A stretch of DNA of 64,000 nucleotides from Sporocytophaga sp. (lineage in GTDB: Bacteria; Bacteroidota; Bacteroidia; Cytophagales; Cytophagaceae): assembly GCF_017745095.1 (NCBI RefSeq), contig NZ_JAGHZZ010000007.1, positions 215,565 to 279,564 on the forward strand, in the 5' to 3' direction. The notes under the pieces are model-generated. The model was given only the letters and a program-made list of their open reading frames with translations. It searched no databases and was not told the DNA's origin. How positions within the stretch are numbered: the first letter of the stretch is position 1; every line of letters begins with the position of its first letter. Of this stretch, positions 1 to 64,000 are shown piece by piece. The translations under genes were made by a program, and so were the position numbers.

Positions 1-233
1 CAGAAATCTTTCTGGAGAGGTTGATCTCTAAATGGCCAATAGCTTTTGCCATGAAAAAATAAATCAAAGCTGTAGATAGTATACTCACTTGCAAGAACAT
101 CTTCCAACTCATAAAAATGATTTGAGGTTTGCCCAAAACCATGAAAGGTAAGAAGTACCTTCTTACCTTTCCCTGATTTGGAGTAATACATGAGCGCCTT
201 TCGGTGCTCATGATACCCATATTCTCTTTGCAT
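1..233 (-). CDS. Alpha/beta hydrolase, N-terminal part (cut by window edge)
   Basis: A minus-strand reading frame starts at an ATG (231-233) and stays open to the window edge, giving 77 codons. Residues about 28-32 read LTFHG and residues about 58-65 read SFDLFFHG, with an FGQTS stretch between. This is the usual start of an alpha/beta-hydrolase fold: the oxyanion-hole HG strand followed by the D-x-x-G-H/K-S turn. The catalytic serine, acid and histidine would lie outside the window, so the substrate is unknown. The start is only 6 bases after the typA stop, so it is probably co-transcribed with typA. The gene is too short for an ordinary ORF caller but the family resemblance is clear. Confidence 0.75.
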   Translation of the reverse strand, partial: MQREYGYHEHRKALMYYSKSGKGKKVLLTFHGFGQTSNHFYELEDVLASEYTIYSFDLFFHGKSYWPFRDQPLQKDF

Positions 234-239
234 TAAAGA

Positions 240-2054
240 TTAAGAAACAGCTTCTGATTTCTTAGACATTCTGGTTCTCTCACCTTCCTCAAGGTAAATC
301 TTACGCATTCTTATGCTCTTTGGAGTTACTTCAAGGTATTCATCCCCTTGAATATATTCCATAGACTCTTCTAATGAGAAGTTTATTTTTGGAGCGATTT
401 TAACGTTGTCGTCAGAACCGGATGCACGCATGTTGGTCAATTTCTTACCTTTCAACACGTTTACAGTAAGGTCATTCCCTCTTGTATGCTCCCCTATTAC
501 CTGTCCCATGTAAATCTCTTCTCCCGGATCTACAAAGAAAAATCCTCTGTCCTGAAGTTTATCAATTGCATAAGCAGTTGTAGTTCCTGTTTCCATCGAG
601 ATTAAAGATCCACTCAATCTACCAGGAATTGTACCTTTATAAGGCTCGTATGCTTTAAATCTGTGAGTCATAATTGCCTCACCTGCAGTTGCAGTAAGTA
701 CATTATTTCTCAAACCTATAATTCCTCTTGAAGGTATATTGAATTCAAGATGTTGAAGATCGCCTTTTGGCTCCATGATCGATAACTCACCTTTTCTTTG
801 AGTTACAAGCTCTATCACTTTACCAGCAGTTGCTTCAGGAACGTCTACAACCAATATCTCTACTGGCTCACATTTCTGACCATCAACTTCTTTGAAAATT
901 ACCTGTGGCTGTCCTACTTGTAGTTCATAACCTTCTCTTCTCATTGTCTCAATCAAAACTGACAAGTGAAGAATACCTCTTCCGAACACCAGAAATTTAT
1001 CTTCAGTATCAGTCTCAACTACTCTAAGCGCAAGGTTTTTCTCTGTTTCCTTCATTAATCTGTCTCTTAAGTGACGTGAAGTAACAAACTTACCTTCTTT
1101 ACCGAAGAATGGGCTGTTATTGATAGTAAACAACATACTCATAGTAGGCTCGTCTACTGCTATTCTTTCCAGTGGTTGTGGATTTTCAGCATCTGTTAAA
1201 GTATCTCCGATTTCAAAATCATCAAGACCTGTAACAGCACAGATATCTCCTGCAGATACTGATTCTACTTTTAATTTTCCAAGACCTTCAAAAACGTGAA
1301 GTTCTTTTATCTTCACTTTCTTAATAGAACCGTCGGCCCTTGTAAGTGCCATATTCGCACCTTCTTTCAATTCGCCTCTGAAAACTCTTCCGATTGCAAT
1401 TCTACCCTGATAAGCAGAATAATCAAGAGAAGTTACCTGCATCTGAGGAATTCCTTCCGGACGTGGGGCTTCCGGTATATGCTCAACAATTGCATCAAGC
1501 AAAGGAATGATAGAATCTGTAGGATTTTTATAATCTGGTCCCATCCATCCTTGTTTAGATGAACCATACATAGTAACAAAGTCAAGCTGATCTTCATTTG
1601 CTCCAAGGTTGAACATCAAGTCAAATACTGACTCATGTACCTCGTCCGGACGACAGTTTTCTTTATCTACTTTATTTACAACGACAATCGGCTTTAAACC
1701 TAAACCAAGCGCTTTGCCCAACACGAATCTCGTCTGAGGCATCGGCCCTTCAAACGCATCGACAAGCAAAATAACACCGTCTGCCATTTTCAAAACACGC
1801 TCTACCTCACCACCAAAGTCGGCGTGACCGGGAGTATCGATAATATTTATCTTGATCCCTTTATATCTTACGGAAACGTTTTTCGCAAGAATGGTAATAC
1901 CTCTTTCCCTTTCAAGATCATTGTTATCCAGAAGCAGATCGTTAAACTCCTGGTTTTCTCTAAAGATTTTAGAGGCGTGAATGATCTTGTCTACCAGGGT
2001 AGTTTTACCGTGGTCAACGTGTGCTATAATTGCAATATTCCTGATGCTTTGCAT
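240..2054 (-). CDS. typA: Translational GTPase BipA/TypA
   Basis: Ribosome-associated GTPase of the EF-G/LepA superfamily, involved in 50S assembly and stress or cold adaptation. At 604 residues it has the normal family length. The GTPase motifs are visible: P-loop AHVDHGKT (11-18), RERGITI near 49-55, DTPGH (73-77) and NKVD (127-130). EF-G-like domains II, III and V and the BipA-specific C-terminal domain follow. The start at 2054 (MQSIRNIAII) matches the family N-terminus. A divergent 290-bp region separates it from metG. Downstream comes the alpha/beta hydrolase, 6 bases away. The assignment is firm; its importance in this organism is not shown. Confidence 0.97.
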   Translation of the reverse strand: MQSIRNIAIIAHVDHGKTTLVDKIIHASKIFRENQEFNDLLLDNNDLERERGITILAKNVSVRYKGIKINIIDTPGHADFGGEVERVLKMADGVILLVDAFEGPMPQTRFVLGKALGLGLKPIVVVNKVDKENCRPDEVHESVFDLMFNLGANEDQLDFVTMYGSSKQGWMGPDYKNPTDSIIPLLDAIVEHIPEAPRPEGIPQMQVTSLDYSAYQGRIAIGRVFRGELKEGANMALTRADGSIKKVKIKELHVFEGLGKLKVESVSAGDICAVTGLDDFEIGDTLTDAENPQPLERIAVDEPTMSMLFTINNSPFFGKEGKFVTSRHLRDRLMKETEKNLALRVVETDTEDKFLVFGRGILHLSVLIETMRREGYELQVGQPQVIFKEVDGQKCEPVEILVVDVPEATAGKVIELVTQRKGELSIMEPKGDLQHLEFNIPSRGIIGLRNNVLTATAGEAIMTHRFKAYEPYKGTIPGRLSGSLISMETGTTTAYAIDKLQDRGFFFVDPGEEIYMGQVIGEHTRGNDLTVNVLKGKKLTNMRASGSDDNVKIAPKINFSLEESMEYIQGDEYLEVTPKSIRMRKIYLEEGERTRMSKKSEAVS

Positions 2055-2076
2055 ATATTTTGTGAAAACTAAGCTA

Positions 2077-2084
2077 CAAAATTA
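2077..2084 (-). promoter_or_regulatory. Candidate -7 box for typA
   Basis: On the minus strand the sequence reads TAATTTTG, a full match to the Bacteroidota -7 consensus TAnnTTTG. It is about 22 bases upstream of the typA ATG, so the leader would be short. No clear TTG box lies 19-21 bases further upstream, so this is a partial promoter match. Confidence 0.45.
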
Positions 2085-2266
2085 AAAAAATAGTTTCGAA
2101 TTGCTTAGTAATTAGGTTAAATTCTGACGAAGAACCTCAATAATTCTTCCCTAATAGCCCTAAACTATACCCAAAAGCCTATTTCTTATTGTTTTAGTCC
2201 TAACACGACTTTTTTAAAAATAGTTGACCTCGCAAAAGAAAAAGTAAAATTTCTGATTGCACCAGT

Positions 2267-2274
2267 TATATTTG
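2267..2274 (+). promoter_or_regulatory. Candidate -7 box for metG
   Basis: TATATTTG matches TAnnTTTG exactly. It lies 70 bases before the metG ATG, inside the divergent typA-metG spacer (2055-2344). A convincing -33 TTG at the expected distance is missing. Apart from the two candidate -7 boxes, I see nothing else in this AT-rich spacer. Confidence 0.4.
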
Positions 2275-2344
2275 CACTCCTTAATTAAAAACCGAACGGC
2301 CTTTGTGCTGTTTTCTCAAATAAAATTGTTCTTATTTTTAGCTT

Positions 2345-4399
2345 ATGAGTAAAAATTACAAAAGACATACAATTACAGCTGCTTTGCCTTATGCAAACGG
2401 TCCTGTACATATCGGTCACCTTGCCGGTGTATATGTTCCAGCTGACATTTACGCAAGATACCTAAGACTTAAGGGTGAAGATGTACTCTTCGTCTGCGGA
2501 TCGGACGAGCATGGTGTCCCTATTACCATCCGAGCTAAAAAAGAAGGCATCACACCTCAGCAGGCAGTTGACAAATACCATACAATCATCAAGGACTCTT
2601 TTAAAGATTTTGGAATATCATTTAATATATACTCAAGAACTTCTTCTAAAGTACATCATGAAACCTCTTCCGAATACTTTAAAACACTTTATAATAAAGG
2701 TATTTTCGAAGAAAAAGTAACTGAACAATATTTTGATCCCAAAGCGCTTCAGTTTCTGGCTGACAGATACATTGAAGGTACTTGTCCGAAATGCGGATTT
2801 GAAAAGGCTTATGGTGATCAGTGTGAAAACTGTGGAAGTACTTTAAGTCCTTCAGAACTAATAAACCCACACTCTACACTTAGTGGAGAAAAACCTGTAC
2901 TAAAATCGACAAAACACTGGTACCTACCTCTGGATAAGTATGAAAACTGGCTCAGAGAATGGATATTGGAAGGACATAAAGAGTGGAAATCCAATGTATA
3001 TGGACAATGCAAATCATGGATAGATCAGGGACTTCAGCCACGTGCGGTGACCAGAGACCTTGATTGGGGAGTACCTGTTCCCCTGCCAGGCACGGAAGGG
3101 AAAGTTCTTTATGTATGGTTTGACGCTCCAATAGGTTACATATCAGCAACCAAGGATTGGGCTCAACAGCAAGGAACCCCGGATGCATGGGCAAAATATT
3201 GGCAGAATGAAGACACCAAGCTTGTACACTTTATAGGAAAAGATAACATCGTATTTCATTGTATTATTTTCCCCGTAATGTTGAAGACGCACGGAGATTA
3301 TATACTACCAGACAATGTACCAGCAAACGAGTTTCTGAATCTTGAAGGAAATAAAATTTCCACCTCAAGAAATTGGGCGGTTTGGCTTCATGAATATTTG
3401 CAGGAATTTCCTGGGAAAGCAGATGTTCTTAGATACGTTCTTTGCGCTAATGCTCCCGAAACAAAGGACAATGATTTTACATGGAAAGATTTCCAGGCTA
3501 GAAACAACAATGAACTTGTTGCCATCTTCGGAAACTTTGTAAACCGCGCAGTTGTACTTACTCACAAAAACTATGAAGGTATCGTACCTGCTCAGGGCAC
3601 ACTTGAAAATATAGACAAAGAAGTACTTGAGAAACTGAAAGAACTTCCGGAAAAAGTCGCTGGCTCCATAGAAGCATATAGATTCAGAGAAGCGTTGACT
3701 TTCATGATGGAACTTGCAAGAGTTGGCAATAAATATCTTGCGGATACAGAACCATGGAAATTGATTAAAACAGATGAATCAAGAGTTAAAACCATCCTGA
3801 ATATCAGCCTTCAGATATCTGCGAGCCTTGCTATTCTGGCAGAGCCATTTATGCCATATACTGCTGCAAAACTTTCTGAAATGCTAGGATTGAAAAACCT
3901 GACATGGAAAGATGCAGGCAAAGATAATCTGGTAGCAAGCGGTCATGAGCTAAAAGCAGGAGCTTTATTATTTGACAAAATTGAAGATGCAACTATCGAG
4001 GCTCAGATCAAAAAACTTCAGGATACCAAGGTAGCCAATGAATTGGCAAGCAAGACCGTATCTCCGGAAAAACCTGCGGTTCAATTTGACGACTTTACTA
4101 AGATGGACATTCGAATTGCCACCATTATTGAAGCTGAAAAAGTAGCAAAAACCAAAAAACTACTAAAACTGAGACTTGACACTGGTATTGATACAAGGAC
4201 GGTTGTAAGTGGGATTGCAGAATACTATGAACCAGAAAAAATTATTGGTCAACAGGTTTGCCTACTCGCGAATCTCGCTCCAAGAGAAATAAAGGGAATC
4301 GAATCGAAAGGAATGATTTTAATGGCAGAAGATAAAGATGGAAAACTTTCTTTTGTAAGTCCTATAAATAAAATTACAAACGGAGGAACTGTAAGTTAA
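2345..4399 (+). CDS. metG: Methionyl-tRNA synthetase with C-terminal tRNA-binding domain
   Basis: Charges tRNA-Met (initiator and elongator) in the cytoplasm. At 684 residues it is a full-length class I enzyme. The HIGH motif is at 22-25. A CxxC...CxxC zinc knuckle lies in the connective insertion at roughly 145-165. The KMSKS equivalent is KISTS, near 336-340. The anticodon-binding helical domain follows. Residues about 580-684 form a Trbp111/EMAP-II-like OB-fold (start [12 protein letters not shown]), which helps dimerisation and tRNA binding. It is monocistronic, followed by a strong terminator, and divergent from typA. No T-box or other leader structure was recognised. Confidence 0.97.
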
Positions 4400-4432
4400 G
4401 CTGTATCTACTCCAAGTTTGGAACCACTATTA

Positions 4433-4460
4433 AAGCCCGATTAAAATTGGGCTTTTTTTA
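4433..4460 (+). terminator. Rho-independent terminator of metG
   Basis: AAGCCC (4433-4438) pairs with GGGCTT (4449-4454) across a 10-base AT-rich loop and runs into seven T residues. It lies 34 bases after the metG stop. Confidence 0.85.
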
Positions 4461-4835
4461 TACCCCATTTTTCGTGAACATTAAACAAGAAAATAAATGT
4501 TTAAACACATAAGTTAATAAAAGTTAAAAACTTACAGTATTTTTTTTAACAAAAAGCACAATAAATCACCTATTAAATAATAAAGTAATCTAAACAAAAC
4601 AACATTTTATAGAAAAATTAACTATATCCATAAAAAATTACACACCCAATAGTAATTTTTATAGCACACACATTACATCAAATTTTATATTTATTAAAAA
4701 AAATCCTGCAATTACCTACAACCTTTCTTCAGTGAAATGTATCTATATATTGTAAGTCTTAATTAGGGACTGAAAATAAAAACTCAAATCTTTTTGATAT
4801 TTTTTTTATATTTTTTTAATATCTTTTTACCTGGG
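4461..4835. other. AT-rich gap without a gene
   Basis: No reading frame with coding character was found on either strand between the metG terminator and the next terminator. The sequence is very AT-rich with long T and A runs. No full TTG-N19-TAnnTTTG promoter was found. The second plus-strand terminator at the end of this gap leaves room for a small RNA, but nothing identifies one. Confidence 0.5.
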
Positions 4836-4869
4836 GACCCCTTCGAGAAATCTAAGGGGTCTTTTTTTT
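4836..4869 (+). terminator. Orphan strong terminator
   Basis: GACCCCTT (4836-4843) pairs perfectly with AAGGGGTC (4854-4861) over a 10-base loop, followed by eight T residues. By orientation it ends plus-strand transcripts. No plus-strand gene lies between it and the metG terminator 380 bases upstream, and the next gene (pth) is on the opposite strand. Confidence 0.8.
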
Positions 4870-4985
4870 GATACCTCCAATAATTAAGGGAAATAAAAAA
4901 CAGGCTTACAAAAGTCGATTCCAAAAATCCACCTCAGCCCACAGAAATTTCCTCCATCACAAATAAAGTCTTTTACCGAAACCAG

Positions 4986-5549
4986 TTATTTAGTATTTAC
5001 AGTATTCATTGCCCTTTCAATTCCAATGGTACAGAAGGCCAGAATTCCATCTATAGCTTTATCCATAAAAATGGGTAACTCATCAAACTCCTTGGATGAA
5101 AATTTTCCTAATACATAATCAATCTGGCGTCCTTTAGAGAACTCACTTCCCACTCCAAAGCGTAATCTCGGATAAACTTCACTGCCCAATACTTGCTGAA
5201 TGTTCCCAAGACCATTATGTCCGCCATTAGAACCCTTACCACGCATCCTTAAAGTACCATAAGGCAAGGCTATATCATCTGTAATCACCATAATATTTTC
5301 AGCAGAAACATTCTCGGTTTTCATCCAGTAATTTACGGTCTTGCCACTCAGATTCATAAAGGTGGTAGGCTTGATAAGTATGAGTGTCCGACCTTTATAT
5401 TTATATTCCGTAACAAAAGCGTATCGATCTGAATGAAACTTCAGGCCTTCCTTATCGGCAAGGCGATCCAGCACCAAAAAACCAATATTGTGCCTTGTCA
5501 GCTCATACTCGGGGCCAATATTTCCCAAACCAAAAATCAAATATTTCAT
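4986..5549 (-). CDS. pth: Peptidyl-tRNA hydrolase
   Basis: Cytoplasmic esterase that recycles peptidyl-tRNA dropped by stalled ribosomes. At 187 residues it is typical of bacterial Pth. The key residues are in place: N10 in GLGNIG, catalytic H20 in TRHNIGF, N66 in FMNLSG, and an aspartate at 91/92 in ITDDIALP. The glycine-rich KGSNGGHNGL loop follows. It is the last gene of the minus-strand block prs-rplY-pth. The rplY-pth pairing is common in bacteria and links ribosome stress response with peptidyl-tRNA rescue. An 86-base spacer with a hairpin separates it from rplY. Confidence 0.97.
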   Translation of the reverse strand: MKYLIFGLGNIGPEYELTRHNIGFLVLDRLADKEGLKFHSDRYAFVTEYKYKGRTLILIKPTTFMNLSGKTVNYWMKTENVSAENIMVITDDIALPYGTLRMRGKGSNGGHNGLGNIQQVLGSEVYPRLRFGVGSEFSKGRQIDYVLGKFSSKEFDELPIFMDKAIDGILAFCTIGIERAMNTVNTK

Positions 5550-5580
5550 AGTGATGATTTACTAAAGTCTATAAAAACAT

Positions 5581-5611
5581 AAATCCTATCTGTCAAAGAC
5601 AAATAGGATTT
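5581..5611 (-). other. Hairpin between rplY and pth
   Basis: AAATCCTAT (5581-5589) and ATAGGATTT (5603-5611) form a 9-bp stem. After one mismatch the stem extends with a further TGTC/GACA. There is no proper T tract after it on the minus strand, so it may be an mRNA processing or partial attenuation signal between rplY and pth rather than a full terminator. Confidence 0.5.
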
Positions 5612-5635
5612 AAAATTATAAAATTAATTACTTAC

Positions 5636-6211
5636 TTATTTCTTTTCTTCTTCAGCAGCTCCTCTTAGCGCTCTTGTAGTTTCAACGCTAACAACAGGAA
5701 GTGCTTTATTATTCAAGAAAGTAAAGTTACCAGACTTAAGATCAGAAATTCTTAAAGATTTTCCGATTTCAAGAGAAGAAATATCAGCTTCTACAAAATC
5801 AGGAAGATTTTTAGGAAGTGCTTTTACTTTTACTTTTTTCAGTTTAGATATTAGTTTACCCCCTTTGATAACACCTGGAGAAGTACCTGTAATTCTAACT
5901 GGAACATCCATTTTAACTTCTTTATCTTCTTTCAAAAGAAGAAAATCTGCATGAAGGATCATATCATTTACAGGATGGAATTGAATATCCTGAAGAATGC
6001 ATGAATATTTTTTACCTTCTACAGTAAGATCTACTTTGTAAGCATTTGGAGTGTACACAAGGTCTCTGAAAAGAAACATTGGCGCATAGAAATGAACCTG
6101 ATTTTCACCACCGTAAAGTACGCATGGAACGTTAGCATCAAGTCTAAGCTGCTTAGACTCTCTTTTACCGAGATTTGCTCTTTTAAACCCTATAATCTCT
6201 AATGAATTCAT
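5636..6211 (-). CDS. rplY: Ribosomal protein bL25 (CTC form)
   Basis: 5S rRNA-binding protein of the large subunit, in the long CTC/TL5 form with an extra C-terminal beta domain (191 residues against about 95 in Escherichia coli). The N-terminal part has the L25 pattern: conserved FKRANLGKRES start, then VPCVLYGG near 29-36. The C-terminal domain (about 100-180) has the usual VPVRITGTSPGVIKGG stretch. The tail is lysine/glutamate rich. It lies 17 bases downstream of prs and upstream of pth, the classic order prs-rplY-pth. Confidence 0.95.
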   Translation of the reverse strand: MNSLEIIGFKRANLGKRESKQLRLDANVPCVLYGGENQVHFYAPMFLFRDLVYTPNAYKVDLTVEGKKYSCILQDIQFHPVNDMILHADFLLLKEDKEVKMDVPVRITGTSPGVIKGGKLISKLKKVKVKALPKNLPDFVEADISSLEIGKSLRISDLKSGNFTFLNNKALPVVSVETTRALRGAAEEEKK

Positions 6212-6228
6212 TGTGTTTTATAATTTAA

Positions 6229-7158
6229 TTAAATAATAAATAGCGAACTGATAGAATCGTTATCCTGAAGTTTCCTGATTGCTTTTGCAAACAATTCAGC
6301 AACTGTCAGCACTCTGATTTTTGGTGATTCCTGCTTTAAAGGAAGAGTATCTGTAATGACAAGCTCAGTTAAAACTGAATTTTCTATATTATCCAGCGCT
6401 TTTCCAGAAAGAACACCGTGTGTACAAATTGCTCTTACGCTTTTTGCGCCTTTCTCCATAATAATCTGAGATGCTTTACAAAGTGTACCTCCTGTATCAA
6501 CAAGGTCATCCACAAGAACGACATTTGCACCTTCAACATCACCAATAAGTTGCATTGAAGCAATTTCGTTTGCTCTCTTTCTGTGCTTATCGCAAAGAAC
6601 AAGATCCACTTCCATGATTTTTGCAAAACCTCTTGCTCTTGCCACACCTCCAACGTCAGGAGAAGCGAATATTAAATTCTCAAGATTTAAAGATCTAAGA
6701 TAAGGAATAAAGATAGCTGCCCCATCAAGGTGATCAACAGGAAAATCGAAAAATCCCTGAATTTGTCCTGCATGAAGATCGCAAGTCATGAGACGGTCAG
6801 CGCCAGCAGCAGAAAGAAGATTTGCTACAAGTTTTGCAGCGATGGGTACTCTTGGTTTGTCTTTTCTATCCTGACGTGCATAGCCAAAATACGGTACAAC
6901 CACAGTTACATAAGCCGCAGAAGCTCTTCTGGCCGCATCAACCATTAGCAGAAGCTCCATAAGATTATCTGCATTGGGGAATGTTGACTGAATCAGAAAT
7001 ACATCATAACCTCTGACAGATTCATCAAATGAAACATATATTTCACCATCACTGAATCTTTGTTGAGTTACAGCACCAAGTGGTTTTCCGTAATAATTAG
7101 CGATTTTTTCTGCCAGGTATTTGGAGTTAGTTCCGGAGAAGAGCTTTATGTAAGACAT
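6229..7158 (-). CDS. prs: Ribose-phosphate pyrophosphokinase
   Basis: Makes PRPP from ribose 5-phosphate and ATP, feeding purine, pyrimidine, histidine, tryptophan and NAD synthesis. At 309 residues it is class I. The flexible-loop/metal region DLHAGQIQGFF lies near 130-140, and the PRPP-binding loop VDDLVDTGGT near 211-220. The FSDGE and RQDRKDKPR stretches of the ATP site are also present. It begins the prs-rplY-pth run; tRNA-Gln lies 77 bases upstream on the same strand, separated by a terminator-like hairpin. No separate promoter was seen directly in front of prs, so transcription may partly read through from the tRNA promoter. Confidence 0.97.
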   Translation of the reverse strand: MSYIKLFSGTNSKYLAEKIANYYGKPLGAVTQQRFSDGEIYVSFDESVRGYDVFLIQSTFPNADNLMELLLMVDAARRASAAYVTVVVPYFGYARQDRKDKPRVPIAAKLVANLLSAAGADRLMTCDLHAGQIQGFFDFPVDHLDGAAIFIPYLRSLNLENLIFASPDVGGVARARGFAKIMEVDLVLCDKHRKRANEIASMQLIGDVEGANVVLVDDLVDTGGTLCKASQIIMEKGAKSVRAICTHGVLSGKALDNIENSVLTELVITDTLPLKQESPKIRVLTVAELFAKAIRKLQDNDSISSLFII

Positions 7159-7180
7159 ATATAATTAATTCCCTTTTTCC

Positions 7181-7218
7181 TTTAAAAAATTAATCCCGGG
7201 TCTTTTGCAAGCCGGGAT
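7181..7218 (-). terminator. Terminator or attenuator between tRNA-Gln and prs
   Basis: On the minus strand ATCCCGG pairs with CCGGGAT (7212-7218 with 7193-7199) over a 12-base loop, followed by a T-rich run (7181-7192). It ends or reduces transcripts leaving tRNA-Gln before prs. Confidence 0.65.
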
Positions 7219-7235
7219 CAATTTTATTTTTGGTG

Positions 7236-7308
7236 TTGTCCGACCAGGTCTCGAACCTGGACTCTTCTGAACCAAAATCAGACGTGTTGCCAATTACACC
7301 ATCGGACA
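7236..7308 (-). tRNA. tRNA-Gln (anticodon TTG)
   Basis: The cloverleaf can be drawn by hand. The acceptor stem is TGTCCGA with TCGGACA. The D arm contains GGTGTAATTGGCAAC. The anticodon stem TCTGA/TCAGA encloses a loop with TTG at 7273-7275, reading CAA/CAG codons. The T arm is CCAGGTTCGAACCTGG. The discriminator base is A (7236). The 3' CCA is not encoded, so it must be added by the CCA enzyme. A full promoter lies 27 bases upstream. Confidence 0.95.
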
Positions 7309-7334
7309 AGGCCCCCATTTGATGTTTGGGACTG

Positions 7335-7365
7335 CAAAGGTAGAAGATTTTCGATTCATCCCAAA
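7335..7365 (-). promoter_or_regulatory. Promoter of tRNA-Gln (and possibly prs operon)
   Basis: Read on the minus strand, TTTG (7362-7365) is followed after exactly 19 bases by TACCTTTG (7335-7342). This is a full match to the Bacteroidota sigma-A consensus TTTG-N19/21-TAnnTTTG. The expected start of transcription is about 20 bases before the tRNA 5' end. The rest of the 7366-7663 spacer is AT-rich with no gene that I can support. Confidence 0.85.
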
Positions 7366-7663
7366 CAATTGCAAAATTTTTTTTCATTTTTCTTCGAGCT
7401 TTGAAGGAAGAAAATCCCCTTTACATCCATTACTTTCTGATATTGAGAAATATACTTTTTAAAAATATTCACTATTTTTTTAAACTTTTTTTTTCATCTG
7501 GGTAAATTCTAATCCTTTTTTAGAAAGATTTTCATTTTTTATAAAAATACTTTGGCTGTCAAAAAAAGCTTTCCCTTTATTATAGTATTAATTATTGTCG
7601 GAGTCGGAATTAAAAATTGGAAAAGGTGAGCATTTAGGAAGATAAATATTGATAAGTTTCTAT

Positions 7664-7732
7664 AAAACTAAAAGCCTAAAGTGAAGGTTAGAAAACCTCA
7701 CTTTAGGCTTTAGGCTTTAGGCATTTTAGTTT
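7664..7732 (-). repeat. Heptad palindrome H1 (3' end of lipoprotein gene)
   Basis: On the minus strand, directly after the stop of the lipoprotein gene, the sequence repeats AAAGCCT at 7-base steps. It then folds back: the arm at 7694-7711 pairs with the arm at 7670-7689 across a 4-base loop, with one bulged base. A T-rich run follows. It can act as a terminator. It belongs to a family of 7-bp-periodic sequences found at six other gene ends in this window. Confidence 0.8.
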
Positions 7733-8539
7733 TTAAGGAAGCAAAAACACCATTTTTTTTCCTGCTATTGTAATATTTGAAATTTTATCACAGTCATCTT
7801 TCCCAAAATCTACTGATCTTGTCAATTTACCTTCTGGGATAACATCAATTGTTCCGGAAACAGGGTAAACAAGACCTTTATCAATAAATAAACAGGAAAC
7901 GTAATACAACAAAGGCTTCGTAATCAATGCAGTATAATCTTCCCCATCTCTACTAGTACCCGTCGCTGTTCCAGATACCGTATATTCATCATCTGTCAAA
8001 ATAGCGGTTGAATTATAACCCGCAACAAAAGTTCTTACCCTTTCAGAATTCCAGTAAGACACCTTTTGATCTTCAAATGTAATTTTACCATTGACAACTT
8101 TTATCGACCAGGCTGGAAGGGTATCGGTAATATTTGTAACAGTCTTTTCCCCTTCAATATGGTTGCCATTTACATAATAGTTATCCAGTGAAAACTTTAT
8201 AACTGAGCCTTTTGTACTGTATTTGCCAGTATACTGTATTTTGATTTTCCCACTTCTTACTCTATTATTAAAAGTACAACCCGAACCGAAATCAATAATC
8301 AAAGAATCACTTCCAACTAAAGAATAAGAAGGACAACCATTTGATGTCCTGAGGTTATTAGCCTCAAGAGCCTCCTGTCCTATTTTCAATATATCATCAA
8401 ATTCCTTTTGGGAGTAACTATAATCTGCAGCAGCAGACAAATCTTGGTCAGTTACTTCATCTTCTTTTTTCCCGCAAGAAAATAACAATAAACCAGTTAA
8501 AACCACAAGCAGAGAAGGCGTAAAAAAACTTTTTTTCAT
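7733..8539 (-). CDS. Predicted lipoprotein, unknown function
   Basis: 268 residues. The N-terminus is a lipoprotein signal: two lysines, a hydrophobic stretch, and the lipobox LLFSC with cysteine at 22. Acidic and lysine residues (GKKEDEVTDQD) follow. The remainder is rich in beta-strand-forming and Ser/Thr/Gly residues, with a short CTFNNRVRSGKI segment and a repeated 'expression of a coloured pattern' type layout common in Bacteroidota surface lipoproteins; I do not recognise a named family. Export to the outer membrane is likely. It appears monocistronic, with the stop touching a heptad palindrome. Confidence 0.8.
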   Translation of the reverse strand: MKKSFFTPSLLVVLTGLLLFSCGKKEDEVTDQDLSAAADYSYSQKEFDDILKIGQEALEANNLRTSNGCPSYSLVGSDSLIIDFGSGCTFNNRVRSGKIKIQYTGKYSTKGSVIKFSLDNYYVNGNHIEGEKTVTNITDTLPAWSIKVVNGKITFEDQKVSYWNSERVRTFVAGYNSTAILTDDEYTVSGTATGTSRDGEDYTALITKPLLYYVSCLFIDKGLVYPVSGTIDVIPEGKLTRSVDFGKDDCDKISNITIAGKKMVFLLP

Positions 8540-8642
8540 CTTATTGAATAAGGGATTGTATAAATAATTATCAATAAGATGCTTTTACGCAGTGAAGTAC
8601 CCAAAGTTCCCCGATATTTATATCACTCTGTATTACAAATAA

Positions 8643-9512
8643 TTAACCTTTATTGCGTACTTTCTTTTCAATCATATCCCACATTTCAGCTGGAATTTCG
8701 TCAAGATAACTGAACTCCCCTGCTCCTTTTATCCATTCACCTCCATCTATCGTTACCACCTCTCCATTTATAAAAGATGAAAAATCAGACACTAAAAATG
8801 CAGCAAGATTGGCCAATTCCTGATGCTCTCCTGTTCGGCCCAATGGAATTCTTTTTACCAAATCTATTTTTTTACTAACCTCCTCAGGAAACAATCTGCT
8901 CCATGCCCCTTCAGTTGGAAATGGCCCAGGAGCAATTGCATTCATTCGGATACCGTATTTTCCCCATTCTACAGCCAAAGATTTAGTGAGCGTAAGCACT
9001 CCAGATTTCGCAATAGCGGAAGGGACCACGTATCCTGAGCCAGTCCAAGCATAGGTCGTTACTATATTTAATACCGTACCTTTCAGTTTTTCCTTGATCC
9101 AATCTTTTCCAAAAGTAAGGGTACAGTTATAGGTACCTTTTAGAACAATATCTACGACTATATCAAAGGCTTTACTGGAAAGTCTCTCCGTTGGACTAAT
9201 AAAATTACCCGCAGCATTATTGACGAGAATATCTACTTTTCCAAATTTTGACTTTATTACACTCAATAAATTCTCTACTTCCAGAATATTTCTTATATCG
9301 CAAGCTACTGGAAGTACATCACCTCCTGTTTCCTTTTTTAGCTCTTCAGCAGTCTTTTCAAGAACTTCCAATTTTCTGCTAGCTATTATTACTTTGGCTC
9401 CAAGTTCCAGAAAATATTTACTCATAGACCTGCCAAGGCCGGTTCCTCCACCCGTAACCAAGACTACCTTACCCTTTAGCGAGCCTTCTTTTAACATTGG
9501 TTGATTGTACAT
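8643..9512 (-). CDS. SDR-family 2,4-dienoyl-CoA reductase
   Basis: NADPH-dependent short-chain dehydrogenase that reduces 2,4-dienoyl-CoA during beta-oxidation of unsaturated fatty acids. The Rossmann motif TGGGTGLG is at 20-27 and the NNAAG motif at 98-102. The usual YxxxK is absent; the stretch reads GYVVPSAIAKSG. This matches the mitochondrial-type DECR enzymes, where the catalytic pair is a tyrosine 15 residues before the lysine. Here these are Y154 and K169. The C-terminal stretch (NGEVVTIDGGEW, GEFSYLDEIP) also resembles DECR. 289 residues. A methionine at residue 6 is an alternative start. It is monocistronic and divergent from the aminotransferase. Substrate is inferred from family resemblance only. 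Confidence 0.88.
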   Translation of the reverse strand: MYNQPMLKEGSLKGKVVLVTGGGTGLGRSMSKYFLELGAKVIIASRKLEVLEKTAEELKKETGGDVLPVACDIRNILEVENLLSVIKSKFGKVDILVNNAAGNFISPTERLSSKAFDIVVDIVLKGTYNCTLTFGKDWIKEKLKGTVLNIVTTYAWTGSGYVVPSAIAKSGVLTLTKSLAVEWGKYGIRMNAIAPGPFPTEGAWSRLFPEEVSKKIDLVKRIPLGRTGEHQELANLAAFLVSDFSSFINGEVVTIDGGEWIKGAGEFSYLDEIPAEMWDMIEKKVRNKG

Positions 9513-9701
9513 ATCAGATTGTTTTAGAGCTTTAAAATAATTAAGATGAAAGTTTAAAAATAAAATTTTGTTATTACATTTTTGGATTTTTTACTTATCT
9601 AATTTGTTTTTGTATTTTAACACGAACTACTACTTAGCTTTTATTGAATATATCTGTAACTGCTAATTAAAGTATACTTGAATTAGCTTTATTGGTTACT
9701 A

Positions 9702-10847
9702 ATGATTCCTTATAACAAGCCTTTCATCATTGGAAAGGAACTAGAATATATACGTCAAGCAGTAGAAAGTGGAAAGATTTCCGGGGATGGGAAGTTTAGT
9801 AAACTTTCTCAGTCATTACTTGAAAAAAGATTTGGATACGGGAAAGTTCTTCTCACTAGCTCGTGTACCGATGCACTGGAAATGACCGCTATCCTTCTTA
9901 ACATCTCAGAAGGTGATGAAGTGATTATGCCTTCCTTCACCTTTGTATCTACCGCTAATGCATTTATATTAAGAGGTGCTAAAATTATTTTTGCAGAAAT
10001 AAGACCAGACACTCTTAATATTGATGAAAGTAAGATCGAAGCTCTGATTACGCCAAAAACAAAAGCTTTAGTTATAGTGCATTATGCAGGTATTTCCTGT
10101 GATATGGAAAAAATATCAGCAATAACTCAGAAGTACTCAATTGCTCTCGTTGAAGATGCCGCCCTGGCTATCGACTCCTATTATAATGGAAAAGCTCTAG
10201 GTTCTTTTGGTCAACTTAGTACATTATCTTTTCATGAAACTAAAAATATCATTTCAGGGGAAGGAGGGGCTTTGATTATCAATGACCCTCAGTATTATGA
10301 ACGTGCTGAAATTATTAGAGAAAAAGGCACCAATAGAGCTAAGCTATTTCGAGGAGAGATCAACAAATATGAATGGGTGGATATTGGTTCCTCTTATTTA
10401 CCATCTGAAATTATAGCAGCATTTCTTTATGCCCAGCTTGAAAATATGGATACCATACTAAAAAGGAGAATAACCCTCTGGAATCATTACTTTCAGAAAC
10501 TTAAACCTCTGCAGGAGTTATCAGTAGTTACATTACCTGTATTACCAGAGGGCACTACAATGAATGGACAGTTATTTTATATTCTCTGTAAAGATGAAAT
10601 AGACCGCAATGCTTTGCTTGAATTTCTTAATCAAGAAAAAATAAAAGCTGTTTTTCATTATCTACCTCTACATCTAAGTCCATTCTTTATGAATAAACAT
10701 GACGGAAGATCTCTTCCTGTAACCGAATCAGCAAGCGGCCGTTTAATCCGCTTACCTTTATTTTATGAGATGAAAGACGAAGAGCAGGATTATATAATTT
10801 CAAAGATTTTTGATTTCTTTAAGATAAATCATTATCCTAAGCATTAA
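9702..10847 (+). CDS. wecE: dTDP-4-amino-4,6-dideoxygalactose transaminase (WecE/RffA type)
   Basis: PLP-dependent sugar aminotransferase of the DegT/DnrJ/EryC1 family, converting a dTDP-4-keto-6-deoxyhexose to the 4-amino sugar. The whole length (381 residues) resembles E. coli WecE, including the start MIPYNKP, the stretch VIMPSFTFVSTANAF, the PLP-phosphate region, D152 (VEDAA) and the Schiff-base lysine K181 in SFHETKN. REKGTNRAKLFRG is another WecE signature. The product would feed surface polysaccharide synthesis. No other sugar-nucleotide or glycosyltransferase gene is next to it; the downstream gene is an OmpA-like lipoprotein 45 bases away. Confidence 0.9.
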   Translation: MIPYNKPFIIGKELEYIRQAVESGKISGDGKFSKLSQSLLEKRFGYGKVLLTSSCTDALEMTAILLNISEGDEVIMPSFTFVSTANAFILRGAKIIFAEIRPDTLNIDESKIEALITPKTKALVIVHYAGISCDMEKISAITQKYSIALVEDAALAIDSYYNGKALGSFGQLSTLSFHETKNIISGEGGALIINDPQYYERAEIIREKGTNRAKLFRGEINKYEWVDIGSSYLPSEIIAAFLYAQLENMDTILKRRITLWNHYFQKLKPLQELSVVTLPVLPEGTTMNGQLFYILCKDEIDRNALLEFLNQEKIKAVFHYLPLHLSPFFMNKHDGRSLPVTESASGRLIRLPLFYEMKDEEQDYIISKIFDFFKINHYPKH

Positions 10848-10892
10848 AGCCAGGAAAAATTTTACAAAATTTTTAAAACACCAGAATACCAT

Positions 10893-11849
10893 ATGAAAAA
10901 ACAAATTATCGGAATCCTTATTACATGCACAGCATTTTCTTGTGTTACGAAAAAGAAATTTGATGATCTAAACGTTAGGAAGTCTGCCCTGGAAGCCGAG
11001 AAATCGGAATGTGATGCATTGCTTAAAACTGCTCAAGCAATGAATTCAAAATATTCACTGGACATTGATAGCCTTTCAAAAGAAAGAAGAAGACTAATAG
11101 ATGATTCAACCCAAACAGGTATCGTTTTAAGGAAAACTCAACGGAATTATAAAAATCTGAATGATACCTACGAACAACTGTTAAGAAATCATGACAGACT
11201 TCAGTCACAAAGCTCTTCAGATATAGACAGAATGAGCAAAGACCTTTCAAAAAGAGAAAAAGATCTTTTTGACGCTGAGAAAAAAGTAAATGAACTTCAA
11301 GCTAATCTGCAAGAGAGAGAAGCTAAAGTAAAAGAGCTTGAAAGAGTAATGGCAGAAAAAGACAAAGCTGTAACAGATCTGAAAAATAAGGTAAGTAAAG
11401 CTTTACTTTCTTTTAAAGAAAGTGACTTATCTGTAAATGTGAAAAACGGAAAAGTGTATGTTTCACTTAGTGAACAGCTTTTATTCAAATCAGGTAGCAC
11501 CGATGTAGATAAAAAAGGTGTAGAAGCATTGAAAAAGCTGGCTGATGCATTGAAAGATCAAAATGACATTAACATTTTGGTGGAAGGTCATACAGATGAT
11601 GTACCCGTTTCTAAAGGCACTGGCGGCATGAAAGACAACTGGGATCTGAGTGTGTTAAGAGCTACGGAAATTGCCCGTATTTTAGGTACTTCAGGAATCA
11701 ATCCAAGAAGAATTGTAGCTTCAGGAAGATCTGAATTTTCACCTGTAGCTGAAGGCAAAACTGCAGAAGCAAGACAAAAAAACAGAAGAACAGAAATCAT
11801 ATTGTCTCCAAAACTTGACGAATTATTCCAAATCCTTGAGAATAATTAG
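10893..11849 (+). CDS. OmpA-family peptidoglycan-binding lipoprotein with coiled coil
   Basis: 318 residues. A lipoprotein signal ends at C17 (TAFSC). Residues about 20-175 are highly charged with heptad spacing and should form a long coiled coil. Residues about 200-310 are an OmpA/MotB C-terminal domain, with LLFKSGSTDVDKKG, the EGHTDDVP loop, the NWDLSVLRA helix and QKNRRTEI. This domain binds the diaminopimelate of peptidoglycan. The protein likely links the outer membrane to the cell wall. It may be co-transcribed with wecE, 45 bases upstream, and ends at a strong terminator. Confidence 0.92.
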   Translation: MKKQIIGILITCTAFSCVTKKKFDDLNVRKSALEAEKSECDALLKTAQAMNSKYSLDIDSLSKERRRLIDDSTQTGIVLRKTQRNYKNLNDTYEQLLRNHDRLQSQSSSDIDRMSKDLSKREKDLFDAEKKVNELQANLQEREAKVKELERVMAEKDKAVTDLKNKVSKALLSFKESDLSVNVKNGKVYVSLSEQLLFKSGSTDVDKKGVEALKKLADALKDQNDINILVEGHTDDVPVSKGTGGMKDNWDLSVLRATEIARILGTSGINPRRIVASGRSEFSPVAEGKTAEARQKNRRTEIILSPKLDELFQILENN

Positions 11850-11875
11850 ACATAATTTTTGTTTGAGAACATTAA

Positions 11876-11900
11876 GGCTCCGGCAACTCCGGAGCCTTTT
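11876..11900 (+). terminator. Terminator after the OmpA-like gene
   Basis: GGCTCCGG (11876-11883) pairs with CCGGAGCC (11889-11896) around a 5-base loop, followed by TTTT. The stem is GC-rich and very stable for this AT-rich genome. Confidence 0.85.
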
Positions 11901-11980
11901 CATTTCATACAAACTATAAATCAACAATTTACATCAATTTAAAAAACATAAAAACTATTTAGAAAAATTCTAATTAATTA

Positions 11981-12013
11981 TTTGGAACAAGTCTAATTAA
12001 ATAAGTATCTTTG
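11981..12013 (+). promoter_or_regulatory. Consensus promoter of the small unknown gene
   Basis: TTTG (11981-11984), a 21-base spacer, then TATCTTTG (12006-12013): a full TTTG-N21-TAnnTTTG match. Transcription should start near 12019, only about 7 bases before the ATG at 12026. This position also rules out the upstream TTG codon at 12011 as a start. Confidence 0.75.
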
Positions 12014-12025
12014 TATAGTAGACAA

Positions 12026-12379
12026 ATGGAAGCAACACAAACACATTTAAAAGAAATTTTTGCAACAGCACAGGGTACTGTTTATCAATGCGATAAGGAA
12101 GGTAATTTTCTTCTTGAATTTGCAGGCCAAATCTCTTCTTTTAAATTTCCATGTTTCTTTTCTCTGCGTAAGCGCATCAATCAGATTGACCTTGAAAGAA
12201 TGCTTTCAAATCCGGATGCTTCATCCGATATTGAAATTATTTGTCCTTGTGGGAGCAATCGAGTATTCATTCTTAGCCCTATGGAAGTCATTCAGTTTAA
12301 AGAGTTACTAAACGGAGCTAAGGTGATGATGGAGTTGAACAGCATACTTTTTGAAAGACTTTATCGCGTTACGGTTTAA
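12026..12379 (+). CDS. Conserved-looking small protein, unknown function
   Basis: 117 residues from the ATG at 12026. An upstream in-frame TTG at 12011 lies inside the -7 promoter box, so it cannot be the start. The protein is soluble, with no signal peptide. It begins with an amphipathic segment, then KFPCFFSLRKRI, and has an ICPCG motif near residue 76-80 followed by a NRVFILSPMEVIQFKELL segment. The CPC motif could bind a metal or be structural. Its predicted mRNA is almost leaderless. It sits just upstream of ferritin in the same direction but with a 120-base spacer. I do not recognise the family with confidence. Confidence 0.75.
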   Translation: MEATQTHLKEIFATAQGTVYQCDKEGNFLLEFAGQISSFKFPCFFSLRKRINQIDLERMLSNPDASSDIEIICPCGSNRVFILSPMEVIQFKELLNGAKVMMELNSILFERLYRVTV

Positions 12380-12432
12380 TTTTTTTATCTCATATTTTGT
12401 TTTTATAAAAGATTGATTTACCTTGACACCTA

Positions 12433-12456
12433 GGGTAAACTATTATCTATTTACCC
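12433..12456. promoter_or_regulatory. Dyad upstream of ferritin
   Basis: GGGTAAA (12433-12439) and TTTACCC (12450-12456) form a perfect 7-bp inverted repeat with a 10-base centre, 44 bases before the ferritin ATG. No T run follows, so it looks more like an operator than a terminator. The binding protein is unknown. Confidence 0.45.
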
Positions 12457-12499
12457 AGTTTTGTAAAATCATAACCTCTGTAAAAGCAAAGTAGAGAAC

Positions 12500-13027
12500 A
12501 TGAGAGATATAGTCAGACAAAAAACATCCCTTACTGAGGAAATTGAAAACATCCTCAACGAGCAAATAAAATTAGAAGCAAAAGCTTCTGCATTATACCT
12601 TGCGATGGCCTCCTGGTGTGATCAGCATGGGTTTTTATATAGCTCAGAATTTTTCTACAAACAATCCGGAGAAGAAAGAGAGCATATGCTTAAGATCTTT
12701 AAATATGTGAACGATGTTGGAGGAAAAGCCTTCTCTCCGGAAATAACAGGGATACCTCAAGATTTCGAATCATTAAAATCTGTATTTATAGGGGGGCTGG
12801 AACAAGAAATTGCAAATACCCAGGCATTAAACAGGGTGGTTGACGTGTGTTATAAAGTAAAAGATTATACTACTGCCAATTTTATGCAATGGTTCCTAAA
12901 GGAACAAATAGAAGAAGAGTTCATTTTTAGAAGGGCTCTGGAGCTATTTGAGGTTATAGGAGAAGAAGGAGTTGGAACTTATATGATCGATAAAAAGATT
13001 CCTGATATTAAATATACTCACGAATAG
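12500..13027 (+). CDS. ftnA: Ferritin (non-haem iron storage)
   Basis: Cytoplasmic iron-storage protein that oxidises Fe(II) and stores it in a 24-subunit shell. 175 residues, a full four-helix ferritin fold plus the fifth helix. Ferroxidase ligands align with E. coli FtnA: E26 in LNEQIKLE, Y33, E59 and H62 in GEEREHM, a glutamate in GLEQEI near 103, and the QIEEEF glutamate near 138. It ends KKIPDIK. The N-terminus is about 9 residues longer than FtnA. It has its own upstream region with a 7-bp dyad that may be a regulatory site. Convergent with the thioredoxin-like ferredoxin gene. Confidence 0.95.
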   Translation: MRDIVRQKTSLTEEIENILNEQIKLEAKASALYLAMASWCDQHGFLYSSEFFYKQSGEEREHMLKIFKYVNDVGGKAFSPEITGIPQDFESLKSVFIGGLEQEIANTQALNRVVDVCYKVKDYTTANFMQWFLKEQIEEEFIFRRALELFEVIGEEGVGTYMIDKKIPDIKYTHE

Positions 13028-13048
13028 TTTTTTGAAAAAAAACATAAA

Positions 13049-13086
13049 AATAAGGAGCAACTGAAAAGTTACTCCTTATTTTTTTC
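13049..13086. terminator. Bidirectional terminator between ferritin and 2Fe-2S gene
   Basis: AATAAGGAGCAACT (13049-13062) and AGTTACTCCTTATT (13067-13080) pair with one mismatch around a GAAA loop. T-rich runs lie on the outgoing side of both strands. The minus-strand gene's last codons and stop (13069-13071) lie inside the hairpin. Confidence 0.85.
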
Positions 13087-13356
13087 CTCTTCAGGAATCT
13101 GAATCTCCTCTAACAATCCTGCCGCTTTTTGCACATCCATAAAAAAGTGCCAGGAATTTTCCGGCTGTACACAAACCACGGGACCTAATTTACATCTATC
13201 TGTACAACCTGTCTTTATCACAGCTAAACCTCTTAATTTATTTTCTTTGATTAATGCTTTAAGACTTTTCTGGATCAGCTTCCCTCCCTTTTTTTTACAC
13301 TTACTGCCAGTACATACATAAAATATTTTTTCCGGTTTCTTGGGCTCTTTACTCAT
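13069..13356 (-). CDS. Thioredoxin-like [2Fe-2S] ferredoxin
   Basis: 95 residues. The fold type is recognised from the cysteine layout: CTGSKCKKKG near residues 15-20 and TGCTDRCKLGP near 50-58, the four ligands of a thioredoxin-like [2Fe-2S] cluster. The central VVCVQPENSWHFF segment is also typical (NuoE/Shethna-type domain). The C-terminus is acidic. It probably acts as a small soluble electron carrier. The last codons overlap the terminator shared with ferritin. The partner is not shown by context; co-location with ferritin suggests iron metabolism only weakly. Confidence 0.85.
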   Translation of the reverse strand: MSKEPKKPEKIFYVCTGSKCKKKGGKLIQKSLKALIKENKLRGLAVIKTGCTDRCKLGPVVCVQPENSWHFFMDVQKAAGLLEEIQIPEEEKNKE

Positions 13357-13512
13357 ACCTAAATTTACTGCGTTACGCTTTATGTATCAACAATAAATAA
13401 AGAATAAAGATTTTAAAATTCATTCATAATTCCTTGTTTCCTGACTTATCTTAAACTATTCTATTCCATTCTAAACTGTGTCCAAATTTTATTATTTTCA
13501 TTAACTTTCAGA

Positions 13513-13995
13513 ATGATTTATATAATAATGGGTGTTTCAGGATGCGGAAAAACAACTATTGGAAAGTTGCTCTCATCGCATTTCAACCTGCCATTTTTTG
13601 ATGGTGATGATTTTCATCCCGAGAACAACATAAATAAAATGTCAAAGGGAGTACCTCTTACAGATGAGGACCGTCTGCCATGGCTTACTACTCTCTCCGA
13701 AAACCTTGCAAAATGGGAATTGACCGGAGGAGCTGTATTAGCCTGTTCTGCATTAAAAGAAGATTACAGGCAAATACTATTATCAAAACAAACACCAATA
13801 ACTTGGATATGCCTTGATGGCAATATGGATATCATTAAGAAGCGATTGGATTGCAGAGAAGGACATTACATGCCATCGTCTTTATTGAACACTCAATTTG
13901 GTTTACTCGAAAGACCTCAATACGGTATTCTTATTGATGTATCATCAACTCCAGATTTGATCGTTCAGGAAATTTTAAAGAAATTGAAAGCATGA
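13513..13995 (+). CDS. gntK: Gluconokinase
   Basis: Phosphorylates D-gluconate to 6-phosphogluconate. 160 residues, normal for the P-loop GntK family. The Walker A motif GVSGCGKT is at 7-14. The family signatures DGDDFHPENNINKMSKGVPLTD (split around residues 30-52), LACSALKEDYR near 75-85 and GHYMPSSLL near 116-124 are all present. The stop overlaps the gnd start by 4 bases (ATGA), so the two genes are translationally coupled and form a short gluconate-to-pentose-phosphate operon. Confidence 0.95.
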   Translation: MIYIIMGVSGCGKTTIGKLLSSHFNLPFFDGDDFHPENNINKMSKGVPLTDEDRLPWLTTLSENLAKWELTGGAVLACSALKEDYRQILLSKQTPITWICLDGNMDIIKKRLDCREGHYMPSSLLNTQFGLLERPQYGILIDVSSTPDLIVQEILKKLKA

Positions 13996-15410
13996 ATTCA
14001 TTAGCACAATTTGGAGTTGTTGGACTCGGAGTTATGGGCAAAAGCCTTGCTTTAAATCTGTCCGAAAAAGGAATTAAAGTTTCAGTATTTAATAGACATG
14101 TAACCGGTTCTGAAGAAAACATCGCTGTTAATTTCGTGAAGGAACAAAGCGTTAAAGGTGCCATGAATGGCTTTGATGATCTTAAGGCTTTTGTTACATC
14201 TCTTGAAAAGCCAAGAAAAATTTTATTGATGATACAAGCTGGCTATGCAGTTGATCAGCAATTAGAGCAACTATTACCTGTGCTTGACAGAGGCGATATC
14301 ATTATTGACGGTGGTAACTCATTTTATAAAGATACCAACAAGAGAACAAAACAGCTTAATGAGGTAGGTATTCATTTCGTCGGAACTGGTATTTCCGGGG
14401 GTGAAGAAGGTGCCCGCAATGGACCTTCAATAATGCCTGGAGGTGATAAGGATGCATATGAGAAAATCAGCAGTTACCTTAAACTTATTGCAGCCAAAGA
14501 TAAACAAGGAAAGTCATGTGTAACATATATCGGAGGAGAAGGCGCAGGACATTTTGTTAAGATGGTTCATAATGGTATTGAATATGCCGAGATGCAGATT
14601 CTGACAGAGGTCTATTTTCTCCTTCGCTATTATTCACTTTCTTCTGCTGAAAAAATTGCAGATTTATTTTCTCAATGGCAACATGAAGGCTTGAATAGTT
14701 ATCTTCTCGAAATCACAATTGATATATTGAGAAAAAAAGAAGACGGGGATTTACTTTTAGATAAAATACTGGATAAGGCAGCACAGAAAGGGACCGGAGG
14801 ATGGTCAACCACAGCTGCCATGGATCTTGGCGTTCCCTTTTCAACTGTATCAGAAGCTGTAATGGCCAGAGCCCTCTCTTCTTTTAAATCATACAGACAA
14901 AAAATCAGCTCAAGTTATAACAGTCATTCTCCAACAGCTCATAATTTGAAAGACTCTCTTTCAGATAAAATAAAAAATGCGTACAAAGCTGCAAGAATAA
15001 TAAATCATGAAACAGGATTTCATTTATTAAAAGAGGCATCTGCTCAATACAAATGGAATCTCAACCTATCTGAAATTGCACGTATCTGGACCAATGGGTG
15101 TATAATCCGTTCAGAATTAATGGAACAAATTGCTACCACTTTTCTTAAAGAAGATTCCATCGTTCTAGCTCCTTCATTTATGAAGGAATTAATTGATGCA
15201 CAAAAAGATTTTTCACAAATAGTGACGATAGGACTATCCAATGATATTGCTTTACCTGTCCTATCTTCTGCGCTCAATTATTACCTAGGCCTGAAGACAT
15301 TGAATTCAGGAGCAAACCTGATCCAGGCTCAGAGAGATTATTTTGGTGCTCACACATATCAAAGAATCGATACCCCTGACAAATATTTCCATACTCAATG
15401 GAAAAACTAG
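13992..15410 (+). CDS. gnd: 6-phosphogluconate dehydrogenase, decarboxylating
   Basis: Converts 6-phosphogluconate to ribulose 5-phosphate with NADPH and CO2 release, in the oxidative pentose phosphate pathway. 472 residues, the long dimeric form. N-terminal Rossmann motif GVVGLGVMG, NRH coenzyme selectivity loop, substrate stretch ISGGEEGARNGPS, catalytic lysine in GHFVKMVHNGIEY, and GTGGWSTTAAMDLGVP. The C-terminal tail ends with the FHTQW sequence typical of the family. It follows gntK with an ATGA overlap, so gluconate enters directly through both enzymes. Zwf and Pgl are not in the window. Confidence 0.97.
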   Translation: MNSLAQFGVVGLGVMGKSLALNLSEKGIKVSVFNRHVTGSEENIAVNFVKEQSVKGAMNGFDDLKAFVTSLEKPRKILLMIQAGYAVDQQLEQLLPVLDRGDIIIDGGNSFYKDTNKRTKQLNEVGIHFVGTGISGGEEGARNGPSIMPGGDKDAYEKISSYLKLIAAKDKQGKSCVTYIGGEGAGHFVKMVHNGIEYAEMQILTEVYFLLRYYSLSSAEKIADLFSQWQHEGLNSYLLEITIDILRKKEDGDLLLDKILDKAAQKGTGGWSTTAAMDLGVPFSTVSEAVMARALSSFKSYRQKISSSYNSHSPTAHNLKDSLSDKIKNAYKAARIINHETGFHLLKEASAQYKWNLNLSEIARIWTNGCIIRSELMEQIATTFLKEDSIVLAPSFMKELIDAQKDFSQIVTIGLSNDIALPVLSSALNYYLGLKTLNSGANLIQAQRDYFGAHTYQRIDTPDKYFHTQWKN

Positions 15411-15503
15411 TACTTGTTATTAAATCATCTAGGGAGTTATTTTAGATATTAAACTTCGCTACCAATGCATATTAATTAAATTTAGTAATAGTATATAACA
15501 AAG

Positions 15504-15529
15504 AAAGGCGGCCGAAATCAGTCGCCTTT
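15504..15529 (+). terminator. Terminator-like hairpin after gnd
   Basis: AAAGGCG (15504-15510) pairs with CGCCTTT (15523-15529) over a 12-base loop and is followed by TATATTTTACTTT, a weak T tract. It lies 94 bases after the gnd stop. Confidence 0.6.
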
Positions 15530-15536
15530 ATATTTT

Positions 15537-15575
15537 ACTTTAAGCTTGACGTCTTAAGCTTTAGGCTTTTTAAGC
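15537..15575 (-). repeat. Heptad element H2, overlapping GNAT stop
   Basis: A 7-base periodic stretch (CTTTAAG, CTTGACG, TCTTAAG, CTTTAGG on the plus strand). It covers the stop (15554-15556) and the last six or seven codons of the GNAT gene. On the mRNA strand it reads as AAAGNNN heptads. It contains two AAGCTT sites flanking GACGTC and can fold on itself. Confidence 0.7.
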
Positions 15576-16012
15576 ATCAGATATGATCTGTCTGACTTAA
15601 CAAAACCAAGCTTCTCATATAATTTCAATGCCCTGGCATTATAAGGCAATACCTCTAACTCCATTGCTACAAATTCTAGATCTTTTCTTTCCTTCAGATA
15701 TCTCACAAAATCTGTTGAAATCCCTTTCCCTCTATACTCCGAGATAATATAAAGCTCATCAATATTCAGGATCAATCCACCATATTCATTGCTATAGAAA
15801 TTAACTATGATACAATAGCCTACGATTTTGTCACCATCATTGATTATAGTTATTGATCCGTAATCCGGATGTTTTTCAAAAGCCTCAAAGGATTTATATA
15901 TCTGGTCTTCGGTTTTACTTTTTCCTGCAGGATCATCATTATAAAAATCCTGAATCATGGACACAACCTGAGCTCTGTCTGCTGCTTCAAATTTCCTGTA
16001 ACTAATATTCAT
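15554..16012 (-). CDS. GNAT-family N-acetyltransferase
   Basis: 152 residues, a complete GNAT domain. The acetyl-CoA pyrophosphate-binding loop reads SEYRGKGIS near 92-100, the following helix leads to ELEVLPYNARALKLYEKLGF near 118-137, the conserved motif A/B region. The acceptor substrate is unknown. The last six or seven codons (KKPKA) lie inside a heptad repeat, so the C-terminal tail is partly made of repeat sequence. Monocistronic, convergent with gnd. Confidence 0.88.
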   Translation of the reverse strand: MNISYRKFEAADRAQVVSMIQDFYNDDPAGKSKTEDQIYKSFEAFEKHPDYGSITIINDGDKIVGYCIIVNFYSNEYGGLILNIDELYIISEYRGKGISTDFVRYLKERKDLEFVAMELEVLPYNARALKLYEKLGFVKSDRSYLMLKKPKA

Positions 16013-16164
16013 AAAAACTTTATTTTAAATCCCTCCTTGATGAATCAAGGTATGAATTTAATATTTTTTTAAATCCGCATACAACATTCTCTTCATAAGA
16101 AGAGTCTATACATTTTGACAACCAAAAAGTAACGGAAAAATAAATTATTTTTAACAATTTCTTT

Positions 16165-16179
16165 ACCCTAAATTAGGGT
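16165..16179. promoter_or_regulatory. Perfect 15-bp dyad before secreted P-domain protein gene
   Basis: ACCCTAAATTAGGGT is a perfect inverted repeat (7-bp arms, one central base), ending 9 bases before the start codon at 16189. It could be an operator or a start-region RNA structure. It resembles the ferritin dyad only in sharing a GGGT half-site. Confidence 0.45.
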
Positions 16180-16188
16180 GCTCTATGA

Positions 16189-17724
16189 ATGAACAGGTCT
16201 AAAAACTCCACTACAATGACTGTCATAAGATACATTTCGCTCCTTTTGTTTTTCATTTCTCCGATGATTGTGAATGGCCAGACATTTGCTAATACTTCTA
16301 CCGTAACTATTCCTGCCAGTAATACCAATCTGACCTTTCTCTCAAATTCTATTAATGTAACTGGACTGTCCAATATTGATGGTACTCCATTTGGTTTGGA
16401 ACAAGTTGAAATAGCGTTTAAAACTTCACAGTTCACAAAACTCGAGCTTTTTTTAGTTTCGCCTAATGGTAGGATTGTTTCACTAATCAATGGAATTAGT
16501 GGTTCTAGCTCCTTAACAGGCACGATTACATTAAACATGAATCCTTCAAATCAAGAAATAAGATTCTGGACAGCGACCACTACTCCCCCTGCCACGCCAT
16601 TCTTGCCAATGGCCAGTTTAAATTCAGTCAATGATGGTTCATCACCCAATGGTAGCTGGAGATTATTAGCCGGAATCAATAACTTTATTGCAGTATCCAA
16701 TCAGATTACAAGCTGGAGCCTAACCTTTGGAACGAATAATACGACCCCCACTCCTTCAAACGATGATTGCTCTGGAGCTATAGACCTTATCAATACAGCA
16801 ATTTCAGGGGCATATGTGAGCGGCACAAATAAAGGATATGGATCTACATTGCCTTCACAAGGTGATATTTGGGGCTCATCAGTTTGTGGCAGTGGCTATA
16901 CCGAAAATACTGCATGGTTTACCTGGGTGGCCTCTTGTGCAAATGATAGCATAAATATCCAAAGCTTTACACGGGTACAAACAGGAATTTTAAAAGGTAG
17001 CTGTGGAGGATCATTAACAAGTGTAGGATGCAAAACAATTGACAATCCTAATAACTATACATACAAATTTACAAATCTAACTCCTGGCTCAAGATACTTT
17101 CTCGCGATGGATGGAGATAAAGCCTATTATGGCCCCTTTGATATCAGATGGTACCCAGGTAACTGTACTCCCTTGCCAGTCTCTTTGTTAAATTTTAAAG
17201 CATCTTATGATACACAAACAGGCGATATTAATCTTCAATGGAAGACTGTAACAGAGCAAAACAATAAAGAATTTATAATCAAAGCTAAAAATCATAATAA
17301 AGCCTCTGGATTCATTGAAATAGCAAGAGTAAAATCATACTCACAAAATACTGGTTCTAATTATGAAATCAACTGGACACCCGAACACGATGGATTTTAT
17401 GAGTTTCAATTATTTCAGACAGATGTGGACGGAACAACTACCTATCTTAATCACACATTTTCTTCCGTTAATTCTGCCAATGCTGGTTTATCTAAAATTT
17501 CATATACTGAATCAGGTCCTCAGCTCAACATAGAATTGGGCTATTCAGACCTGCTAAACCTTTCTATAATTGATTTGAGTGGTAAAATTATCTGGTCTGA
17601 AACTAAACAAGTTGATGCAGGTACTAGCCTACTCCCACTCCCTTCAGACATTGCCCAAGCTCTTTACATTCTAGAAGTAAGAACATATGACAGGATAGAA
17701 CGTAGAAAATTATTATATAAATAA
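16189..17724 (+). CDS. Secreted protein with P-domain-like module and T9SS sorting domain
   Basis: 511 residues. A signal peptide ends near residue 31 (MIVNGQ); the methionine at residue 10 (16216) would be an equally good start. Residues about 35-185 contain FTKLELFLVSPNGR and NGSWRLLAGIN...SWSLTFG, a proprotein-convertase P-domain-like beta sandwich. Residues about 190-325 form a second cysteine-containing domain starting with NDDCSGAIDL. The C-terminal 85 residues have the T9SS type A layout ending LYILEVRTYDRIERRKLLYK. The protein is likely exported through the outer membrane and attached to the surface. No catalytic domain is evident. A dyad lies directly upstream. Confidence 0.87.
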   Translation: MNRSKNSTTMTVIRYISLLLFFISPMIVNGQTFANTSTVTIPASNTNLTFLSNSINVTGLSNIDGTPFGLEQVEIAFKTSQFTKLELFLVSPNGRIVSLINGISGSSSLTGTITLNMNPSNQEIRFWTATTTPPATPFLPMASLNSVNDGSSPNGSWRLLAGINNFIAVSNQITSWSLTFGTNNTTPTPSNDDCSGAIDLINTAISGAYVSGTNKGYGSTLPSQGDIWGSSVCGSGYTENTAWFTWVASCANDSINIQSFTRVQTGILKGSCGGSLTSVGCKTIDNPNNYTYKFTNLTPGSRYFLAMDGDKAYYGPFDIRWYPGNCTPLPVSLLNFKASYDTQTGDINLQWKTVTEQNNKEFIIKAKNHNKASGFIEIARVKSYSQNTGSNYEINWTPEHDGFYEFQLFQTDVDGTTTYLNHTFSSVNSANAGLSKISYTESGPQLNIELGYSDLLNLSIIDLSGKIIWSETKQVDAGTSLLPLPSDIAQALYILEVRTYDRIERRKLLYK

Positions 17725-17756
17725 TTCCCAGCAATTTCAGGAAACATTAAGATTAA

Positions 17757-19298
17757 TCAATCTTTAACAGTCTGTTTCACTTTGCCATTCTCCAATACAA
17801 GATAGTTTTTTACACAAGATGGAATGTCTTCATTATAATGGGACACATAAATCAAAGTCTTATTAAATGTAGTGCAAATTTCATTTACCACAGATACGAA
17901 CTGCTCAACCTGTAATTTATCGAGTCCCTGACAAGGTTCATCTAAAATCAGAAGCTGTGGATTTTTCACCAAAGCTCTTCCTAAAAGGACCAGCCGCTGG
18001 ATCCCCAATGACAATTGAGACAATCTCATAGTTCTGTATTGCGACAGCTTTAAAATTTCTATCCAAAGATTAACCTGTTTGGTTTGCCATGAAGAAATTT
18101 TCCCTGAAGACCCTACTTGATCATTAAAACCTGAAGCTATGGAATCAAAAACCGTAATTCCTCCAGAAGAAGCCTCGGCAGCGAGGCTTTGTGCTGCTGA
18201 ATTGACAAATAAAGCTTCTGTAAAACTTTTATTTCGCTGAAAAAAAATATGAAGCTCAGGAGAAATATAGCCGATTTTCGCTTTTAATTCCCAAATGCTT
18301 TCACCACTACCCTTTTTCTTATCAAAAAGCCATATGTCATTTCCATAAGCCTGAGGATTGTCGCCATTAATAAGACTAAGTAAAGTAGACTTTCCGGAAC
18401 CATTATGGCCAAGCAAAGCCCAACATTCTCCTTTATTAACCTTCCAGTTTATGTGATCCAGAATAACCTTATCCCCATATTTAACACTGACATTATTCAT
18501 TTCCACTGCCACGCTGAACTCATCCTGCTCATTCCAATACAGCTGACTATAAAGTTCCGAATCATGAAGAATAAATGTTTCTGACTTTTGTTGCACCTCT
18601 TCTTCTTTATTTAGACCGATAAATACTTCTAGTGAAAGTATTTGATCTACCTTTCCCTCCTTGAGTTTCAACACATGATTTATCTGTTCTGGAATCTCAT
18701 CATAAGTTGTAATCACCACTACAGTGATCCCTATGGTCGTAAGCTCATTGATAATGTTATGTAATACCTTTCTTGTCTCAGCATCCAATCCGATGAAAGG
18801 ACTATCGAATATAATCAACTCGGGCTTTTGCAATAGTGCTCTTGCAATCTGCAACCGCTTGCCTTCACCATTGGATAATTCAATCAATCGTCTTTTGAGA
18901 AGATAATCTATTCGTAACCGCTTTGCTATATTTTCTATTTCTATTTGAGGGAGTCCGGAGGAAGCTTTTAGCAACTCTTCTTCAACAAGAGGAAACTCCT
19001 GGCCATAATTGCTGTCGAATCTTTGTTGGTAATAACTCCTCTCTGAAGAATCTCTGAAATCATGCTGCTGGGAAATAAAAACACTTTTAAATTCTGAAGG
19101 AAACGAAAAATTAATTACACCTGAAGTAGGGGCAATTCTATTCGCTAGTACTTTTCCCAATATTGTCTTTCCGCTGCCTGAAGGTCCTACGATAGCCATA
19201 GATGTTCCTTTTTCAAGCTTGAATGAAATATCTTTCAAAATAAATCTACCATTGACTTCAACACATAATTGATTCAACTCCAGAAACTGTTGCGACAT
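17757..19298 (-). CDS. ABC-type ATPase with two nucleotide-binding domains, ModF/PhrA-like
   Basis: 513 residues with two ABC domains and no membrane segment, an arrangement like E. coli ModF. Domain 1 (about 6-225): Walker A VGPSGSGKT, signature LSNGEG, Walker B LIIFDSPF. Domain 2 (about 262-505): Walker A LGHNGSGKS, signature LSLGIQ, Walker B LLILDEPCQGLD, H-loop VSHYNED. In domain 1 the catalytic glutamate after Walker B is serine, so that site is probably impaired. The segment GNDIWLFDKKKGSGESIW in domain 2 closely follows ModF. The second domain carries an insertion near 365-400. ModF's own function is poorly known; molybdate or DNA-repair roles are not shown here. Confidence 0.85.
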   Translation of the reverse strand: MSQQFLELNQLCVEVNGRFILKDISFKLEKGTSMAIVGPSGSGKTILGKVLANRIAPTSGVINFSFPSEFKSVFISQQHDFRDSSERSYYQQRFDSNYGQEFPLVEEELLKASSGLPQIEIENIAKRLRIDYLLKRRLIELSNGEGKRLQIARALLQKPELIIFDSPFIGLDAETRKVLHNIINELTTIGITVVVITTYDEIPEQINHVLKLKEGKVDQILSLEVFIGLNKEEEVQQKSETFILHDSELYSQLYWNEQDEFSVAVEMNNVSVKYGDKVILDHINWKVNKGECWALLGHNGSGKSTLLSLINGDNPQAYGNDIWLFDKKKGSGESIWELKAKIGYISPELHIFFQRNKSFTEALFVNSAAQSLAAEASSGGITVFDSIASGFNDQVGSSGKISSWQTKQVNLWIEILKLSQYRTMRLSQLSLGIQRLVLLGRALVKNPQLLILDEPCQGLDKLQVEQFVSVVNEICTTFNKTLIYVSHYNEDIPSCVKNYLVLENGKVKQTVKD

Positions 19299-19352
19299 GG
19301 CAGTATTTTTTTTTGTGACTAATAAGGATGAATAATGAAAGCAATATAAAAA

Positions 19353-19382
19353 GCAAAAGTCTGCTTTGCAGCAGACTTTTGC
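19353..19382. terminator. Bidirectional terminator before ABC ATPase / after BI-1 gene
   Basis: GCAAAAGTCTGCT (19353-19365) and AGCAGACTTTTGC (19370-19382) form a perfect 13-bp stem with a 4-base loop. On the minus strand it sits just after the BI-1 gene's stop, so its role there is termination before the ABC gene. Confidence 0.75.
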
Positions 19383-19407
19383 ATCCTATTTAGGTAGTTT
19401 TGTAAGA

Positions 19408-20115
19408 TTAGTCTCTTCTATTTCCGAACAATCTTAAAAGGGCAAGGAAAAGATTAATGAAGTTAATGTAAAGCGACATTGCACCAATAATAGCAAGTTT
19501 ACCAGCTCTTTCACTACCGTCATTATAAATATCTTTCATACTTTGAACATTGTAAGCAGTAAGACCTGTAAACACGACAACACTCACAATACTCATGATA
19601 TAAGAAAGTGTATCACTTTGAAGGAACATATTTATAACACTTGCAATGATAATTCCGAAAAGAGCCATCATTAACAAGTTACCAATTCTTGTTAAATCAG
19701 TTTTTGTCGTATATCCATAGATGGCAGTAACAGCAAACATACCTGCAGTAACAAAGAATATCGAATAAATAGATCCAGCTGTATAAACCAGAAATATTAC
19801 ACTCAAAGACATTCCCATCAATGCTGAATATGTCATAAATAATAATACCAGCATTCCATAAGACAATTTCTCAAAGGCAAAATTCATTAATAAAACAAAG
19901 CCAATTGGAGCAAACAAAACGATGTAGCCAAAGATCGACCATCCTCTTTCATTGATTAGCAACGATAATAAAGATGCATTATGAGCAAAAAGAAATGAAA
20001 TTGCAGCAGTCATAACAAGACCTGCAGACATCCAGATAAAGACATTAGCCATAAAGGATTGACTCATTGTCGAAACGCTTTTCCCCTGACTGTAATACAA
20101 ATTATCTTTTTCCAT
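19408..20115 (-). CDS. Bax inhibitor-1/YccA family membrane protein
   Basis: 235 residues, with seven hydrophobic segments predicted by eye between residues 22 and 230. The N-terminus is cytoplasmic and polar. Family signature residues are present: the GYTTKTDLTRIGN loop, the later FTGLTAYNVQSMKDIY, and the final MSLYINFINLFLALLRLFGNRRD that ends nearly all BI-1 proteins. Bacterial members are pH-sensitive calcium leak channels or FtsH-modulators; the role here is not established. Inner-membrane location. Monocistronic, ends with a strong bidirectional terminator. Confidence 0.93.
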   Translation of the reverse strand: MEKDNLYYSQGKSVSTMSQSFMANVFIWMSAGLVMTAAISFLFAHNASLLSLLINERGWSIFGYIVLFAPIGFVLLMNFAFEKLSYGMLVLLFMTYSALMGMSLSVIFLVYTAGSIYSIFFVTAGMFAVTAIYGYTTKTDLTRIGNLLMMALFGIIIASVINMFLQSDTLSYIMSIVSVVVFTGLTAYNVQSMKDIYNDGSERAGKLAIIGAMSLYINFINLFLALLRLFGNRRD

Positions 20116-20217
20116 TGTGTTTTTAATTTAAATTATTAAAAGTTAAGTGTTTAGTTTTTTATTTCTGCAATACAAACGATCAAGCTTGTGTAAAGTTGTA
20201 ATTTTCCTCAACCTTTA

Positions 20218-21357
20218 TTATCCAATGGCTTTTCCAAGATCTTCGATTAGATCTTCTACATCTTCAACTCCAACACTAAGTCTTATGAGACTGTCTTTTA
20301 ATCCTGCTTTTTCTCTTTCTTCCTTAGGAATACTGGCATGTGTCATTGTTGCAGGGTGCCCACATAAGGATTCTACTCCACCTAAAGATTCTGCAAGAGA
20401 AAATAATTTAGCTCTTTCAAGGAACCTTTTTGCATCCTCAATCTTGTCACCTTTCAATGTAAAGGAAAGCATACCACCGAAACCTTTCATTTGCCTTTGA
20501 GCCACAGCATGATTAGGATGAGAACTTAATCCAGGGTAGTAGACTTTATCTACTTTAGGATGTTCAGACAAAAACTGTGCTATTTTTGCTGCATTGTCAC
20601 AATGTCTTTCCATACGAAGATGCAAAGTTTTAATACCTCGCAGTACTAAGAAGCAATCCTGAGGTCCAGGAACTGCACCGCATGCATTCTGAAGAAAAGC
20701 AAGTCTTGCAGCCACCTCTTTATCATTCAGAATGATCGCTCCCATTACAACATCAGAATGTCCTGACAGATATTTTGTCACAGAATGCATTACAATATCA
20801 ACACCCATTTCCAGAGGAAGCTGGAGATATGGTGTGGCAAAAGTATTGTCTACAACCGTTATAATTGTATGTTTCTTTCCAAGATTGGCAATGGCTTTTA
20901 TATCAATGATATTTAACAAAGGATTGGTTGGAGTCTCCATCCAGATAAGCTTTGTATTGGAGTTAATATATTTTTCAACCTCCTTCACATTGTCCATCGG
21001 TATAAAATGGAATTTAATTCCATAATGAGCAAATACCTTGGTAAATATTCTATAAGTCCCACCATATAGATCATTGGTGGAAATCACCTCATCGCCAGGC
21101 TTAAGCAATTTCAGGATGGTATCTATTGCAGCCATACCGGATGCAAAACAAAGTCCATGTGCTCCGTTTTCAAGGGCTGCAAGACTATTTTGCAGGGCAG
21201 TTCTTGTTGGGTTATGTGTTCTTGAATATTCATACCCCTTGTGGTCTCCAGGAGAAGCCTGCACATAGGTAGAGGTTTGATATACAGGAGTCATAATTGC
21301 TCCAGTTGAAGGATCAGGCTCCACGCCTGCATGAATTGCTTTAGTTCCGAATTTCAT
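20218..21357 (-). CDS. Cystathionine gamma-synthase/lyase family PLP enzyme
   Basis: 379 residues, full length for the Cys/Met metabolism PLP family. It begins KFGTKAIHAG as in MetB/MccB. Substrate residues YSRTHNPTR near 45-53, the PLP-binding GM near 74, VVDNTFATPYLQ near 170 and the Schiff-base lysine in HSVTKYLSGHSD near 195-200 are present. It could make cystathionine from O-succinyl- or O-acetylhomoserine plus cysteine, or cleave cystathionine. The sequence alone does not decide. The same pathway is served by metZ at 28948. A spacer of 102 bases separates it from the BI-1 gene downstream. Confidence 0.92.
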   Translation of the reverse strand: MKFGTKAIHAGVEPDPSTGAIMTPVYQTSTYVQASPGDHKGYEYSRTHNPTRTALQNSLAALENGAHGLCFASGMAAIDTILKLLKPGDEVISTNDLYGGTYRIFTKVFAHYGIKFHFIPMDNVKEVEKYINSNTKLIWMETPTNPLLNIIDIKAIANLGKKHTIITVVDNTFATPYLQLPLEMGVDIVMHSVTKYLSGHSDVVMGAIILNDKEVAARLAFLQNACGAVPGPQDCFLVLRGIKTLHLRMERHCDNAAKIAQFLSEHPKVDKVYYPGLSSHPNHAVAQRQMKGFGGMLSFTLKGDKIEDAKRFLERAKLFSLAESLGGVESLCGHPATMTHASIPKEEREKAGLKDSLIRLSVGVEDVEDLIEDLGKAIG

Positions 21358-21489
21358 TTTCCTTTTTTATTTCTTTCTGAAAGATTCTAATTATACCCAT
21401 AAAAGGTTACCAACTTAGTTTTTTAAAACTCCATTTCATTCACGAATAGAATTTTCTTAACATTGCAATATAACAAAAAGAAGAGGGAA

Positions 21490-22185
21490 ATGATAAAAGG
21501 AATCCGTGAGCTTATTAAAGACAACCGGACAACTGCCTTTTATCTTTTATATTTCACCTTTGTTCCCTTTATTTCAGATTCTTACCTTATTTACCTTGCA
21601 ATAAGGTATCAGGAACAGATCTCTTCATTTACTTTCCCAGAATATAGTCTGCTTTCCTTAATATTGGGCTTCTGCATGGCAACAGGATTGTGCCATACCA
21701 CACTTATTGCAACAGTTTCCGGGTATTTCTTAGGGATACAATCTGTATTTATAGTTATACCAACCTACATCTTTGCATCTGTACTTGGATATTTTTTAGC
21801 ACAGAAACTTGATAATGGCCACTTCTTGAAGACGCTTTTGCGCTTCAATAAGACCGCAGTGATTAAATCCAATCTCAAAAATGAAGAATCAAAAATCATT
21901 TTCCTTTCCAGACTTTCTCCGGTAATTCCATTTGCCTTAATGAATTTTCTATTGTCAGTTTTGGGGGCAAATTTCAGAAAATACCTCATTTTCGGAACCG
22001 CGGGGATGCTTCCCCGTACACTATTATTCTGCTACATAGGAAGTAAGGCAGGAGAGTTAATTCAGGCAATAAATGCTCCCGGACAGGAAAGTATGAGTAA
22101 AGTTATAACACTTCTCCTTATAATCTCCTCGCTAATAGGACTTTATTATTTTATCAAAAAAGCTATCACCAAAGCTCTGAAGTAA
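21490..22185 (+). CDS. VTT (DedA/TVP38)-domain membrane protein
   Basis: 231 residues from the ATG at 21490. A TTG nine codons upstream is open but has no support. It has five or six hydrophobic segments. The region around residues 55-185 has the VTT pattern: a re-entrant LCHTTLIATVSGYFLG segment, then LSRLSPVIPFALMNFLLSVLGANFRKYL, with the conserved R-x-x-P-x-x-P-like turn and GTAGMLPRT. Related proteins are lipid scramblase-like or involved in membrane homeostasis. Inner membrane. Monocistronic, divergent from the cystathionine enzyme gene. Confidence 0.88.
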   Translation: MIKGIRELIKDNRTTAFYLLYFTFVPFISDSYLIYLAIRYQEQISSFTFPEYSLLSLILGFCMATGLCHTTLIATVSGYFLGIQSVFIVIPTYIFASVLGYFLAQKLDNGHFLKTLLRFNKTAVIKSNLKNEESKIIFLSRLSPVIPFALMNFLLSVLGANFRKYLIFGTAGMLPRTLLFCYIGSKAGELIQAINAPGQESMSKVITLLLIISSLIGLYYFIKKAITKALK

Positions 22186-22227
22186 TAAAATCCCTTTTCT
22201 TGCAGACAAATTTTCTGTATTAAAATC

Positions 22228-22235
22228 TAGTTTTG
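22228..22235 (+). promoter_or_regulatory. Candidate -7 box for the DUF5723 gene
   Basis: TAGTTTTG matches TAnnTTTG. Transcription would start about 12 bases before the ATG at 22253. A TTG is present at 22200-22202, but the spacing of 25 bases is longer than usual. Confidence 0.5.
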
Positions 22236-22252
22236 AATAAATTAATTAATGT

Positions 22253-23713
22253 ATGAAAAAACTTTTACCCCTGTTTTTTATAGCTTTTTCAATTAATCAA
22301 TCATTTGCTCAGCAGGAATACAGTTCATTTACATCCACTGGACGAGGAGTTTCCACAACATTTGTAACAGATTACCAAGCAATCGGAATTAACCCTGCTA
22401 ATCTAGGTTTACATACTGAGTATGAGACGAAGCATGTAACAATTGGATTAATGGAAGGTGCTGCTTCTGCATACTCTAATGCGTTGAGCAAAACAACTTT
22501 CGGAAAAAGTCTTACCGATTATAGTGACATCTTTAATCAACAGGATAAAATAAAAGCAGCACAGCAATTCGCCGGAAATGGTGTGGCTGCCAACGTAGAT
22601 CTGACGGCATTAGGATTTGCTATACAAAGTGACAAATTAGGAGGACTTGCATTTTCGATAAAAGAATCTATGCGCTGGTATTCTCAATTCAGTGGCCTTA
22701 CTGCAGATCTATTGTTTAGGGGAAAAACTTCAGCCTATTTTGATCAGTTGATGCTAAGTAATGGTGAAATGGTGGCTAATGATCCCAGCAAATATTCTCA
22801 ATACGAAGCAATAGGAATTTCTCAAGGAATTGCGAGCAATCAAATGAAGCTCTCTGCACTTTTTGATGGATCAAAAATTAAGAACAACTGGTATAGGGAG
22901 TACAATTTAAACTATGGAAGAAAAGTCTTCGGTAATGATTTGTTGTATATCACAGCTGGTGTTGGAGTAAAATATTTACAAGGTTTTAACTACACAAATT
23001 GTGAAGTTAAAAATGGAAAGATAGTTATGGCTGGAGCTTTTAATCCGGCTTTTGATATAGACTTTGGAGTAGGTGCTGCAAATAACCCGTCTGCTATAAA
23101 CAATACAAACTACCAATCCATAGGAAACGGGTTTGGTTTTGATTTTGGAGCAGATGTAGTCATTAATGAAAGAATAACTATAGGTGCAGCACTTACAAAT
23201 ATTGGTTCTATCAACTATACTGGAAATGTATATACGATAAAAGATACCACACTTGCATCAATCTCTTCTGATGGATCCAACAACTATAATATTTTTTCAC
23301 AAGCTCCAAATATTCTTGCCAAATCAGGAGTTTTAAAATGGGAAGGTCAAAAAAACATAAAGGCCAAACTTCCAGCAATGTTAAGGTTAGGCGCTAGTAT
23401 AAGACTGATTGAAATTGCTCACATTGGTTTTGATTTTATCATGCCTACAAACAAAGAAGCCGGCAATTTTGAAAAACCATACATAGGAATTGGGGGCGAT
23501 ATCAAGCCAATCAGATGGATAAGACTGTCAACCGGAATTAACACCGGTGGCAATTATATCTCCAGAGCAAACGTACCCTTTGGCCTAACAATAGTTGTTG
23601 GTGAAAATGGAACTTGGGAGCTGGGAGCTGCAACAAGAGATATTGTTACTTATTTAAGACAGAAGGGACCAAATTTATCTTTTGCATTTGGTTTCTTAAG
23701 GTTTAGACTTTGA
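22253..23713 (+). CDS. DUF5723-family outer-membrane beta-barrel protein
   Basis: 486 residues with a signal peptide (cleavage after NQSFAQ, near residue 20). The mature start has SFTSTGRGVSTTFVTDYQAIGINPANLG, the 'GxGxxxA...NPA' signature of PorV/FadL-type barrels. The rest alternates polar and hydrophobic residues in strand-length steps. It ends with a C-terminal aromatic-rich strand (SFAFGFLRFRL). The likely location is the outer membrane, as a barrel of unknown cargo. The gene's stop is followed after 3 bases by a heptad element. It probably has its own promoter. Confidence 0.85.
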   Translation: MKKLLPLFFIAFSINQSFAQQEYSSFTSTGRGVSTTFVTDYQAIGINPANLGLHTEYETKHVTIGLMEGAASAYSNALSKTTFGKSLTDYSDIFNQQDKIKAAQQFAGNGVAANVDLTALGFAIQSDKLGGLAFSIKESMRWYSQFSGLTADLLFRGKTSAYFDQLMLSNGEMVANDPSKYSQYEAIGISQGIASNQMKLSALFDGSKIKNNWYREYNLNYGRKVFGNDLLYITAGVGVKYLQGFNYTNCEVKNGKIVMAGAFNPAFDIDFGVGAANNPSAINNTNYQSIGNGFGFDFGADVVINERITIGAALTNIGSINYTGNVYTIKDTTLASISSDGSNNYNIFSQAPNILAKSGVLKWEGQKNIKAKLPAMLRLGASIRLIEIAHIGFDFIMPTNKEAGNFEKPYIGIGGDIKPIRWIRLSTGINTGGNYISRANVPFGLTIVVGENGTWELGAATRDIVTYLRQKGPNLSFAFGFLRFRL

Positions 23714-23716
23714 TAC

Positions 23717-23830
23717 GCTTAAGACCTAAAGCATAAAGTGAAAATCTATACTAAAAAAAGAGTTAATTATCTATTACACTTGTGTGCTTCACTTTAAGCT
23801 TATGCTTTGAGCTTTCAGCTTTGCGCTTTA
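23717..23830. repeat. Heptad element H3, an inverted pair between two convergent genes
   Basis: The left arm (23717-23746) directly follows the plus-strand DUF5723 stop and contains AAAGCATAAAGTGAA. The right arm (23787-23830) carries CTTTGAG, CTTTCAG and CTTTGCG heptads. It includes the minus-strand DinB stop at 23815-23817 and the last five codons. The arms are largely complementary and could fold into a long hairpin with a 40-base centre. Confidence 0.75.
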
Positions 23831-24279
23831 CCCAGTCTTGAGAAAGTTATGTAATCGACATTCACAGGCTCCTTCCCTGCCTCTATGAGTGCTTTATTTA
23901 CTTGTCCTCTATGATATGAGCCATGATTGGCAACATGAAATAAAATATCTAAAAGACATGTTTCAAAAATTTCACCTTTTGTATTCTTGTATTGTACGAC
24001 TTTAAAAAATTCGTCATCCGAACAAGTATCGATTAACTGGAAAAAATTCAGAGAACTTTCAACTGCATAAACCTTTAGTAAAAAAGGCTCATGTACCTGC
24101 CAAAGTTTAATAGAATGATGAGTTTCATTTTTTATTCGCCCATACCAGATCAATTCTGAATTAACAATATGACTTAGTAACCTTGCGCCTTCTTCACAAT
24201 AGTCATTCTTCAATACCTCCGCCAACCTTTTATTAGCCCAGTGATTGAACTGATATAAGCGATAAAAATTTTCCCTCAT
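23815..24279 (-). CDS. DinB/YfiT-family protein
   Basis: 154 residues, a four-helix DinB-like fold. The three expected metal-site histidines appear as HIVNSELIWYGRI near 37 and HVANHGSYHRGQ near 115-126, which is the usual H...H...H pattern. The family includes thiol-dependent transferases, and function here is unknown. It is the last gene of the sulfite reductase operon, 6 bases after the rhodanese gene. Its final codons (LGKAQS and stop) lie inside the heptad element H3, which supplies the C-terminal tail. Confidence 0.88.
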   Translation of the reverse strand: MRENFYRLYQFNHWANKRLAEVLKNDYCEEGARLLSHIVNSELIWYGRIKNETHHSIKLWQVHEPFLLKVYAVESSLNFFQLIDTCSDDEFFKVVQYKNTKGEIFETCLLDILFHVANHGSYHRGQVNKALIEAGKEPVNVDYITFSRLGKAQS

Positions 24280-24285
24280 TCAAAA

Positions 24286-24600
24286 TTAAGGATTTAAACT
24301 TGGATCGATCTCTGCCTTATATGCTAATATTCCACCTTTAAGGTTATAGAGATTGGTAAAACCAAAATTGGTTTCCAAAAATCTGATAGCATCACTGCTT
24401 CTTTTGCCGCTTCTGCAATGTACTACTACCATTTTATCTTTAGAGAATTTTGCAACATTCTGAGGTATTGTCGCTAATGGAATGAGCTCACCACCTAAAT
24501 TCGCAGCCTGAAACTCACCTGGTTCACGGACATCAATTAGTTGGAAATTTTCACCTTTATCAATAAGCTCCTTCAGCTCAGTTACAGATATTTCTTTCAT
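24286..24600 (-). CDS. Rhodanese-like sulfurtransferase
   Basis: 104 residues, a single rhodanese domain. The active-site loop is VVVHCRSGKRSSDA, with the catalytic cysteine near residue 60. The N-terminal IDVREPGEF and the C-terminal NLKGGILAY segments are typical. No signal peptide, so cytoplasmic. It sits 12 bases downstream of the siroheme dehydrogenase gene in the sulfite-reductase operon. It could carry persulfide between sulfur donors and acceptors, an inference from context. Small one-domain rhodaneses in this setting are common in Bacteroidota. Confidence 0.93.
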   Translation of the reverse strand: MKEISVTELKELIDKGENFQLIDVREPGEFQAANLGGELIPLATIPQNVAKFSKDKMVVVHCRSGKRSSDAIRFLETNFGFTNLYNLKGGILAYKAEIDPSLNP

Positions 24601-24612
24601 TTTAAGTTAACG

Positions 24613-25245
24613 TTATTTATTCGAATCAAATTTATCCTTTTCTTTCAATACTGACGTAATCTCGTCAAGTTTCTTTACTTTATACTCAAAATCTCCTCTT
24701 AATTTTTCCCTGATCTGATTCAGATTGGCCAGTATTTTATCTATGCTGTCCGGTAAAATTTCTTCCAGCATTTCCCTCATCCTTTTCGCAAATGTCGGGG
24801 ATTTACCATTCGTTGAAACAGCTATCTTGAGATCACCTTTCTGTACAACTGAACTCAAATAAAAATCACATAGATCAGGTGTATCCGCAATATTGCAAAG
24901 AACTCTGAATACTTTAGCATCATCATGCACTTCTTTATTAAGATCTCTTAATGAAGTAGCAGCTATAACAAGGTCTTTTCCTTCAAGATCTGATTTCTGA
25001 TATGCTCTTTGCTCTAGCTTAAGTAAAGGAAATTCGAGAGCAAATGTGCGGATTTCATCTTTTATTTCAGGTGCGACTAAAGTAACCTGTGCGTCCTGGC
25101 AATTTTTATATATCGCAGATACCTTCTCTAGCCCAACAAAACCACCTCCCACCACAAGAACTTGCAAGTGTTCCAATTTAAAAAAAACAGGAAAGAGTTG
25201 ATTCCCTTTCCTGTCATTTGATTCTTTATGATTCAGATTTTCCAA
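24613..25245 (-). CDS. Precorrin-2 dehydrogenase / sirohydrochlorin ferrochelatase-like (CysG N-terminal type)
   Basis: 210 residues. The NAD-binding fold starts LQVLVVGGGFVGLEKV near residues 28-43, and IAVSTNGKSPTFAKRMRE near 133-150 is the Met8/CysG-N signature. It oxidises precorrin-2 to sirohydrochlorin and may insert iron to give siroheme. The start is TTG at 25245, because no in-frame ATG precedes the conserved LFPVFFKLE motif. It lies 12 bases after cobA and makes the siroheme required by the reductase at the head of the operon. Without the SirC/SirB split, a bifunctional role is likely but not proven. Confidence 0.88.
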   Translation of the reverse strand: MENLNHKESNDRKGNQLFPVFFKLEHLQVLVVGGGFVGLEKVSAIYKNCQDAQVTLVAPEIKDEIRTFALEFPLLKLEQRAYQKSDLEGKDLVIAATSLRDLNKEVHDDAKVFRVLCNIADTPDLCDFYLSSVVQKGDLKIAVSTNGKSPTFAKRMREMLEEILPDSIDKILANLNQIREKLRGDFEYKVKKLDEITSVLKEKDKFDSNK

Positions 25246-25257
25246 ATCTTAATTTGC

Positions 25258-26082
25258 TTACCAGTTAAACAATTTCCTATAAAATTCTTTGGTCTCGGGT
25301 CTCATTCCCACTTTTCCCCCCTCAAGCCTTTCTTTTTCCTGAAATATGAATTCATTTACATAATCCGGATGCAGATCGACGACTTTACCTATCACAATTA
25401 CAGCAGGAGAAGATAACTTTAACTCGTCAACTACATCAACGATTGTATCAATAGTACCGAGACCGATTTTTTCATCAGGCATGGTTCCGTTTTGAATAAC
25501 AGCCACAGGTATTTCACCTTTGTTTTGCTCCTGAAAGATGGAAACAATTTCTTTTAGTTTTGTCATTCCCATCAGGATCACTACTGTAGCATTGGACCGT
25601 GCTGCAATTTCAATATCAGAAGACAGTTCATGATTTCGGGTAGTACCTGTAAGCACCCAAAAACTATCATTAACGCCTCTTCTTGTCAGAGGAATTCCTT
25701 GCAACTCAGGTACTGCAATAGAGCTTGAAATACCAGGAATTACAGTTGTCGGGATATCAAAGGACTGTGCATATACAAGCTCTTCATGACCCCGGCCAAA
25801 TATAAAAGGATCCCCTCCTTTTAATCTCACAACATGACCATATTTTAAAGCATGATCTACAATCAATTTGTTAATGTCTTCCTGAGGAAATTGACATACA
25901 CCTTTCTTTTTTCCTACAAATACTCTAGGGGTATTTGCAGGAATATGATTAAGGATTTCAGGATGAATAAGTGCATCATATAAGACCACATCAGCTTCAG
26001 AAAGGGCTTTTATTCCCTTTAGTGTTATCAGCTCCGGATCTCCGGGACCGGCTCCAACTAATGTTAATCTTGCACTTTTCAT
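25258..26082 (-). CDS. cobA: Uroporphyrinogen-III C-methyltransferase
   Basis: Adds methyl groups to C2 and C7 of uroporphyrinogen III to give precorrin-2. 274 residues, a full SUMT. Signatures: VGAGPGDPELITLKG near 9-22, VRLKGGDPFIFGRG near 82-95, GISSSIAVPELQGIPLT near 121-137, and RRGVNDSFWVLTG. It follows the sulfite reductase gene by 6 bases and precedes the dehydrogenase. This organises siroheme synthesis next to its user. A single SUMT domain, not fused to CysG. Confidence 0.95.
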   Translation of the reverse strand: MKSARLTLVGAGPGDPELITLKGIKALSEADVVLYDALIHPEILNHIPANTPRVFVGKKKGVCQFPQEDINKLIVDHALKYGHVVRLKGGDPFIFGRGHEELVYAQSFDIPTTVIPGISSSIAVPELQGIPLTRRGVNDSFWVLTGTTRNHELSSDIEIAARSNATVVILMGMTKLKEIVSIFQEQNKGEIPVAVIQNGTMPDEKIGLGTIDTIVDVVDELKLSSPAVIVIGKVVDLHPDYVNEFIFQEKERLEGGKVGMRPETKEFYRKLFNW

Positions 26083-26088
26083 ATTGTA

Positions 26089-28227
26089 TTATCCGTTTAC
26101 CAATAACTTTTGCGCTCTATATGCTCTTACTTTTGTGAGGAAATCTGTTACTTCTGCCAGATATACCTTAGCAAATTCCTGAGTCGGCTCTTGTTCACTC
26201 ATCTTCAGAACAAGTTTCTCGAATGAACCTCCTTCTACTTGCAATGTACCTTTAGCAATAAAGTGTGTATCGAAATCCTTCACAATACCAATATGCGTAT
26301 TGCAATTGACAGCTTCTGAAGTAAGCAATGCCTTTGCTCCACATATAAAAGTAACATATGACTGATAGATACTGTCAGCATAGGCGCCTTTATCGTAAGC
26401 TCTTTTAGCCCACTTCAATTTATCTTCTGTTTCATTGATCAGAGTACCTACCAGGTCAAGCATTACACCGGCACATTCACCAACACCAACTTCAGTAACA
26501 TATTTTTCAGTATGCCCCCAATCAATGTAATCAAGCTCCGTAAGCGTTGACAACTCTGCCAGAGGTTTTAATTTCTTATAGAAATAAGTTTTATCTGCTG
26601 CAACCTGTCTTCTGTAATAGTCATTGAAGTACTCCCCTTCCAATGCAAATTCATCATAATCTGCAAGGATAACTCTGACAGCATCAGGGCATCTTTTGGT
26701 AGGTAGCTTTACAACTTTATCCGCTATACTTCCAGATCCATCAGGTTCAATTCCACCACCTAGAAGCAATTGCATTGCCGGCAATACATAGTTTCCATTT
26801 TTAATGGACATACCATGAAAACCTATATTCGCAATTGTATGCTGCCCGCAAGCATTCATACAACCACTAATTTTAATCTTGATGTTTTTATTGAAGATAA
26901 GATCAGGAAACTCCTCTTTCATCATTCTCTCAAGTTCACCTGAAATCCCTGTACTGCTGCTTATTGCAAGGTTACATGTATCTGTTCCAGGGCAGGCAGT
27001 AATATCTACGGTACTGTCAAATCCAGGATCAGCAAGACCAAGCTTATCCAACTCATTAAACAAACCTGACAAGGCCTCTTTTCTGACATATTTTAGTAAC
27101 CAGCCTTGATTTACTGTAATTCTGATATCATCAGATGCGTATTTTTGTACTATTGTTGCAAATTCTCTTGCAGTATCTGTTGGCATATCACCAAGGAACT
27201 GTTTAACATTCACACCATAAAAGCCCTTTTGTTTTTGTTCGAAAACATTGGTCTTTAACCAGTTTTCATATTTCTGCTGATCAGAAGGAATAGTTGTCGG
27301 ATAAGCTCTTTCGGGACCAGGAATAGTAGTTTCTACCGCATCTCTGTCAACAATAAATGACTTGCATTTTATAGCTTTCTTCTCTCCTTCTACCAGCTTC
27401 ATGAAAGCTTCAAACCCAATACCGTTTACCAGATATTTCAAACGAGCTTTATGTCTTTTACTTCTTTCACCATGTCTGTCAAATACCCTTATTACCGTTT
27501 CGATAAATGGAATCATCTGATCTTCCGGTAAGAATTCATGAGCAACATGAGCCAGGAAAGGCTGAGCACCAAGCCCTCCTCCTAAGAATACTTTAAAGCC
27601 TCTGACTTCTTTCCCGTTTTCAGTTTTCACCCTTGGCACAAAACCAAGATCGTGCATAAAACCAAATGCAGAATCTTTATCGCTGCTTGAAAAAGACATC
27701 TTAAATTTTCTTCCCATTTCCTGACAAACCGGATTTCTCAGGAAAAACTTAAATGCAGCATGAGCATATGGAGTTACATCAAACAACTCTTCCGGATCAA
27801 TTCCTGCTTCAGACGAAGCAGTAATATTACGAACTGTATTTCCGCAAGCCTCTCTCAAAGTAACACCAACCTCTTCCAGTTCTGCCCATACTTTGGGTGA
27901 ATCTTCCAGCTTTACAAAGTGAATCTGAATATCTTGACGCGTTGTCAAATGCAGATTGTGAGCTGCATAACGGTCCGAAATATCAGCGATTCTAACTAAC
28001 TGTAAAGGGGAAACTTTTCCGAAAGGAAGTTTTATACGAATCATCTGAACACCTTCCTGACGCTGCCCATATACACCTCTTGCCAAACGGAAAGCTCTGA
28101 ATTTATCCTGATCCATTTCAAGATTTCTAAATGACTGAATCTTGGTTTGTAATTCCAGAATATCCTCTTTAGCTTCAGGATTAATCTTGTCTAATAATTC
28201 TTTGTTTACTTGTAATTCTGTGCTCAT
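26089..28227 (-). CDS. Siroheme sulfite/nitrite reductase with unusual C-terminal HEPN-like domain
   Basis: 712 residues. The reductase core (about 1-560) has two ferredoxin-like halves. The [4Fe-4S]-siroheme ligands are four cysteines: ACPGTDTC near 409-416 and SGCMNAC near 451-458. LHLTTRQDIQIHF near 93-105 and ACGNTVRNI are siroheme-binding stretches. Siroheme genes next door and metZ across the divergent spacer suggest assimilatory sulfite reduction; nitrite cannot be excluded. Residues about 590-712 are extra compared with plain NirA/Sir proteins (about 510-560). This tail is all-helical, with AKRAYDKGAYADSIYQSYV resembling a HEPN-type bundle. First gene of a five-gene operon. Confidence 0.9.
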   Translation of the reverse strand: MSTELQVNKELLDKINPEAKEDILELQTKIQSFRNLEMDQDKFRAFRLARGVYGQRQEGVQMIRIKLPFGKVSPLQLVRIADISDRYAAHNLHLTTRQDIQIHFVKLEDSPKVWAELEEVGVTLREACGNTVRNITASSEAGIDPEELFDVTPYAHAAFKFFLRNPVCQEMGRKFKMSFSSSDKDSAFGFMHDLGFVPRVKTENGKEVRGFKVFLGGGLGAQPFLAHVAHEFLPEDQMIPFIETVIRVFDRHGERSKRHKARLKYLVNGIGFEAFMKLVEGEKKAIKCKSFIVDRDAVETTIPGPERAYPTTIPSDQQKYENWLKTNVFEQKQKGFYGVNVKQFLGDMPTDTAREFATIVQKYASDDIRITVNQGWLLKYVRKEALSGLFNELDKLGLADPGFDSTVDITACPGTDTCNLAISSSTGISGELERMMKEEFPDLIFNKNIKIKISGCMNACGQHTIANIGFHGMSIKNGNYVLPAMQLLLGGGIEPDGSGSIADKVVKLPTKRCPDAVRVILADYDEFALEGEYFNDYYRRQVAADKTYFYKKLKPLAELSTLTELDYIDWGHTEKYVTEVGVGECAGVMLDLVGTLINETEDKLKWAKRAYDKGAYADSIYQSYVTFICGAKALLTSEAVNCNTHIGIVKDFDTHFIAKGTLQVEGGSFEKLVLKMSEQEPTQEFAKVYLAEVTDFLTKVRAYRAQKLLVNG

Positions 28228-28493
28228 TTACAAAATTAGTTAAGCTCCGCAGAGCAGGGTTTGTATTCTAAATTTAAGAAATTCCCTCCTTAAAAAGTTC
28301 CCTCTAAGAAGGTATAATTCAAAAATAGCAAAAATTTTTTAAAAAAGCCTATCAACAAAATAAAATTTTGAAAAAAATATAGCAAACCAACTCTTTCAAA
28401 ATTTTATTTGGCAATAATTATAAAATGAAAAATTTTATTTATAATTTTGAACACTTAACAGATAAACATCGGGATATAATTTAATTTTGAAGC
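28228..28493. promoter_or_regulatory. Divergent regulatory region of the sulfur locus
   Basis: AT-rich spacer between the reductase operon and osmC. A repeat CAAAATAAAATTTTG (about 28353-28367) is inverted with respect to a near copy at about 28398-28412, and part of it recurs at about 28430-28441. TAATTTTG (a TAnnTTTG match) occurs twice on the plus strand, at 28442-28449 and 28482-28489. The second is 4 bases before the osmC ATG, giving a start site at or next to the ATG. No clear -33 TTG was found for either. On the minus strand TATTTTTG (28320-28327) is a possible -7 box for the reductase. Confidence 0.45.
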
Positions 28494-28907
28494 ATGCTTA
28501 TTAAACTAGACAGACGTAATGATGCTTACCATTTTGAAGCATCCAACGAACAAGGAAACCAGGTAAACATCGATGCTTCTCCAGCTATTGGAGGACAAAA
28601 CCTTGGTGCGAGGCCTATGGAATTACTCCTAATGGGATTAGGAGGTTGCAGTGCCATTGATGTTTTATCAATTCTGAAAAAACAAAGAGTAGAAGTTGCA
28701 GATTTCAAAATTGAAATTAACGGAGAAAGAGAGCCGGATGCAGTCCCTTCTTTATTTCAGGACATCCATATCAAATTCATAGTAAAAGGGCCGGTTGACA
28801 CTTCCAAAGTTGAAAAAGCAATTGTATTATCTCTTGACAAGTATTGTTCAGTAGCAAAAACCCTTGAAAAAACGGCCAAAATCACCTGGTCGCTTGATGT
28901 AATCTAG
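28494..28907 (+). CDS. OsmC/Ohr-family protein
   Basis: 137 residues, a complete OsmC-like fold (two-domain alpha/beta dimer unit). The two redox cysteines are in GGCSAIDVLSIL near 46 and DKYCSVAKTL near 118. The latter is the usual peroxidatic/resolving pair of hydroperoxide reductases of this superfamily. It may detoxify organic hydroperoxides or handle reactive sulfur species; the YhfA-like short form is typically linked to sulfur metabolism. It is first in a likely operon with metZ, 40 bases downstream, and divergent from sulfite reductase. Confidence 0.9.
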   Translation: MLIKLDRRNDAYHFEASNEQGNQVNIDASPAIGGQNLGARPMELLLMGLGGCSAIDVLSILKKQRVEVADFKIEINGEREPDAVPSLFQDIHIKFIVKGPVDTSKVEKAIVLSLDKYCSVAKTLEKTAKITWSLDVI

Positions 28908-28947
28908 AGTCTGAAAATTTTAATTAATCACTATAATATTAAATTGA

Positions 28948-30150
28948 ATGGAGCAGCAATTTGATCATTTTGAAACCAACGCGATTAGAAACCAAATGGA
29001 AAGATCTTATAACAGGGAGCACACTGCCCCTATTTATATGACTTCCAGTTTTATATTTGAAGACGCAGAGCAGGCACGTGCACTCTTTGCAGACGAATAT
29101 CCGGGCAATATATATACACGTTTTTCTAATCCGAACAACAGTGAATTTATTGAAAAAATCTGCCAGATGGAAGGCGCTGAAGATGGCTTTGCACTTGCAT
29201 CCGGAATGTCTGCGGTATTTACCAGTATGGCTGCTTTTTTAAAATCTGGTGATCATATTCTTGTTTCCAGGTCTGTTTTCGGATCTACCATTCAAATTCT
29301 TACCAACATCTTCACAAGATGGGGAATCACCCATACGTTTGCTGATATTGATAAGCCTGAAACCTGGGAAGGTTTAATACAAAAAAACACCAAAATGATT
29401 ATGGTGGAAACTCCTTCCAATCCAGCTCTTGATCTTATAGATCTTGAGTGGCTAGGCAAACTTGCGAATAAACACAATATCATACTTAATGTTGACAACT
29501 GTTTTGCTACACCTTATCTACAACAGCCTCTTAAGTGGGGAGCTCATATTGTCAACCATTCTGCTACAAAATTTATAGACGGACAAGGAAGAGCAATAGG
29601 AGGAATCATTGTAGGAAGTAAAGAACTAATCAAAGAAGTAAGATTCTTTAGCAGACATACAGGACCAGCTTTATCACCATTCAATGCCTGGATATTCTCA
29701 AAAAGTTTGGAAACACTTGCCGTAAGAATGGACAGACACTGCGACAATGCGTTAAAACTTGCTGAGTACCTCGAAAAACATCCGGAAATAGAAACTGTAA
29801 AATATCCTTTCCTAAAAAGCCACCCTCAATACGCACTTGCTAAAAAACAGATGAAAGCAGGTGGAGGAATAGTTACTTTTGTTATAAAAGGCGGACTGGA
29901 AAGAGGAAGAGAATTCCTTAATTCGTGTATAATGGCAACAAACAGCGCCAACCTTGGCGATTCTAGAACTATTACAACACACCCTGCCTCTACTACTCAT
30001 TCCAAACTTACAGAACAAGACAGACTTGCCGTAGGTATCCTTCCCGGATTAATAAGAGTTTCTGTTGGCCTTGAGAATATTGAAGATATTATCAAAGACA
30101 TAGAACAAGCTCTTGAAAAATCTAAAGCGAGTGTGGCAGTAAATAATTAA
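28948..30150 (+). CDS. metZ: O-succinylhomoserine sulfhydrylase
   Basis: Uses sulfide directly to form homocysteine from O-succinyl- (or O-acetyl-) homoserine. 400 residues, a PLP enzyme of the same fold as MetB, but with the MetZ features YMTSSF near 30 and HSATKFIDGQGRAIGG containing the Schiff-base lysine near 210. The TRFSNPNN and LASGMSAVF stretches are also MetZ-like. Placement opposite the sulfite reductase operon fits: sulfide released there is the substrate. The substrate acyl group cannot be told from sequence. A strong terminator ends it. Confidence 0.93.
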   Translation: MEQQFDHFETNAIRNQMERSYNREHTAPIYMTSSFIFEDAEQARALFADEYPGNIYTRFSNPNNSEFIEKICQMEGAEDGFALASGMSAVFTSMAAFLKSGDHILVSRSVFGSTIQILTNIFTRWGITHTFADIDKPETWEGLIQKNTKMIMVETPSNPALDLIDLEWLGKLANKHNIILNVDNCFATPYLQQPLKWGAHIVNHSATKFIDGQGRAIGGIIVGSKELIKEVRFFSRHTGPALSPFNAWIFSKSLETLAVRMDRHCDNALKLAEYLEKHPEIETVKYPFLKSHPQYALAKKQMKAGGGIVTFVIKGGLERGREFLNSCIMATNSANLGDSRTITTHPASTTHSKLTEQDRLAVGILPGLIRVSVGLENIEDIIKDIEQALEKSKASVAVNN

Positions 30151-30172
30151 ATTGTTAACAATGTTAATTTTT

Positions 30173-30208
30173 AACAAGGAAGGTCATAAACACCTTCCTT
30201 GTTTTTTT
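30173..30208 (+). terminator. Terminator after metZ
   Basis: AACAAGGAAGGT (30173-30184) pairs perfectly with ACCTTCCTTGTT (30192-30203) over a 7-base loop, followed by a T run to 30208. Confidence 0.9.
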
Positions 30209-30313
30209 ACATACCACCGATTAATTCTAAAACCTTTTTTAATCTACGCCGTATTAAATGTTTCTTTCCAAAAAATTCACCAGGCAATAAACGCCGAATT
30301 TTATTCAGAATAA

Positions 30314-30331
30314 TCTGGAATTTTTTCCAGA
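30314..30331. promoter_or_regulatory. Dyad upstream of M23 peptidase gene
   Basis: TCTGGAA (30314-30320) and TTCCAGA (30325-30331) form a perfect 7-bp inverted repeat around TTTT, 48 bases before the M23 start. It could be an operator. The rest of the 30209-30379 spacer has nothing I can name. Confidence 0.35.
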
Positions 30332-30379
30332 AAGCGAAGGTTTAAGTGATTAATCCTTCTTTTATAAAATCATTAAAGT

Positions 30380-31702
30380 ATGCATAAAAAGCAATTAAGA
30401 ATTTTCATTCTTGCAGCCATAATTATAACATCGGCTCTGATTTTATTTTTTTTATTAACAATAAACAGATCGAACAACGAAATTGAAGCGCTTAAAGAAG
30501 AGCAAAGGATTGATACAATTGAACAACTTCCCCCTCCTGCTCCGGTTATTCAATATGGGATGAATATAGATTCTTTATCTATCATAGAAGATAAGGTAAA
30601 GAAAAATGAAAATTTCACTTCAATACTTCAAAAGTATAACGTATCTAAAGAGGTGATCAATCAGTTGATAACTGAATCAAAAGATAAATTCAAAGTAAGT
30701 AAAATACAGGCTGGTAAGTCCTATGAGGTTTTAAGATCCAAAAAAGACTCTGTGGCGAGAGGATTTATTTATTACGGTGATCCTACACAAACTATAGTAT
30801 TTAAAACTACACCGCTAGAAGTATTGGTAGACCAGAAAGCTACTGACACTATAGAAAGAAGAGCAGGAGGTATGATTACAAGTTCTCTTTATGAAACTCT
30901 CCAGCAAATCAACGCTCCAGCTGTATTAGCATATGAACTTTCAAAAATTTTCGCAAGAAAAGTTGACTTCTTTAAAATTCAGCACGGTGATAATTTTAAA
31001 ATTATATTTGACGAAGTAACCCTGGAAGGACAACCTCTGAATGTAAAGAGAATCCATTCCGTTTGTTTCGAACATGATAATAAAAAATATTATGCTTTTA
31101 ATTTCGGAAAAAATGGCAAAGACTCCTTCTATGATGAGGAAGGCAACAGTCTGCAACAAGGTGGATTCTTAAAATCACCTTTAAAATTTTTCCGAATAAG
31201 TTCAAAATTCACCAAAAGAAGATTTCACCCAGTACAGAAGGTGTTCAAGGCGCATCTTGGGACTGATTATGCAGCGCCTACAGGAACTCCTATAATGTCT
31301 GTAGCCGACGGAGTTGTTACCGAAGCTAAGTTTGCAGTGTTCAATGGAAACTATGTTAAGATAAAACACAACAAAACTCATTCGACACAATATCTTCACA
31401 TGTCAAAGATAGCGAAGGGAATGAAGCCTGGGACAAAAGTAAAACAGGGACAGGTAATAGGTTATGTTGGTAGTACAGGATTGGCAAGCGGACCACACGT
31501 ATGTTTCCGCTTTTGGGAAAATGGAAAACAAATTGATGGCACAAAAGTAAAAACCATCAAAGGTGATCCTGTGAAAAAATCAGATATGAAACAGTTCAAA
31601 GCCCTTAAGGAAGAAATGCTTGCGGGTCTGGATGATATAAGCATAACAGAAGAACCGCAGGCAAAAGCAACTGACAAATCACAAAATCAATTTTCGAAAT
31701 AA
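30380..31702 (+). CDS. M23-family peptidoglycan endopeptidase, membrane-anchored
   Basis: 440 residues. One N-terminal membrane anchor (about 7-29), a linker, an OapA/LysM-like N-terminal region (about 60-150), a beta domain (about 165-275) and an M23 domain (about 280-390). The metal ligands H and D are in HLGTDYAAP near 291-299, the second histidine in QYLHMS near 338. The last motif is GPHVCFRFW where LytM-type enzymes have HxH, so the third ligand may be a cysteine. It probably cleaves peptide cross-links in the cell wall. The C-terminal 50 residues are charged and flexible. DUF4199 gene follows after 24 bases. Confidence 0.9.
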   Translation: MHKKQLRIFILAAIIITSALILFFLLTINRSNNEIEALKEEQRIDTIEQLPPPAPVIQYGMNIDSLSIIEDKVKKNENFTSILQKYNVSKEVINQLITESKDKFKVSKIQAGKSYEVLRSKKDSVARGFIYYGDPTQTIVFKTTPLEVLVDQKATDTIERRAGGMITSSLYETLQQINAPAVLAYELSKIFARKVDFFKIQHGDNFKIIFDEVTLEGQPLNVKRIHSVCFEHDNKKYYAFNFGKNGKDSFYDEEGNSLQQGGFLKSPLKFFRISSKFTKRRFHPVQKVFKAHLGTDYAAPTGTPIMSVADGVVTEAKFAVFNGNYVKIKHNKTHSTQYLHMSKIAKGMKPGTKVKQGQVIGYVGSTGLASGPHVCFRFWENGKQIDGTKVKTIKGDPVKKSDMKQFKALKEEMLAGLDDISITEEPQAKATDKSQNQFSK

Positions 31703-31726
31703 GCTTTTTTGCCTTAATTTGGCCGT

Positions 31727-32275
31727 ATGGATAAAAGAGTTTCATACGGCCTGATTACAGGCTCTGCAGCAGGTATCTGGCTTGTTGTGTATTACGAATA
31801 TTTATATCAAATATCGCTATCTTTTAGTATCGTAGCTTATTTGATTCTCGGTGCTGGTATTTTTTTAGGTTCGAAAAAAGCAAAAGAATCAATTTACAAT
31901 GGTAAAATTTCTTTTAGCCAGTCCGTAATGGCTGGTGTTATCATTTCATTTTTTGCCGGACTATCCTGGGGCTTATTTTCTTATGCCTATGCGAAATGGA
32001 TCAACCCTAACCTTGAAGATTTTTTTGTAAAAGAGACCATTGCTAGCATGCAAAAAAGTGGCTTAAAACCTGATGAAATTGCAAAACAGGTCGAAAACAT
32101 AAAAAAAGGTTTTTCCCCTGGGCAACAATTATTTACTACGGCTTTTTACACTACTCTAATCGGTCTTCTTATTTCACTTGTTGTGTCTATTATTATAAGA
32201 AATAAAGACCCGCACGCCCCTTCTTTACCAATCAATCAGGATAAAAATAATCCAGATAATGGCTCTACCCACTGA
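31727..32275 (+). CDS. DUF4199 integral membrane protein
   Basis: 182 residues with four hydrophobic segments (about 10-25, 32-48, 65-85 and 135-157). The charged loop between segments 3 and 4 (MQKSGLKPDEIAKQVENIKKGFSP) is typical of DUF4199, a Bacteroidota family without known function. It sits in the inner membrane. 24 bases after the M23 gene, so probably co-transcribed. In many relatives DUF4199 genes lie next to glycosyltransferases; that is not the case here. Confidence 0.85.
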   Translation: MDKRVSYGLITGSAAGIWLVVYYEYLYQISLSFSIVAYLILGAGIFLGSKKAKESIYNGKISFSQSVMAGVIISFFAGLSWGLFSYAYAKWINPNLEDFFVKETIASMQKSGLKPDEIAKQVENIKKGFSPGQQLFTTAFYTTLIGLLISLVVSIIIRNKDPHAPSLPINQDKNNPDNGSTH

Positions 32276-32425
32276 TATTAACTTTAAAAAAGTTAAATAA
32301 TTGAACCGAAAAGAACTGAGGTTTCTCTGAATCATAAAATTTTATTAAACAGATTCGTTTATAATAGCGTAATTGCTTCTGGCATAAAACTTGAAAAATA
32401 AATCCAAGAACTGTACCCTAAACAT

Positions 32426-33154
32426 ATGAACTCCTTAAAAACCTTTGCTTCAATACTCCTTATTTCCGGTTCAACTTTATCATTTGGTCAGATAAATATT
32501 GGCGGGGTAAAAGTAAAAGTACCGACTAGCCTCCCCACCTCAACCAGTGCAGTTTCAGAAACGGAAATCATTAATGGACTCAAAGAAGCTTTGACACTCG
32601 GATCAAAAACAGCTTCTCAAAACCTCAACAAACTTGATGGTTTTTATAAAAACCCTAAGGTTAAAATTCCTTTTCCAGAAGATTGTCAGAAAGTAGCAAC
32701 AGAATTACGTAAGCTTGGTTATGGCAAAAAAGTTGATGAATTTGAGCTTACACTGAACAGAGCTGCAGAAGATGCATCAAAGGAAGCTGCGACTATTTTC
32801 GCAAATTCAATTAAACAAATGACGCTTACTGACGCCAAAAATATTCTAAAAGGTCCTGATACTGCTGCTACCGGTTATTTAAGAAAGACAACAAATTCCT
32901 CTTTATACAATGCCTTTGCTCCGCATATTACAACAGCTCTCAACAGCACCACAGCAACCAAAAAGTGGAAAGAACTTACAACCCTTTACAATAAACTTCC
33001 AATGGTAAAAAAGGTAGATACTGATTTAACGAGGTATACTACTAATAAGGCTTTGAAAGGCTTATTCTTACTTGTTGCAGATGAAGAAACCAAAATCAGA
33101 AAAGATCCGGCAGCAAGGGTAACAGATTTACTCAAAAAAGTATTTGGAAGCTAA
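32426..33154 (+). CDS. DUF4197 secreted protein
   Basis: 242 residues with a signal peptide ending near STLSFGQ (about 22). The remaining helical protein matches DUF4197: GLKEALTLGSKTASQNLNKLDGFY near 50-73, KIPFPEDCQKVATELRKLGYG near 78-98, and TLTDAKNILKGPDTAATGYLRKTT near 132-156. The C-terminus (KALKGLFLLVADEE...) is also conserved. Periplasmic, function unknown. Monocistronic with a strong terminator. Confidence 0.9.
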   Translation: MNSLKTFASILLISGSTLSFGQINIGGVKVKVPTSLPTSTSAVSETEIINGLKEALTLGSKTASQNLNKLDGFYKNPKVKIPFPEDCQKVATELRKLGYGKKVDEFELTLNRAAEDASKEAATIFANSIKQMTLTDAKNILKGPDTAATGYLRKTTNSSLYNAFAPHITTALNSTTATKKWKELTTLYNKLPMVKKVDTDLTRYTTNKALKGLFLLVADEETKIRKDPAARVTDLLKKVFGS

Positions 33155-33180
33155 AACTAACTTCCTCATTATTATAAAAA

Positions 33181-33212
33181 AGAGGCTGATTTATAAAATC
33201 AGCCTCTTTTTT
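33181..33212. terminator. Terminator after DUF4197
   Basis: AGAGGCTGATTT (33181-33192) pairs with AAATCAGCCTCT (33196-33207) around ATA, flanked by A and T runs, so it works in both directions between convergent genes. Confidence 0.9.
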
Positions 33213-33239
33213 ATAAATTTATATGCCAAACTAGAACGC

Positions 33240-33668
33240 TTAATTAGTTAAAAAAGCTTCCGCTTCTTTTCTTATCAGGTCTTTATTCTGACCATTGCTT
33301 ACTCCCTGTGAAATTTTTCTTACCAGTACTCCAACAACTGCTTTTCTGAAGCCTAGTCTTTCGGCCATATCTACACAAAAATCCAGTTCATGATCATCAA
33401 CAATTCCGTCGCTGACCATTAACTGCACGAGATCATAAATCTGATCAAATCTTTCGTAATCGCTTGCAGGAAGACGGAAATCAAAATCCGGAATTTCTTC
33501 AATAAGCTCTGCAATAAAATAATCTTTTAATCCGTATTTAAGTCCTATTCTAAAAATCAAATCTCTTTCTACTTCATTCAACTTTCCGTCTACTTTGGCG
33601 AGAAATACCAGGTTTCTCAGGTGCTGTTTAAATTTCTTATCTTTTTTTGACTCGAATAGTGAGAACAT
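33240..33668 (-). CDS. TerB-like protein
   Basis: 142 residues, all-helical with charged surface. Residues about 18-130 fit the TerB fold: LVFLAKVDGKLNEVERDLIFRIG near 21-43 and the later LMVSDGIVDDHELDFCVDMAERLGF near 84-108, each with an acidic D-G-x-x-x-x-x-E loop that can bind metal. Family members belong to stress and tellurite resistance systems. No other Ter genes are adjacent, so it may act alone. Soluble, cytoplasmic. The start at 33668 is an ATG. Convergent with the DUF4197 gene. Confidence 0.8.
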   Translation of the reverse strand: MFSLFESKKDKKFKQHLRNLVFLAKVDGKLNEVERDLIFRIGLKYGLKDYFIAELIEEIPDFDFRLPASDYERFDQIYDLVQLMVSDGIVDDHELDFCVDMAERLGFRKAVVGVLVRKISQGVSNGQNKDLIRKEAEAFLTN

Positions 33669-33850
33669 AGCTTTATTGTGTTTTTAAAGGTTAATGAATT
33701 TTCAATATTATTCTGCCAAAAAGTACCCCCTAAGGCTACCATGTAAAAAAACAACTTATAGAAAATGACTATAAATCCATGATTTTGTTCGGGAAACTAA
33801 AATAAAAACTTTCGAAGAATAATTTTACTTTTTCCTATACGAGTAAAAAT

Positions 33851-33881
33851 AAAAAAAAGTAACTCAGTGAGTTACTTTTTT
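33851..33881. terminator. Terminator after the nitrilase fusion gene
   Basis: GTAACTC (33859-33865) and GAGTTAC (33869-33875) pair around AGT, flanked by A8 and T6 runs, so it works on both strands. The rest of the 33669-33850 spacer is AT-rich and unannotated. Confidence 0.8.
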
Positions 33882-33899
33882 AGGCTTTTTTTTCAAAAA

Positions 33900-35468
33900 T
33901 TATTTTTTTAACCAGGAGACCTTGTACAAATCGCTCCTTCGGTTTTGCAAATTCCGAACAGTTCCTGAAGTTCTGATCTTTTTTAAAAGGTCAGTATCCA
34001 AATCGACAACTAGCGTTGTTTCAGAATTTGTTGTCGCTTCTGCTATAATGGCATCATGCGGAAATGAGAAATCCGAGGGGGAAAATACAGCTGATTGCGC
34101 ATATTGAATATCCATATTTTCCACACCGGGAAGGTTACCAACACTTCCTGAAATAGCAACATAACATTCATTTTCTATTGCCCTTGCTTGAGCACAGCGA
34201 CTCACTCTCAAGAAAGAATTTTTGGTATCTGTCCAGAATGGAACAAAAAGGATATTAATACCTTCTTCTGCCAATATTCTTGAAAGCTCCGGAAACTCAA
34301 CATCATAACAAATCAAAATACCAACTTTACCCGCATCTGTCTCGAATACTTTTAATTCATTTCCACCTTTCATCCCCCAATAACTAGCTTCATCAGGAGT
34401 GACATGCAGCTTATATTGCACATCCCAGGTCCCGTCTCTTTTACACAGATAAGAAACATTATATAAACCGTCCTCCTCAAGAAGAGGCATACTACCAGCA
34501 ATAATGTTTATATTATAGGAAAGCGCAAAACTTACGAGTTTATCCCTTATCTCTTCAGTGTAACCTGCAAGCACCCTTACCGCATCTGCCGCACTGTCTT
34601 TATTCGCCTGAGCCATCAATGGAGCATTGAAAAACTCCGGAAATATTACAAAATCAGCTTTATACCCTGATACGGTATCAACGAAGAACTCCATATTCTG
34701 CATCAGGTCATTAAAATCCTTTAACGGACGCATCATCCACTGTACTACTCCTACCCTTACAATTGATTTTTGTCCACCAAAAAGTTTATTATCTGTAGGT
34801 TCGTAATACACATTGATCCACTCCAATAATGTAGCGTAGGATTTTGAATCAATATCATCCGGCAAGTAATTAACCATTACTTTACGAACGTGAAAATCAT
34901 TGGCCATCTGGAATGTCAGAATAGGGTCAACAATTTCTTTATTTTTCACCTTATCTATATATTCCTTAGGACTCAGTTTTTTAGAAATTTTCTTATATCC
35001 CGGAATTCTTCCTCCCGCAATGATTGCACGGAGATTCAATTTTTCACATAGCTCTTTTCTTGCATCATAAAGTCTTCTCCCCAACCTTAACCCCTGATAT
35101 TCGGGATGAACAAAGACATCTATCCCATAAAGAGTATCACCATCCGGATCATGTGTAGTGAGCATTCCATTGCCAGTAATTTGCTTATAAGTATGATTAT
35201 CACCATATTTTGCATAATCTACTATTAGACTGAATGCAGCTGCAACAAGCTTTCCGTTATCTTCAATTCCTATCTGACCTTCAGGAAAGTGTTTCAGCAT
35301 CGACTTAAGCTCAGTTTTAGTCCAGGCTCCGCCTGCGTTGGAATATACCAACTCCATTATTTCCTTAATCTGTTCAAAATCATCTAATGTGATATTCCTA
35401 AGGTGAAGTCTATGCTGCTCTATTTGTTCTTTTTTTCCTCTTGTGGATTTTGCCTTTTCTTTGGACAT
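33900..35468 (-). CDS. GNAT acetyltransferase-nitrilase (C-N hydrolase) fusion
   Basis: 522 residues. The first half (about 17-210) is a GNAT domain, with the acetyl-CoA loop VHPEYQGLRLGRRLYDAR near 121-138. The second half (about 228-510) is a carbon-nitrogen hydrolase. Its catalytic triad is complete: E in FPEFF near 288, K in YKLHVTPDE near 363, and C in LICYDVEFPE near 401. The N-terminal tail is basic. This domain order is a widespread bacterial family. The nitrilase part is most like amidases acting on small amides; substrate unknown. Monocistronic. Confidence 0.93.
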   Translation of the reverse strand: MSKEKAKSTRGKKEQIEQHRLHLRNITLDDFEQIKEIMELVYSNAGGAWTKTELKSMLKHFPEGQIGIEDNGKLVAAAFSLIVDYAKYGDNHTYKQITGNGMLTTHDPDGDTLYGIDVFVHPEYQGLRLGRRLYDARKELCEKLNLRAIIAGGRIPGYKKISKKLSPKEYIDKVKNKEIVDPILTFQMANDFHVRKVMVNYLPDDIDSKSYATLLEWINVYYEPTDNKLFGGQKSIVRVGVVQWMMRPLKDFNDLMQNMEFFVDTVSGYKADFVIFPEFFNAPLMAQANKDSAADAVRVLAGYTEEIRDKLVSFALSYNINIIAGSMPLLEEDGLYNVSYLCKRDGTWDVQYKLHVTPDEASYWGMKGGNELKVFETDAGKVGILICYDVEFPELSRILAEEGINILFVPFWTDTKNSFLRVSRCAQARAIENECYVAISGSVGNLPGVENMDIQYAQSAVFSPSDFSFPHDAIIAEATTNSETTLVVDLDTDLLKKIRTSGTVRNLQNRRSDLYKVSWLKK

Positions 35469-35530
35469 AAAACGGGGACTATAAAATACCTTTGATCAAT
35501 CTGAAATACGGGAATTAAGTTCCCTTTTCA

Positions 35531-35586
35531 AAGTTATAAGTATTAAGTTGAAAGTTGAAAGTTGAATGCGAAAAGTTTGAAGCGGA
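35531..35586 (+). repeat. Heptad element H4, left arm
   Basis: Eight consecutive 7-base units in plus-strand sense, beginning AAGTTAT, AAGTATT, then three identical AAGTTGA. No plus-strand gene ends here. It lies 63 bases upstream of the nitrilase fusion start, in the 35469-35807 gene-free spacer. Confidence 0.75.
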
Positions 35587-35770
35587 GGACAGAAAGCAAT
35601 ATGTAGAAACTTTAAATAAGTTCGTAAGAGACGCAATGCTTGGCATATATCCTGTCCCACCTTAAGCCATGACTTGATTCGGATCAAGCTTTTAAAATAA
35701 TAAATTGTGAGTGTTAAGTTTAAAAACTATCATTCAGGGGTATATAATGAAAATTCATATCAATAAGATA
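35587..35770. other. Central part of gene-free spacer
   Basis: Holds GTAAGAGACGCAATGCTTGG (from 35624), which resembles half of the GAGACG palindrome at 59938. CTTGAT-TCGG-ATCAAG (35673-35688) is a 6-bp hairpin with a tetraloop. No gene was found; a 63-codon minus-strand frame here has no family resemblance or start signal. Confidence 0.5.
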
Positions 35771-35812
35771 TTTTCAACTTTTCACTTTAAGCTTTCAACT
35801 TTAAATTTTAGT
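35771..35812 (-). repeat. Heptad element H4, right arm, overlapping gene stop
   Basis: Heptads CTTTTCA, CTTTAAG, CTTTCAA and CTTTAAA on the plus strand, i.e. AAAG-type on the mRNA strand. They surround the stop of the minus-strand gene at 35808-35810. The arm is roughly complementary to the left arm 185 bases away. Confidence 0.7.
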
Positions 35813-36326
35813 CGCAAAGCTCAATCTGATCGCACTGATAATAGTGAGAAGCAACCTTAACCACACGGTTATTGGAATACTCTATTCGAATACAGCCATA
35901 TGTTGAGGGATAAAAATCTATTTCAGGGCGTTCATTTTTATATTTTGTGTCGGCAGGGTTTCCTAATAGTTCACGAATTTCCTTTCGGTTTTTATCAAAT
36001 ATTTTTCCTGCTACTTCTCCTTTAAATGCTTTATTCACCTCGACAAAATCCCAAAAGGTGTAATAAGTAAAACCTAACCCCTCGTAAAATACTGCTCCTC
36101 CGCATGAGTGGTTGCTGCCATCAGCAACAACAGATGTATAACAGGGAAACCATTCTTTTATGTCATTCTGAGATAAATTAGGCTTCACTCCATTTATTTC
36201 TCCCAGATGAATATCATAAGTCAATTGCTTGCATTCAACATGTGCGCTGGTCGTCTTTTGAGTACCCTTGCATGAAAAAAATGTAATAATAAAAAACTGC
36301 AGTACTATTAAAAATATTCTATTCAT
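35808..36326 (-). CDS. Predicted lipoprotein, unknown function
   Basis: 172 residues. The N-terminus has a lipoprotein signal with FFSCKG (cysteine near 19). The mature part contains several cysteines (C32, C62, C75, C144, C163, C172, with some approximate positions). Such spacing suggests disulfides in the periplasm. Motifs: KEWFPCYTSVVADGSNHSCGG and a C-terminal YGCIRIEYSNNRVV. I do not recognise the family. It is 43 bases downstream of another unknown gene on the same strand. The stop lies within a heptad element. Confidence 0.75.
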   Translation of the reverse strand: MNRIFLIVLQFFIITFFSCKGTQKTTSAHVECKQLTYDIHLGEINGVKPNLSQNDIKEWFPCYTSVVADGSNHSCGGAVFYEGLGFTYYTFWDFVEVNKAFKGEVAGKIFDKNRKEIRELLGNPADTKYKNERPEIDFYPSTYGCIRIEYSNNRVVKVASHYYQCDQIELCD

Positions 36327-36368
36327 AAGCCTTCAATTTAGGTTACTTGACCAGCATCCCTAACTATC

Positions 36369-36809
36369 CTATTCAATATCCATTAGACTGGTCCAATATC
36401 TGTCCGAAAGAAATAACAATTCTTCCGGATCCATTTGTCTGAAATCTTCATCAAAAACAATGATGTCTGATGCTGAAAAGTATAAATTTCCACCAAAGCC
36501 AAGTGCAGTGCAGTTAACATACACTTTTAAATCAGTTTCATTTACTGGTTCCAGGCCAAGTAGTTCCAATAGAAGATTACTCAGATATGCCGGATCGTCA
36601 ACGATTTTATCCTCATCATCCCAGTATCTCAGATGCAATCCAGTACAGGATTTCAGAACACAGTAAAAATATTGAAAAGTGCTATTAACTTCCTGAGCCA
36701 AAAATTTGCATTCCAGTTTAATATTCAGGTCTGAACCTGAAAAGCTCATCTCTTCTATTACTCCTTCCTGAAAACTATCCAGTACGTTCTTAATTTTCTT
36801 CTGATTCAT
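36369..36809 (-). CDS. Unknown cytoplasmic protein
   Basis: 146 residues, acidic, no signal peptide or membrane segment. It begins with a helix (MNQKKIKNVLDSFQEGVIEEMSF), then a strand-rich middle with LKSCTGLHLRYWDDE and the acidic KVYVNCTALGFGGNLYFSASDI. The last 25 residues form an acidic helix (DPEELLFLSDRYW). I cannot name a family. The layout recalls small immunity-like proteins, but no toxin gene is nearby. 18 bases downstream of the large glycoside hydrolase gene, so possibly co-transcribed. Confidence 0.75.
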   Translation of the reverse strand: MNQKKIKNVLDSFQEGVIEEMSFSGSDLNIKLECKFLAQEVNSTFQYFYCVLKSCTGLHLRYWDDEDKIVDDPAYLSNLLLELLGLEPVNETDLKVYVNCTALGFGGNLYFSASDIIVFDEDFRQMDPEELLFLSDRYWTSLMDIE

Positions 36810-36827
36810 CTGATCTTTTGTAAAAAG

Positions 36828-39380
36828 TTAGTTTCTCTTTACTTTAATTTCAAAAACAAAAGTTCTTGCCTTCTTTAAATCAAGAGAACTGTCTTCTCCC
36901 GATAAAGTTAAAGGCAATTGTTTCATTTTTTCTCCATCAGGTCCCAAAGGAGTTATCTTCAAATTCTTCAGTCCTTTAAAAATAACTTCGCCATCTGCCA
37001 CTTGAGCCAAGACAGGAGCGTTACCAGGCTCTTCAAGTGCAGTTCTGGTTTCGTTAAATTTCTGACCTTTCATTTTACAGGTTGTTGTAACTACAAGATA
37101 AAAATTTTCTGATTCTGAAAGCGGTAAAGTATCTCTGGATACAAGCATTACACTCGCCCATTTATTCTTCATTTTCACCTTCAGCATTGGTAAGTCAAAT
37201 GTTTCTCCACTTAACTTTCCTACAACTCCCTGCGCTCTAGGAGTATTAACTTTAAGAATTCCTTTCTGGTAATCCAGAACAAGTTCTTTGGTTTCACTAG
37301 TGATTATTTTATTGGCCTTATCATAAAACCCAATATATTTTGAAGGATCATTTCCCTTGACTGCGCTATCTGACTTTGCTACCCTTGTGATATAAGGAAG
37401 ATGGTAATTTTTATCTATAAAGTCCGAATAAGAAGGTAGATCATAAATTAACTTTTCATTTACTGCATCAATTACAATTCCAGGAGCAGTTTTAACATCA
37501 CTTCTCAAGAAAACAGGTGCCGCTACTACCCATTGCGATAAATGCTCAGGCATTTTGGAAAGTGTAAAAGGAGTGATTCGGTCCTTTCCTACAGGCGTAG
37601 CATCAAAATCAAACTGAATAATACCGTCAAGCCCCTGCAAGCTTCCGTAAGCAGAAATATAAGGAAGTGCATCCAGTGTATATTCATTAGGATAACATGC
37701 ATTAAACTCTGTTACTATAGTTGGTTTGTTATACCATTTATATTTGGTAATTGCAGCAATGGAGCCTTTATCAGGATTTTTCAACAATGGAGTATTATTA
37801 ACGGGCGCATATAATATCCTATTCCAGTTGTTGTTAATTTTCCACAACTGAGGATGATCCCAATAGTCATTAGTTATGATCAGATCCATCCCTTGATTAT
37901 CCTTCGAATACGCCAATATTGGTGTGGGAAAATTACTTCCTGCTAACAAATATTTTACACCCAAAGACCTCATCAGCCGGTACATTCCATTGTAATAATC
38001 TTTTTCTACGGAAGAAAGAAAACGCAAACTGGCCTCTGTATTTCCTTTTTCTTTTTCCTTAAGTACCGGTGAAATATTTGTGCTGTAATCAAGTTCAAAA
38101 ACAGATAGCTTACCCTGATTTCCTTTATCTAGAAATTGCTGCTGAAGTCCTTTTCTATAATGTGGGGTCAGAATATCTCCTCCAAAATGGACGAAGACTG
38201 AGGATTCATTAATAAATTCTGAAGCAATGATGGCAGGTTCTTCGCTATACAAAAGCTTTGTATAAGCATTCTTGTGAGTCAAGAGTTGTCTGATATATTC
38301 TTTCTGCAGTTCTATAACTTTCGGATCGAAGTAAGCAACCTGCTTTCCTCCCAGATCAGGAAGACGATCAGTTATTCCATCCTCTTCCGTAAAATCTCTA
38401 TGGACAAGTAGATCCAGAAATATATAAATACCTTTCTTTTTCAATGCGTAGATCAAGTAATCTAGTTTGTTGAGACTTTCTTTTGAAAGTTGCTTGCTAT
38501 TGCCAACATTTCCAAAAATATTGGGAACCGCCCAGGGAGCATCCATATGATGAAGTCTAACAAGATTACATCCCATCTTGGATAGTCTCATAGCAAGAGA
38601 GTCTGCCGTTTCTCTTTCTGGAAAGCAGGAACCAGCCACTAGATTCACGCCCCAGAAACGGGCAGTCGTTCCATCAGAAAATGTAAGTTTGCCGTTGTAT
38701 GCTTTTATAAAACCATGCTTTCCAGCTGGAGCGTCCAATAAAGAGGACCAATCTGCATAATGGCCAGCCTTGGAGGTCGCAGGTTTTAGATCATACCACT
38801 CCCCTTCATCTGTGGGACCACTAAGATTTTCTTTTTTCAGTGCTTCACCAGATCTACCTTTAAGACTCACCTGAATATCATCAAAGTAAGCAGTACCAGT
38901 ACAATTCCCCAGTACAGCCTGCACTTTAACCTTTTTTGCTCCTGTAGGAATATTATAACTTTGCTGATAATGAGTCCACTTCGTAGATCCTTCTGCCTGA
39001 CCTGTTACAGGAGGATAGCCTCCTGTCATAGCTCCATTTTCATCAAGAAACTCTACTGAAATTCTGGCCATTTCCCAGGATTCTTTTCCTTTTACTACAT
39101 TTTCTGTCTTCATCCATCCAGAGATTAGAGCGGTTGTGGCTCCTTCAGAAATTAATATAGTCTGGTCTGCTCCACTCCACTTAGGACTATCCAAATGAAC
39201 TTTCAAAGAGTAATTACCGAATTTCCCCTCATTAATAACCTCTCCTCCCCACATATTCCAGCCTTTTGTTTGATTTTCAAAACTGCTGTTGGTAAGCAGA
39301 TTTTCAGAAGTTTCCTGACTGAAGACTAATGAAAAACCTATAAAAACATGGCATATAAAGACAAAAACAGACCTTTTCAT
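36828..39380 (-). CDS. Secreted glycoside hydrolase with N-terminal carbohydrate-binding-like domain
   Basis: 850 residues with a signal peptide (cleaved after SLVFSQ near 21). Residues about 24-172 form a CBM4/9/22-like beta sandwich (ENLLTNSSFENQTKGW start, GTAYFDDIQVSL end). Residues about 215-640 resemble a TIM-barrel hydrolase of GH clan A: RFWGVNLVAGSCFPERE, a GCNLVRLHHMDAPW strand-end, acid/base in SEFINES near 388-394, and likely nucleophile in VTEFNACYP near 555-563. The last 200 residues are beta-rich. The exact family (GH5/GH42-like) and substrate are unresolved. A plant-polysaccharide role fits the inferred lifestyle. Confidence 0.83.
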   Translation of the reverse strand: MKRSVFVFICHVFIGFSLVFSQETSENLLTNSSFENQTKGWNMWGGEVINEGKFGNYSLKVHLDSPKWSGADQTILISEGATTALISGWMKTENVVKGKESWEMARISVEFLDENGAMTGGYPPVTGQAEGSTKWTHYQQSYNIPTGAKKVKVQAVLGNCTGTAYFDDIQVSLKGRSGEALKKENLSGPTDEGEWYDLKPATSKAGHYADWSSLLDAPAGKHGFIKAYNGKLTFSDGTTARFWGVNLVAGSCFPERETADSLAMRLSKMGCNLVRLHHMDAPWAVPNIFGNVGNSKQLSKESLNKLDYLIYALKKKGIYIFLDLLVHRDFTEEDGITDRLPDLGGKQVAYFDPKVIELQKEYIRQLLTHKNAYTKLLYSEEPAIIASEFINESSVFVHFGGDILTPHYRKGLQQQFLDKGNQGKLSVFELDYSTNISPVLKEKEKGNTEASLRFLSSVEKDYYNGMYRLMRSLGVKYLLAGSNFPTPILAYSKDNQGMDLIITNDYWDHPQLWKINNNWNRILYAPVNNTPLLKNPDKGSIAAITKYKWYNKPTIVTEFNACYPNEYTLDALPYISAYGSLQGLDGIIQFDFDATPVGKDRITPFTLSKMPEHLSQWVVAAPVFLRSDVKTAPGIVIDAVNEKLIYDLPSYSDFIDKNYHLPYITRVAKSDSAVKGNDPSKYIGFYDKANKIITSETKELVLDYQKGILKVNTPRAQGVVGKLSGETFDLPMLKVKMKNKWASVMLVSRDTLPLSESENFYLVVTTTCKMKGQKFNETRTALEEPGNAPVLAQVADGEVIFKGLKNLKITPLGPDGEKMKQLPLTLSGEDSSLDLKKARTFVFEIKVKRN

Positions 39381-39548
39381 CGATTTAGATTTTGCTAAAA
39401 ATAAACAATAAATCTTAAAAAACAGGAATTCAATTTTTAAGAAAAAGGCAATACTTAACTAAGTGAGCAGATAAAGGTTAATAATATACAGAGGTGTGAT
39501 GGAAACAAATAAAGAATAATAAACTGAGGATTTAATTTTTTAAGAGCG

Positions 39549-41777
39549 ATGGGAAAGACCATAATAATATCCAACCGGCTTCCGGTAAGTATACAGAAGA
39601 AGGAAGATGGGTTATCATATACTCCAAGCGCAGGGGGACTTGCAACAGGGCTAGGATCAATATATAAATCAGGTGATAATGTTTGGTTAGGTTGGCCAGG
39701 CTTATACGTTACCAATGACAATGAAAAGGAAGAAATAGCATACAATCTGAAGAATGAAAACATGGCTCCGGTCTTTCTGACTAAGGAAGAGATTGAAAAA
39801 TTTTACGAAGGCTTCAGTAATACGACCTTATGGCCATTGTTTCATTATTTCCCTTCCTATACTTCATTTGACGAAGGTTATTGGGAAACATACAAACTTG
39901 TGAATCAGATATTCTGTGAAGAAACATTAAAATATGCAAACAATGGTGACATTATCTGGATTCATGATTATCAGCTTTTGCTTTTGCCTAATATGATAAG
40001 AGAAAAATTGCCCGATGCTACCATTGGCTTTTTTCAGCATATACCATTTCCATCATTTGAGATCTTCAGAAACCTACCATGGAGAAAAGAGCTTCTCGAA
40101 GGCATGTTGGGGTCTGACCTAATTGGTTTTCATACATACGATGATGTTCGGCATTTCTTAAGTTCTGTGAGCAGGCTTGTGGGAATTGACAATAAAATGG
40201 GAGAACTGAGAGTAGAGGAAAGAATATGTATGGTAGATTCTTTTCCGATGGGCATTGACTATGAAAAATTTGATAAGGCTGCCAGATCAGAAAACACTAC
40301 TAAGGAAATCGCTTCTTATGATGAATTTCTTGGAGACACCAAAACTATTGTTTCTATTGACAGACTGGATTATTCAAAAGGTATTCCTGACAGGCTTCTG
40401 GCATTCGATCTCTTTCTGGAAAATTATCCTGAATATAAAGGTCAGGTAACATTACTCATGATAGTTGTACCAAGCCGTGATCAGGTAGAACTCTATAAAC
40501 AACTTAAGGTTGAAATAGATGAACTGGTCGGAAGGATTAATGGAAAGCATGGAAAAATAGACTGGACACCGATAAGATATTTCTATAGATCTTTCCCATT
40601 CACTTCCCTATCAGCCATGTACAGATTATCTGACATTGCATTGGTAACCCCTCTCAGAGATGGAATGAACCTTGTTTGCAAGGAATATATTGCTAGCAAG
40701 ATTGACCAGACCGGGGTACTGATATTAAGTGAAATGGCCGGAGCGGCAAAAGAGCTTTCCGATGCTTTAATTATTAATCCGAACAATCTTCCTGAAATGG
40801 CAGATGCAATATACAAAGCATTGACAATGTCTGAAGAGGAACAAATAAGAAGAATGGATGAGCTGCAGTCAGTTGTGAAAAGGTACGACATTCATAACTG
40901 GGTGCAGCTTTTTATGAGAAGTCTGGATGTGGTAAAAGAAAAACAATACGAAATGTCTGTAAAACAATTAAGCAATCAATCAAAACTTGAACTGATTGAG
41001 GATTATAAGAAGGCCGAGAAAAGAATACTTTTTCTTGACTATGATGGTACACTTGTTCCGTTTAAACAAAATCCTAAACAAGCAAGGCCCGATAAAGAAT
41101 TGTATGGGATACTTGAAGATCTTTCTTCCGATCCAAAAAATAAAATAGTAATCATAAGTGGAAGAGATAGAGATACTCTTGATGACTGGTTTGGAAAATT
41201 AAGCATAGACCTGATTGCTGAACATGGAGTATGGCTCAGAGAAGGTCGTCCTTTCTGGAGTATGATTGATTATTTGACGGATGAATGGAAGTCTGAAATT
41301 TCTCCTATATTAGAAATGTTCGTAGCCAGAACTCCTGGCTCCTTTATTGAAACTAAAGGTTATTCCCTGGTATGGCATTATAGGAAATCCGATCCTGCAT
41401 TAGGAGAATTAAGATCCAGAGAACTTGTGAGCCACTTACAATTCATTACTACGAACATGAATATCAAAGTACTGGAAGGCAATAAGGTAGTAGAAGTTAA
41501 AAATGCTGGTATCAATAAAGGTAAAGCTGCGTTAAGATGGCTGAATGAATCTTTCAACTTTATCCTTGCAGCCGGAGATGACTGGACAGATGAGGACACC
41601 TTCAATGCTATGCCTGATTCTGCTTATACATTAAAGATAGGAAATACTCCTACTTCCGCAAGGTATAACCTTCATGAATGTGGCCCAGACTATTGCACAG
41701 AAATGAGAAGTTTGCTTATTACGCTTGCTGAGGAAGGACACCAGATAAGGCGTAAAGTTTTAAGTAATAAAGCTTAA
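39549..41777 (+). CDS. otsAB: Fused trehalose-6-phosphate synthase/phosphatase
   Basis: 742 residues, bifunctional. Residues 1-465 are a GT20 glycosyltransferase (OtsA): ISNRLPVS near 6-13, GGLATGL near 28-34, IWIHDYQLLLLP near 137-148, DRLDYSKG near 278-285 and the LRDGMNLVCKEY stretch near 370-381. Residues about 485-735 are an HAD phosphatase (OtsB): FLDYDGTL near 496-503, ISGRDRDTL near 537-545 and AGDDWTDED near 675-683. It makes trehalose from UDP-glucose and glucose 6-phosphate, a common osmo- and desiccation protectant. Convergent with a GH15 enzyme. The stop lies inside a heptad element. Confidence 0.95.
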   Translation: MGKTIIISNRLPVSIQKKEDGLSYTPSAGGLATGLGSIYKSGDNVWLGWPGLYVTNDNEKEEIAYNLKNENMAPVFLTKEEIEKFYEGFSNTTLWPLFHYFPSYTSFDEGYWETYKLVNQIFCEETLKYANNGDIIWIHDYQLLLLPNMIREKLPDATIGFFQHIPFPSFEIFRNLPWRKELLEGMLGSDLIGFHTYDDVRHFLSSVSRLVGIDNKMGELRVEERICMVDSFPMGIDYEKFDKAARSENTTKEIASYDEFLGDTKTIVSIDRLDYSKGIPDRLLAFDLFLENYPEYKGQVTLLMIVVPSRDQVELYKQLKVEIDELVGRINGKHGKIDWTPIRYFYRSFPFTSLSAMYRLSDIALVTPLRDGMNLVCKEYIASKIDQTGVLILSEMAGAAKELSDALIINPNNLPEMADAIYKALTMSEEEQIRRMDELQSVVKRYDIHNWVQLFMRSLDVVKEKQYEMSVKQLSNQSKLELIEDYKKAEKRILFLDYDGTLVPFKQNPKQARPDKELYGILEDLSSDPKNKIVIISGRDRDTLDDWFGKLSIDLIAEHGVWLREGRPFWSMIDYLTDEWKSEISPILEMFVARTPGSFIETKGYSLVWHYRKSDPALGELRSRELVSHLQFITTNMNIKVLEGNKVVEVKNAGINKGKAALRWLNESFNFILAAGDDWTDEDTFNAMPDSAYTLKIGNTPTSARYNLHECGPDYCTEMRSLLITLAEEGHQIRRKVLSNKA

Positions 41778-41803
41778 AGTGTAAAGTTGAAAGCTTAAAG
41801 TAT
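41762..41803 (+). repeat. Heptad element H5, left arm, overlapping otsAB stop
   Basis: Six perfect 7-base units: AAGTAAT, then AAAGCTT, AAAGTGT, AAAGTTG, AAAGCTT, AAAGTAT. The otsAB stop TAA is at 41775-41777 within the second and third units. Confidence 0.85.
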
Positions 41804-41807
41804 ATAA

Positions 41808-41831
41808 AAAAAGAGGCATAAGCCTCTTTTT
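41808..41831. terminator. Bidirectional terminator nested in H5
   Basis: AAAAAGAGGC (41808-41817) pairs with GCCTCTTTTT (41822-41831) over ATAA. It lies between the two heptad arms, and the arms pair outside it. Confidence 0.9.
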
Positions 41832-41843
41832 CGTTTTTGATAA

Positions 41844-41880
41844 TACTTTCAGCCTTAAGCTTTCAGCTTTATGCTTCTTA
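41844..41880 (-). repeat. Heptad element H5, right arm, overlapping GH15 stop
   Basis: CTTTCAG, CCTTAAG, CTTTCAG, CTTTATG and CTTCTTA at 7-base steps on the plus strand, the inverted partner of the left arm. The GH15 stop is at 41878-41880. Together with the terminator they form a three-level nested palindrome of about 120 bases. Confidence 0.85.
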
Positions 41881-43722
41881 AAGGAACGTAGGCAAATCCA
41901 GTTTCTTCGCAATTTTAAATGCTGCGTTCAGCTGTCCAACATGGCTGTATGCCTGAGGGAAATTCCCCCACTGGCTTCCTGAACTGGCTTCCACATCTTC
42001 ACTTAGCAAACCAAGATGATTTTGAAATCTCAAAAGCTTTTCAAATTCTCTGATAGCATCTTCGGTACGCCCAACCATTGCCAAGGCTTCAACATACCAA
42101 TATGCACAAATTAAAAAGGTAGACTCCGGTATTCCAAAATCATCTTCATGTTTATATCTGAAGAATAATCCTTCGTCTGTCTTAAGTCCTTCCTCTAGTG
42201 CTATCAAATGTTTTCTAGCCCTATCAGAATTAGGATCCAGGTATCTCATCGTGATTAATTGAAGACAGGATGCATCCAGATTCTTTCCTCCGACAGCCTG
42301 AGTATAAACTTCCCTCTCAGGATCATAACAAGCTTCTATCTGCTTTATGGAAAGTTCTTTAAGGATGGTTGCCTTTCTTATAATCTCTTCATTTTTGAAA
42401 TATTTTCCGATTTTAAGAGCCGAACAGGCTCCTGCCCAATGGAATAAAAATGTATAACAATGCTGCTGGGCAATATGCCTGAACTCCCAAAGACCTGCAT
42501 CCGGTTCATACATGGTATCTTCTATTTTTCTCAATGTATGATTAATTAGTCGTTGAGAATAATATCTTCCTCCCTCTGAGAATCTTGTATCTACATAAAG
42601 TGGCAATAAAGCCACAAGCACCTGACCATATACATCATTCTGAATATGGGTATAAGCATCATTCCCTACCCTTACAGGTTTATTATTTTCACCATATCCA
42701 TGTAAAGGCAGTTCCTTTTCGATCAATGCTTTTCTACCCGTAATTGAATAAAGGGGTTGATATCTGTCGGTCTCATTGATGGTTATATTTTCTATATAGT
42801 GAAAATATCTTTCCAGCTCTTCAAAGTGACCAACGTTATGGAAAGCGTTCAGAATATAATAAGTATCTCTTAACCAGCAATAGCGATAATCCCAGTTACG
42901 TGTTGTTCCGGGATATTCCGGCAAGCTGGTGGTTCCTGCAGCAATAATAGCACCAGTATCTTCAAACTGGTGAATCTTCAGACATAAAGCAGATCTGATG
43001 ATTTGCTCCTGATAAAAAATTCCGATACTGGTACTCTTTACCCAGTTTTGCCAGTATTTTACAGTCTTCCAAAGAAAATCTTCAGCAGTTTCCTCCAATG
43101 GAGCTTCAAGAGGTATACCGTATGTAAGAATTATATATTTAGCTTCATTCAAAACAAATGAACTTTCATCAGCTATAAAATTAAGAGCAATATTAGTGGT
43201 TAATCTGATTTGTTGGGACAATCCCATAAACCTGATATGGCTGCTTCCCTGATAAGCTTCAGGAACCAACTCTCCATATTCACCTACAGGACGGCATGAC
43301 ACCTTCACTCTTGGAGAACCAGATAATGGTTCTATTTTACGCACCAACATTAAAGGTTTAAAATTTCTTTCATACTGATAAAATCTCGGGGCAAAATCAG
43401 TTACCCTAAACCTACCTTCTGAACATTCAAAATCAGTCACAAGGACGTTAGTGTTTTCTATATACTTTTGGCTCGATACAAAATTTTCCTCGTGCGGAAG
43501 GATTGAAAATCTGCCTCCTTTATCTTTATCCAAAAGTGAACCAAAAATAAAACTACTGTCAAACTGCGGCCAGCACATCCAGACAATATTTGCAGTTTTA
43601 TCAATATGAGCCATAAACGCACAATTGCCTATAATGCCCATTTCGTAGGTATGCCTTTTCCCCATAAATTCTTTTTGACTCTGTGAAAAAATCTTTTTTT
43701 TGAGTAACCTGAAATTAGCCAT
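41878..43722 (-). CDS. GH15-family glucoamylase/trehalase-type enzyme
   Basis: 614 residues. N-terminal beta domain (about 25-215): GIIGNCAFMAHIDKTANIVWMCWPQFDSS is the standard GH15 start. The (alpha/alpha)6 barrel follows, with RNWDYRYCWLRDTYYILNAF near 268-287 (substrate and catalytic acid region) and SGSQWGNFPQAYSHVGQLNAA near 578-598 containing the conserved terminal motif. GH15 members hydrolyse alpha-glucans; many bacterial members lacking a signal peptide, as here, are cytoplasmic trehalases or isomaltodextrin/dextrin-acting. A start at M20 is possible. Convergent with trehalose synthesis, which suggests trehalose turnover, as inference. Confidence 0.9.
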   Translation of the reverse strand: MANFRLLKKKIFSQSQKEFMGKRHTYEMGIIGNCAFMAHIDKTANIVWMCWPQFDSSFIFGSLLDKDKGGRFSILPHEENFVSSQKYIENTNVLVTDFECSEGRFRVTDFAPRFYQYERNFKPLMLVRKIEPLSGSPRVKVSCRPVGEYGELVPEAYQGSSHIRFMGLSQQIRLTTNIALNFIADESSFVLNEAKYIILTYGIPLEAPLEETAEDFLWKTVKYWQNWVKSTSIGIFYQEQIIRSALCLKIHQFEDTGAIIAAGTTSLPEYPGTTRNWDYRYCWLRDTYYILNAFHNVGHFEELERYFHYIENITINETDRYQPLYSITGRKALIEKELPLHGYGENNKPVRVGNDAYTHIQNDVYGQVLVALLPLYVDTRFSEGGRYYSQRLINHTLRKIEDTMYEPDAGLWEFRHIAQQHCYTFLFHWAGACSALKIGKYFKNEEIIRKATILKELSIKQIEACYDPEREVYTQAVGGKNLDASCLQLITMRYLDPNSDRARKHLIALEEGLKTDEGLFFRYKHEDDFGIPESTFLICAYWYVEALAMVGRTEDAIREFEKLLRFQNHLGLLSEDVEASSGSQWGNFPQAYSHVGQLNAAFKIAKKLDLPTFL

Positions 43723-43997
43723 ATGGTTTGAAGCAATTTAATCCCCGTCTACAATGCCTTCTTAAAATACACTGATAATCAAAATTTTAAATCAACAAAG
43801 CTTTATATAAATTAAAAATTATTTACTTTCGATCATTTCAAAGAATATACATATTGAAAATACCCAACTCCCTATTAAAAATTTAATTATTTGAATTTAA
43901 AATTGTATTTTAGATACAACAATTTTATAAGGAATTCAAAATAAAAATATACCCGGGAATTACCCCGTTCGTTTTAATTAGATAAAAATCACCTCTT

Positions 43998-46900
43998 ATG
44001 TATAAGAATTATCTACTTTTTATTTTACTCTGTTTATTCTTTATTCAGACAAATGCCCAAAGTAAGAAGGAAAACACAGGCATCACTACCAACAAACGAG
44101 GCCGGAAAATTTTACAAAACACAATCAATATTAAGTTAAAGCCTGGTGTATATGATTCAGTAAAGTCAGGTAAACTTAATTTACAGCCTGAGTTAAAAAA
44201 ATTACTCAAGCAAGCCCAAATCGAGGAGGTGAAACCTATGTTCACCAATCTTGATATCCAGCCAGCACATAAAAGGAAGTTCTGTTCGGGAATAGAAAGA
44301 CTTCACACTATAAAATATTCTTCGAATTCTACCATCGAAGAAATCATAGAATTATTAATGAAAACAGGCTATGTTGAGTATGCTGAGCCAGTATTTGTGG
44401 AAGAATTGCTTTATATTCCAAATGACCCGAAAGCTCAACCCTATACCACTCAAAACGATACCAGCCAATTTTATCTTTCCCGTATTAAAGCATATGAAGC
44501 GTGGGATATACACAAAGGTGATACCAACACAGTAATCGGTATTATTGACACCGGAGTTAGACCAACGCATGAAGATCTTAAAGATAATATAAAACGCAAT
44601 TGGAACGATCCTATTGATAATATAGACAACGACCAAGATGGTTACATAGACAACTTTATGGGATGGGATCTTGGGGATGGCGATAATGATCCCACGGCGA
44701 ATGGTTCACCCCATGGAACCGAAGTATCATCCCTATCTTCTGCAACAGGCGATAATGGTAAAGGTGGAATTGGTACTGGATTTAAATGCAAATTCTTACC
44801 GATAAAAGCCTCTCCCTCAAATGCAGGAGGAGCCATAGCATACGGATATCAAGGCCTGGTATACGCTGCCAGACAAGGTTGCAAAGTAGCAAACCTTTCA
44901 TGGGGAGGTACTGGAGAATACTCTCAAGCAACTCAAGATATTATTAACTATGCTGCATTAGAAAAAGATGTATTAGTTCTGGCTGCAGCTGGAAATAGCG
45001 GTAAAGAACAGGATTTTTATCCAGCATCATATGACAATGTATTAAGTGTTGCATCCTGTGATACTATATACTCACCGTCTGCAGGAAAACTTATTGAAAC
45101 AAGAAAACTTACCTATAGCACCAATGTAGATATTATCGCACAGGGGATTAATATTACCATAGCTTCCAATAGCGGAGATAACCTATATCTCAGAGATGGA
45201 GGAAGTTCCTTTTCAACTCCCATTGTTGCAGGAGCTGCAGCTTTGGTGAGATCCAAATTTCCTAATCTTTCGGCCATACAAGCTGCCGAACTTATAAGGG
45301 TAACAGCAGATGTAATGGATACATTCCCTGAAAACCTTGCTTTCCGAGGTAAAATGGGAAAAGGAAGATTAAATATGTTCAGAGCCTTGACTGATTCTAT
45401 TTCTCCTGCAATCAGGATTGCCAATTATACCTACAAAGGGTTATTCGGAGCTTACACTTATGGTGGCGATACTGCTAATCTCTCCATTCAATTTAAGAAT
45501 TATCTGCAACCATCGTCGGCTAACCTAGAAGTAACGATGTCTTGTGATGCATCTTTTGTACAAATAAAGGATGATAAAATTAATATCGGAGCAATTAATA
45601 CACTCCAAACAATTGAAAAAAATGACGATGTATTTTCTTTAATAATAGATAAAGATGCTCCAAATAATTCATTGGTAAAATTCAGATTTGACTTTAAAGA
45701 CCCTTCAACAAATTATATAGATTACCAATATATCACCATACTTATCAATCCCGATTTTCGAATTGTTGATACTAACCGTGTAAACTTAACTGTTGCTGGC
45801 AATGGAAGATTAGGACATAGTGATAAAGAAATGAAAAGAGGAGAAGGAATGATATTTCAAGGATCATCTATGATATATGAATCAGGTTTGATGATAGCAA
45901 CTGATAAAAATACAGTATCAGATTGCGTTCGAACCGACCAATATAATACTGATGAAGATTTTGAAGCTACTAAATCAATATCCTTTGTTAAGCCAATTCA
46001 TTCTAATGAAGAAACCTACGCTGAATACCAGGACATGAGTCCAATTGGCACTAAAGTAAAAGTTAAGCAAAGAACTTATGCATGGAAAAATACTCCAAAT
46101 GATAGTTATGTCATAATAGAATATAATATTCAAAATGCTTCGGGCAATACCATCGATTCACTTTACACTGGGCTCTTTACGGATTGGGATATTAATGATT
46201 ATAACTACAATAGGGCTGATTATGACTATGCTGATAGTATTGGATATTGCTACAATACATTTCTTAATGGCCTTTATGGTGGAGTTGCAATTCTCACTAA
46301 GGATAAGCCTGTCTGCTTTTCAATGGACAATGGAAATATAGCAGGTACTATAAATCCAAATGATAAAGTAGATGGCTTCACCAGTCAGGAGAAATTCACT
46401 ACTTTATCGAAAGGTATCGGCCGAAAACAAGCTGGTGCAAGTGGGGCAGGATACGATGTATCACAAGTTGTCGGGGTTTCTTTGTACAATATAAAAAACG
46501 ATGAATCCCGAACTATTGCTTTTGCTTTTATCGCTGCCGAAAATCTTTATGATTTAAAAATGAGCTCTAGAGCTGCAAGAAGTAAATATCATGAAATCAA
46601 GAAGAGCCCTTTACCAGTTGTGCAAAGCAGTTATTCGTTTTGTAAAGGTGAAAAGACTGATATAACAATAACCCCAACTAATGGTAACACCTTTAATTTC
46701 TATAAATCTCCCGGACCTCCAAATCTATTATATACAGGTTCTGAATATCATATAGGAAATCTTGCCAAGACCGATACTATTTTCATAAGCAATGTTGATT
46801 CCTTGTTTGAGAGCAATCTTGCTAAAGTAGCTTTAAACTTCTATGAAAGTAGTCGGGCTGACTTTTCTGTAATTCCAGACACAGTAGTTGACATTAATTC

Positions 46901-47357
46901 CAGAGTATACTTCGTAGATCAAAGTTCAAATTCGGTTAACAGACTTTGGGATTTTGGGAACGGCAATACCTCTAATGCGTCCCTAGCTTCATATACTTAT
47001 GATAGTCCCGGAGCCCATGATGTAAAGCTTATTGCAGAAAATAAATACGGATGCAATGACACAATTACCAAAATAATAACTGTAAGAGTAGCAACTTCTA
47101 TAAATGTCTCAAATGAAGGACTAGTCAATATTTATCCTAACCCTGTAGAGAACAATTTAACTTTGAATCTAAGCCAGTTAAACAGTGCTTGCACCATTTC
47201 AATAATAAATATGCTAGGCGAAGAAGTATTTACAGAATATATGGATACACAGGTTAGCAATAAAGAAATAAATACCTCTAACCTTACTTCTGGTGTATAT
47301 TTATTAAAAATTGTATCAGGAAATAATACCTTGACAAAAAAATTCAATAAGCTGTAA
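43998..47357 (+). CDS. Secreted subtilisin-like serine protease with PKD domain and T9SS sorting domain
   Basis: 1119 residues. Signal peptide ends near residue 21 (QTNAQ). A propeptide-like region (about 35-135). The S8 domain (about 150-460) carries the triad: D in IIDTGV near 183, H in SPHGTEVS near 238, and S in GGSSFSTP near 404. A calcium-loop DNDQDGYID lies near 211-220. Residues about 470-950 are beta-rich domains without clear names. A PKD domain spans about 955-1035 (LWDFGNGNTS). The last 80 residues are a T9SS type A sorting domain starting with VNIYPNPVENN. The protein should be surface-attached or released through T9SS. Monocistronic. Confidence 0.94.
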   Translation: MYKNYLLFILLCLFFIQTNAQSKKENTGITTNKRGRKILQNTINIKLKPGVYDSVKSGKLNLQPELKKLLKQAQIEEVKPMFTNLDIQPAHKRKFCSGIERLHTIKYSSNSTIEEIIELLMKTGYVEYAEPVFVEELLYIPNDPKAQPYTTQNDTSQFYLSRIKAYEAWDIHKGDTNTVIGIIDTGVRPTHEDLKDNIKRNWNDPIDNIDNDQDGYIDNFMGWDLGDGDNDPTANGSPHGTEVSSLSSATGDNGKGGIGTGFKCKFLPIKASPSNAGGAIAYGYQGLVYAARQGCKVANLSWGGTGEYSQATQDIINYAALEKDVLVLAAAGNSGKEQDFYPASYDNVLSVASCDTIYSPSAGKLIETRKLTYSTNVDIIAQGINITIASNSGDNLYLRDGGSSFSTPIVAGAAALVRSKFPNLSAIQAAELIRVTADVMDTFPENLAFRGKMGKGRLNMFRALTDSISPAIRIANYTYKGLFGAYTYGGDTANLSIQFKNYLQPSSANLEVTMSCDASFVQIKDDKINIGAINTLQTIEKNDDVFSLIIDKDAPNNSLVKFRFDFKDPSTNYIDYQYITILINPDFRIVDTNRVNLTVAGNGRLGHSDKEMKRGEGMIFQGSSMIYESGLMIATDKNTVSDCVRTDQYNTDEDFEATKSISFVKPIHSNEETYAEYQDMSPIGTKVKVKQRTYAWKNTPNDSYVIIEYNIQNASGNTIDSLYTGLFTDWDINDYNYNRADYDYADSIGYCYNTFLNGLYGGVAILTKDKPVCFSMDNGNIAGTINPNDKVDGFTSQEKFTTLSKGIGRKQAGASGAGYDVSQVVGVSLYNIKNDESRTIAFAFIAAENLYDLKMSSRAARSKYHEIKKSPLPVVQSSYSFCKGEKTDITITPTNGNTFNFYKSPGPPNLLYTGSEYHIGNLAKTDTIFISNVDSLFESNLAKVALNFYESSRADFSVIPDTVVDINSRVYFVDQSSNSVNRLWDFGNGNTSNASLASYTYDSPGAHDVKLIAENKYGCNDTITKIITVRVATSINVSNEGLVNIYPNPVENNLTLNLSQLNSACTISIINMLGEEVFTEYMDTQVSNKEINTSNLTSGVYLLKIVSGNNTLTKKFNKL

Positions 47358-47383
47358 ATACTATAACAATTTTCATGATATTT

Positions 47384-47421
47384 AGCCTTCCACTATAAAA
47401 GTGGGAGGCTTTTGTTTTTTT
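47384..47421 (+). terminator. Terminator after the subtilase gene
   Basis: AGCCTTCCACT (47384-47394) pairs with AGTGGGAGGCT (47400-47410; one G-T pair) followed by TTTGTTTTTTT. It excludes the GTG at 47401 as the start of the following gene. Confidence 0.85.
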
Positions 47422-47424
47422 ATT

Positions 47425-48684
47425 ATGAAAATCATTCAGGCAGAAATACTTACCATAGGGGATGAAATACTCTATGGACAAATTACGGATACCAATTCTC
47501 AATGGATTAGTGAACAGCTTACTTCCATTGGAATAAAAGTTATAAGAAAAACATCTGTAGGTGATGAAGGAAGTGAAATGGTGAAGGCCATTCAGGAAGC
47601 TGAGCTTCGAGCAGATCTGATTATTATTACAGGAGGCCTCGGACCAACTTCCGATGATCTTACCAAGCCTGTTTTAACGCAATACTTCAATACTAGACTT
47701 GTTCTTCATGAAGAAGCATTAAAAGATCTTACTGCGTTTTTTGAAAGACGAGGCAGAGAACTTACTGAGATAAACAAGCAACAAGCATATCTTCCGGCAA
47801 GCTGTTCTATCATCAGAAACTTTTATGGTACTGCCCCAGGTATGTGGTTTGAAAGAAACGGAAAAGTTCTCATATCAATGCCCGGAGTACCATATGAGAT
47901 GAAAGCAATGATAAGAGAGCAGTTGATTCTCAGGATCAGTTCATATTTCAATCCTCCCGTTATCATTCACAAAATGATCCGTACTTCTGGCATTGGAGAA
48001 TCATTTTTGGCTGAGAAAATCAAACCATGGGAAGATAACCTCCCCTCTTTCATCAAACTTGCTTATTTACCTTCCCTGGAGGGAGTCCGACTAAGGTTGA
48101 CTGCCATCACAGACAAGGTCAATGAGAGTGCAACAGACAATCAACTTGAAAAGGAAAAAGATAACCTGAAAACTCTCATTGATGAATATATTTATGGGTA
48201 TGGAGAAGAAAATCATGAGCAGGCACTGGGGAAATTATTAATTAAACATAAGCTTACCATCAGCGCTGCTGAAAGCTGCACAGGTGGATTGGTATCTTTT
48301 ACTATCACATCTGTACCGGGTAGTTCAGAATATTTTAAAGGCAGCATCGTTTCTTATAATAATGATGTTAAAATCAATGTACTTGGAGTAAAAAAAGAAA
48401 CGCTTGAAGAATATGGTGCTGTAAGCGAAGCTACAGTGGTACAAATGGTTGAAGGAGTACAGAAAATCTTAAAAACCGATATAGCAATTGCAACTACTGG
48501 AATCGCTGGTCCGGGAGGTGGATCAGTCGAAAAACCGGTGGGAACAATATGGATAGCTGTAAGGATTGATGATAAAACCAAAACTAAAAAACTCCAATTA
48601 GGGAATATTCGTGAAAATAATATGAAAATGACGACCTATGCCGTTTTCAACCTGATCAGGGAAACTTTGCGGGAAAAGAATTGA
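47425..48684 (+). CDS. cinA: CinA: competence-damage protein / nicotinamide-nucleotide amidohydrolase
   Basis: 419 residues from the ATG at 47425. An open stretch starts eight codons earlier at a GTG, but that lies inside a terminator. Residues 1-170 form the MoCF/COG1058 domain (AEILTIGDEILYGQITDTNS, GGLGPTSDDLT). Residues about 265-415 form the PncC amidohydrolase domain: AAESCTGG near 279-286, SVPGSSEYFKGSIVSYNN near 296-313, and TGIAGPGGGSVEKPVGTIW near 358-376. It deamidates NMN to nicotinate mononucleotide and processes damaged ADP-ribose. Complete two-domain form. Confidence 0.95.
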   Translation: MKIIQAEILTIGDEILYGQITDTNSQWISEQLTSIGIKVIRKTSVGDEGSEMVKAIQEAELRADLIIITGGLGPTSDDLTKPVLTQYFNTRLVLHEEALKDLTAFFERRGRELTEINKQQAYLPASCSIIRNFYGTAPGMWFERNGKVLISMPGVPYEMKAMIREQLILRISSYFNPPVIIHKMIRTSGIGESFLAEKIKPWEDNLPSFIKLAYLPSLEGVRLRLTAITDKVNESATDNQLEKEKDNLKTLIDEYIYGYGEENHEQALGKLLIKHKLTISAAESCTGGLVSFTITSVPGSSEYFKGSIVSYNNDVKINVLGVKKETLEEYGAVSEATVVQMVEGVQKILKTDIAIATTGIAGPGGGSVEKPVGTIWIAVRIDDKTKTKKLQLGNIRENNMKMTTYAVFNLIRETLREKN

Positions 48685-48710
48685 GAAAACCTTCAAAAAT
48701 ATTAACTTTG
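48681..48710 (+). promoter_or_regulatory. Promoter of the E2 acyltransferase gene
   Basis: TTG (48681-48683), 19-base spacer, then TAACTTTG (48703-48710): an excellent Bacteroidota promoter. It overlaps the cinA stop (48682-48684). The leader before the ATG at 48785 would be about 69 bases. Confidence 0.75.
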
Positions 48711-48784
48711 ATCGGATTTGAAGGTTTTGAATCGAAAACACTTAAGATCACTTTAACTTAACAGGCTAATAGTAAACAGCTTTT

Positions 48785-50122
48785 ATGGCATTAGTAGAAA
48801 TGGTGATGCCCAAAATGGGCGAGAGCATCATGGAGGGGACAATACTCCGTTGGTTGAAAAATGTGGGAGATAAAATTGAACAGGATGAATCTGTTCTTGA
48901 AGTAGCGACGGATAAGGTGGATACAGAAGTTCCGTCAACAGCTTCTGGTATTTTAAAAGAAATACTTGCACAAAACGGAGATGTAATTCCTGTCGGAAAA
49001 CCGATAGCAATTATAGCTACTGATGGAGATGAGCAAAGTACCTCTCCAGCAGCAAAATCTGCTCAAACTGAAACAATATCAATCAAACCCTTACAGGAGC
49101 TTGCTGTAAACAATGATATAAAGGCAAAATCGCACATTTCAAATGGAGAATCATTAAGATTCTATTCTCCACTTGTCATGAACATTGCTCGCCAGGAAAA
49201 TGTAACCATGGCCGAACTGGAATCTCTCAGAGGAACCGGCAAAGATGAGCGCGTTACCAAAAATGATATCCTGGATTACATTCAGAAAAGAAAAACGTCA
49301 CCAGTAGCTACTTCTGAAAAACAACAAGGAAAAGAGCCAGCTAAGACAGAACAGAAAAAAGAATCCGCTTCTTTTGAACAGATAAAGCCAGCTCAGTCAT
49401 TAAGTGGTAATTATGAAATTATCGAGATGGACCGCATGAGAAAAATGATTGCGGACAGAATGGTTGAGTCTAAAAGAATTGCGCCTCACGTTACTTCATT
49501 TGTTGAAGCAGATGTTACCAATATCGTCTTCTGGAGAAACAGGGTGAAGCAGGACTTCATGGAAAAAGAGAATACTGCACTTACATTTACTCCGATCTTT
49601 ATAGAAGCTGTAGTTAAAGCTTTAAAGGATTACCCAATGGTGAATGTCTCTGTAGACGGAGATAAAATTATTGTTAAGAAAGATATAAATATAGGCATGG
49701 CAGTGGCCCTTCCTAGCGGGAACCTGATAGTACCAGTAATCAAAAATGCTGATCAGCTTAACATCATTGGTCTTACTAAAAAGGTAAACGATCTTGCAAG
49801 AAGAGCAAGAGCTAACAAACTTACTGCGGACGACCTTTCTGGAGGAACCTATACTGTATCAAACGTAGGTTCTTTCGGAAACATGATGGGAACCCCTATA
49901 ATCATGCAGCCTCAGGCGGGTATACTTGCGCTTGGTGCTGTTATAAAGAAACCTGCCGTGATTGAAACACCTCAAGGAGATACACTGGGTATTAGACATA
50001 TGATGTTCCTCTCTCACTCCTATGATCACAGAGTAATCGACGGGTCACTTGGTGGAATGTTTGTTAGAAGAGTTGCAGACTATCTTGAACAGTTTGACAT
50101 AAACAGAAAAGCATTTGCTTAA
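48785..50122 (+). CDS. 2-oxo acid dehydrogenase E2 component (dihydrolipoyl acyltransferase)
   Basis: 445 residues. One lipoyl domain (1-80) with the modified lysine in EVATDKVDTEVPS near residue 43. A linker, then the E1/E3-binding domain (about 120-158; YSPLVMNIARQENV). A second linker rich in lysine and glutamate, then the catalytic domain (about 210-445) with the HRVIDGSLGG motif near 414. It transfers acyl groups to CoA in a pyruvate-, branched-chain- or 2-oxoglutarate-type complex. Which complex is not decided from this gene alone; E1 and E3 are not adjacent. Has its own promoter. Confidence 0.93.
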   Translation: MALVEMVMPKMGESIMEGTILRWLKNVGDKIEQDESVLEVATDKVDTEVPSTASGILKEILAQNGDVIPVGKPIAIIATDGDEQSTSPAAKSAQTETISIKPLQELAVNNDIKAKSHISNGESLRFYSPLVMNIARQENVTMAELESLRGTGKDERVTKNDILDYIQKRKTSPVATSEKQQGKEPAKTEQKKESASFEQIKPAQSLSGNYEIIEMDRMRKMIADRMVESKRIAPHVTSFVEADVTNIVFWRNRVKQDFMEKENTALTFTPIFIEAVVKALKDYPMVNVSVDGDKIIVKKDINIGMAVALPSGNLIVPVIKNADQLNIIGLTKKVNDLARRARANKLTADDLSGGTYTVSNVGSFGNMMGTPIIMQPQAGILALGAVIKKPAVIETPQGDTLGIRHMMFLSHSYDHRVIDGSLGGMFVRRVADYLEQFDINRKAFA

Positions 50123-50148
50123 AACATAATACATCTACTTGATATTCA

Positions 50149-50185
50149 AATAATGCAGGCCCATAAAGGTCTGCATTATTTTTTT
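50149..50185 (+). terminator. Terminator after the E2 gene
   Basis: AATAATGCAG (50149-50158) pairs with CTGCATTATT (50171-50180), extended inside by three more pairs, with a T run to 50185. Confidence 0.85.
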
Positions 50186-50265
50186 AAAGGTTTATTTAAA
50201 TGAATTCTTCATTGTAAATTTTTATATTTAGTCTTCATAAAATTGTTATAAAGCAACTATAGTCC

Positions 50266-50745
50266 ATGAAACAAAAAGCCAAATTATTATTCTTCACCTG
50301 CCCTGAAAAAGATAGTCCATATGTATTGCTTGGAAGAAGGATAAGTAAAGAAGGCGAAGAGTACTGGTGGATTCCCGGTGGCGGTGTAGAAGCAGGCGAA
50401 GCGCTGTTCCAGGCTGCAGCAAGAGAACTAACAGAAGAACTAATACCTACAAAGCAGATTTCCGATACAGTAAACAAATATCAGGAATTGACTATTAATC
50501 CTCCTTCAATTCAATATACGACAGGTAATTCTGAAAACTATATCTTCTTTATACAAATCTATCACTACAAAGGAATTCTGGAAGATAAAATCGGCATAGT
50601 TGATGAATTTGAGGAGCTGAAATGGTTTAACCTGAATGATATTCCACAAACCATGTCAAGAGAGTTCATTCATCTTAAGGATTATCTTACAAAAGCAAAG
50701 ATAGAAGCATTTACACAAAACTTTGATTATAAAAGATTCTTTTAA
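50266..50745 (+). CDS. NUDIX hydrolase
   Basis: 159 residues. The Nudix box follows the GX5EX7REUXEEXGU pattern closely: GGGVEAGEALFQAAARELTEEL near 38-59, with the final glycine replaced by I. Preceded by ARRISKEGEEYWWIPG. Substrate (nucleoside diphosphate-X) is unknown. Lies 26 bases before the MutS-like gene in the same direction, so the two could be co-transcribed. Sanitising oxidised nucleotides is one possibility, as inference. Confidence 0.9.
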   Translation: MKQKAKLLFFTCPEKDSPYVLLGRRISKEGEEYWWIPGGGVEAGEALFQAAARELTEELIPTKQISDTVNKYQELTINPPSIQYTTGNSENYIFFIQIYHYKGILEDKIGIVDEFEELKWFNLNDIPQTMSREFIHLKDYLTKAKIEAFTQNFDYKRFF

Positions 50746-50771
50746 CATTTAAACAGAATCAAATACTGCAG

Positions 50772-52568
50772 ATGGCAAACCCACTGAATACTTTCCCTAA
50801 AGATGTTTATGAAAAACAGCTTAAGGCATTCAATGAAATAAAAAACAAAATAGAAAAAGATCAAAGTCTGACAGGCACCTTGCGATTGTGTTCCGCTATT
50901 GCGTTTCTGGCTTGTCTTTACTTTATGTTTCAAGATGCCAATGCTCTTACTGTGATTGGCTCTGCTGCTTTACTCTTTGTATTTATTGCATTTGTAATCA
51001 AAAGTTTAAATCTTAAAAGAAAAAAGAAGTTTTATACAACCCTGATAGATCTGAATCAGGGAGAATTAGATGGACTTGAAGGGGACCATTCTGCATTTAA
51101 TAATGGAGTTGAATTTATCAATCCTTCTCATCCTTACTCCTATGATCTGGATTTATTCGGCGATGCTTCATTTTTTCAATCCGTCAACCGAACATGCTTG
51201 CCTGAGTCTTCATTCCGACTGGCTTCGATTCTATTAAAACCGCTAAACCAACAACAATATATATTAGAAAGACAGGAAGCTATTAACGTATTAAAAGATA
51301 AGATAGAATTCAGACAACACTTTTATGCTCATGGAAGTGAAATAACAAATGAAGAAAGCTCACAGAAAGCTTTGTTGGATTGGCTTCAGACAAGTTCAAA
51401 CATTGTAACCGGATTTATAAGAATAGCTTCAATAATAACTCCTATTATATGTCTGGTCTTAATAATTTCCTCCCTCTTTGTAGACGGTCTCTGGAGTTAT
51501 ATTATGCTCATTGTTGCTTTTCATTGGGCTATATATGGAATAACTGTAAAGAAGATTAATGCATATCACCAGACGATAGGCAAAAAACATAATTACCTGT
51601 CGGGCTATCAAAAGGTCTTAGACCTTATTCGCAAAGAAGATTTTGATAATGCTTCTTTAAAATCATACAAGATCAATGCAGAGGTAGCACACCTTGCTTT
51701 CTCCAAATTAAAAAAACTAACTGGCCGGTTTGATTATCGACTTAATGGCTTGTTCGGACCTATCATGAACTCATTTTTCCTCTATGACTTTCATTGTATC
51801 TATGCTTTGGAAAAGTGGAAAAAAGAACACCATGACCAAGTAAGTCAATGGTTAAATACGTGCGAATACCTTGACGCTCTGAATAGCCTTGCAGGTTTTG
51901 CTTTTAACAATCCAAGATTTATATTCCCTATAATCTCAGAAGGTAAACCAAGAGTATATTTCAAATCGCTTGGACATCCACTCATTCCTGAATCGAAAAG
52001 GATTACCAATGATTTTGAACTGGGCTCATCACAGAACTTAATGATAGTAACTGGAGCTAATATGGCTGGCAAGAGTACCTTTTTAAGAGCTGTGGGATTA
52101 AATACTTTATTGGCCCAGACTGGCTGTCCTGTTTGCGCTATTCACGGAGAAGCAACAACACTTGATATTTATTCAAGTATGCGAACTTCTGACTCGCTGA
52201 AAGATCAGACTTCCTATTTCCATGCTGAACTGAAAAGACTTAAACTTATCATTGACATTGCCCGCAATGGCACACCGCTTCTGATTCTTATAGACGAGAT
52301 GCTTAAAGGCACCAATTCTGATGATAAGCTTTCTGGATCTATAGCCATGGTTGAAGAACTAAAAGATTTGAATTGCGCATCTATCATCGCAACGCATGAT
52401 CTTGCCTTAGGAGATACTGAGTTAAAATACCCTGAAAAGATCTGTAATTTCTGTTTTGAAAGTCTTATTCAAAACAATGATGTGACTTTTGATTACAAAA
52501 TGAGACAGGGAAAAGCAACCAATAAAAATGCTACATTCCTTATGAAGAAAATGGGAATTATAAGGTAG
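50772..52568 (+). CDS. Membrane-anchored MutS-like ATPase
   Basis: 598 residues. Two hydrophobic pairs: about 35-85 and about 210-260, so the protein sits in the inner membrane. The C-terminal part (about 395-598) is a MutS-family ATPase domain: Walker A TGANMAGKST near 427-436, Walker B LLILIDEMLKGTN near 497-509, then the STH-like ATHDLAL near 541. The MutS DNA mismatch-binding domain I and connector are missing. The middle region (about 115-200, 270-390) is helical like the MutS core and clamp. The role is unknown; bacterial relatives exist as small MutS-like families in Bacteroidota. Follows NUDIX gene. Confidence 0.88.
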   Translation: MANPLNTFPKDVYEKQLKAFNEIKNKIEKDQSLTGTLRLCSAIAFLACLYFMFQDANALTVIGSAALLFVFIAFVIKSLNLKRKKKFYTTLIDLNQGELDGLEGDHSAFNNGVEFINPSHPYSYDLDLFGDASFFQSVNRTCLPESSFRLASILLKPLNQQQYILERQEAINVLKDKIEFRQHFYAHGSEITNEESSQKALLDWLQTSSNIVTGFIRIASIITPIICLVLIISSLFVDGLWSYIMLIVAFHWAIYGITVKKINAYHQTIGKKHNYLSGYQKVLDLIRKEDFDNASLKSYKINAEVAHLAFSKLKKLTGRFDYRLNGLFGPIMNSFFLYDFHCIYALEKWKKEHHDQVSQWLNTCEYLDALNSLAGFAFNNPRFIFPIISEGKPRVYFKSLGHPLIPESKRITNDFELGSSQNLMIVTGANMAGKSTFLRAVGLNTLLAQTGCPVCAIHGEATTLDIYSSMRTSDSLKDQTSYFHAELKRLKLIIDIARNGTPLLILIDEMLKGTNSDDKLSGSIAMVEELKDLNCASIIATHDLALGDTELKYPEKICNFCFESLIQNNDVTFDYKMRQGKATNKNATFLMKKMGIIR

Positions 52569-52603
52569 ATTTATTGACTTTATATTCTTAAAAATATTTT
52601 TGA

Positions 52604-52640
52604 ATAAATATTATGCAGAATTCTGATGCATAATATTTAT
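52604..52640. terminator. AT-rich palindrome between MutS-like and GtrA genes
   Basis: ATAAATATTATGCA (52604-52617) and TGCATAATATTTAT (52627-52640) are perfect complements. The central 9-base loop holds a GAATTC core. It lies between convergent genes, with no long T tract, so it is a likely but untypical bidirectional terminator. Confidence 0.6.
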
Positions 52641-52657
52641 ATAGAGTATTAAATTTC

Positions 52658-53044
52658 TCAGGCTTTAAAAACAAGAATTTTTGAACCAAAAAAGTTTGAA
52701 AATACAGTAGTACCGGTAGCAATTACCTGAGCTACCATTTTGGGAACTTCATAACTCTCCACCAGATATTCAAGAATTAAAAGATTCACGACCAGAGAAA
52801 ACAGGTAAACCAGGAAATACTTTAAAAAATAAATTTTATTAGTGTCTTCTTTAGCAAAGGTCCAGTTTTTATTAATATAAAAACCGGTAACAAGTCCAGC
52901 CAAAAAACCTACTGTAGAGGCTACCAGATAATGAGTCTGAGTAAATTCGGTCAGAGTTATAAAAATGGAATAGCTTACTGCAGTGCAAATGCCTCCAACT
53001 ACAGCAAACCGAATAAATTGATCTCTAAGCTTTGTATTAATCAT
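52658..53044 (-). CDS. GtrA-family membrane protein
   Basis: 128 residues from the ATG at 53044. A TTG two codons upstream is unlikely. Four hydrophobic segments (about 13-30, 36-52, 70-90 and 100-120). Start FIRFAVVGGICTAVSYSIF, then the conserved FYINKNWTFAKE near 50-61, and FFGSKILVF at the end identify the GtrA family (flippase-like or O-antigen glucosylation factors). No glycosyltransferase neighbour shows its substrate. Convergent with the MutS-like gene. Confidence 0.9.
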   Translation of the reverse strand: MINTKLRDQFIRFAVVGGICTAVSYSIFITLTEFTQTHYLVASTVGFLAGLVTGFYINKNWTFAKEDTNKIYFLKYFLVYLFSLVVNLLILEYLVESYEVPKMVAQVIATGTTVFSNFFGSKILVFKA

Positions 53045-53200
53045 AAACAAGATTCACACATTTTTCAATGCGGTTCGGCTTCTTAATCTTCAAATTTAAC
53101 ATTAAAACCTGAAGAAATCCTGAATTATTATAAAAAAGAGTATTACAATCCTCAAAAAAACATCAAAAACACTAAAAATCAACTAGCTAAATGTGAATTA

Positions 53201-53386
53201 TTATAAATAACGGGATATTCTATTTTTTATTTTTTTTACAAAATCAAATTTTCCATTTTCTGTAGTATCGGGTCTTTCGACCCCGACACATTTTAAGAGA
53301 TGAATATCAAGAGATAGTTTCAGGTCAAAAATACCTAACGCAACGAGAAATACTGTTAAAGTTTTTATGCAAAAAAGCCAAAGCAT
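53201..53386 (-). CDS. Possible small membrane protein coupled to repeat gene
   Basis: 61 codons. The start lies 3 bases after the stop of the smaller repeat protein (53390), so re-initiation is conceivable. The N-terminal 25 residues are hydrophobic (LWLFCIKTLTVFLVALGIF). The rest is charged. An RNA hairpin with a GAAA loop (about 53263-53288) sits inside the frame. I see no family signature, so it may equally be untranslated sequence. The remaining 53045-53200 stretch holds nothing I can name. Confidence 0.3.
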   Translation of the reverse strand: MLWLFCIKTLTVFLVALGIFDLKLSLDIHLLKCVGVERPDTTENGKFDFVKKIKNRISRYL

Positions 53387-53389
53387 TAC

Positions 53390-54010
53390 TCAATACTCAT
53401 ATATCATATCTGGCTTCCCATTCTTATAAATCGTCCATTCACCTTTCATTTCACCACTGACATAGTTTCCTGAAGATTCTATTTTTTCATTTTTATCAAA
53501 AAATTTTGCAGGACCTTCTTTAATACCGTGGTTGTAAGTGGCTTCATGCAGAAGCTTGCCTGCTTTATCATAAAAATACCAAATGCCTGTAGCTGTACCA
53601 AAATTATACATTCCTTTATCTTTTACTTTTCCATTCTCATAAAAAGTAAACCATTCTCCTTCCTGCAATCCTTCTTTATAACTCCCCTTTCTGAACACCT
53701 TACCAGATGGATAATATTCAAATGCTGTATCTTCTTCAAGGCCGGATTTCCAGGATTCAAGAGTACTCAACCTTCCTTTAAAATCATAGCGTTTTACTTT
53801 ACCCTCCAGCACACCATCAGTATAGTTTTCCTCAGCCATGATCGTACCATCCTTGTAGTAAAACTTCCAGACTCCAACCTTCTTTCCGTCTTTTACAGAA
53901 CCTTCCGCTTTAACTTTACCATTATCATACTTTTCAACAACAACATCCTGAGCATGCGTCATTGCACTGGTAAGAAGTATGATGGCCAGTATTATTTTAG
54001 AGACCTTCAT
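53390..54010 (-). CDS. Secreted YwqK/MORN-type repeat protein (short)
   Basis: 206 residues from the ATG at 54010, which follows a strong GGAGGGGGAAG ribosome-binding sequence. Start codons up to 54028 are open but less likely. Signal peptide ends near TSAMTHAQ (about 20). The mature part consists of seven 24-residue units resembling EYYxxGKxxxKGxYxxGxxxGxW, the YwqK-antitoxin/MORN-like repeat. The start overlaps the end of the larger paralogue by 14 bases, so it is translationally coupled. These repeats form a beta-hairpin solenoid; function unknown. Periplasmic or surface-exposed. Confidence 0.85.
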   Translation of the reverse strand: MKVSKIILAIILLTSAMTHAQDVVVEKYDNGKVKAEGSVKDGKKVGVWKFYYKDGTIMAEENYTDGVLEGKVKRYDFKGRLSTLESWKSGLEEDTAFEYYPSGKVFRKGSYKEGLQEGEWFTFYENGKVKDKGMYNFGTATGIWYFYDKAGKLLHEATYNHGIKEGPAKFFDKNEKIESSGNYVSGEMKGEWTIYKNGKPDMIYEY

Positions 54011-56093
54011 CTTCCCCCTCCACATCATAATTTCTGACGTCTTTTATTTTGCCCTGTTCGTAATATCTCCATACTCCTGATAACTCATCATCTTTATAGG
54101 CACCTTCTGCTTCAAGTCTGCTCGCATCTGTAAAAAACTTCCACTGTCCTGAGCGAAGTCCTGCCTTCATCTCTCCTTCTCCTTTTAAAGCACCATTGTC
54201 ATGGTAATATTTCCATTTACCTTCAGGTAAGCCATTCTTAAAGGCTCCTTCAGCAGACAGCTTTCCATTTTCATTAAAGCTTTTGGAATAACCATTACCT
54301 CCTTTAACACCGCTTTTAAAGATAACTTTGCCATCTTTGGAATAAACATCACCAGAGTTCACCAGCTTACCTTTAGACCACTGATTTTCTTCATTTAGCT
54401 GACCATTGCTCCAATATGTTTTCCATGTTCCATCTTCCTGTCCACCGGTATAATTTCCTTCTGATTGTAATTTACCATTCTCATAAAACTCTTTCCAGAC
54501 TCCTGTTTCAAGGCCTGCAGAATATTCACCCTGAGATTCGATTGCGCCACTTTCATAAAACGTTTTCCATAACCCGTCTTCCAAACCATTCAAGAAAAAT
54601 CCTTCCATAGATTTTTTGCCTGATTCAAAAAAGCTTGTCCATAACCCTGACTTCACACCATCTTCAAAGGAACCTTCACTGGCTATTTTGCCATTGCCAT
54701 AATATTCTTTCCAAACACCTTCCTGTTTTCCATTCACGTATCCACCAACAGCAGCAAGAGTATCTGTATCATAAAACTCCATCCAATCACCCTCCTTTTG
54801 GCCATTGATATAATAACCCTGAGAAAGGATATTACCATTTTCATGAAACTCTGTCCAGAGGCTATCTTCCAGTCCTGCTTTATAATAGCCTAATGCTACA
54901 GGAAAACCTTCTTCATCAAACTCTTTGTAAAGCCCGTCTTCTTTGCCATCCTTCCAATTAGTCTCTGCTGAAAGTTTTCCATTTTCAGAGTATTCTGTCA
55001 TTACTCCATCTTCTTTGCCCCCTTTGAAGGTCAGCTCCATTTTCAGAGTGCCATTTTCATAATATGATTTGGCAACTCCATCCTGAAGCCCGTTTTTATA
55101 AGGAATTTCAGCAAGTAATTTTCCTGAAGTATAATAAAACAACCTTGTTCCATTGCCACCTTTAAAAGATCCAACACTTAGACCGATCCCCTTTTCATTA
55201 TAATATCCCGGAACGTCAGTTAATTTTCCCAAAGTCCAGACCTCATGGACTTTCAATTGCCCTCCATCATAGTAATACTTCCAATTTCCATCCTGCAAAT
55301 CATCTTTATATGTACCTGTAGATACTTTCTGACCGCCTTCCAAAAATTCCTCCCATGTGCCTGTTGCTTTTCCATCTTTATAAAAACTTCTGGAAGCCAG
55401 TTTACCATTTTCATAGTAGCTTTTCCACTCTCCCTCCTCTTTACCATTTACAAAGGCGCCTTCTCTTTGTAATGCTCCTGAAGGATAGTATTTTTTAGTC
55501 AAAGCATTCTCAAGATCCTCTTTATAAACTGATTCGTAATAAAGCTTTCCGTTATCGTAATATTCTTTCCAAGGGCCTGTCCTTTTGTCATCTTTCAAAG
55601 CCCCGTCAATCTTAGCCTGACCATCAGGGTAAAACTCTTTCCAGGCTCCTTCTTTTTTATCCAGAATATAAGCTCCGTCCACAGAAAGCTGACCGTTTGA
55701 ATAGTATTCTTTCCAAGGGCCGTCCTGTTTACCATCAATAAAGTTCCCGTCAACCTTTGATTTCCCATTGTTATAATATTCTTTCCAGGGACCATTTTCT
55801 TTTCCTGCTTTGTAGGAAGCTTCCAGAGCCAGGTTTCCAGTGGCATAGAAATTCTTTACAGTTCCTTCTTCACGTCCCTGATTATAACCCATCTCAGCTT
55901 CCAGAATACCGTTTTCATCATAGAACTTCCAAACGCCTTGCTTCTGTCCGTTCTCCAGCAGACCTTCTCCTTTAATTTTCGTTTTCGCTTCATCGTAATA
56001 CTCTTTAGTAATCTGAGCTTGAATGCTTTCTGAAACAAAGACAAAGAAGACTAAGATTAGAATGAATGAAACTGCTTTTCCTTTAATAATCAT
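53997..56093 (-). CDS. Secreted MORN/YwqK-type repeat protein (long solenoid)
   Basis: 698 residues from the ATG at 56093. The open frame goes 7 codons further to a TTG. Signal peptide ends near SESIQAQ (about 27). The remainder is about 27 tandem units of 24 residues with the consensus GxWKEYYxNGKLxxEGxYKDGKED. One unit lacks the pattern (around TLGKLTDVPGYYNEKG) and a similar one recurs near QWSKGKLVNSGDVYSKDG. Units are divergent, with similar repeats at DNA level (72 bp). MORN-type solenoids bind proteins or lipids; here export makes periplasmic or surface adhesion possible. No T9SS sorting domain. Followed by the coupled paralogue. Confidence 0.85.
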   Translation of the reverse strand: MIIKGKAVSFILILVFFVFVSESIQAQITKEYYDEAKTKIKGEGLLENGQKQGVWKFYDENGILEAEMGYNQGREEGTVKNFYATGNLALEASYKAGKENGPWKEYYNNGKSKVDGNFIDGKQDGPWKEYYSNGQLSVDGAYILDKKEGAWKEFYPDGQAKIDGALKDDKRTGPWKEYYDNGKLYYESVYKEDLENALTKKYYPSGALQREGAFVNGKEEGEWKSYYENGKLASRSFYKDGKATGTWEEFLEGGQKVSTGTYKDDLQDGNWKYYYDGGQLKVHEVWTLGKLTDVPGYYNEKGIGLSVGSFKGGNGTRLFYYTSGKLLAEIPYKNGLQDGVAKSYYENGTLKMELTFKGGKEDGVMTEYSENGKLSAETNWKDGKEDGLYKEFDEEGFPVALGYYKAGLEDSLWTEFHENGNILSQGYYINGQKEGDWMEFYDTDTLAAVGGYVNGKQEGVWKEYYGNGKIASEGSFEDGVKSGLWTSFFESGKKSMEGFFLNGLEDGLWKTFYESGAIESQGEYSAGLETGVWKEFYENGKLQSEGNYTGGQEDGTWKTYWSNGQLNEENQWSKGKLVNSGDVYSKDGKVIFKSGVKGGNGYSKSFNENGKLSAEGAFKNGLPEGKWKYYHDNGALKGEGEMKAGLRSGQWKFFTDASRLEAEGAYKDDELSGVWRYYEQGKIKDVRNYDVEGEDEGL

Positions 56094-56368
56094 GGGTAGA
56101 AATATGAGTGACAATAAAACCGGATTTTAAATTAAATATATCCAGTAAATAATCCAATAATTTATATCTAAACGAATGCATCGCTTCTAAAGATATCATC
56201 CTATTCCTCAAAAAATATATTTCTCATTTTCAGGGATTTTAATTTTCAGAAACTTCTTTTAAATTCAAACCTTCAACCAACTTTTCAGCTATGTTATTTT
56301 GTCAGAATCATTTTCGGAAAATCCGAATTTCAATTACTATAGAGTTAGTCCTAATCAAATCATAGCCA

Positions 56369-57178
56369 ATGAAACGGCTGATTTTATTGGTTCTCTGCGG
56401 TTTTATGTTTCACAAAGCTGCAGGGACCGGATATCCATTTCCCGCAGGCTCAGGGGCTGTCGGAATGGGAAATACTTCTGTTTCAAGAACTGATCTCTGG
56501 TCTGTTGTTAACAATATATCCGGGCTCGCTAATTTAGAATCCTCTGCATGTGGTATTTATTATGCCAATTATTTTGGGATTCAGGCATTAAACAAATACA
56601 ATGCTGCTATAGCCATTCCATACAAACAGCTCTGGACAGGAATTAATATTTCAAGATATGGAGATGGAAACTATAATGAAAGTTTTCTTGGCCTTGGACT
56701 GGCTCATAAAATCCGGAATGTAAGTCTTGGGATAAAAGCTGATTTGTTTCAATTACAGATATCAGAAGAAAAGACCATCCACAAGCTTTTGTTTTCTTTT
56801 GGTGGTCAGGCCGAGCTCAGCAAAGAGCTGTCGTTTGGAGCATATATTCACAATATAAGCCAGACTAAGATCAGAAAGGATCTTGAAGAAAGATTACCGA
56901 CAGTAATGAAACTTGGTATCCTTTGGAAGCCCTCATCCAAAATTCAGCTGTCGGTGGAAACAGAAAAAGAAATCCGATATTCCATGAACTTGAAAGCAGG
57001 AATGGAATATGCTCCAGTAAAGGGTTTCAGAATATGGACTGGCATCAACTCATTTCCGTCCAGAGTATTTTTCGGAGCAGGAATCCGGAAATACAATTTT
57101 GAAATAGCCTATGCCACAGGAACAATGAGTGCTGCAGGATCTACTCATCATCTCACTTTGAATTACTATTTCAGATGA
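56369..57178 (+). CDS. PorV/PorQ-like outer-membrane protein
   Basis: 269 residues. Signal peptide ends near HKAAG (about 19). The mature N-terminus reads GSGAVGMGNTSVSRTDLWSVVNN, the turn-rich signature of PorV/PorQ/FadL-like barrels (the 'GxGxAGMGNT...NPA' type). The rest alternates in strand-length steps and ends with LTLNYYFR, a typical barrel end. PorV and PorQ act as partners in T9SS. The stop overlaps the start of the next gene by 4 bases (ATGA). This fits a coupled outer-membrane pair, function inferred. Confidence 0.87.
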   Translation: MKRLILLVLCGFMFHKAAGTGYPFPAGSGAVGMGNTSVSRTDLWSVVNNISGLANLESSACGIYYANYFGIQALNKYNAAIAIPYKQLWTGINISRYGDGNYNESFLGLGLAHKIRNVSLGIKADLFQLQISEEKTIHKLLFSFGGQAELSKELSFGAYIHNISQTKIRKDLEERLPTVMKLGILWKPSSKIQLSVETEKEIRYSMNLKAGMEYAPVKGFRIWTGINSFPSRVFFGAGIRKYNFEIAYATGTMSAAGSTHHLTLNYYFR

Positions 57179-59223
57179 TACGAACCGCAACCATTTGTAT
57201 CATTTTACTTGGGATATCCTCCGTCTCATTTGCTCAGGATGAAATTCCCGAAGTAACGCTAAATGAGCTTACCCCTGCAGCCAGCGAGGATGAACAAGAA
57301 GCCATATTCAATAATATATTAGACCTCTTTCAGGAACCGCTAGACCTTAATAATGCAGAAAGAGAAGATTTGCAAAAACTTAATCTTCTTTCTGAACAAC
57401 AAATTGAAGGAATATTGCGGCACAGAGCAACAACTGGTCATTATGAATCTATATATGAATTGCAGGTCATTGAGGAACTGGATCTCTTTACAATAAAAAA
57501 AATATTGCCCTTTATCACTGTTATTTCATCTGACAATTCATGGAAAGGCTTATTAGCAAGGATTCACAAGAACCCAGCAGATTTTATAATTAAATACGAA
57601 AGAAGTCCTGAAAATAAAAAAGGTTATTCTTCTAATGCATCAGAAAGTACAAGATACTTAGGAAAGCCTTATAAAACCTACATCAGGATAAAGTCTTCAA
57701 AAGCGAAAGATTTCAGTATTGGGTTAATTGCAGAAAAAGATCCTGGAGAAATCTACAAATGGGAACCGGCTAAAAACTACTACCTATTTGATTTTGCTTC
57801 CTTTCATCTCGGGGTATATAACAAAGGTAAACTGAAATCATTTACCATAGGCGATTACAAGCTACAAGCAGGACAAGGATTGATATTTGGTTCAGGATAT
57901 TATCTTGGAAAAAATGCTGAAGCTATATCAGGAATTAAAAGAGCTGGCTCAGGTATATTGCAGAATACATCAGTTACAGAGAGTGGATTTTTCAGAGGAA
58001 CGGCTGCAAGCCTTACTTTTAAAAGAATAACAGTTTCAGGATTTTATTCCTCAATCAATAAAGATGCTTCTATCAATACAACAGAGTCCGACTCATTATC
58101 CAATGAATATTTTTCTACAGTGTATACAACAGGATATCATAGAACAATAAGTGAGATTAACAAAAAAGCTGCAATTAGTCAGAGAGATGCAGGTTTTATT
58201 ATATCGTTTCAAAACAAGATACAAAACCTTAATATAGGTTTAAATTTTATCAATACTCATTTCAGCAAATCATTTGAGAAAAACACAAACATCTATAACA
58301 GCTTTGATTTCAAAGGACAGGACAATACCTGCTATAGCATAGATGCAGCTTATAGATTTTACAATCTATCCATGTTTTCAGAAGCCGCTTTCTCCACTGG
58401 GGGCGGTAAAGCATTGGTGGGAGGAGTACTTGCCAGTCTGCACAAAAAAATTGACTTTTTATTTCTCTTAAGAAAATACGATAAAAACTTTTATTCTTTT
58501 TATGGAAGAGCATTTGGAGAAAACACAACAAATAAAAACGAAACCGGATTATATTGGGGAATCAAAATTACTCCTAACAAAAAATATAACCTATCAGCAT
58601 ATTTCGACACCTATACTTTTCCATGGTTAAAATACAGGACTTATGAACCAAGCCGTGGTAATGATTTTAACATACGCTTTAGCTATCAGCCCTCAAAGAC
58701 AACATTAGCCTATATTCAAATACGAAAAGCTATCCAGGAGCAAAATTCTTTCGCAACTAATATTACTTACGCAACAGAAACATGCATTTCAGAAATGCGC
58801 ACATTAGGTCTTGACTATAAGGCTAACGAATTTATTTCCCTTACAACAAAAATTATTCAGACAAAAGCCAAAAAAAACAATCTGAATACTAATGGGTATT
58901 TTCTCATCCAGGATATAAACGTTCATTTTAGGGGTATTAAACTTTCCCTGAGATATGCCTTGTCGGATGCAGAGAACTATGATAACCGGGCATATGTTTT
59001 TGAGAAAGATGTATTATTGGGATATGCACTTCCAGCCTATTATGGTAAGGGTTCCAGAGCATACCTTGTTTTGCATGGAAGGTTATTAAAACATTTGGGC
59101 TATTGGATAAAGTATGGTTATTACATTTATCCATTTATGGACATGACCGGTACAGGATCGGAAGAAACGCAGGGAAACATCAGATCTGAAATAAAAATTC
59201 AGTTAAGGTATACCTTGGGATGA
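57175..59223 (+). CDS. Helix-hairpin-helix domain outer-surface protein
   Basis: 682 residues. Signal peptide ends near SVSFAQ (about 21). Residues about 55-115 contain two helix-hairpin-helix units (LDLNNAEREDLQKLNLLSEQQIEGILRHRATTGHY, ELDLFTIKKILPF), like ComEA. The remaining 560 residues are beta-rich with strand periodicity and end IQLRYTLG, consistent with an outer-membrane barrel or surface protein. This combination (HhH plus barrel) occurs in Bacteroidota without assigned function. DNA binding at the cell surface is possible but unproven. Coupled to the PorV-like gene upstream. Confidence 0.85.
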   Translation: MIRTATICIILLGISSVSFAQDEIPEVTLNELTPAASEDEQEAIFNNILDLFQEPLDLNNAEREDLQKLNLLSEQQIEGILRHRATTGHYESIYELQVIEELDLFTIKKILPFITVISSDNSWKGLLARIHKNPADFIIKYERSPENKKGYSSNASESTRYLGKPYKTYIRIKSSKAKDFSIGLIAEKDPGEIYKWEPAKNYYLFDFASFHLGVYNKGKLKSFTIGDYKLQAGQGLIFGSGYYLGKNAEAISGIKRAGSGILQNTSVTESGFFRGTAASLTFKRITVSGFYSSINKDASINTTESDSLSNEYFSTVYTTGYHRTISEINKKAAISQRDAGFIISFQNKIQNLNIGLNFINTHFSKSFEKNTNIYNSFDFKGQDNTCYSIDAAYRFYNLSMFSEAAFSTGGGKALVGGVLASLHKKIDFLFLLRKYDKNFYSFYGRAFGENTTNKNETGLYWGIKITPNKKYNLSAYFDTYTFPWLKYRTYEPSRGNDFNIRFSYQPSKTTLAYIQIRKAIQEQNSFATNITYATETCISEMRTLGLDYKANEFISLTTKIIQTKAKKNNLNTNGYFLIQDINVHFRGIKLSLRYALSDAENYDNRAYVFEKDVLLGYALPAYYGKGSRAYLVLHGRLLKHLGYWIKYGYYIYPFMDMTGTGSEETQGNIRSEIKIQLRYTLG

Positions 59224-59271
59224 AAAATTGCTAAAGTTTGTTAAATTCGTAATAAAACCAAAGGGTAGTTT

Positions 59272-59883
59272 ATGGCCGTTTCATTTTATGAAATACTTGA
59301 AATTCCGCAAAGCGCAAGCCAGGAAGATATAAGGAAGGCATATCGAAAAAAAGCTAAAGTCTGGCACCCGGACGTAAACAAGTCTCCCGATGCACACACT
59401 AAATTTCAAATGCTGAATAAAGCATATGAAACGCTTGCAGATCAACACAAAAGGTTCATTTACGATCAAAGATCAAACTCAAATCAGCATACTCATTATC
59501 AACAGAATACTCATTATCAACAAAGCTATGCTTATGGACATGGCTATGCTTATCAATACAATGATCCCTTGGAGGTTTATCGCCAATGGGCAAAAATGAA
59601 AAAAGAGCGTGCTGAAAAAGAGGCTAAACTGAAATATGAGGAGTTCCTAAAAAACAGAGAAATATTCAGAAATTCCTTTATCTATTACCCCACACTTCTG
59701 TTTATTTACCTTGCTACTGCCCTTTGTTTTTTCATAGGGTTATTTGTGATCGGTCTTTGCACCTTTCTGATATTTAAACTTCACTTCGTTTTGCTATTCG
59801 TTTTATCACCATTTATTTGCGCTGGTGTATATTTCATTAAATGCACAGGGGATTGGTATAAGGAAGCAAAGAGATATTTTTAA
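59272..59883 (+). CDS. J-domain (DnaJ-like) membrane protein
   Basis: 203 residues. J domain at 3-70: [19 protein letters not shown] includes HPD at 32-34, which stimulates DnaK. A short HYQQ-type repeat follows (about 70-90), then a charged helix (about 105-140) and two hydrophobic segments (about 144-165 and 168-188). It lacks the G/F region, zinc fingers and C-terminal substrate domains of DnaJ. It probably tethers DnaK at the inner membrane. Single gene, convergent with TraB/GumN; its stop begins a heptad array. Confidence 0.88.
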
Positions 59884-59922
59884 AGTTTAAAGCAGAAAAC
59901 TTAAAGTTAAAAGCAGAAAGTT
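59881..59922 (+). repeat. Heptad element H6, starting at the J-domain gene stop
   Basis: Six 7-base units TAAAGTT, TAAAGCA, GAAAACT, TAAAGTT, AAAAGCA, GAAAGTT. The first TAA is the stop of the J-domain gene. No matching inverted arm was seen before the convergent gene. Confidence 0.85.
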
Positions 59923-59937
59923 GTGGATATTTCCTTT

Positions 59938-59965
59938 GTAGAGACGACATGCATGGCGTCTCTCT
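59938..59965. repeat. GAGACG palindrome
   Basis: GAGACG (59941-59946) and CGTCTC (59957-59962), enclosing a CATGCATG core, with one mismatch pair. The flanks GTA/TCTA extend it. It resembles the short interspersed palindromes with GAGACGC...GCGTCTC ends known from many genomes. Confidence 0.65.
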
Positions 59966-60021
59966 ATCGTCAAGGCATCATATTTAAATTATCAGTAGAC
60001 ATAGGATAACGCTAAAAACCA

Positions 60022-60041
60022 AAAGGGGCTTTCGCCCCTTT
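60022..60041 (-). terminator. Terminator of the TraB/GumN gene
   Basis: AAAGGGGC (60022-60029) and GCCCCTTT (60034-60041) pair around TTTC. On the minus strand a GGTTTTTAG run follows. It lies directly after the stop at 60043. Confidence 0.8.
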
Positions 60042-60042
60042 G

Positions 60043-63000
60043 TTAGTCGTATAAATCGTACTGGCTCTCTTCAAGCAATGCTTTATAATGTTCTGACAAA
60101 GACTTACTTTTCAGTGTTTGGTAATAATAATTAGTCCTCTCTCCTCCCGTTACAACCTGAGTCTTATCTACCGGATGCGGGCCGCTCACACCAACATACC
60201 ACTCTTCTTTTCCTTCTTCGGTAAGACTAGAATATTTATACAAATAATATCGTCCATCAACTCCTTGAATATTTTTCACTTTGCTATTTACAAGTACTAT
60301 ATTTTCAGTAACCATATCATCCGAAAGAACAGATGCCATGTCACTTTCAGCAAAATAACTTTGCTTCAGATATTTTGCAGGAAATAAACTTAACAGATCT
60401 TTCTCTTTCAAGATGTTATAAAGTCTGATTCTGTAATCCCTTTCAGACGCAAGTTTTTCGATCACAGAAGGATCAACTTTTTTTGAAATACTTAAAAGTA
60501 TTCTTACAGCTTCTATTGCCACATAAGAACTTTTTTGTTTTGATAACTCGCTCAATAAATTCATATAAGAGCTATTTTCAGGAAAGTTTTTCATCAATTC
60601 AGTTGCTGAAATCAAATTCTCTTCATATACATACTGATTTGTACTATCACTAAAACCTGTCAGATCAGCCCTAAAGTATTCTATAATGGATTGTTCATAA
60701 TCTTTAAAGTAAGATGGGCTTATCCGATTGCTGTCAATAAGAGTTACAGCCAGATCATACAAATCATCTCTATAACCAGGATGTTTAATATGCCCAAAAA
60801 ACTTAGGTAGGAATTCTGCATTTAATTCAATTGAATCTGCCATTGCTCTAAAAAGGTTATTAGAATACTGACATTCAGGAAGTTTTTTAGAGGTTAATCT
60901 TTCAAATGCAGCATAACCGTCCTTTGACTTTGAACCGAGCAATACTTTCAATGCTTCTATCTGAAGTCCTGGCAGGCTATCAAGACTTGGATAAATCTTT
61001 CCTATTATTCCATATGTAGTGGGCTCATTTAGTGAAGACAAAGCTTCAAATAGTTTTACTCTGACACTATAAAATTCCAATGAGTCATCATCATAAGAAC
61101 GACTGACGGCTGCATGCAAAAGATCCAAATCATGTTTTTCAAATTTATAGTATCCAAGAAAACCCCTTGCTTCTTCTCTTTTAGAAGAATCTTCAGATAC
61201 AATATCTTTTAACAATAAAGCTGCTTTACTTTGATAAAAAGATGGCTGCACAGGCTTAGACAAATGAAATGAAGAAAAGAATTCCTTCTGAATCCTAGAT
61301 TCCTTTTCTATTCGAGGGTATTGAGTATATAACAAATAAACATTTTGACCAGATGGTAAAATCAGTACTTTAAGATTGGTGTTAATTTTTCCTTTCTCAA
61401 CCACTAATTCAAGCCCATTGATACCATCTACATTTATATATTTACTGCTTATAACAGAATCGCCCTCCTCTGCATAAAGGTCAGTGACATCTTTAAAATA
61501 TTCTGATTCTGAATTGTAATAATATTTAGAATAATGAGTAATCATTAAACTGTAAGATGCACCTGAATTCTTATCCTGAAAATGGAAATTCTTATCGAAG
61601 CTTTTCAGAAAATAATATGTGGAAGAATCAATATCCACAGATACTTCGGAGGGGACATTTACAACTAGTTCTTCATTATATTTAAATGGTTTTAATGCGG
61701 TTGTATCATATTCTATAAATCTGAATGACTCAAGAAAATTAGTGGAACCCTCTCCTGAAATTTTCTTTTTATCACCGATTACAAAATAAGTGTAAGGCCT
61801 TGAGCCTCTCATTACAATTCTTCCCCTTATTGAAAAGCCTTCGGAAGTCACTATAAATTCTTTACCGGGGAACCCGGCTATTTCTATATCTGCAATTGTA
61901 TCAATACTGCCCCCTCTGCTTGTAGCCATTCTTTCAACAGCAGAAGAGAGATACAGACTATCATCAAAGATGTAAAATCCACTTTTAAAATTAACATAAG
62001 AAGCACCAAATGCCAGTTCCTCTTTAGGGTCAGAAGCCATGGCTATGGCAATCAGATTGGAATCTGCATTCACCTCATTTTTTATTTCTGTCATTGTAAA
62101 GGGTACAGATACTTTATATGCCCCGGCTTCAGATATATAGTCCTTCCATCCAGGATTTTTAAAATTGATAAACTGAAATGATTTGAAATACTTTTCAGCG
62201 TCAGAACCAGTTAAGTTTTCTCTTTTATAAGATCCTGCGAAAACCATATAGTATATTTTATTCCTTAAAATCATCTTGCCTTTAGAATACATCTGATCTG
62301 AAGGAGTATAGATTTCAAAATCGAATGATGGATAACCATTGAAAGTAGTAACATTGCTCTTCAATAATTTTGAATTCTTTTGCTTCAGCATGTTATCAAT
62401 GGAAGCTTTAAACATCTTTGATTCTGTACCTTTCTTTATCTCCATAGGCATAAGGAAAGTCATGGTCATATAGGTCAGACCGCTTGCTATGTCCGGATAG
62501 AGATAGAGATTTATACCTTTATCCGTCATACTTTTATTGGGGAAGGGATTGGAAGGAAGGTCTACAGCATATCCATTTTCTTCATTCGTGAAGTTTACCC
62601 ATATATTCTCATCAGCCTTCTCTTTGAACTTAGCGGCCATGCCTGTGAAAGTTGCCTGTACAGGAGTTACAGTATACCCCTTGTTTCTTAGTAGCTGAAT
62701 TATTCCTTTCTGGCCAGGTAGATGGGCTGCACCAACCGCAGTAAAGACTGGCATTTCTTTCATATTCGCTTCCATCCTGTCGGCCATGCGAGTATTCCTG
62801 ATATCCATAGATATGGATCCAGTAAATCCGGTAGAAGCATATATTTTCTGAATATCTCCAGCCCAGTACAAACTAATAAGCTTTTCAGAATATTCTTTTA
62901 CCTGGTCAAAATAGATGATCTCTTTAAGGTCAGAAATCCATTTATTTTTTTTGCCATCTATAGAATCAAGTAAATTATACTCATAGGAATATTCGAGCCC

Positions 63001-63516
63001 TATAAGTTTTTTCTTCTGTTGAGAAGCAACCTTGTAAAGAAAGGCATCCAGAAACGTTGCATTATCTTTCTTTCCTGGAACGGGCTTGCTTAAAAGCATT
63101 GCAACAGACTTTGCATCTTTCTTTTTAAGTTTATCAATTCCAAAACCTGTTTCTTTAATTACCTTTTTATTCAGAATATCATATTCTTCTGGAGAAAGAT
63201 GAGCTTTGATGTTATTAACTGTATCGTCTTTGTCCAAGTCCATTTCAACAAAAAGATACTGTAACATGGAGTCAGGTGTGATCTCCATTGCGAAAGAAGG
63301 ACATTCCTGAAGTTTAACCAAAACCGAGTCACTGAAATCGTACACTCTTTTATCCTGAAGGTGCATTGTACCAAAGACATAAGAAGGTTTAGACAAGCCG
63401 TTTCCTGTCACTTTCCATAAAAGTTGATAATTTGATCTTGATTTCTGAGTTTGGGCCTGAGTATTAAAAACCAGTGTTAGTAACAAAAAGAAATGAATAA
63501 ATGCGGATCTGAACAT
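60043..63516 (-). CDS. Large secreted TraB/GumN-family protein with extra repeat modules
   Basis: 1157 residues from the ATG at 63516 (a TTG three codons upstream is open). Signal peptide ends near VFNTQAQ (about 22). Residues about 35-300 are TraB/GumN: SYVFGTMHLQDKRV, the RMADRM helix, and FTAVGAAHLPGQKGIIQLLRNKGY near 260-283. GxxH...E motifs suggest a metallo-peptidase-like fold. Residues about 310-770 hold three similar beta-rich modules of about 150 residues (each with WVNFTNEENGYAVDLPSNP / WKDYISEAGAYKVSVPFT-like starts). Residues about 780-1060 are alpha-helical HEAT-like repeats. Ordinary TraB/GumN proteins end at about 300 residues, so this is four times larger. Periplasmic or surface; function unknown. 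Confidence 0.87.
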   Translation of the reverse strand: MFRSAFIHFFLLLTLVFNTQAQTQKSRSNYQLLWKVTGNGLSKPSYVFGTMHLQDKRVYDFSDSVLVKLQECPSFAMEITPDSMLQYLFVEMDLDKDDTVNNIKAHLSPEEYDILNKKVIKETGFGIDKLKKKDAKSVAMLLSKPVPGKKDNATFLDAFLYKVASQQKKKLIGLEYSYEYNLLDSIDGKKNKWISDLKEIIYFDQVKEYSEKLISLYWAGDIQKIYASTGFTGSISMDIRNTRMADRMEANMKEMPVFTAVGAAHLPGQKGIIQLLRNKGYTVTPVQATFTGMAAKFKEKADENIWVNFTNEENGYAVDLPSNPFPNKSMTDKGINLYLYPDIASGLTYMTMTFLMPMEIKKGTESKMFKASIDNMLKQKNSKLLKSNVTTFNGYPSFDFEIYTPSDQMYSKGKMILRNKIYYMVFAGSYKRENLTGSDAEKYFKSFQFINFKNPGWKDYISEAGAYKVSVPFTMTEIKNEVNADSNLIAIAMASDPKEELAFGASYVNFKSGFYIFDDSLYLSSAVERMATSRGGSIDTIADIEIAGFPGKEFIVTSEGFSIRGRIVMRGSRPYTYFVIGDKKKISGEGSTNFLESFRFIEYDTTALKPFKYNEELVVNVPSEVSVDIDSSTYYFLKSFDKNFHFQDKNSGASYSLMITHYSKYYYNSESEYFKDVTDLYAEEGDSVISSKYINVDGINGLELVVEKGKINTNLKVLILPSGQNVYLLYTQYPRIEKESRIQKEFFSSFHLSKPVQPSFYQSKAALLLKDIVSEDSSKREEARGFLGYYKFEKHDLDLLHAAVSRSYDDDSLEFYSVRVKLFEALSSLNEPTTYGIIGKIYPSLDSLPGLQIEALKVLLGSKSKDGYAAFERLTSKKLPECQYSNNLFRAMADSIELNAEFLPKFFGHIKHPGYRDDLYDLAVTLIDSNRISPSYFKDYEQSIIEYFRADLTGFSDSTNQYVYEENLISATELMKNFPENSSYMNLLSELSKQKSSYVAIEAVRILLSISKKVDPSVIEKLASERDYRIRLYNILKEKDLLSLFPAKYLKQSYFAESDMASVLSDDMVTENIVLVNSKVKNIQGVDGRYYLYKYSSLTEEGKEEWYVGVSGPHPVDKTQVVTGGERTNYYYQTLKSKSLSEHYKALLEESQYDLYD

Positions 63517-63587
63517 TATATGCAATTAAAATTTTACACAATTTAATCATTTGCTTTGGTAATTTTTTTTGTTTCAACTTGCTTTTC

Positions 63588-63955
63588 CACGATTCTATGG
63601 AAAAAGGTTTGAGGTTAAAGCCCAAGATTTAGGTTTAATACTTAAAGGTTTCATGTCTTAGCTCAAACTTTCGAGCAAAAAGCTGGGGGCTTGGGGTCAG
63701 AGCTCCAAATTTCGAGCAAAAAACCTCAAGGTTTCAGGTCAAAGCTTCAAATTTCGAGCAAATAACTCGGAGGTTTCAGATCTGAGCTCCAATTTTCGAG
63801 CAAATAACTCGGAGGTTTCAGGTCAAAACTCCAATTTTCGAGCAAAAAGCTCTAATGTTTGAGGTCAGAGCACCATTTTTAAGGCAAAACCTCTGAAGTT
63901 TCATCTTACAGCTCCACTCTTCGAGCAAAAAGCTTCGATTTTATAATTATAACTC
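63588..63955. repeat. 42-bp tandem repeat (minisatellite), about 8.5 units
   Basis: TCGAGCA recurs at 63671, 63712, 63754, 63796, 63838 and 63921, with a decayed copy at 63880: spacings of 41 or 42 bases. Two further degenerate units lie to the left, back to about 63588. Each unit has the order TCGAGCAAA, CGGAGGTTTCAGG, CAAAGCTCCAATTT. No coding frame survives through all units. It lies upstream of the TraB/GumN start, and the rest of the 63517-64000 spacer is unstructured AT-rich sequence. Confidence 0.9.
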
Positions 63956-64000
63956 TATCCATTGAAAGATTTTAGTAAAAAATGATTCAACAAAATATAA

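Follow-up and report, generated by a model that had tools for sequence, protein, structure and literature searches.

Stop-anchored heptad arrays in Sporocytophaga and a possible link to intervening-sequence elements that carry an IVP (S23p) gene

Arrays of 7-nt units in Sporocytophaga sp. mostly lie at the stop codons of genes, there run along the sense strand, most often hold five units, and can be joined by an inverted partner arm; their sites are mostly conserved among congeners. Genes for the 23S rRNA intervening-sequence protein (IVP, or S23p; PF05635) are flanked by arms of the same kind, and the period of those arms fits the IVP tree. We propose, with about an even chance of being right, that most of these arrays represent arms of intergenic intervening-sequence (IVS) elements, with no gene in them, and that the pentameric IVP would read them. 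The window referred to below is the whole 64,000-nt stretch of DNA that was analysed.

The first-pass annotation had described AAAGNNN units at six sites in the window, touching seven gene ends. Heptads are present at all six, about where it placed them, and each of the seven gene ends touches an array, with AAAG on that gene's sense strand every time. The 7-nt period and the AAAG core are borne out, but the first base varies between A and T and the fifth between C and T, which gives [A/T]AAG[C/T]NN as the unit, with AG once per 7 nt. The features are:

7664-7684, + strand: heptad arm (inverted partner), 3 units; folds with the arm at 7698-7732 (z -6.4)
7698-7732, - strand: heptad arm, 5 units; abuts the stop of the gene at 7733-8539(-), in the sense of that gene
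15535-15569, - strand: single heptad array over the stop of the GNAT gene at 15554-16012(-)
23714-23748, + strand: weak heptad arm just past the stop of the DUF5723 gene at 22253-23713(+)
23802-23829, - strand: heptad arm over the stop of the DinB gene at 23815-24279(-)
35530-35613, + strand: heptad arm (inverted partner), about 12 units; fold z -3.2
35768-35809, - strand: heptad arm at the stop of the gene 35808-36326(-), 6 units
41747-41803, + strand: heptad arm reaching into the 3' end of otsAB (stop 41777), in pieces 41747-41767 and 41769-41803; fold z -7.1
41808-41831, no strand: ordinary GC-rich terminator-like hairpin between the two arms after otsAB
41843-41877, - strand: heptad arm, 5 units; abuts the stop of the GH15 gene at 41878-43722(-)
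59882-59923, + strand: single heptad array at the stop of the DnaJ-domain gene 59272-59883(+), 6 units

Most sites had been described as inverted pairs able to fold into long hairpins. Four of the six are indeed paired, and three fold clearly below shuffled sequences (z -6.4, -7.1 and -3.2, compared with -1.1, -1.5 and +0.85 for the other three). The labels GNAT, DinB, OtsA/OtsB, GH15 and DnaJ are correct; for the two genes called lipoproteins, Pfam gives nothing at E 0.001. The window contains no IVP ORF, and its sole Rfam match at gathering scores is a tRNA.

The repeats far exceed chance. Runs of at least three exact AAAG at 7-nt spacing occur five times in the window, against a mean of 0.15 and a maximum of 1 in 100 order-3 Markov sequences. 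Genome-wide, (AAAGNNN)3AAAG has 159 matches and its reversed control has 1. When all 4-mers were scanned at periods 5-12, AAAG at period 7 topped the list with 25 runs of at least four; the runners-up, AAGC (13), AAGT (11) and CTTA (5), also have period 7, and the remainder have 2 or fewer. A motif-free scan at lag 7 gave 30 segments (lags 5, 6 and 8-11 gave only 0-11), of which 26 are intergenic and 18 lie within 15 nt of a stop. In 16 of these 18, the sense strand keeps AG better than CT. Five units is the commonest array length (52 of 129 arrays; 18 have 4 units and 25 have 6), with very short arrays falling below the score cut. The fifth unit, usually the last, switches to AAAGT.

In 1.264 Mb (19% of the genome), heptad arrays are concentrated at stop codons. 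Of the 49 arrays there, 34 are no more than 15 nt away from a stop, and every one of these 34 carries AAAG on the sense strand of the mRNA; 26 of the 49 start at -3 to +2 of the stop (null mean 1.25). Array clusters, inverted pairs among them, sit at or between called protein genes: 19 of 35 are between convergent genes, compared with 160 of 1069 gene pairs, and only 1 is between divergent genes. The first-pass annotation had suggested control of transcript 3' ends. Given the stop anchoring and the sense orientation seen across the 19% that was examined, a role or an origin at transcript 3' ends is possible.

The same observations fit a host 3'-UTR signal, which we consider possible but rather improbable. 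A host RNA-binding protein would bind the array and act on 3' ends, stability or translation stop; IVP genes would have inserted into existing arrays, and their link to the arrays would be secondary. The anchoring on stops, the sense orientation and the excess of convergent pairs with just one divergent cluster all favor this reading. Another idea is a cassette of stop codons in three frames, as neither a 7-nt nor an 8-nt period is divisible by 3. Stops per unit are indeed higher on the AG strand than on its complement (0.75 vs. 0.40). However, 0.80 stops per unit is no excess over column-shuffled units (0.82, sd 0.012), and IVP flanks have no comparable surplus of periods 5, 10 or 11. This very unlikely reading was rejected, as stops are not above composition.

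The two arms of an element match each other weakly (17 pairs, p 0.017). Paired arms are correlated in how often T stands at position five (36 pairs, rho 0.45, p 0.005), but not in how often it stands at position one (rho -0.04). Another reading is simple heptanucleotide repeats produced by polymerase slippage and retained where they are harmless. In its favor, one survey is reported to have found that heptamers outnumber other long simple repeats in most genomes (PMC4679880, citing Mrazek 2007), and some genomes hold exact expanded copies. Yet the units vary among themselves while AG stays, the modal count is five with a distinct last unit, the arrays start on stop codons and use one strand only, and they form inverted pairs and are coupled to IVP. 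All of this makes slippage improbable. We also rejected identity with intrinsic terminators: only 3 of 36 loops contain a terminator-like hairpin (0 when shuffled), and it is separate from the arms.

Orthologous intergenic regions mostly keep the sites. At 14 of the 18 array-bearing gene ends compared, an array is present in all four congeners, with changed units (the reversed control gave 9 matches in 392). This retention across four species also favors a host signal; against it, the units at a site may be replaced entirely from one sister species to the next. The GH15-side array is missing in one congener (G003). The terminator hairpin 3' of otsAB is present in all four congeners and the arrays around it change motif; together with the lone tRNA among Rfam matches, this fits the earlier statement that the arrays are neither REP elements nor terminators. 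The arrays had also been suggested to be mobile decay products. Mobility gains support from the same architecture around IVP genes, but decay is a poor fit because array positions are mostly conserved across the genus. The four-congener comparison did not catch window arrays in movement or yield a clean empty site for an array of the window type. In the best case (own 280656/280799 vs. congener G002), the whole intergenic stretch is replaced, with no neat insertion. At the IVP gene C22:4456 of our genome, G002 keeps the adjoining hairpins without the IVP gene; these hairpins belong to another family and are not clearly heptad.

Around IVP genes, the flanks are periodic at 7 nt or sometimes 8 nt. 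We analyzed 78 loci: 8 from the genus itself, 30 from a survey, and 40 hand-picked for variety among the matches listed, so that the sample leans to top-scoring IVPs and includes orthologous sites. Five of the 13 own-genus loci were left out: L188, L189, L191 and L193, which are a conserved but diverged IVP-like gene without arms, and L194, which is a second piece of L187. Lag 7 is the best lag in 47 of 78 upstream flanks and in 47 of 78 downstream flanks, compared with 28 of 310 controls. At the strict arm threshold, both sides pass at only 15 of the 78 loci and neither side passes at 32. When the count is restricted to arms with a lag score of at least 9 and no fewer than 2.9 units, AG keeps a single phase in 80% or more of the units of 29 of 39 upstream arms (CT in 7), and CT does so in 28 of 34 downstream arms (AG in 4). 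Relative to the stop of the upstream neighbor, the array begins at -15 to +9 nt in 38 of 50 cases; at the other side, it reaches to no more than 15 nt from the following start codon in 32 of 45. Both neighbors, taken as the longest ORFs, are co-directional in 86 of 100 cases. A location mostly between co-directional genes, with arms that extend to start codons too, argues against a host 3'-UTR signal. Outside the Bacteroidota, in a set without its own control, not every locus keeps the AG core, and several IVP loci lack arms; cyanobacterial coverage comprised one genome with three IVP matches, two of which were analyzed.

Within the genus, IVP genes are far rarer than heptads: congener genomes have 2 to 6 IVP matches vs. 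92 to 283 matches to the heptad pattern. Arms of the WAAG family were found at only one place among the 13 own-genus IVP matches, an IVP-bearing element between argC- and argD-like genes. The IVPs at this site in G000 and G002 are 86% identical and have TAAGT arms in common. Those of G001 and G003 are 67% identical to each other and 50-55% identical to the G000 and G002 proteins; G001 has AAAG arms, and G003 has a long upstream arm that mixes TAAG and AAAG units. In the argC-argD element L182, the arms pair around the IVP ORF (fold z -2.6).

To a great extent, arm period follows the IVP protein. On a tree of 79 of 108 loci (the 78 and 30 more; clear arms, period 7 and 8 scores at least 2 points apart, proteins of 90-200 amino acids), arm period changes 3 times, compared with a shuffled mean of 14.7, and none of 500 shuffles was as low; the period-8 clade holds near-copies and the alignment has few columns. 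Hosts cluster on the tree as well (f43 has 3 changes vs. 14.1 when shuffled). Still, both periods are present in each of g51, g104, g113, Crocosphaera and KSB1, and period tracks the IVP clade even inside one host genus, which also counts against a host signal. IVP was present in 81 of 81 AAAGYNN-positive genomes, compared with 298 of 395 genomes sampled.

These results suggest how an IVS-type element might work. An arm most often has five heptads, each with AG in the same position. The first arm begins on a stop codon with AG in sense, the second is inverted and downstream, and in RNA the two can pair into a long stem. The loop of a complete element carries the IVP gene; the other copies that we looked at, including all in the window, have a short loop with no gene. 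TRAP recognizes NAG triplets set at intervals, and by analogy, a five-subunit IVP ring may read the arms with one heptad per subunit. Two PDB entries, 2gsc and 2rld, each have five identical chains, and S23p from X. campestris is described as a homopentameric torus (PMC4990558). The stem could be cut by RNase III, as reported for rRNA IVS, and we infer that elements may spread or replace each other at existing sites. On the other hand, several results count against our proposal: the scarcity of IVP genes relative to heptads, the weak match between paired arms, the IVP loci without clear arms, the AG core that is not kept everywhere outside the Bacteroidota, the lack of observed movement and the clustering of hosts on the IVP tree. 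Coxiella S23p is also reported as probably not made in vivo (PMC4990558).

The element in 23S rRNA offers the closest comparison. As described, it has inverted ends, a stem around the S23p gene, and tandem heptamers before the start, such as three GACAGAT heptamers ahead of S23p in Coxiella (PMC4990558). Those elements sit in 23S rRNA, whereas the ones studied here lie between protein genes and are mostly gene-less. The window arrays have complementary, stem-forming ends, folding well below shuffles at three of the six sites; they are not inserted in rRNA and have no IVP ORF, which was found only at L182. Besides this family, PF05635 is described as resembling Avd (PMC10053308). In turn, bAvd is an accessory protein of diversity-generating retroelements, and the IVP of our own genome has a sub-threshold match to PF22296 (bAvd).

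REP elements have a palindromic unit and a matching RAYT transposase, in contrast to the 7-nt tandem unit here. The cyanobacterial STRR heptads are near-identical tandem heptamers such as CCCCAGT. Rehm et al. (2015) described GGGAATC and GGGGA(C/T)T heptads in Xanthomonas and Nostoc, with their function unexplained (PMC4692102). As in our arrays, the 7-nt units have variable positions, and there are inverted convergent pairs (70 and 75 in Xanthomonas). On the coding strand, most lie 0-50 nt past a stop, which some of them overlap; on the other strand, they lie ahead of starts. Most are at the same gene pairs in two species, with varying sequence and length, and few are between divergent genes (PMC4692102). 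They differ in being G-rich, in being read as G-quadruplexes, and in having four units most commonly (PMC4692102). The window arrays share the 7-nt unit, the inverted pairs, the stop-proximal position on the coding strand and the sites common to sister species, but not the G-tract. The shared period, pairing and stop proximity could invite a quadruplex reading here too (PMC4692102). However, as judged from sequence, units of the AAAGYNN and TAAGTNN types lack a regular G-tract, so such quadruplexes should not form, and we give this reading almost no weight. In the sections that we draw on, Rehm et al. make no link to IVP/S23p, and they report that heptads are generally not found with mobile elements (PMC4692102), which is a point against our proposal. 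The TAACTGA heptamers of Beggiatoaceae, some Cyanobacteria and five Bacteroidetes also form short, mostly intergenic arrays, some over upstream stops, but they are one fixed heptamer, mostly just before start codons, and one inverted repeat was reported in the main genome (MacGregor 2015, PMC4679880).

We speculate, more tentatively and with the odds against us, that scattered heptads in this genus, in other Bacteroidota, and possibly the Xanthomonas GGGAATC, cyanobacterial and Beggiatoaceae heptads are arms of one ancient IVS class. The homopentameric IVP would be the dedicated reader, with one AG (or RG) heptad per subunit, and its clade would set the 7- or 8-nt step. This would join two puzzles that have no accepted function in the accounts drawn on here: the heptanucleotide repeats of Xanthomonas, Nostoc and Beggiatoaceae, and S23p/IVP (PMC4692102, PMC4679880, PMC4990558), whose pentameric structure was solved in 2006 without a known function. 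No paper linking heptads to IVP was among the literature matches listed. What joins them is the rule for the flanks, (AGN5)n-IVP-(N5CT)n, together with the preference for five units and the agreement between arm period and protein tree. If true, IVS would be a widespread, stop-anchored element between protein genes, beyond rRNA.

A related pattern, AGRT-N3, was compared with its reversed control in eight f25 genomes. Five were near or below the control, and three were above it: G263 (87 vs. 27, in a sample of which 80 of 400 kb were selected for earlier AGRT-N3 matches), G317 (89 vs. 24) and G150 (34 vs. 17). Many of the AGRT-N3 matches are identical-copy repeats.

The first-pass annotation described tandem AAAG heptads at six sites in the window, and 7-nt arrays are present at all six. 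The window spans 215565-279564 on contig 62 in a genome of 6.63 Mb. It has five runs of three or more AAAG spaced 7 nt apart, whereas 100 Markov sequences averaged 0.15. The repeats had been proposed to be a dispersed family, and a genome-wide scan agrees: a 4-unit pattern had 159 matches in Sporocytophaga sp. (G000) versus 1 in the reversed control, although one array can give several overlapping matches. In three congeners, there were 217 versus 11 (G001), 92 versus 0 (G002), and 283 versus 4 (G003) matches. A TAAGYNN variant added 27, 26, 40, and 13 matches in G000 to G003, with 0 in every control; we refer to units of the form [A/T]AAG[C/T]NN as the WAAG family. A motif-free scan found 30 segments at lag 7, versus 0–11 at lags 5, 6, and 8–11. 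Of these 30, 26 are intergenic and 18 are within 15 nt of a stop codon; AG is better kept than CT on the sense strand in 16 of the 18.

To survey placement, we used 1.264 Mb (19% of the genome, including the window), gene calls from our own ab initio script, and a score cutoff of at least 20. This gave 49 arrays; a plain scan at the array threshold gave 48, versus 5 in the reversed-sequence control. As the annotation had described, the arrays sit at stop codons and their orientation follows the mRNA: 34/49 come within 15 nt of a stop at one edge (mean 7 and maximum 14 over 100 rounds of random intergenic placement), and AAAG is on the sense strand in all 34. Over half of the arrays (26/49) start at -3 to +2 of the stop (null mean 1.25, maximum 5), and just one of the 49 is within 15 nt of a start codon (null mean 7.75). 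The first letters of unit one are often the stop codon TAA itself, and 30/33 array-bearing gene ends use TAA, versus 742/1073 overall. Of 35 clusters, 19 have convergent neighboring genes, 14 co-directional ones, and 1 divergent ones; 1 is within a gene.

The arm is a strand-specific, stop-anchored AG-heptad array, most often of five units, and it frequently has an inverted partner. Five units is the commonest length both in the genome's own stretches (21/56 arrays) and in congener stretches (31/73); the reversed control of the own stretches gave 4. Four-unit arrays number 9 and 9, and six-unit arrays 12 and 13, but very short arrays escape the score cut. In the fifth (usually last) unit, AAAGC tends to become AAAGT: position five is C at 0.23 and T at 0.61, while it is C at 0.54–0.66 in units one to four. 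We found 36 inverted pairs, with loops of 2 to 232 nt. Three of the 36 loops contain a terminator-like hairpin (0 after shuffling), and arms anneal somewhat better with their own partner than when re-paired (17 pairs, p = 0.017).

The congeners are 84–93% identical across matched blocks, and 168 genes have ends comparable in at least one species. Among the 98 genes with ends comparable in all four species, the array is in all four for 14, variable for 4, and absent for 80; the reversed control gave 9 matches in 392 ends. With a stricter AAAG model, the same genes split into 11, 6, and 81. The unit sequences turn over: two sites carry a pair of AAAG-type arms in G000 and a pair of TAAG-type arms in G002.

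In the gap between otsAB and GH15, the window has a GC hairpin accompanied by runs of A and T (41808-41831). A terminator hairpin like it lies 3' of otsAB in all four species, despite changes in the adjoining arrays, and in G003 otsAB and GH15 are not adjacent. Among the best 80 matches, the relatives of OtsAB point to Cytophagales, and the nearest is from a "Cytophagaceae bacterium" MAG (66% identity).

One gene that starts directly after a heptad array encodes an intervening-sequence protein, or IVP (S23p, PF05635, E = 2.6e-41). It lies between genes that we term argC- and argD-like from their semialdehyde dehydrogenase and class III aminotransferase domains, and it has the same location in all four species, with an arm on either side. 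Predicted RNA folding brings the two arms together around the ORF (z = -2.6). The G000 and G002 proteins are 86% identical and have TAAGT arms; the G001 protein is 50–55% identical to these and has AAAG arms. This example is weakened because in G003, whose IVP is 67% identical to that of G001, the long upstream arm (~77 nt) mixes TAAG and AAAG units; the G003 IVP itself reads in two frames (L187 and L194, G003:C5:353148-353470), but its arms are retained.

The remaining IVP matches in the genus had no WAAG arms on inspection of their flanks, and some have other inverted repeats by eye. These include a diverged IVP-like gene in all four congeners (L188, L189, L191, and L193), with neighbors that resemble murE and mraY by eye; it may be a domesticated IVP. 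There is also a second dispersed family of inverted hairpins, AGCAAGAG...CTCTTGCT (L186, 1346-2012, with matches in G001–G003), which has an IVP gene between the hairpins in G000 and hairpins without the gene in G002.

We then examined the flanks of 78 IVP loci from this genus and other Bacteroidota, a sample that leans to high-scoring members and counts orthologous sites separately. Mean lag-7 self-match was 10.0 upstream and 9.7 downstream, versus 4.0 in same-locus controls; lag 8 gave 5.2 and 5.8 (control 3.8), and the remaining lags were near control, except for lag 14. Lag 7 was best at 47/78 loci on each side (controls 28/310), and lag 8 at 12 and 13 of 78 (controls 31/310). At a strict threshold (95% of controls) for lag 7 or 8, 46/78 loci passed on at least one side and 15/78 on both, versus 3% of controls. 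An initial analysis of 38 loci gave a median of 11 for the strongest inverted flank-to-flank match, versus 7.5–8 in controls. These arms mostly occupy the whole gap from the upstream stop to the next start. When clear arms were aligned by unit, AG was common to 29/39 upstream and CT to 28/34 downstream; the other letters vary by lineage. We searched 15 further genomes, and 13 of them, mostly named, supplied an extension set of 30 loci; with no separate control, this set adds armed loci in Crocosphaera watsonii, Zixibacteria, KSB1, Fulvivirga, Algoriphagus, and Prolixibacteraceae. At several of the 30 no clear arms are seen, and in some the core is GG or a different sequence rather than AG.

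Arm period follows the protein. On trees of 79 IVPs, which have few columns and many weak forks, the period-8 label (16 rows) requires 3 changes (shuffled mean 14.7, 0/500 as low). One clade of 12 IVPs from three family-level groups is all period 8, near-copies included, and a second period-8 group unites IVPs from Crocosphaera, KSB1, and Stahlbacteria. Hosts likewise cluster on the tree, but both periods occur within the genera or genomes g51, g104, g113, Crocosphaera, and KSB1. The division there is by protein clade, and this speaks against host composition as the sole cause. Clustering is also seen for the base that follows AG, with 29 changes against a shuffled mean of 37.2.

Among 395 sampled Bacteroidota genomes, AAAGYNN is present in 81, and all 81 have an IVP, versus 298/395 overall (hypergeometric P = 5e-12, ignoring kinship). 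In some of these genomes the reversed control equals or exceeds the pattern matches, so a match is not in itself a WAAG array. In 400 kb of the distant Bacteroidota genome G263 (320 kb contiguous plus 80 kb picked for pattern matches), there are 31 lag-7 segments of many motifs, 30 of them intergenic, versus 0–8 at lags 5, 6, and 8–11. In G263:C1:4400001-4720000, many distinct heptad motifs lie side by side, every one with period 7, and some G263 motifs are expanded to at least 10 near-identical copies.

We give roughly even odds that the arrays are mostly gene-less arms of IVS-type elements. The IVP would read the arm, and TRAP is an analogue for this. The idea draws on the five identical chains in each of PDB entries 2gsc and 2rld and on the homopentameric torus of X. 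campestris S23p and the tandem GACAGAT heptamers before S23p in the Coxiella rRNA IVS, where the RNase III site is at the first repeat (PMC4990558). The same study concludes that Coxiella probably does not produce S23p in vivo, an argument against the protein being generally required. In PMC4692102, G-rich heptads have nearly the same layout as our arrays, generally lack mobile elements nearby, and are given no settled function. TAACTGA heptamers are situated near starts (PMC4679880) and PF05635 is likened to Avd (PMC10053308). Among the open-access matches listed, we found no title or abstract that ties dispersed heptad repeats to IVP/S23p.

The window also has an imperfect tandem repeat of 42 (84) bp at 63645-63934, upstream of the minus-strand gene at 60043-63486, with GAGCTC- and TTCGAGCAAA-like blocks.
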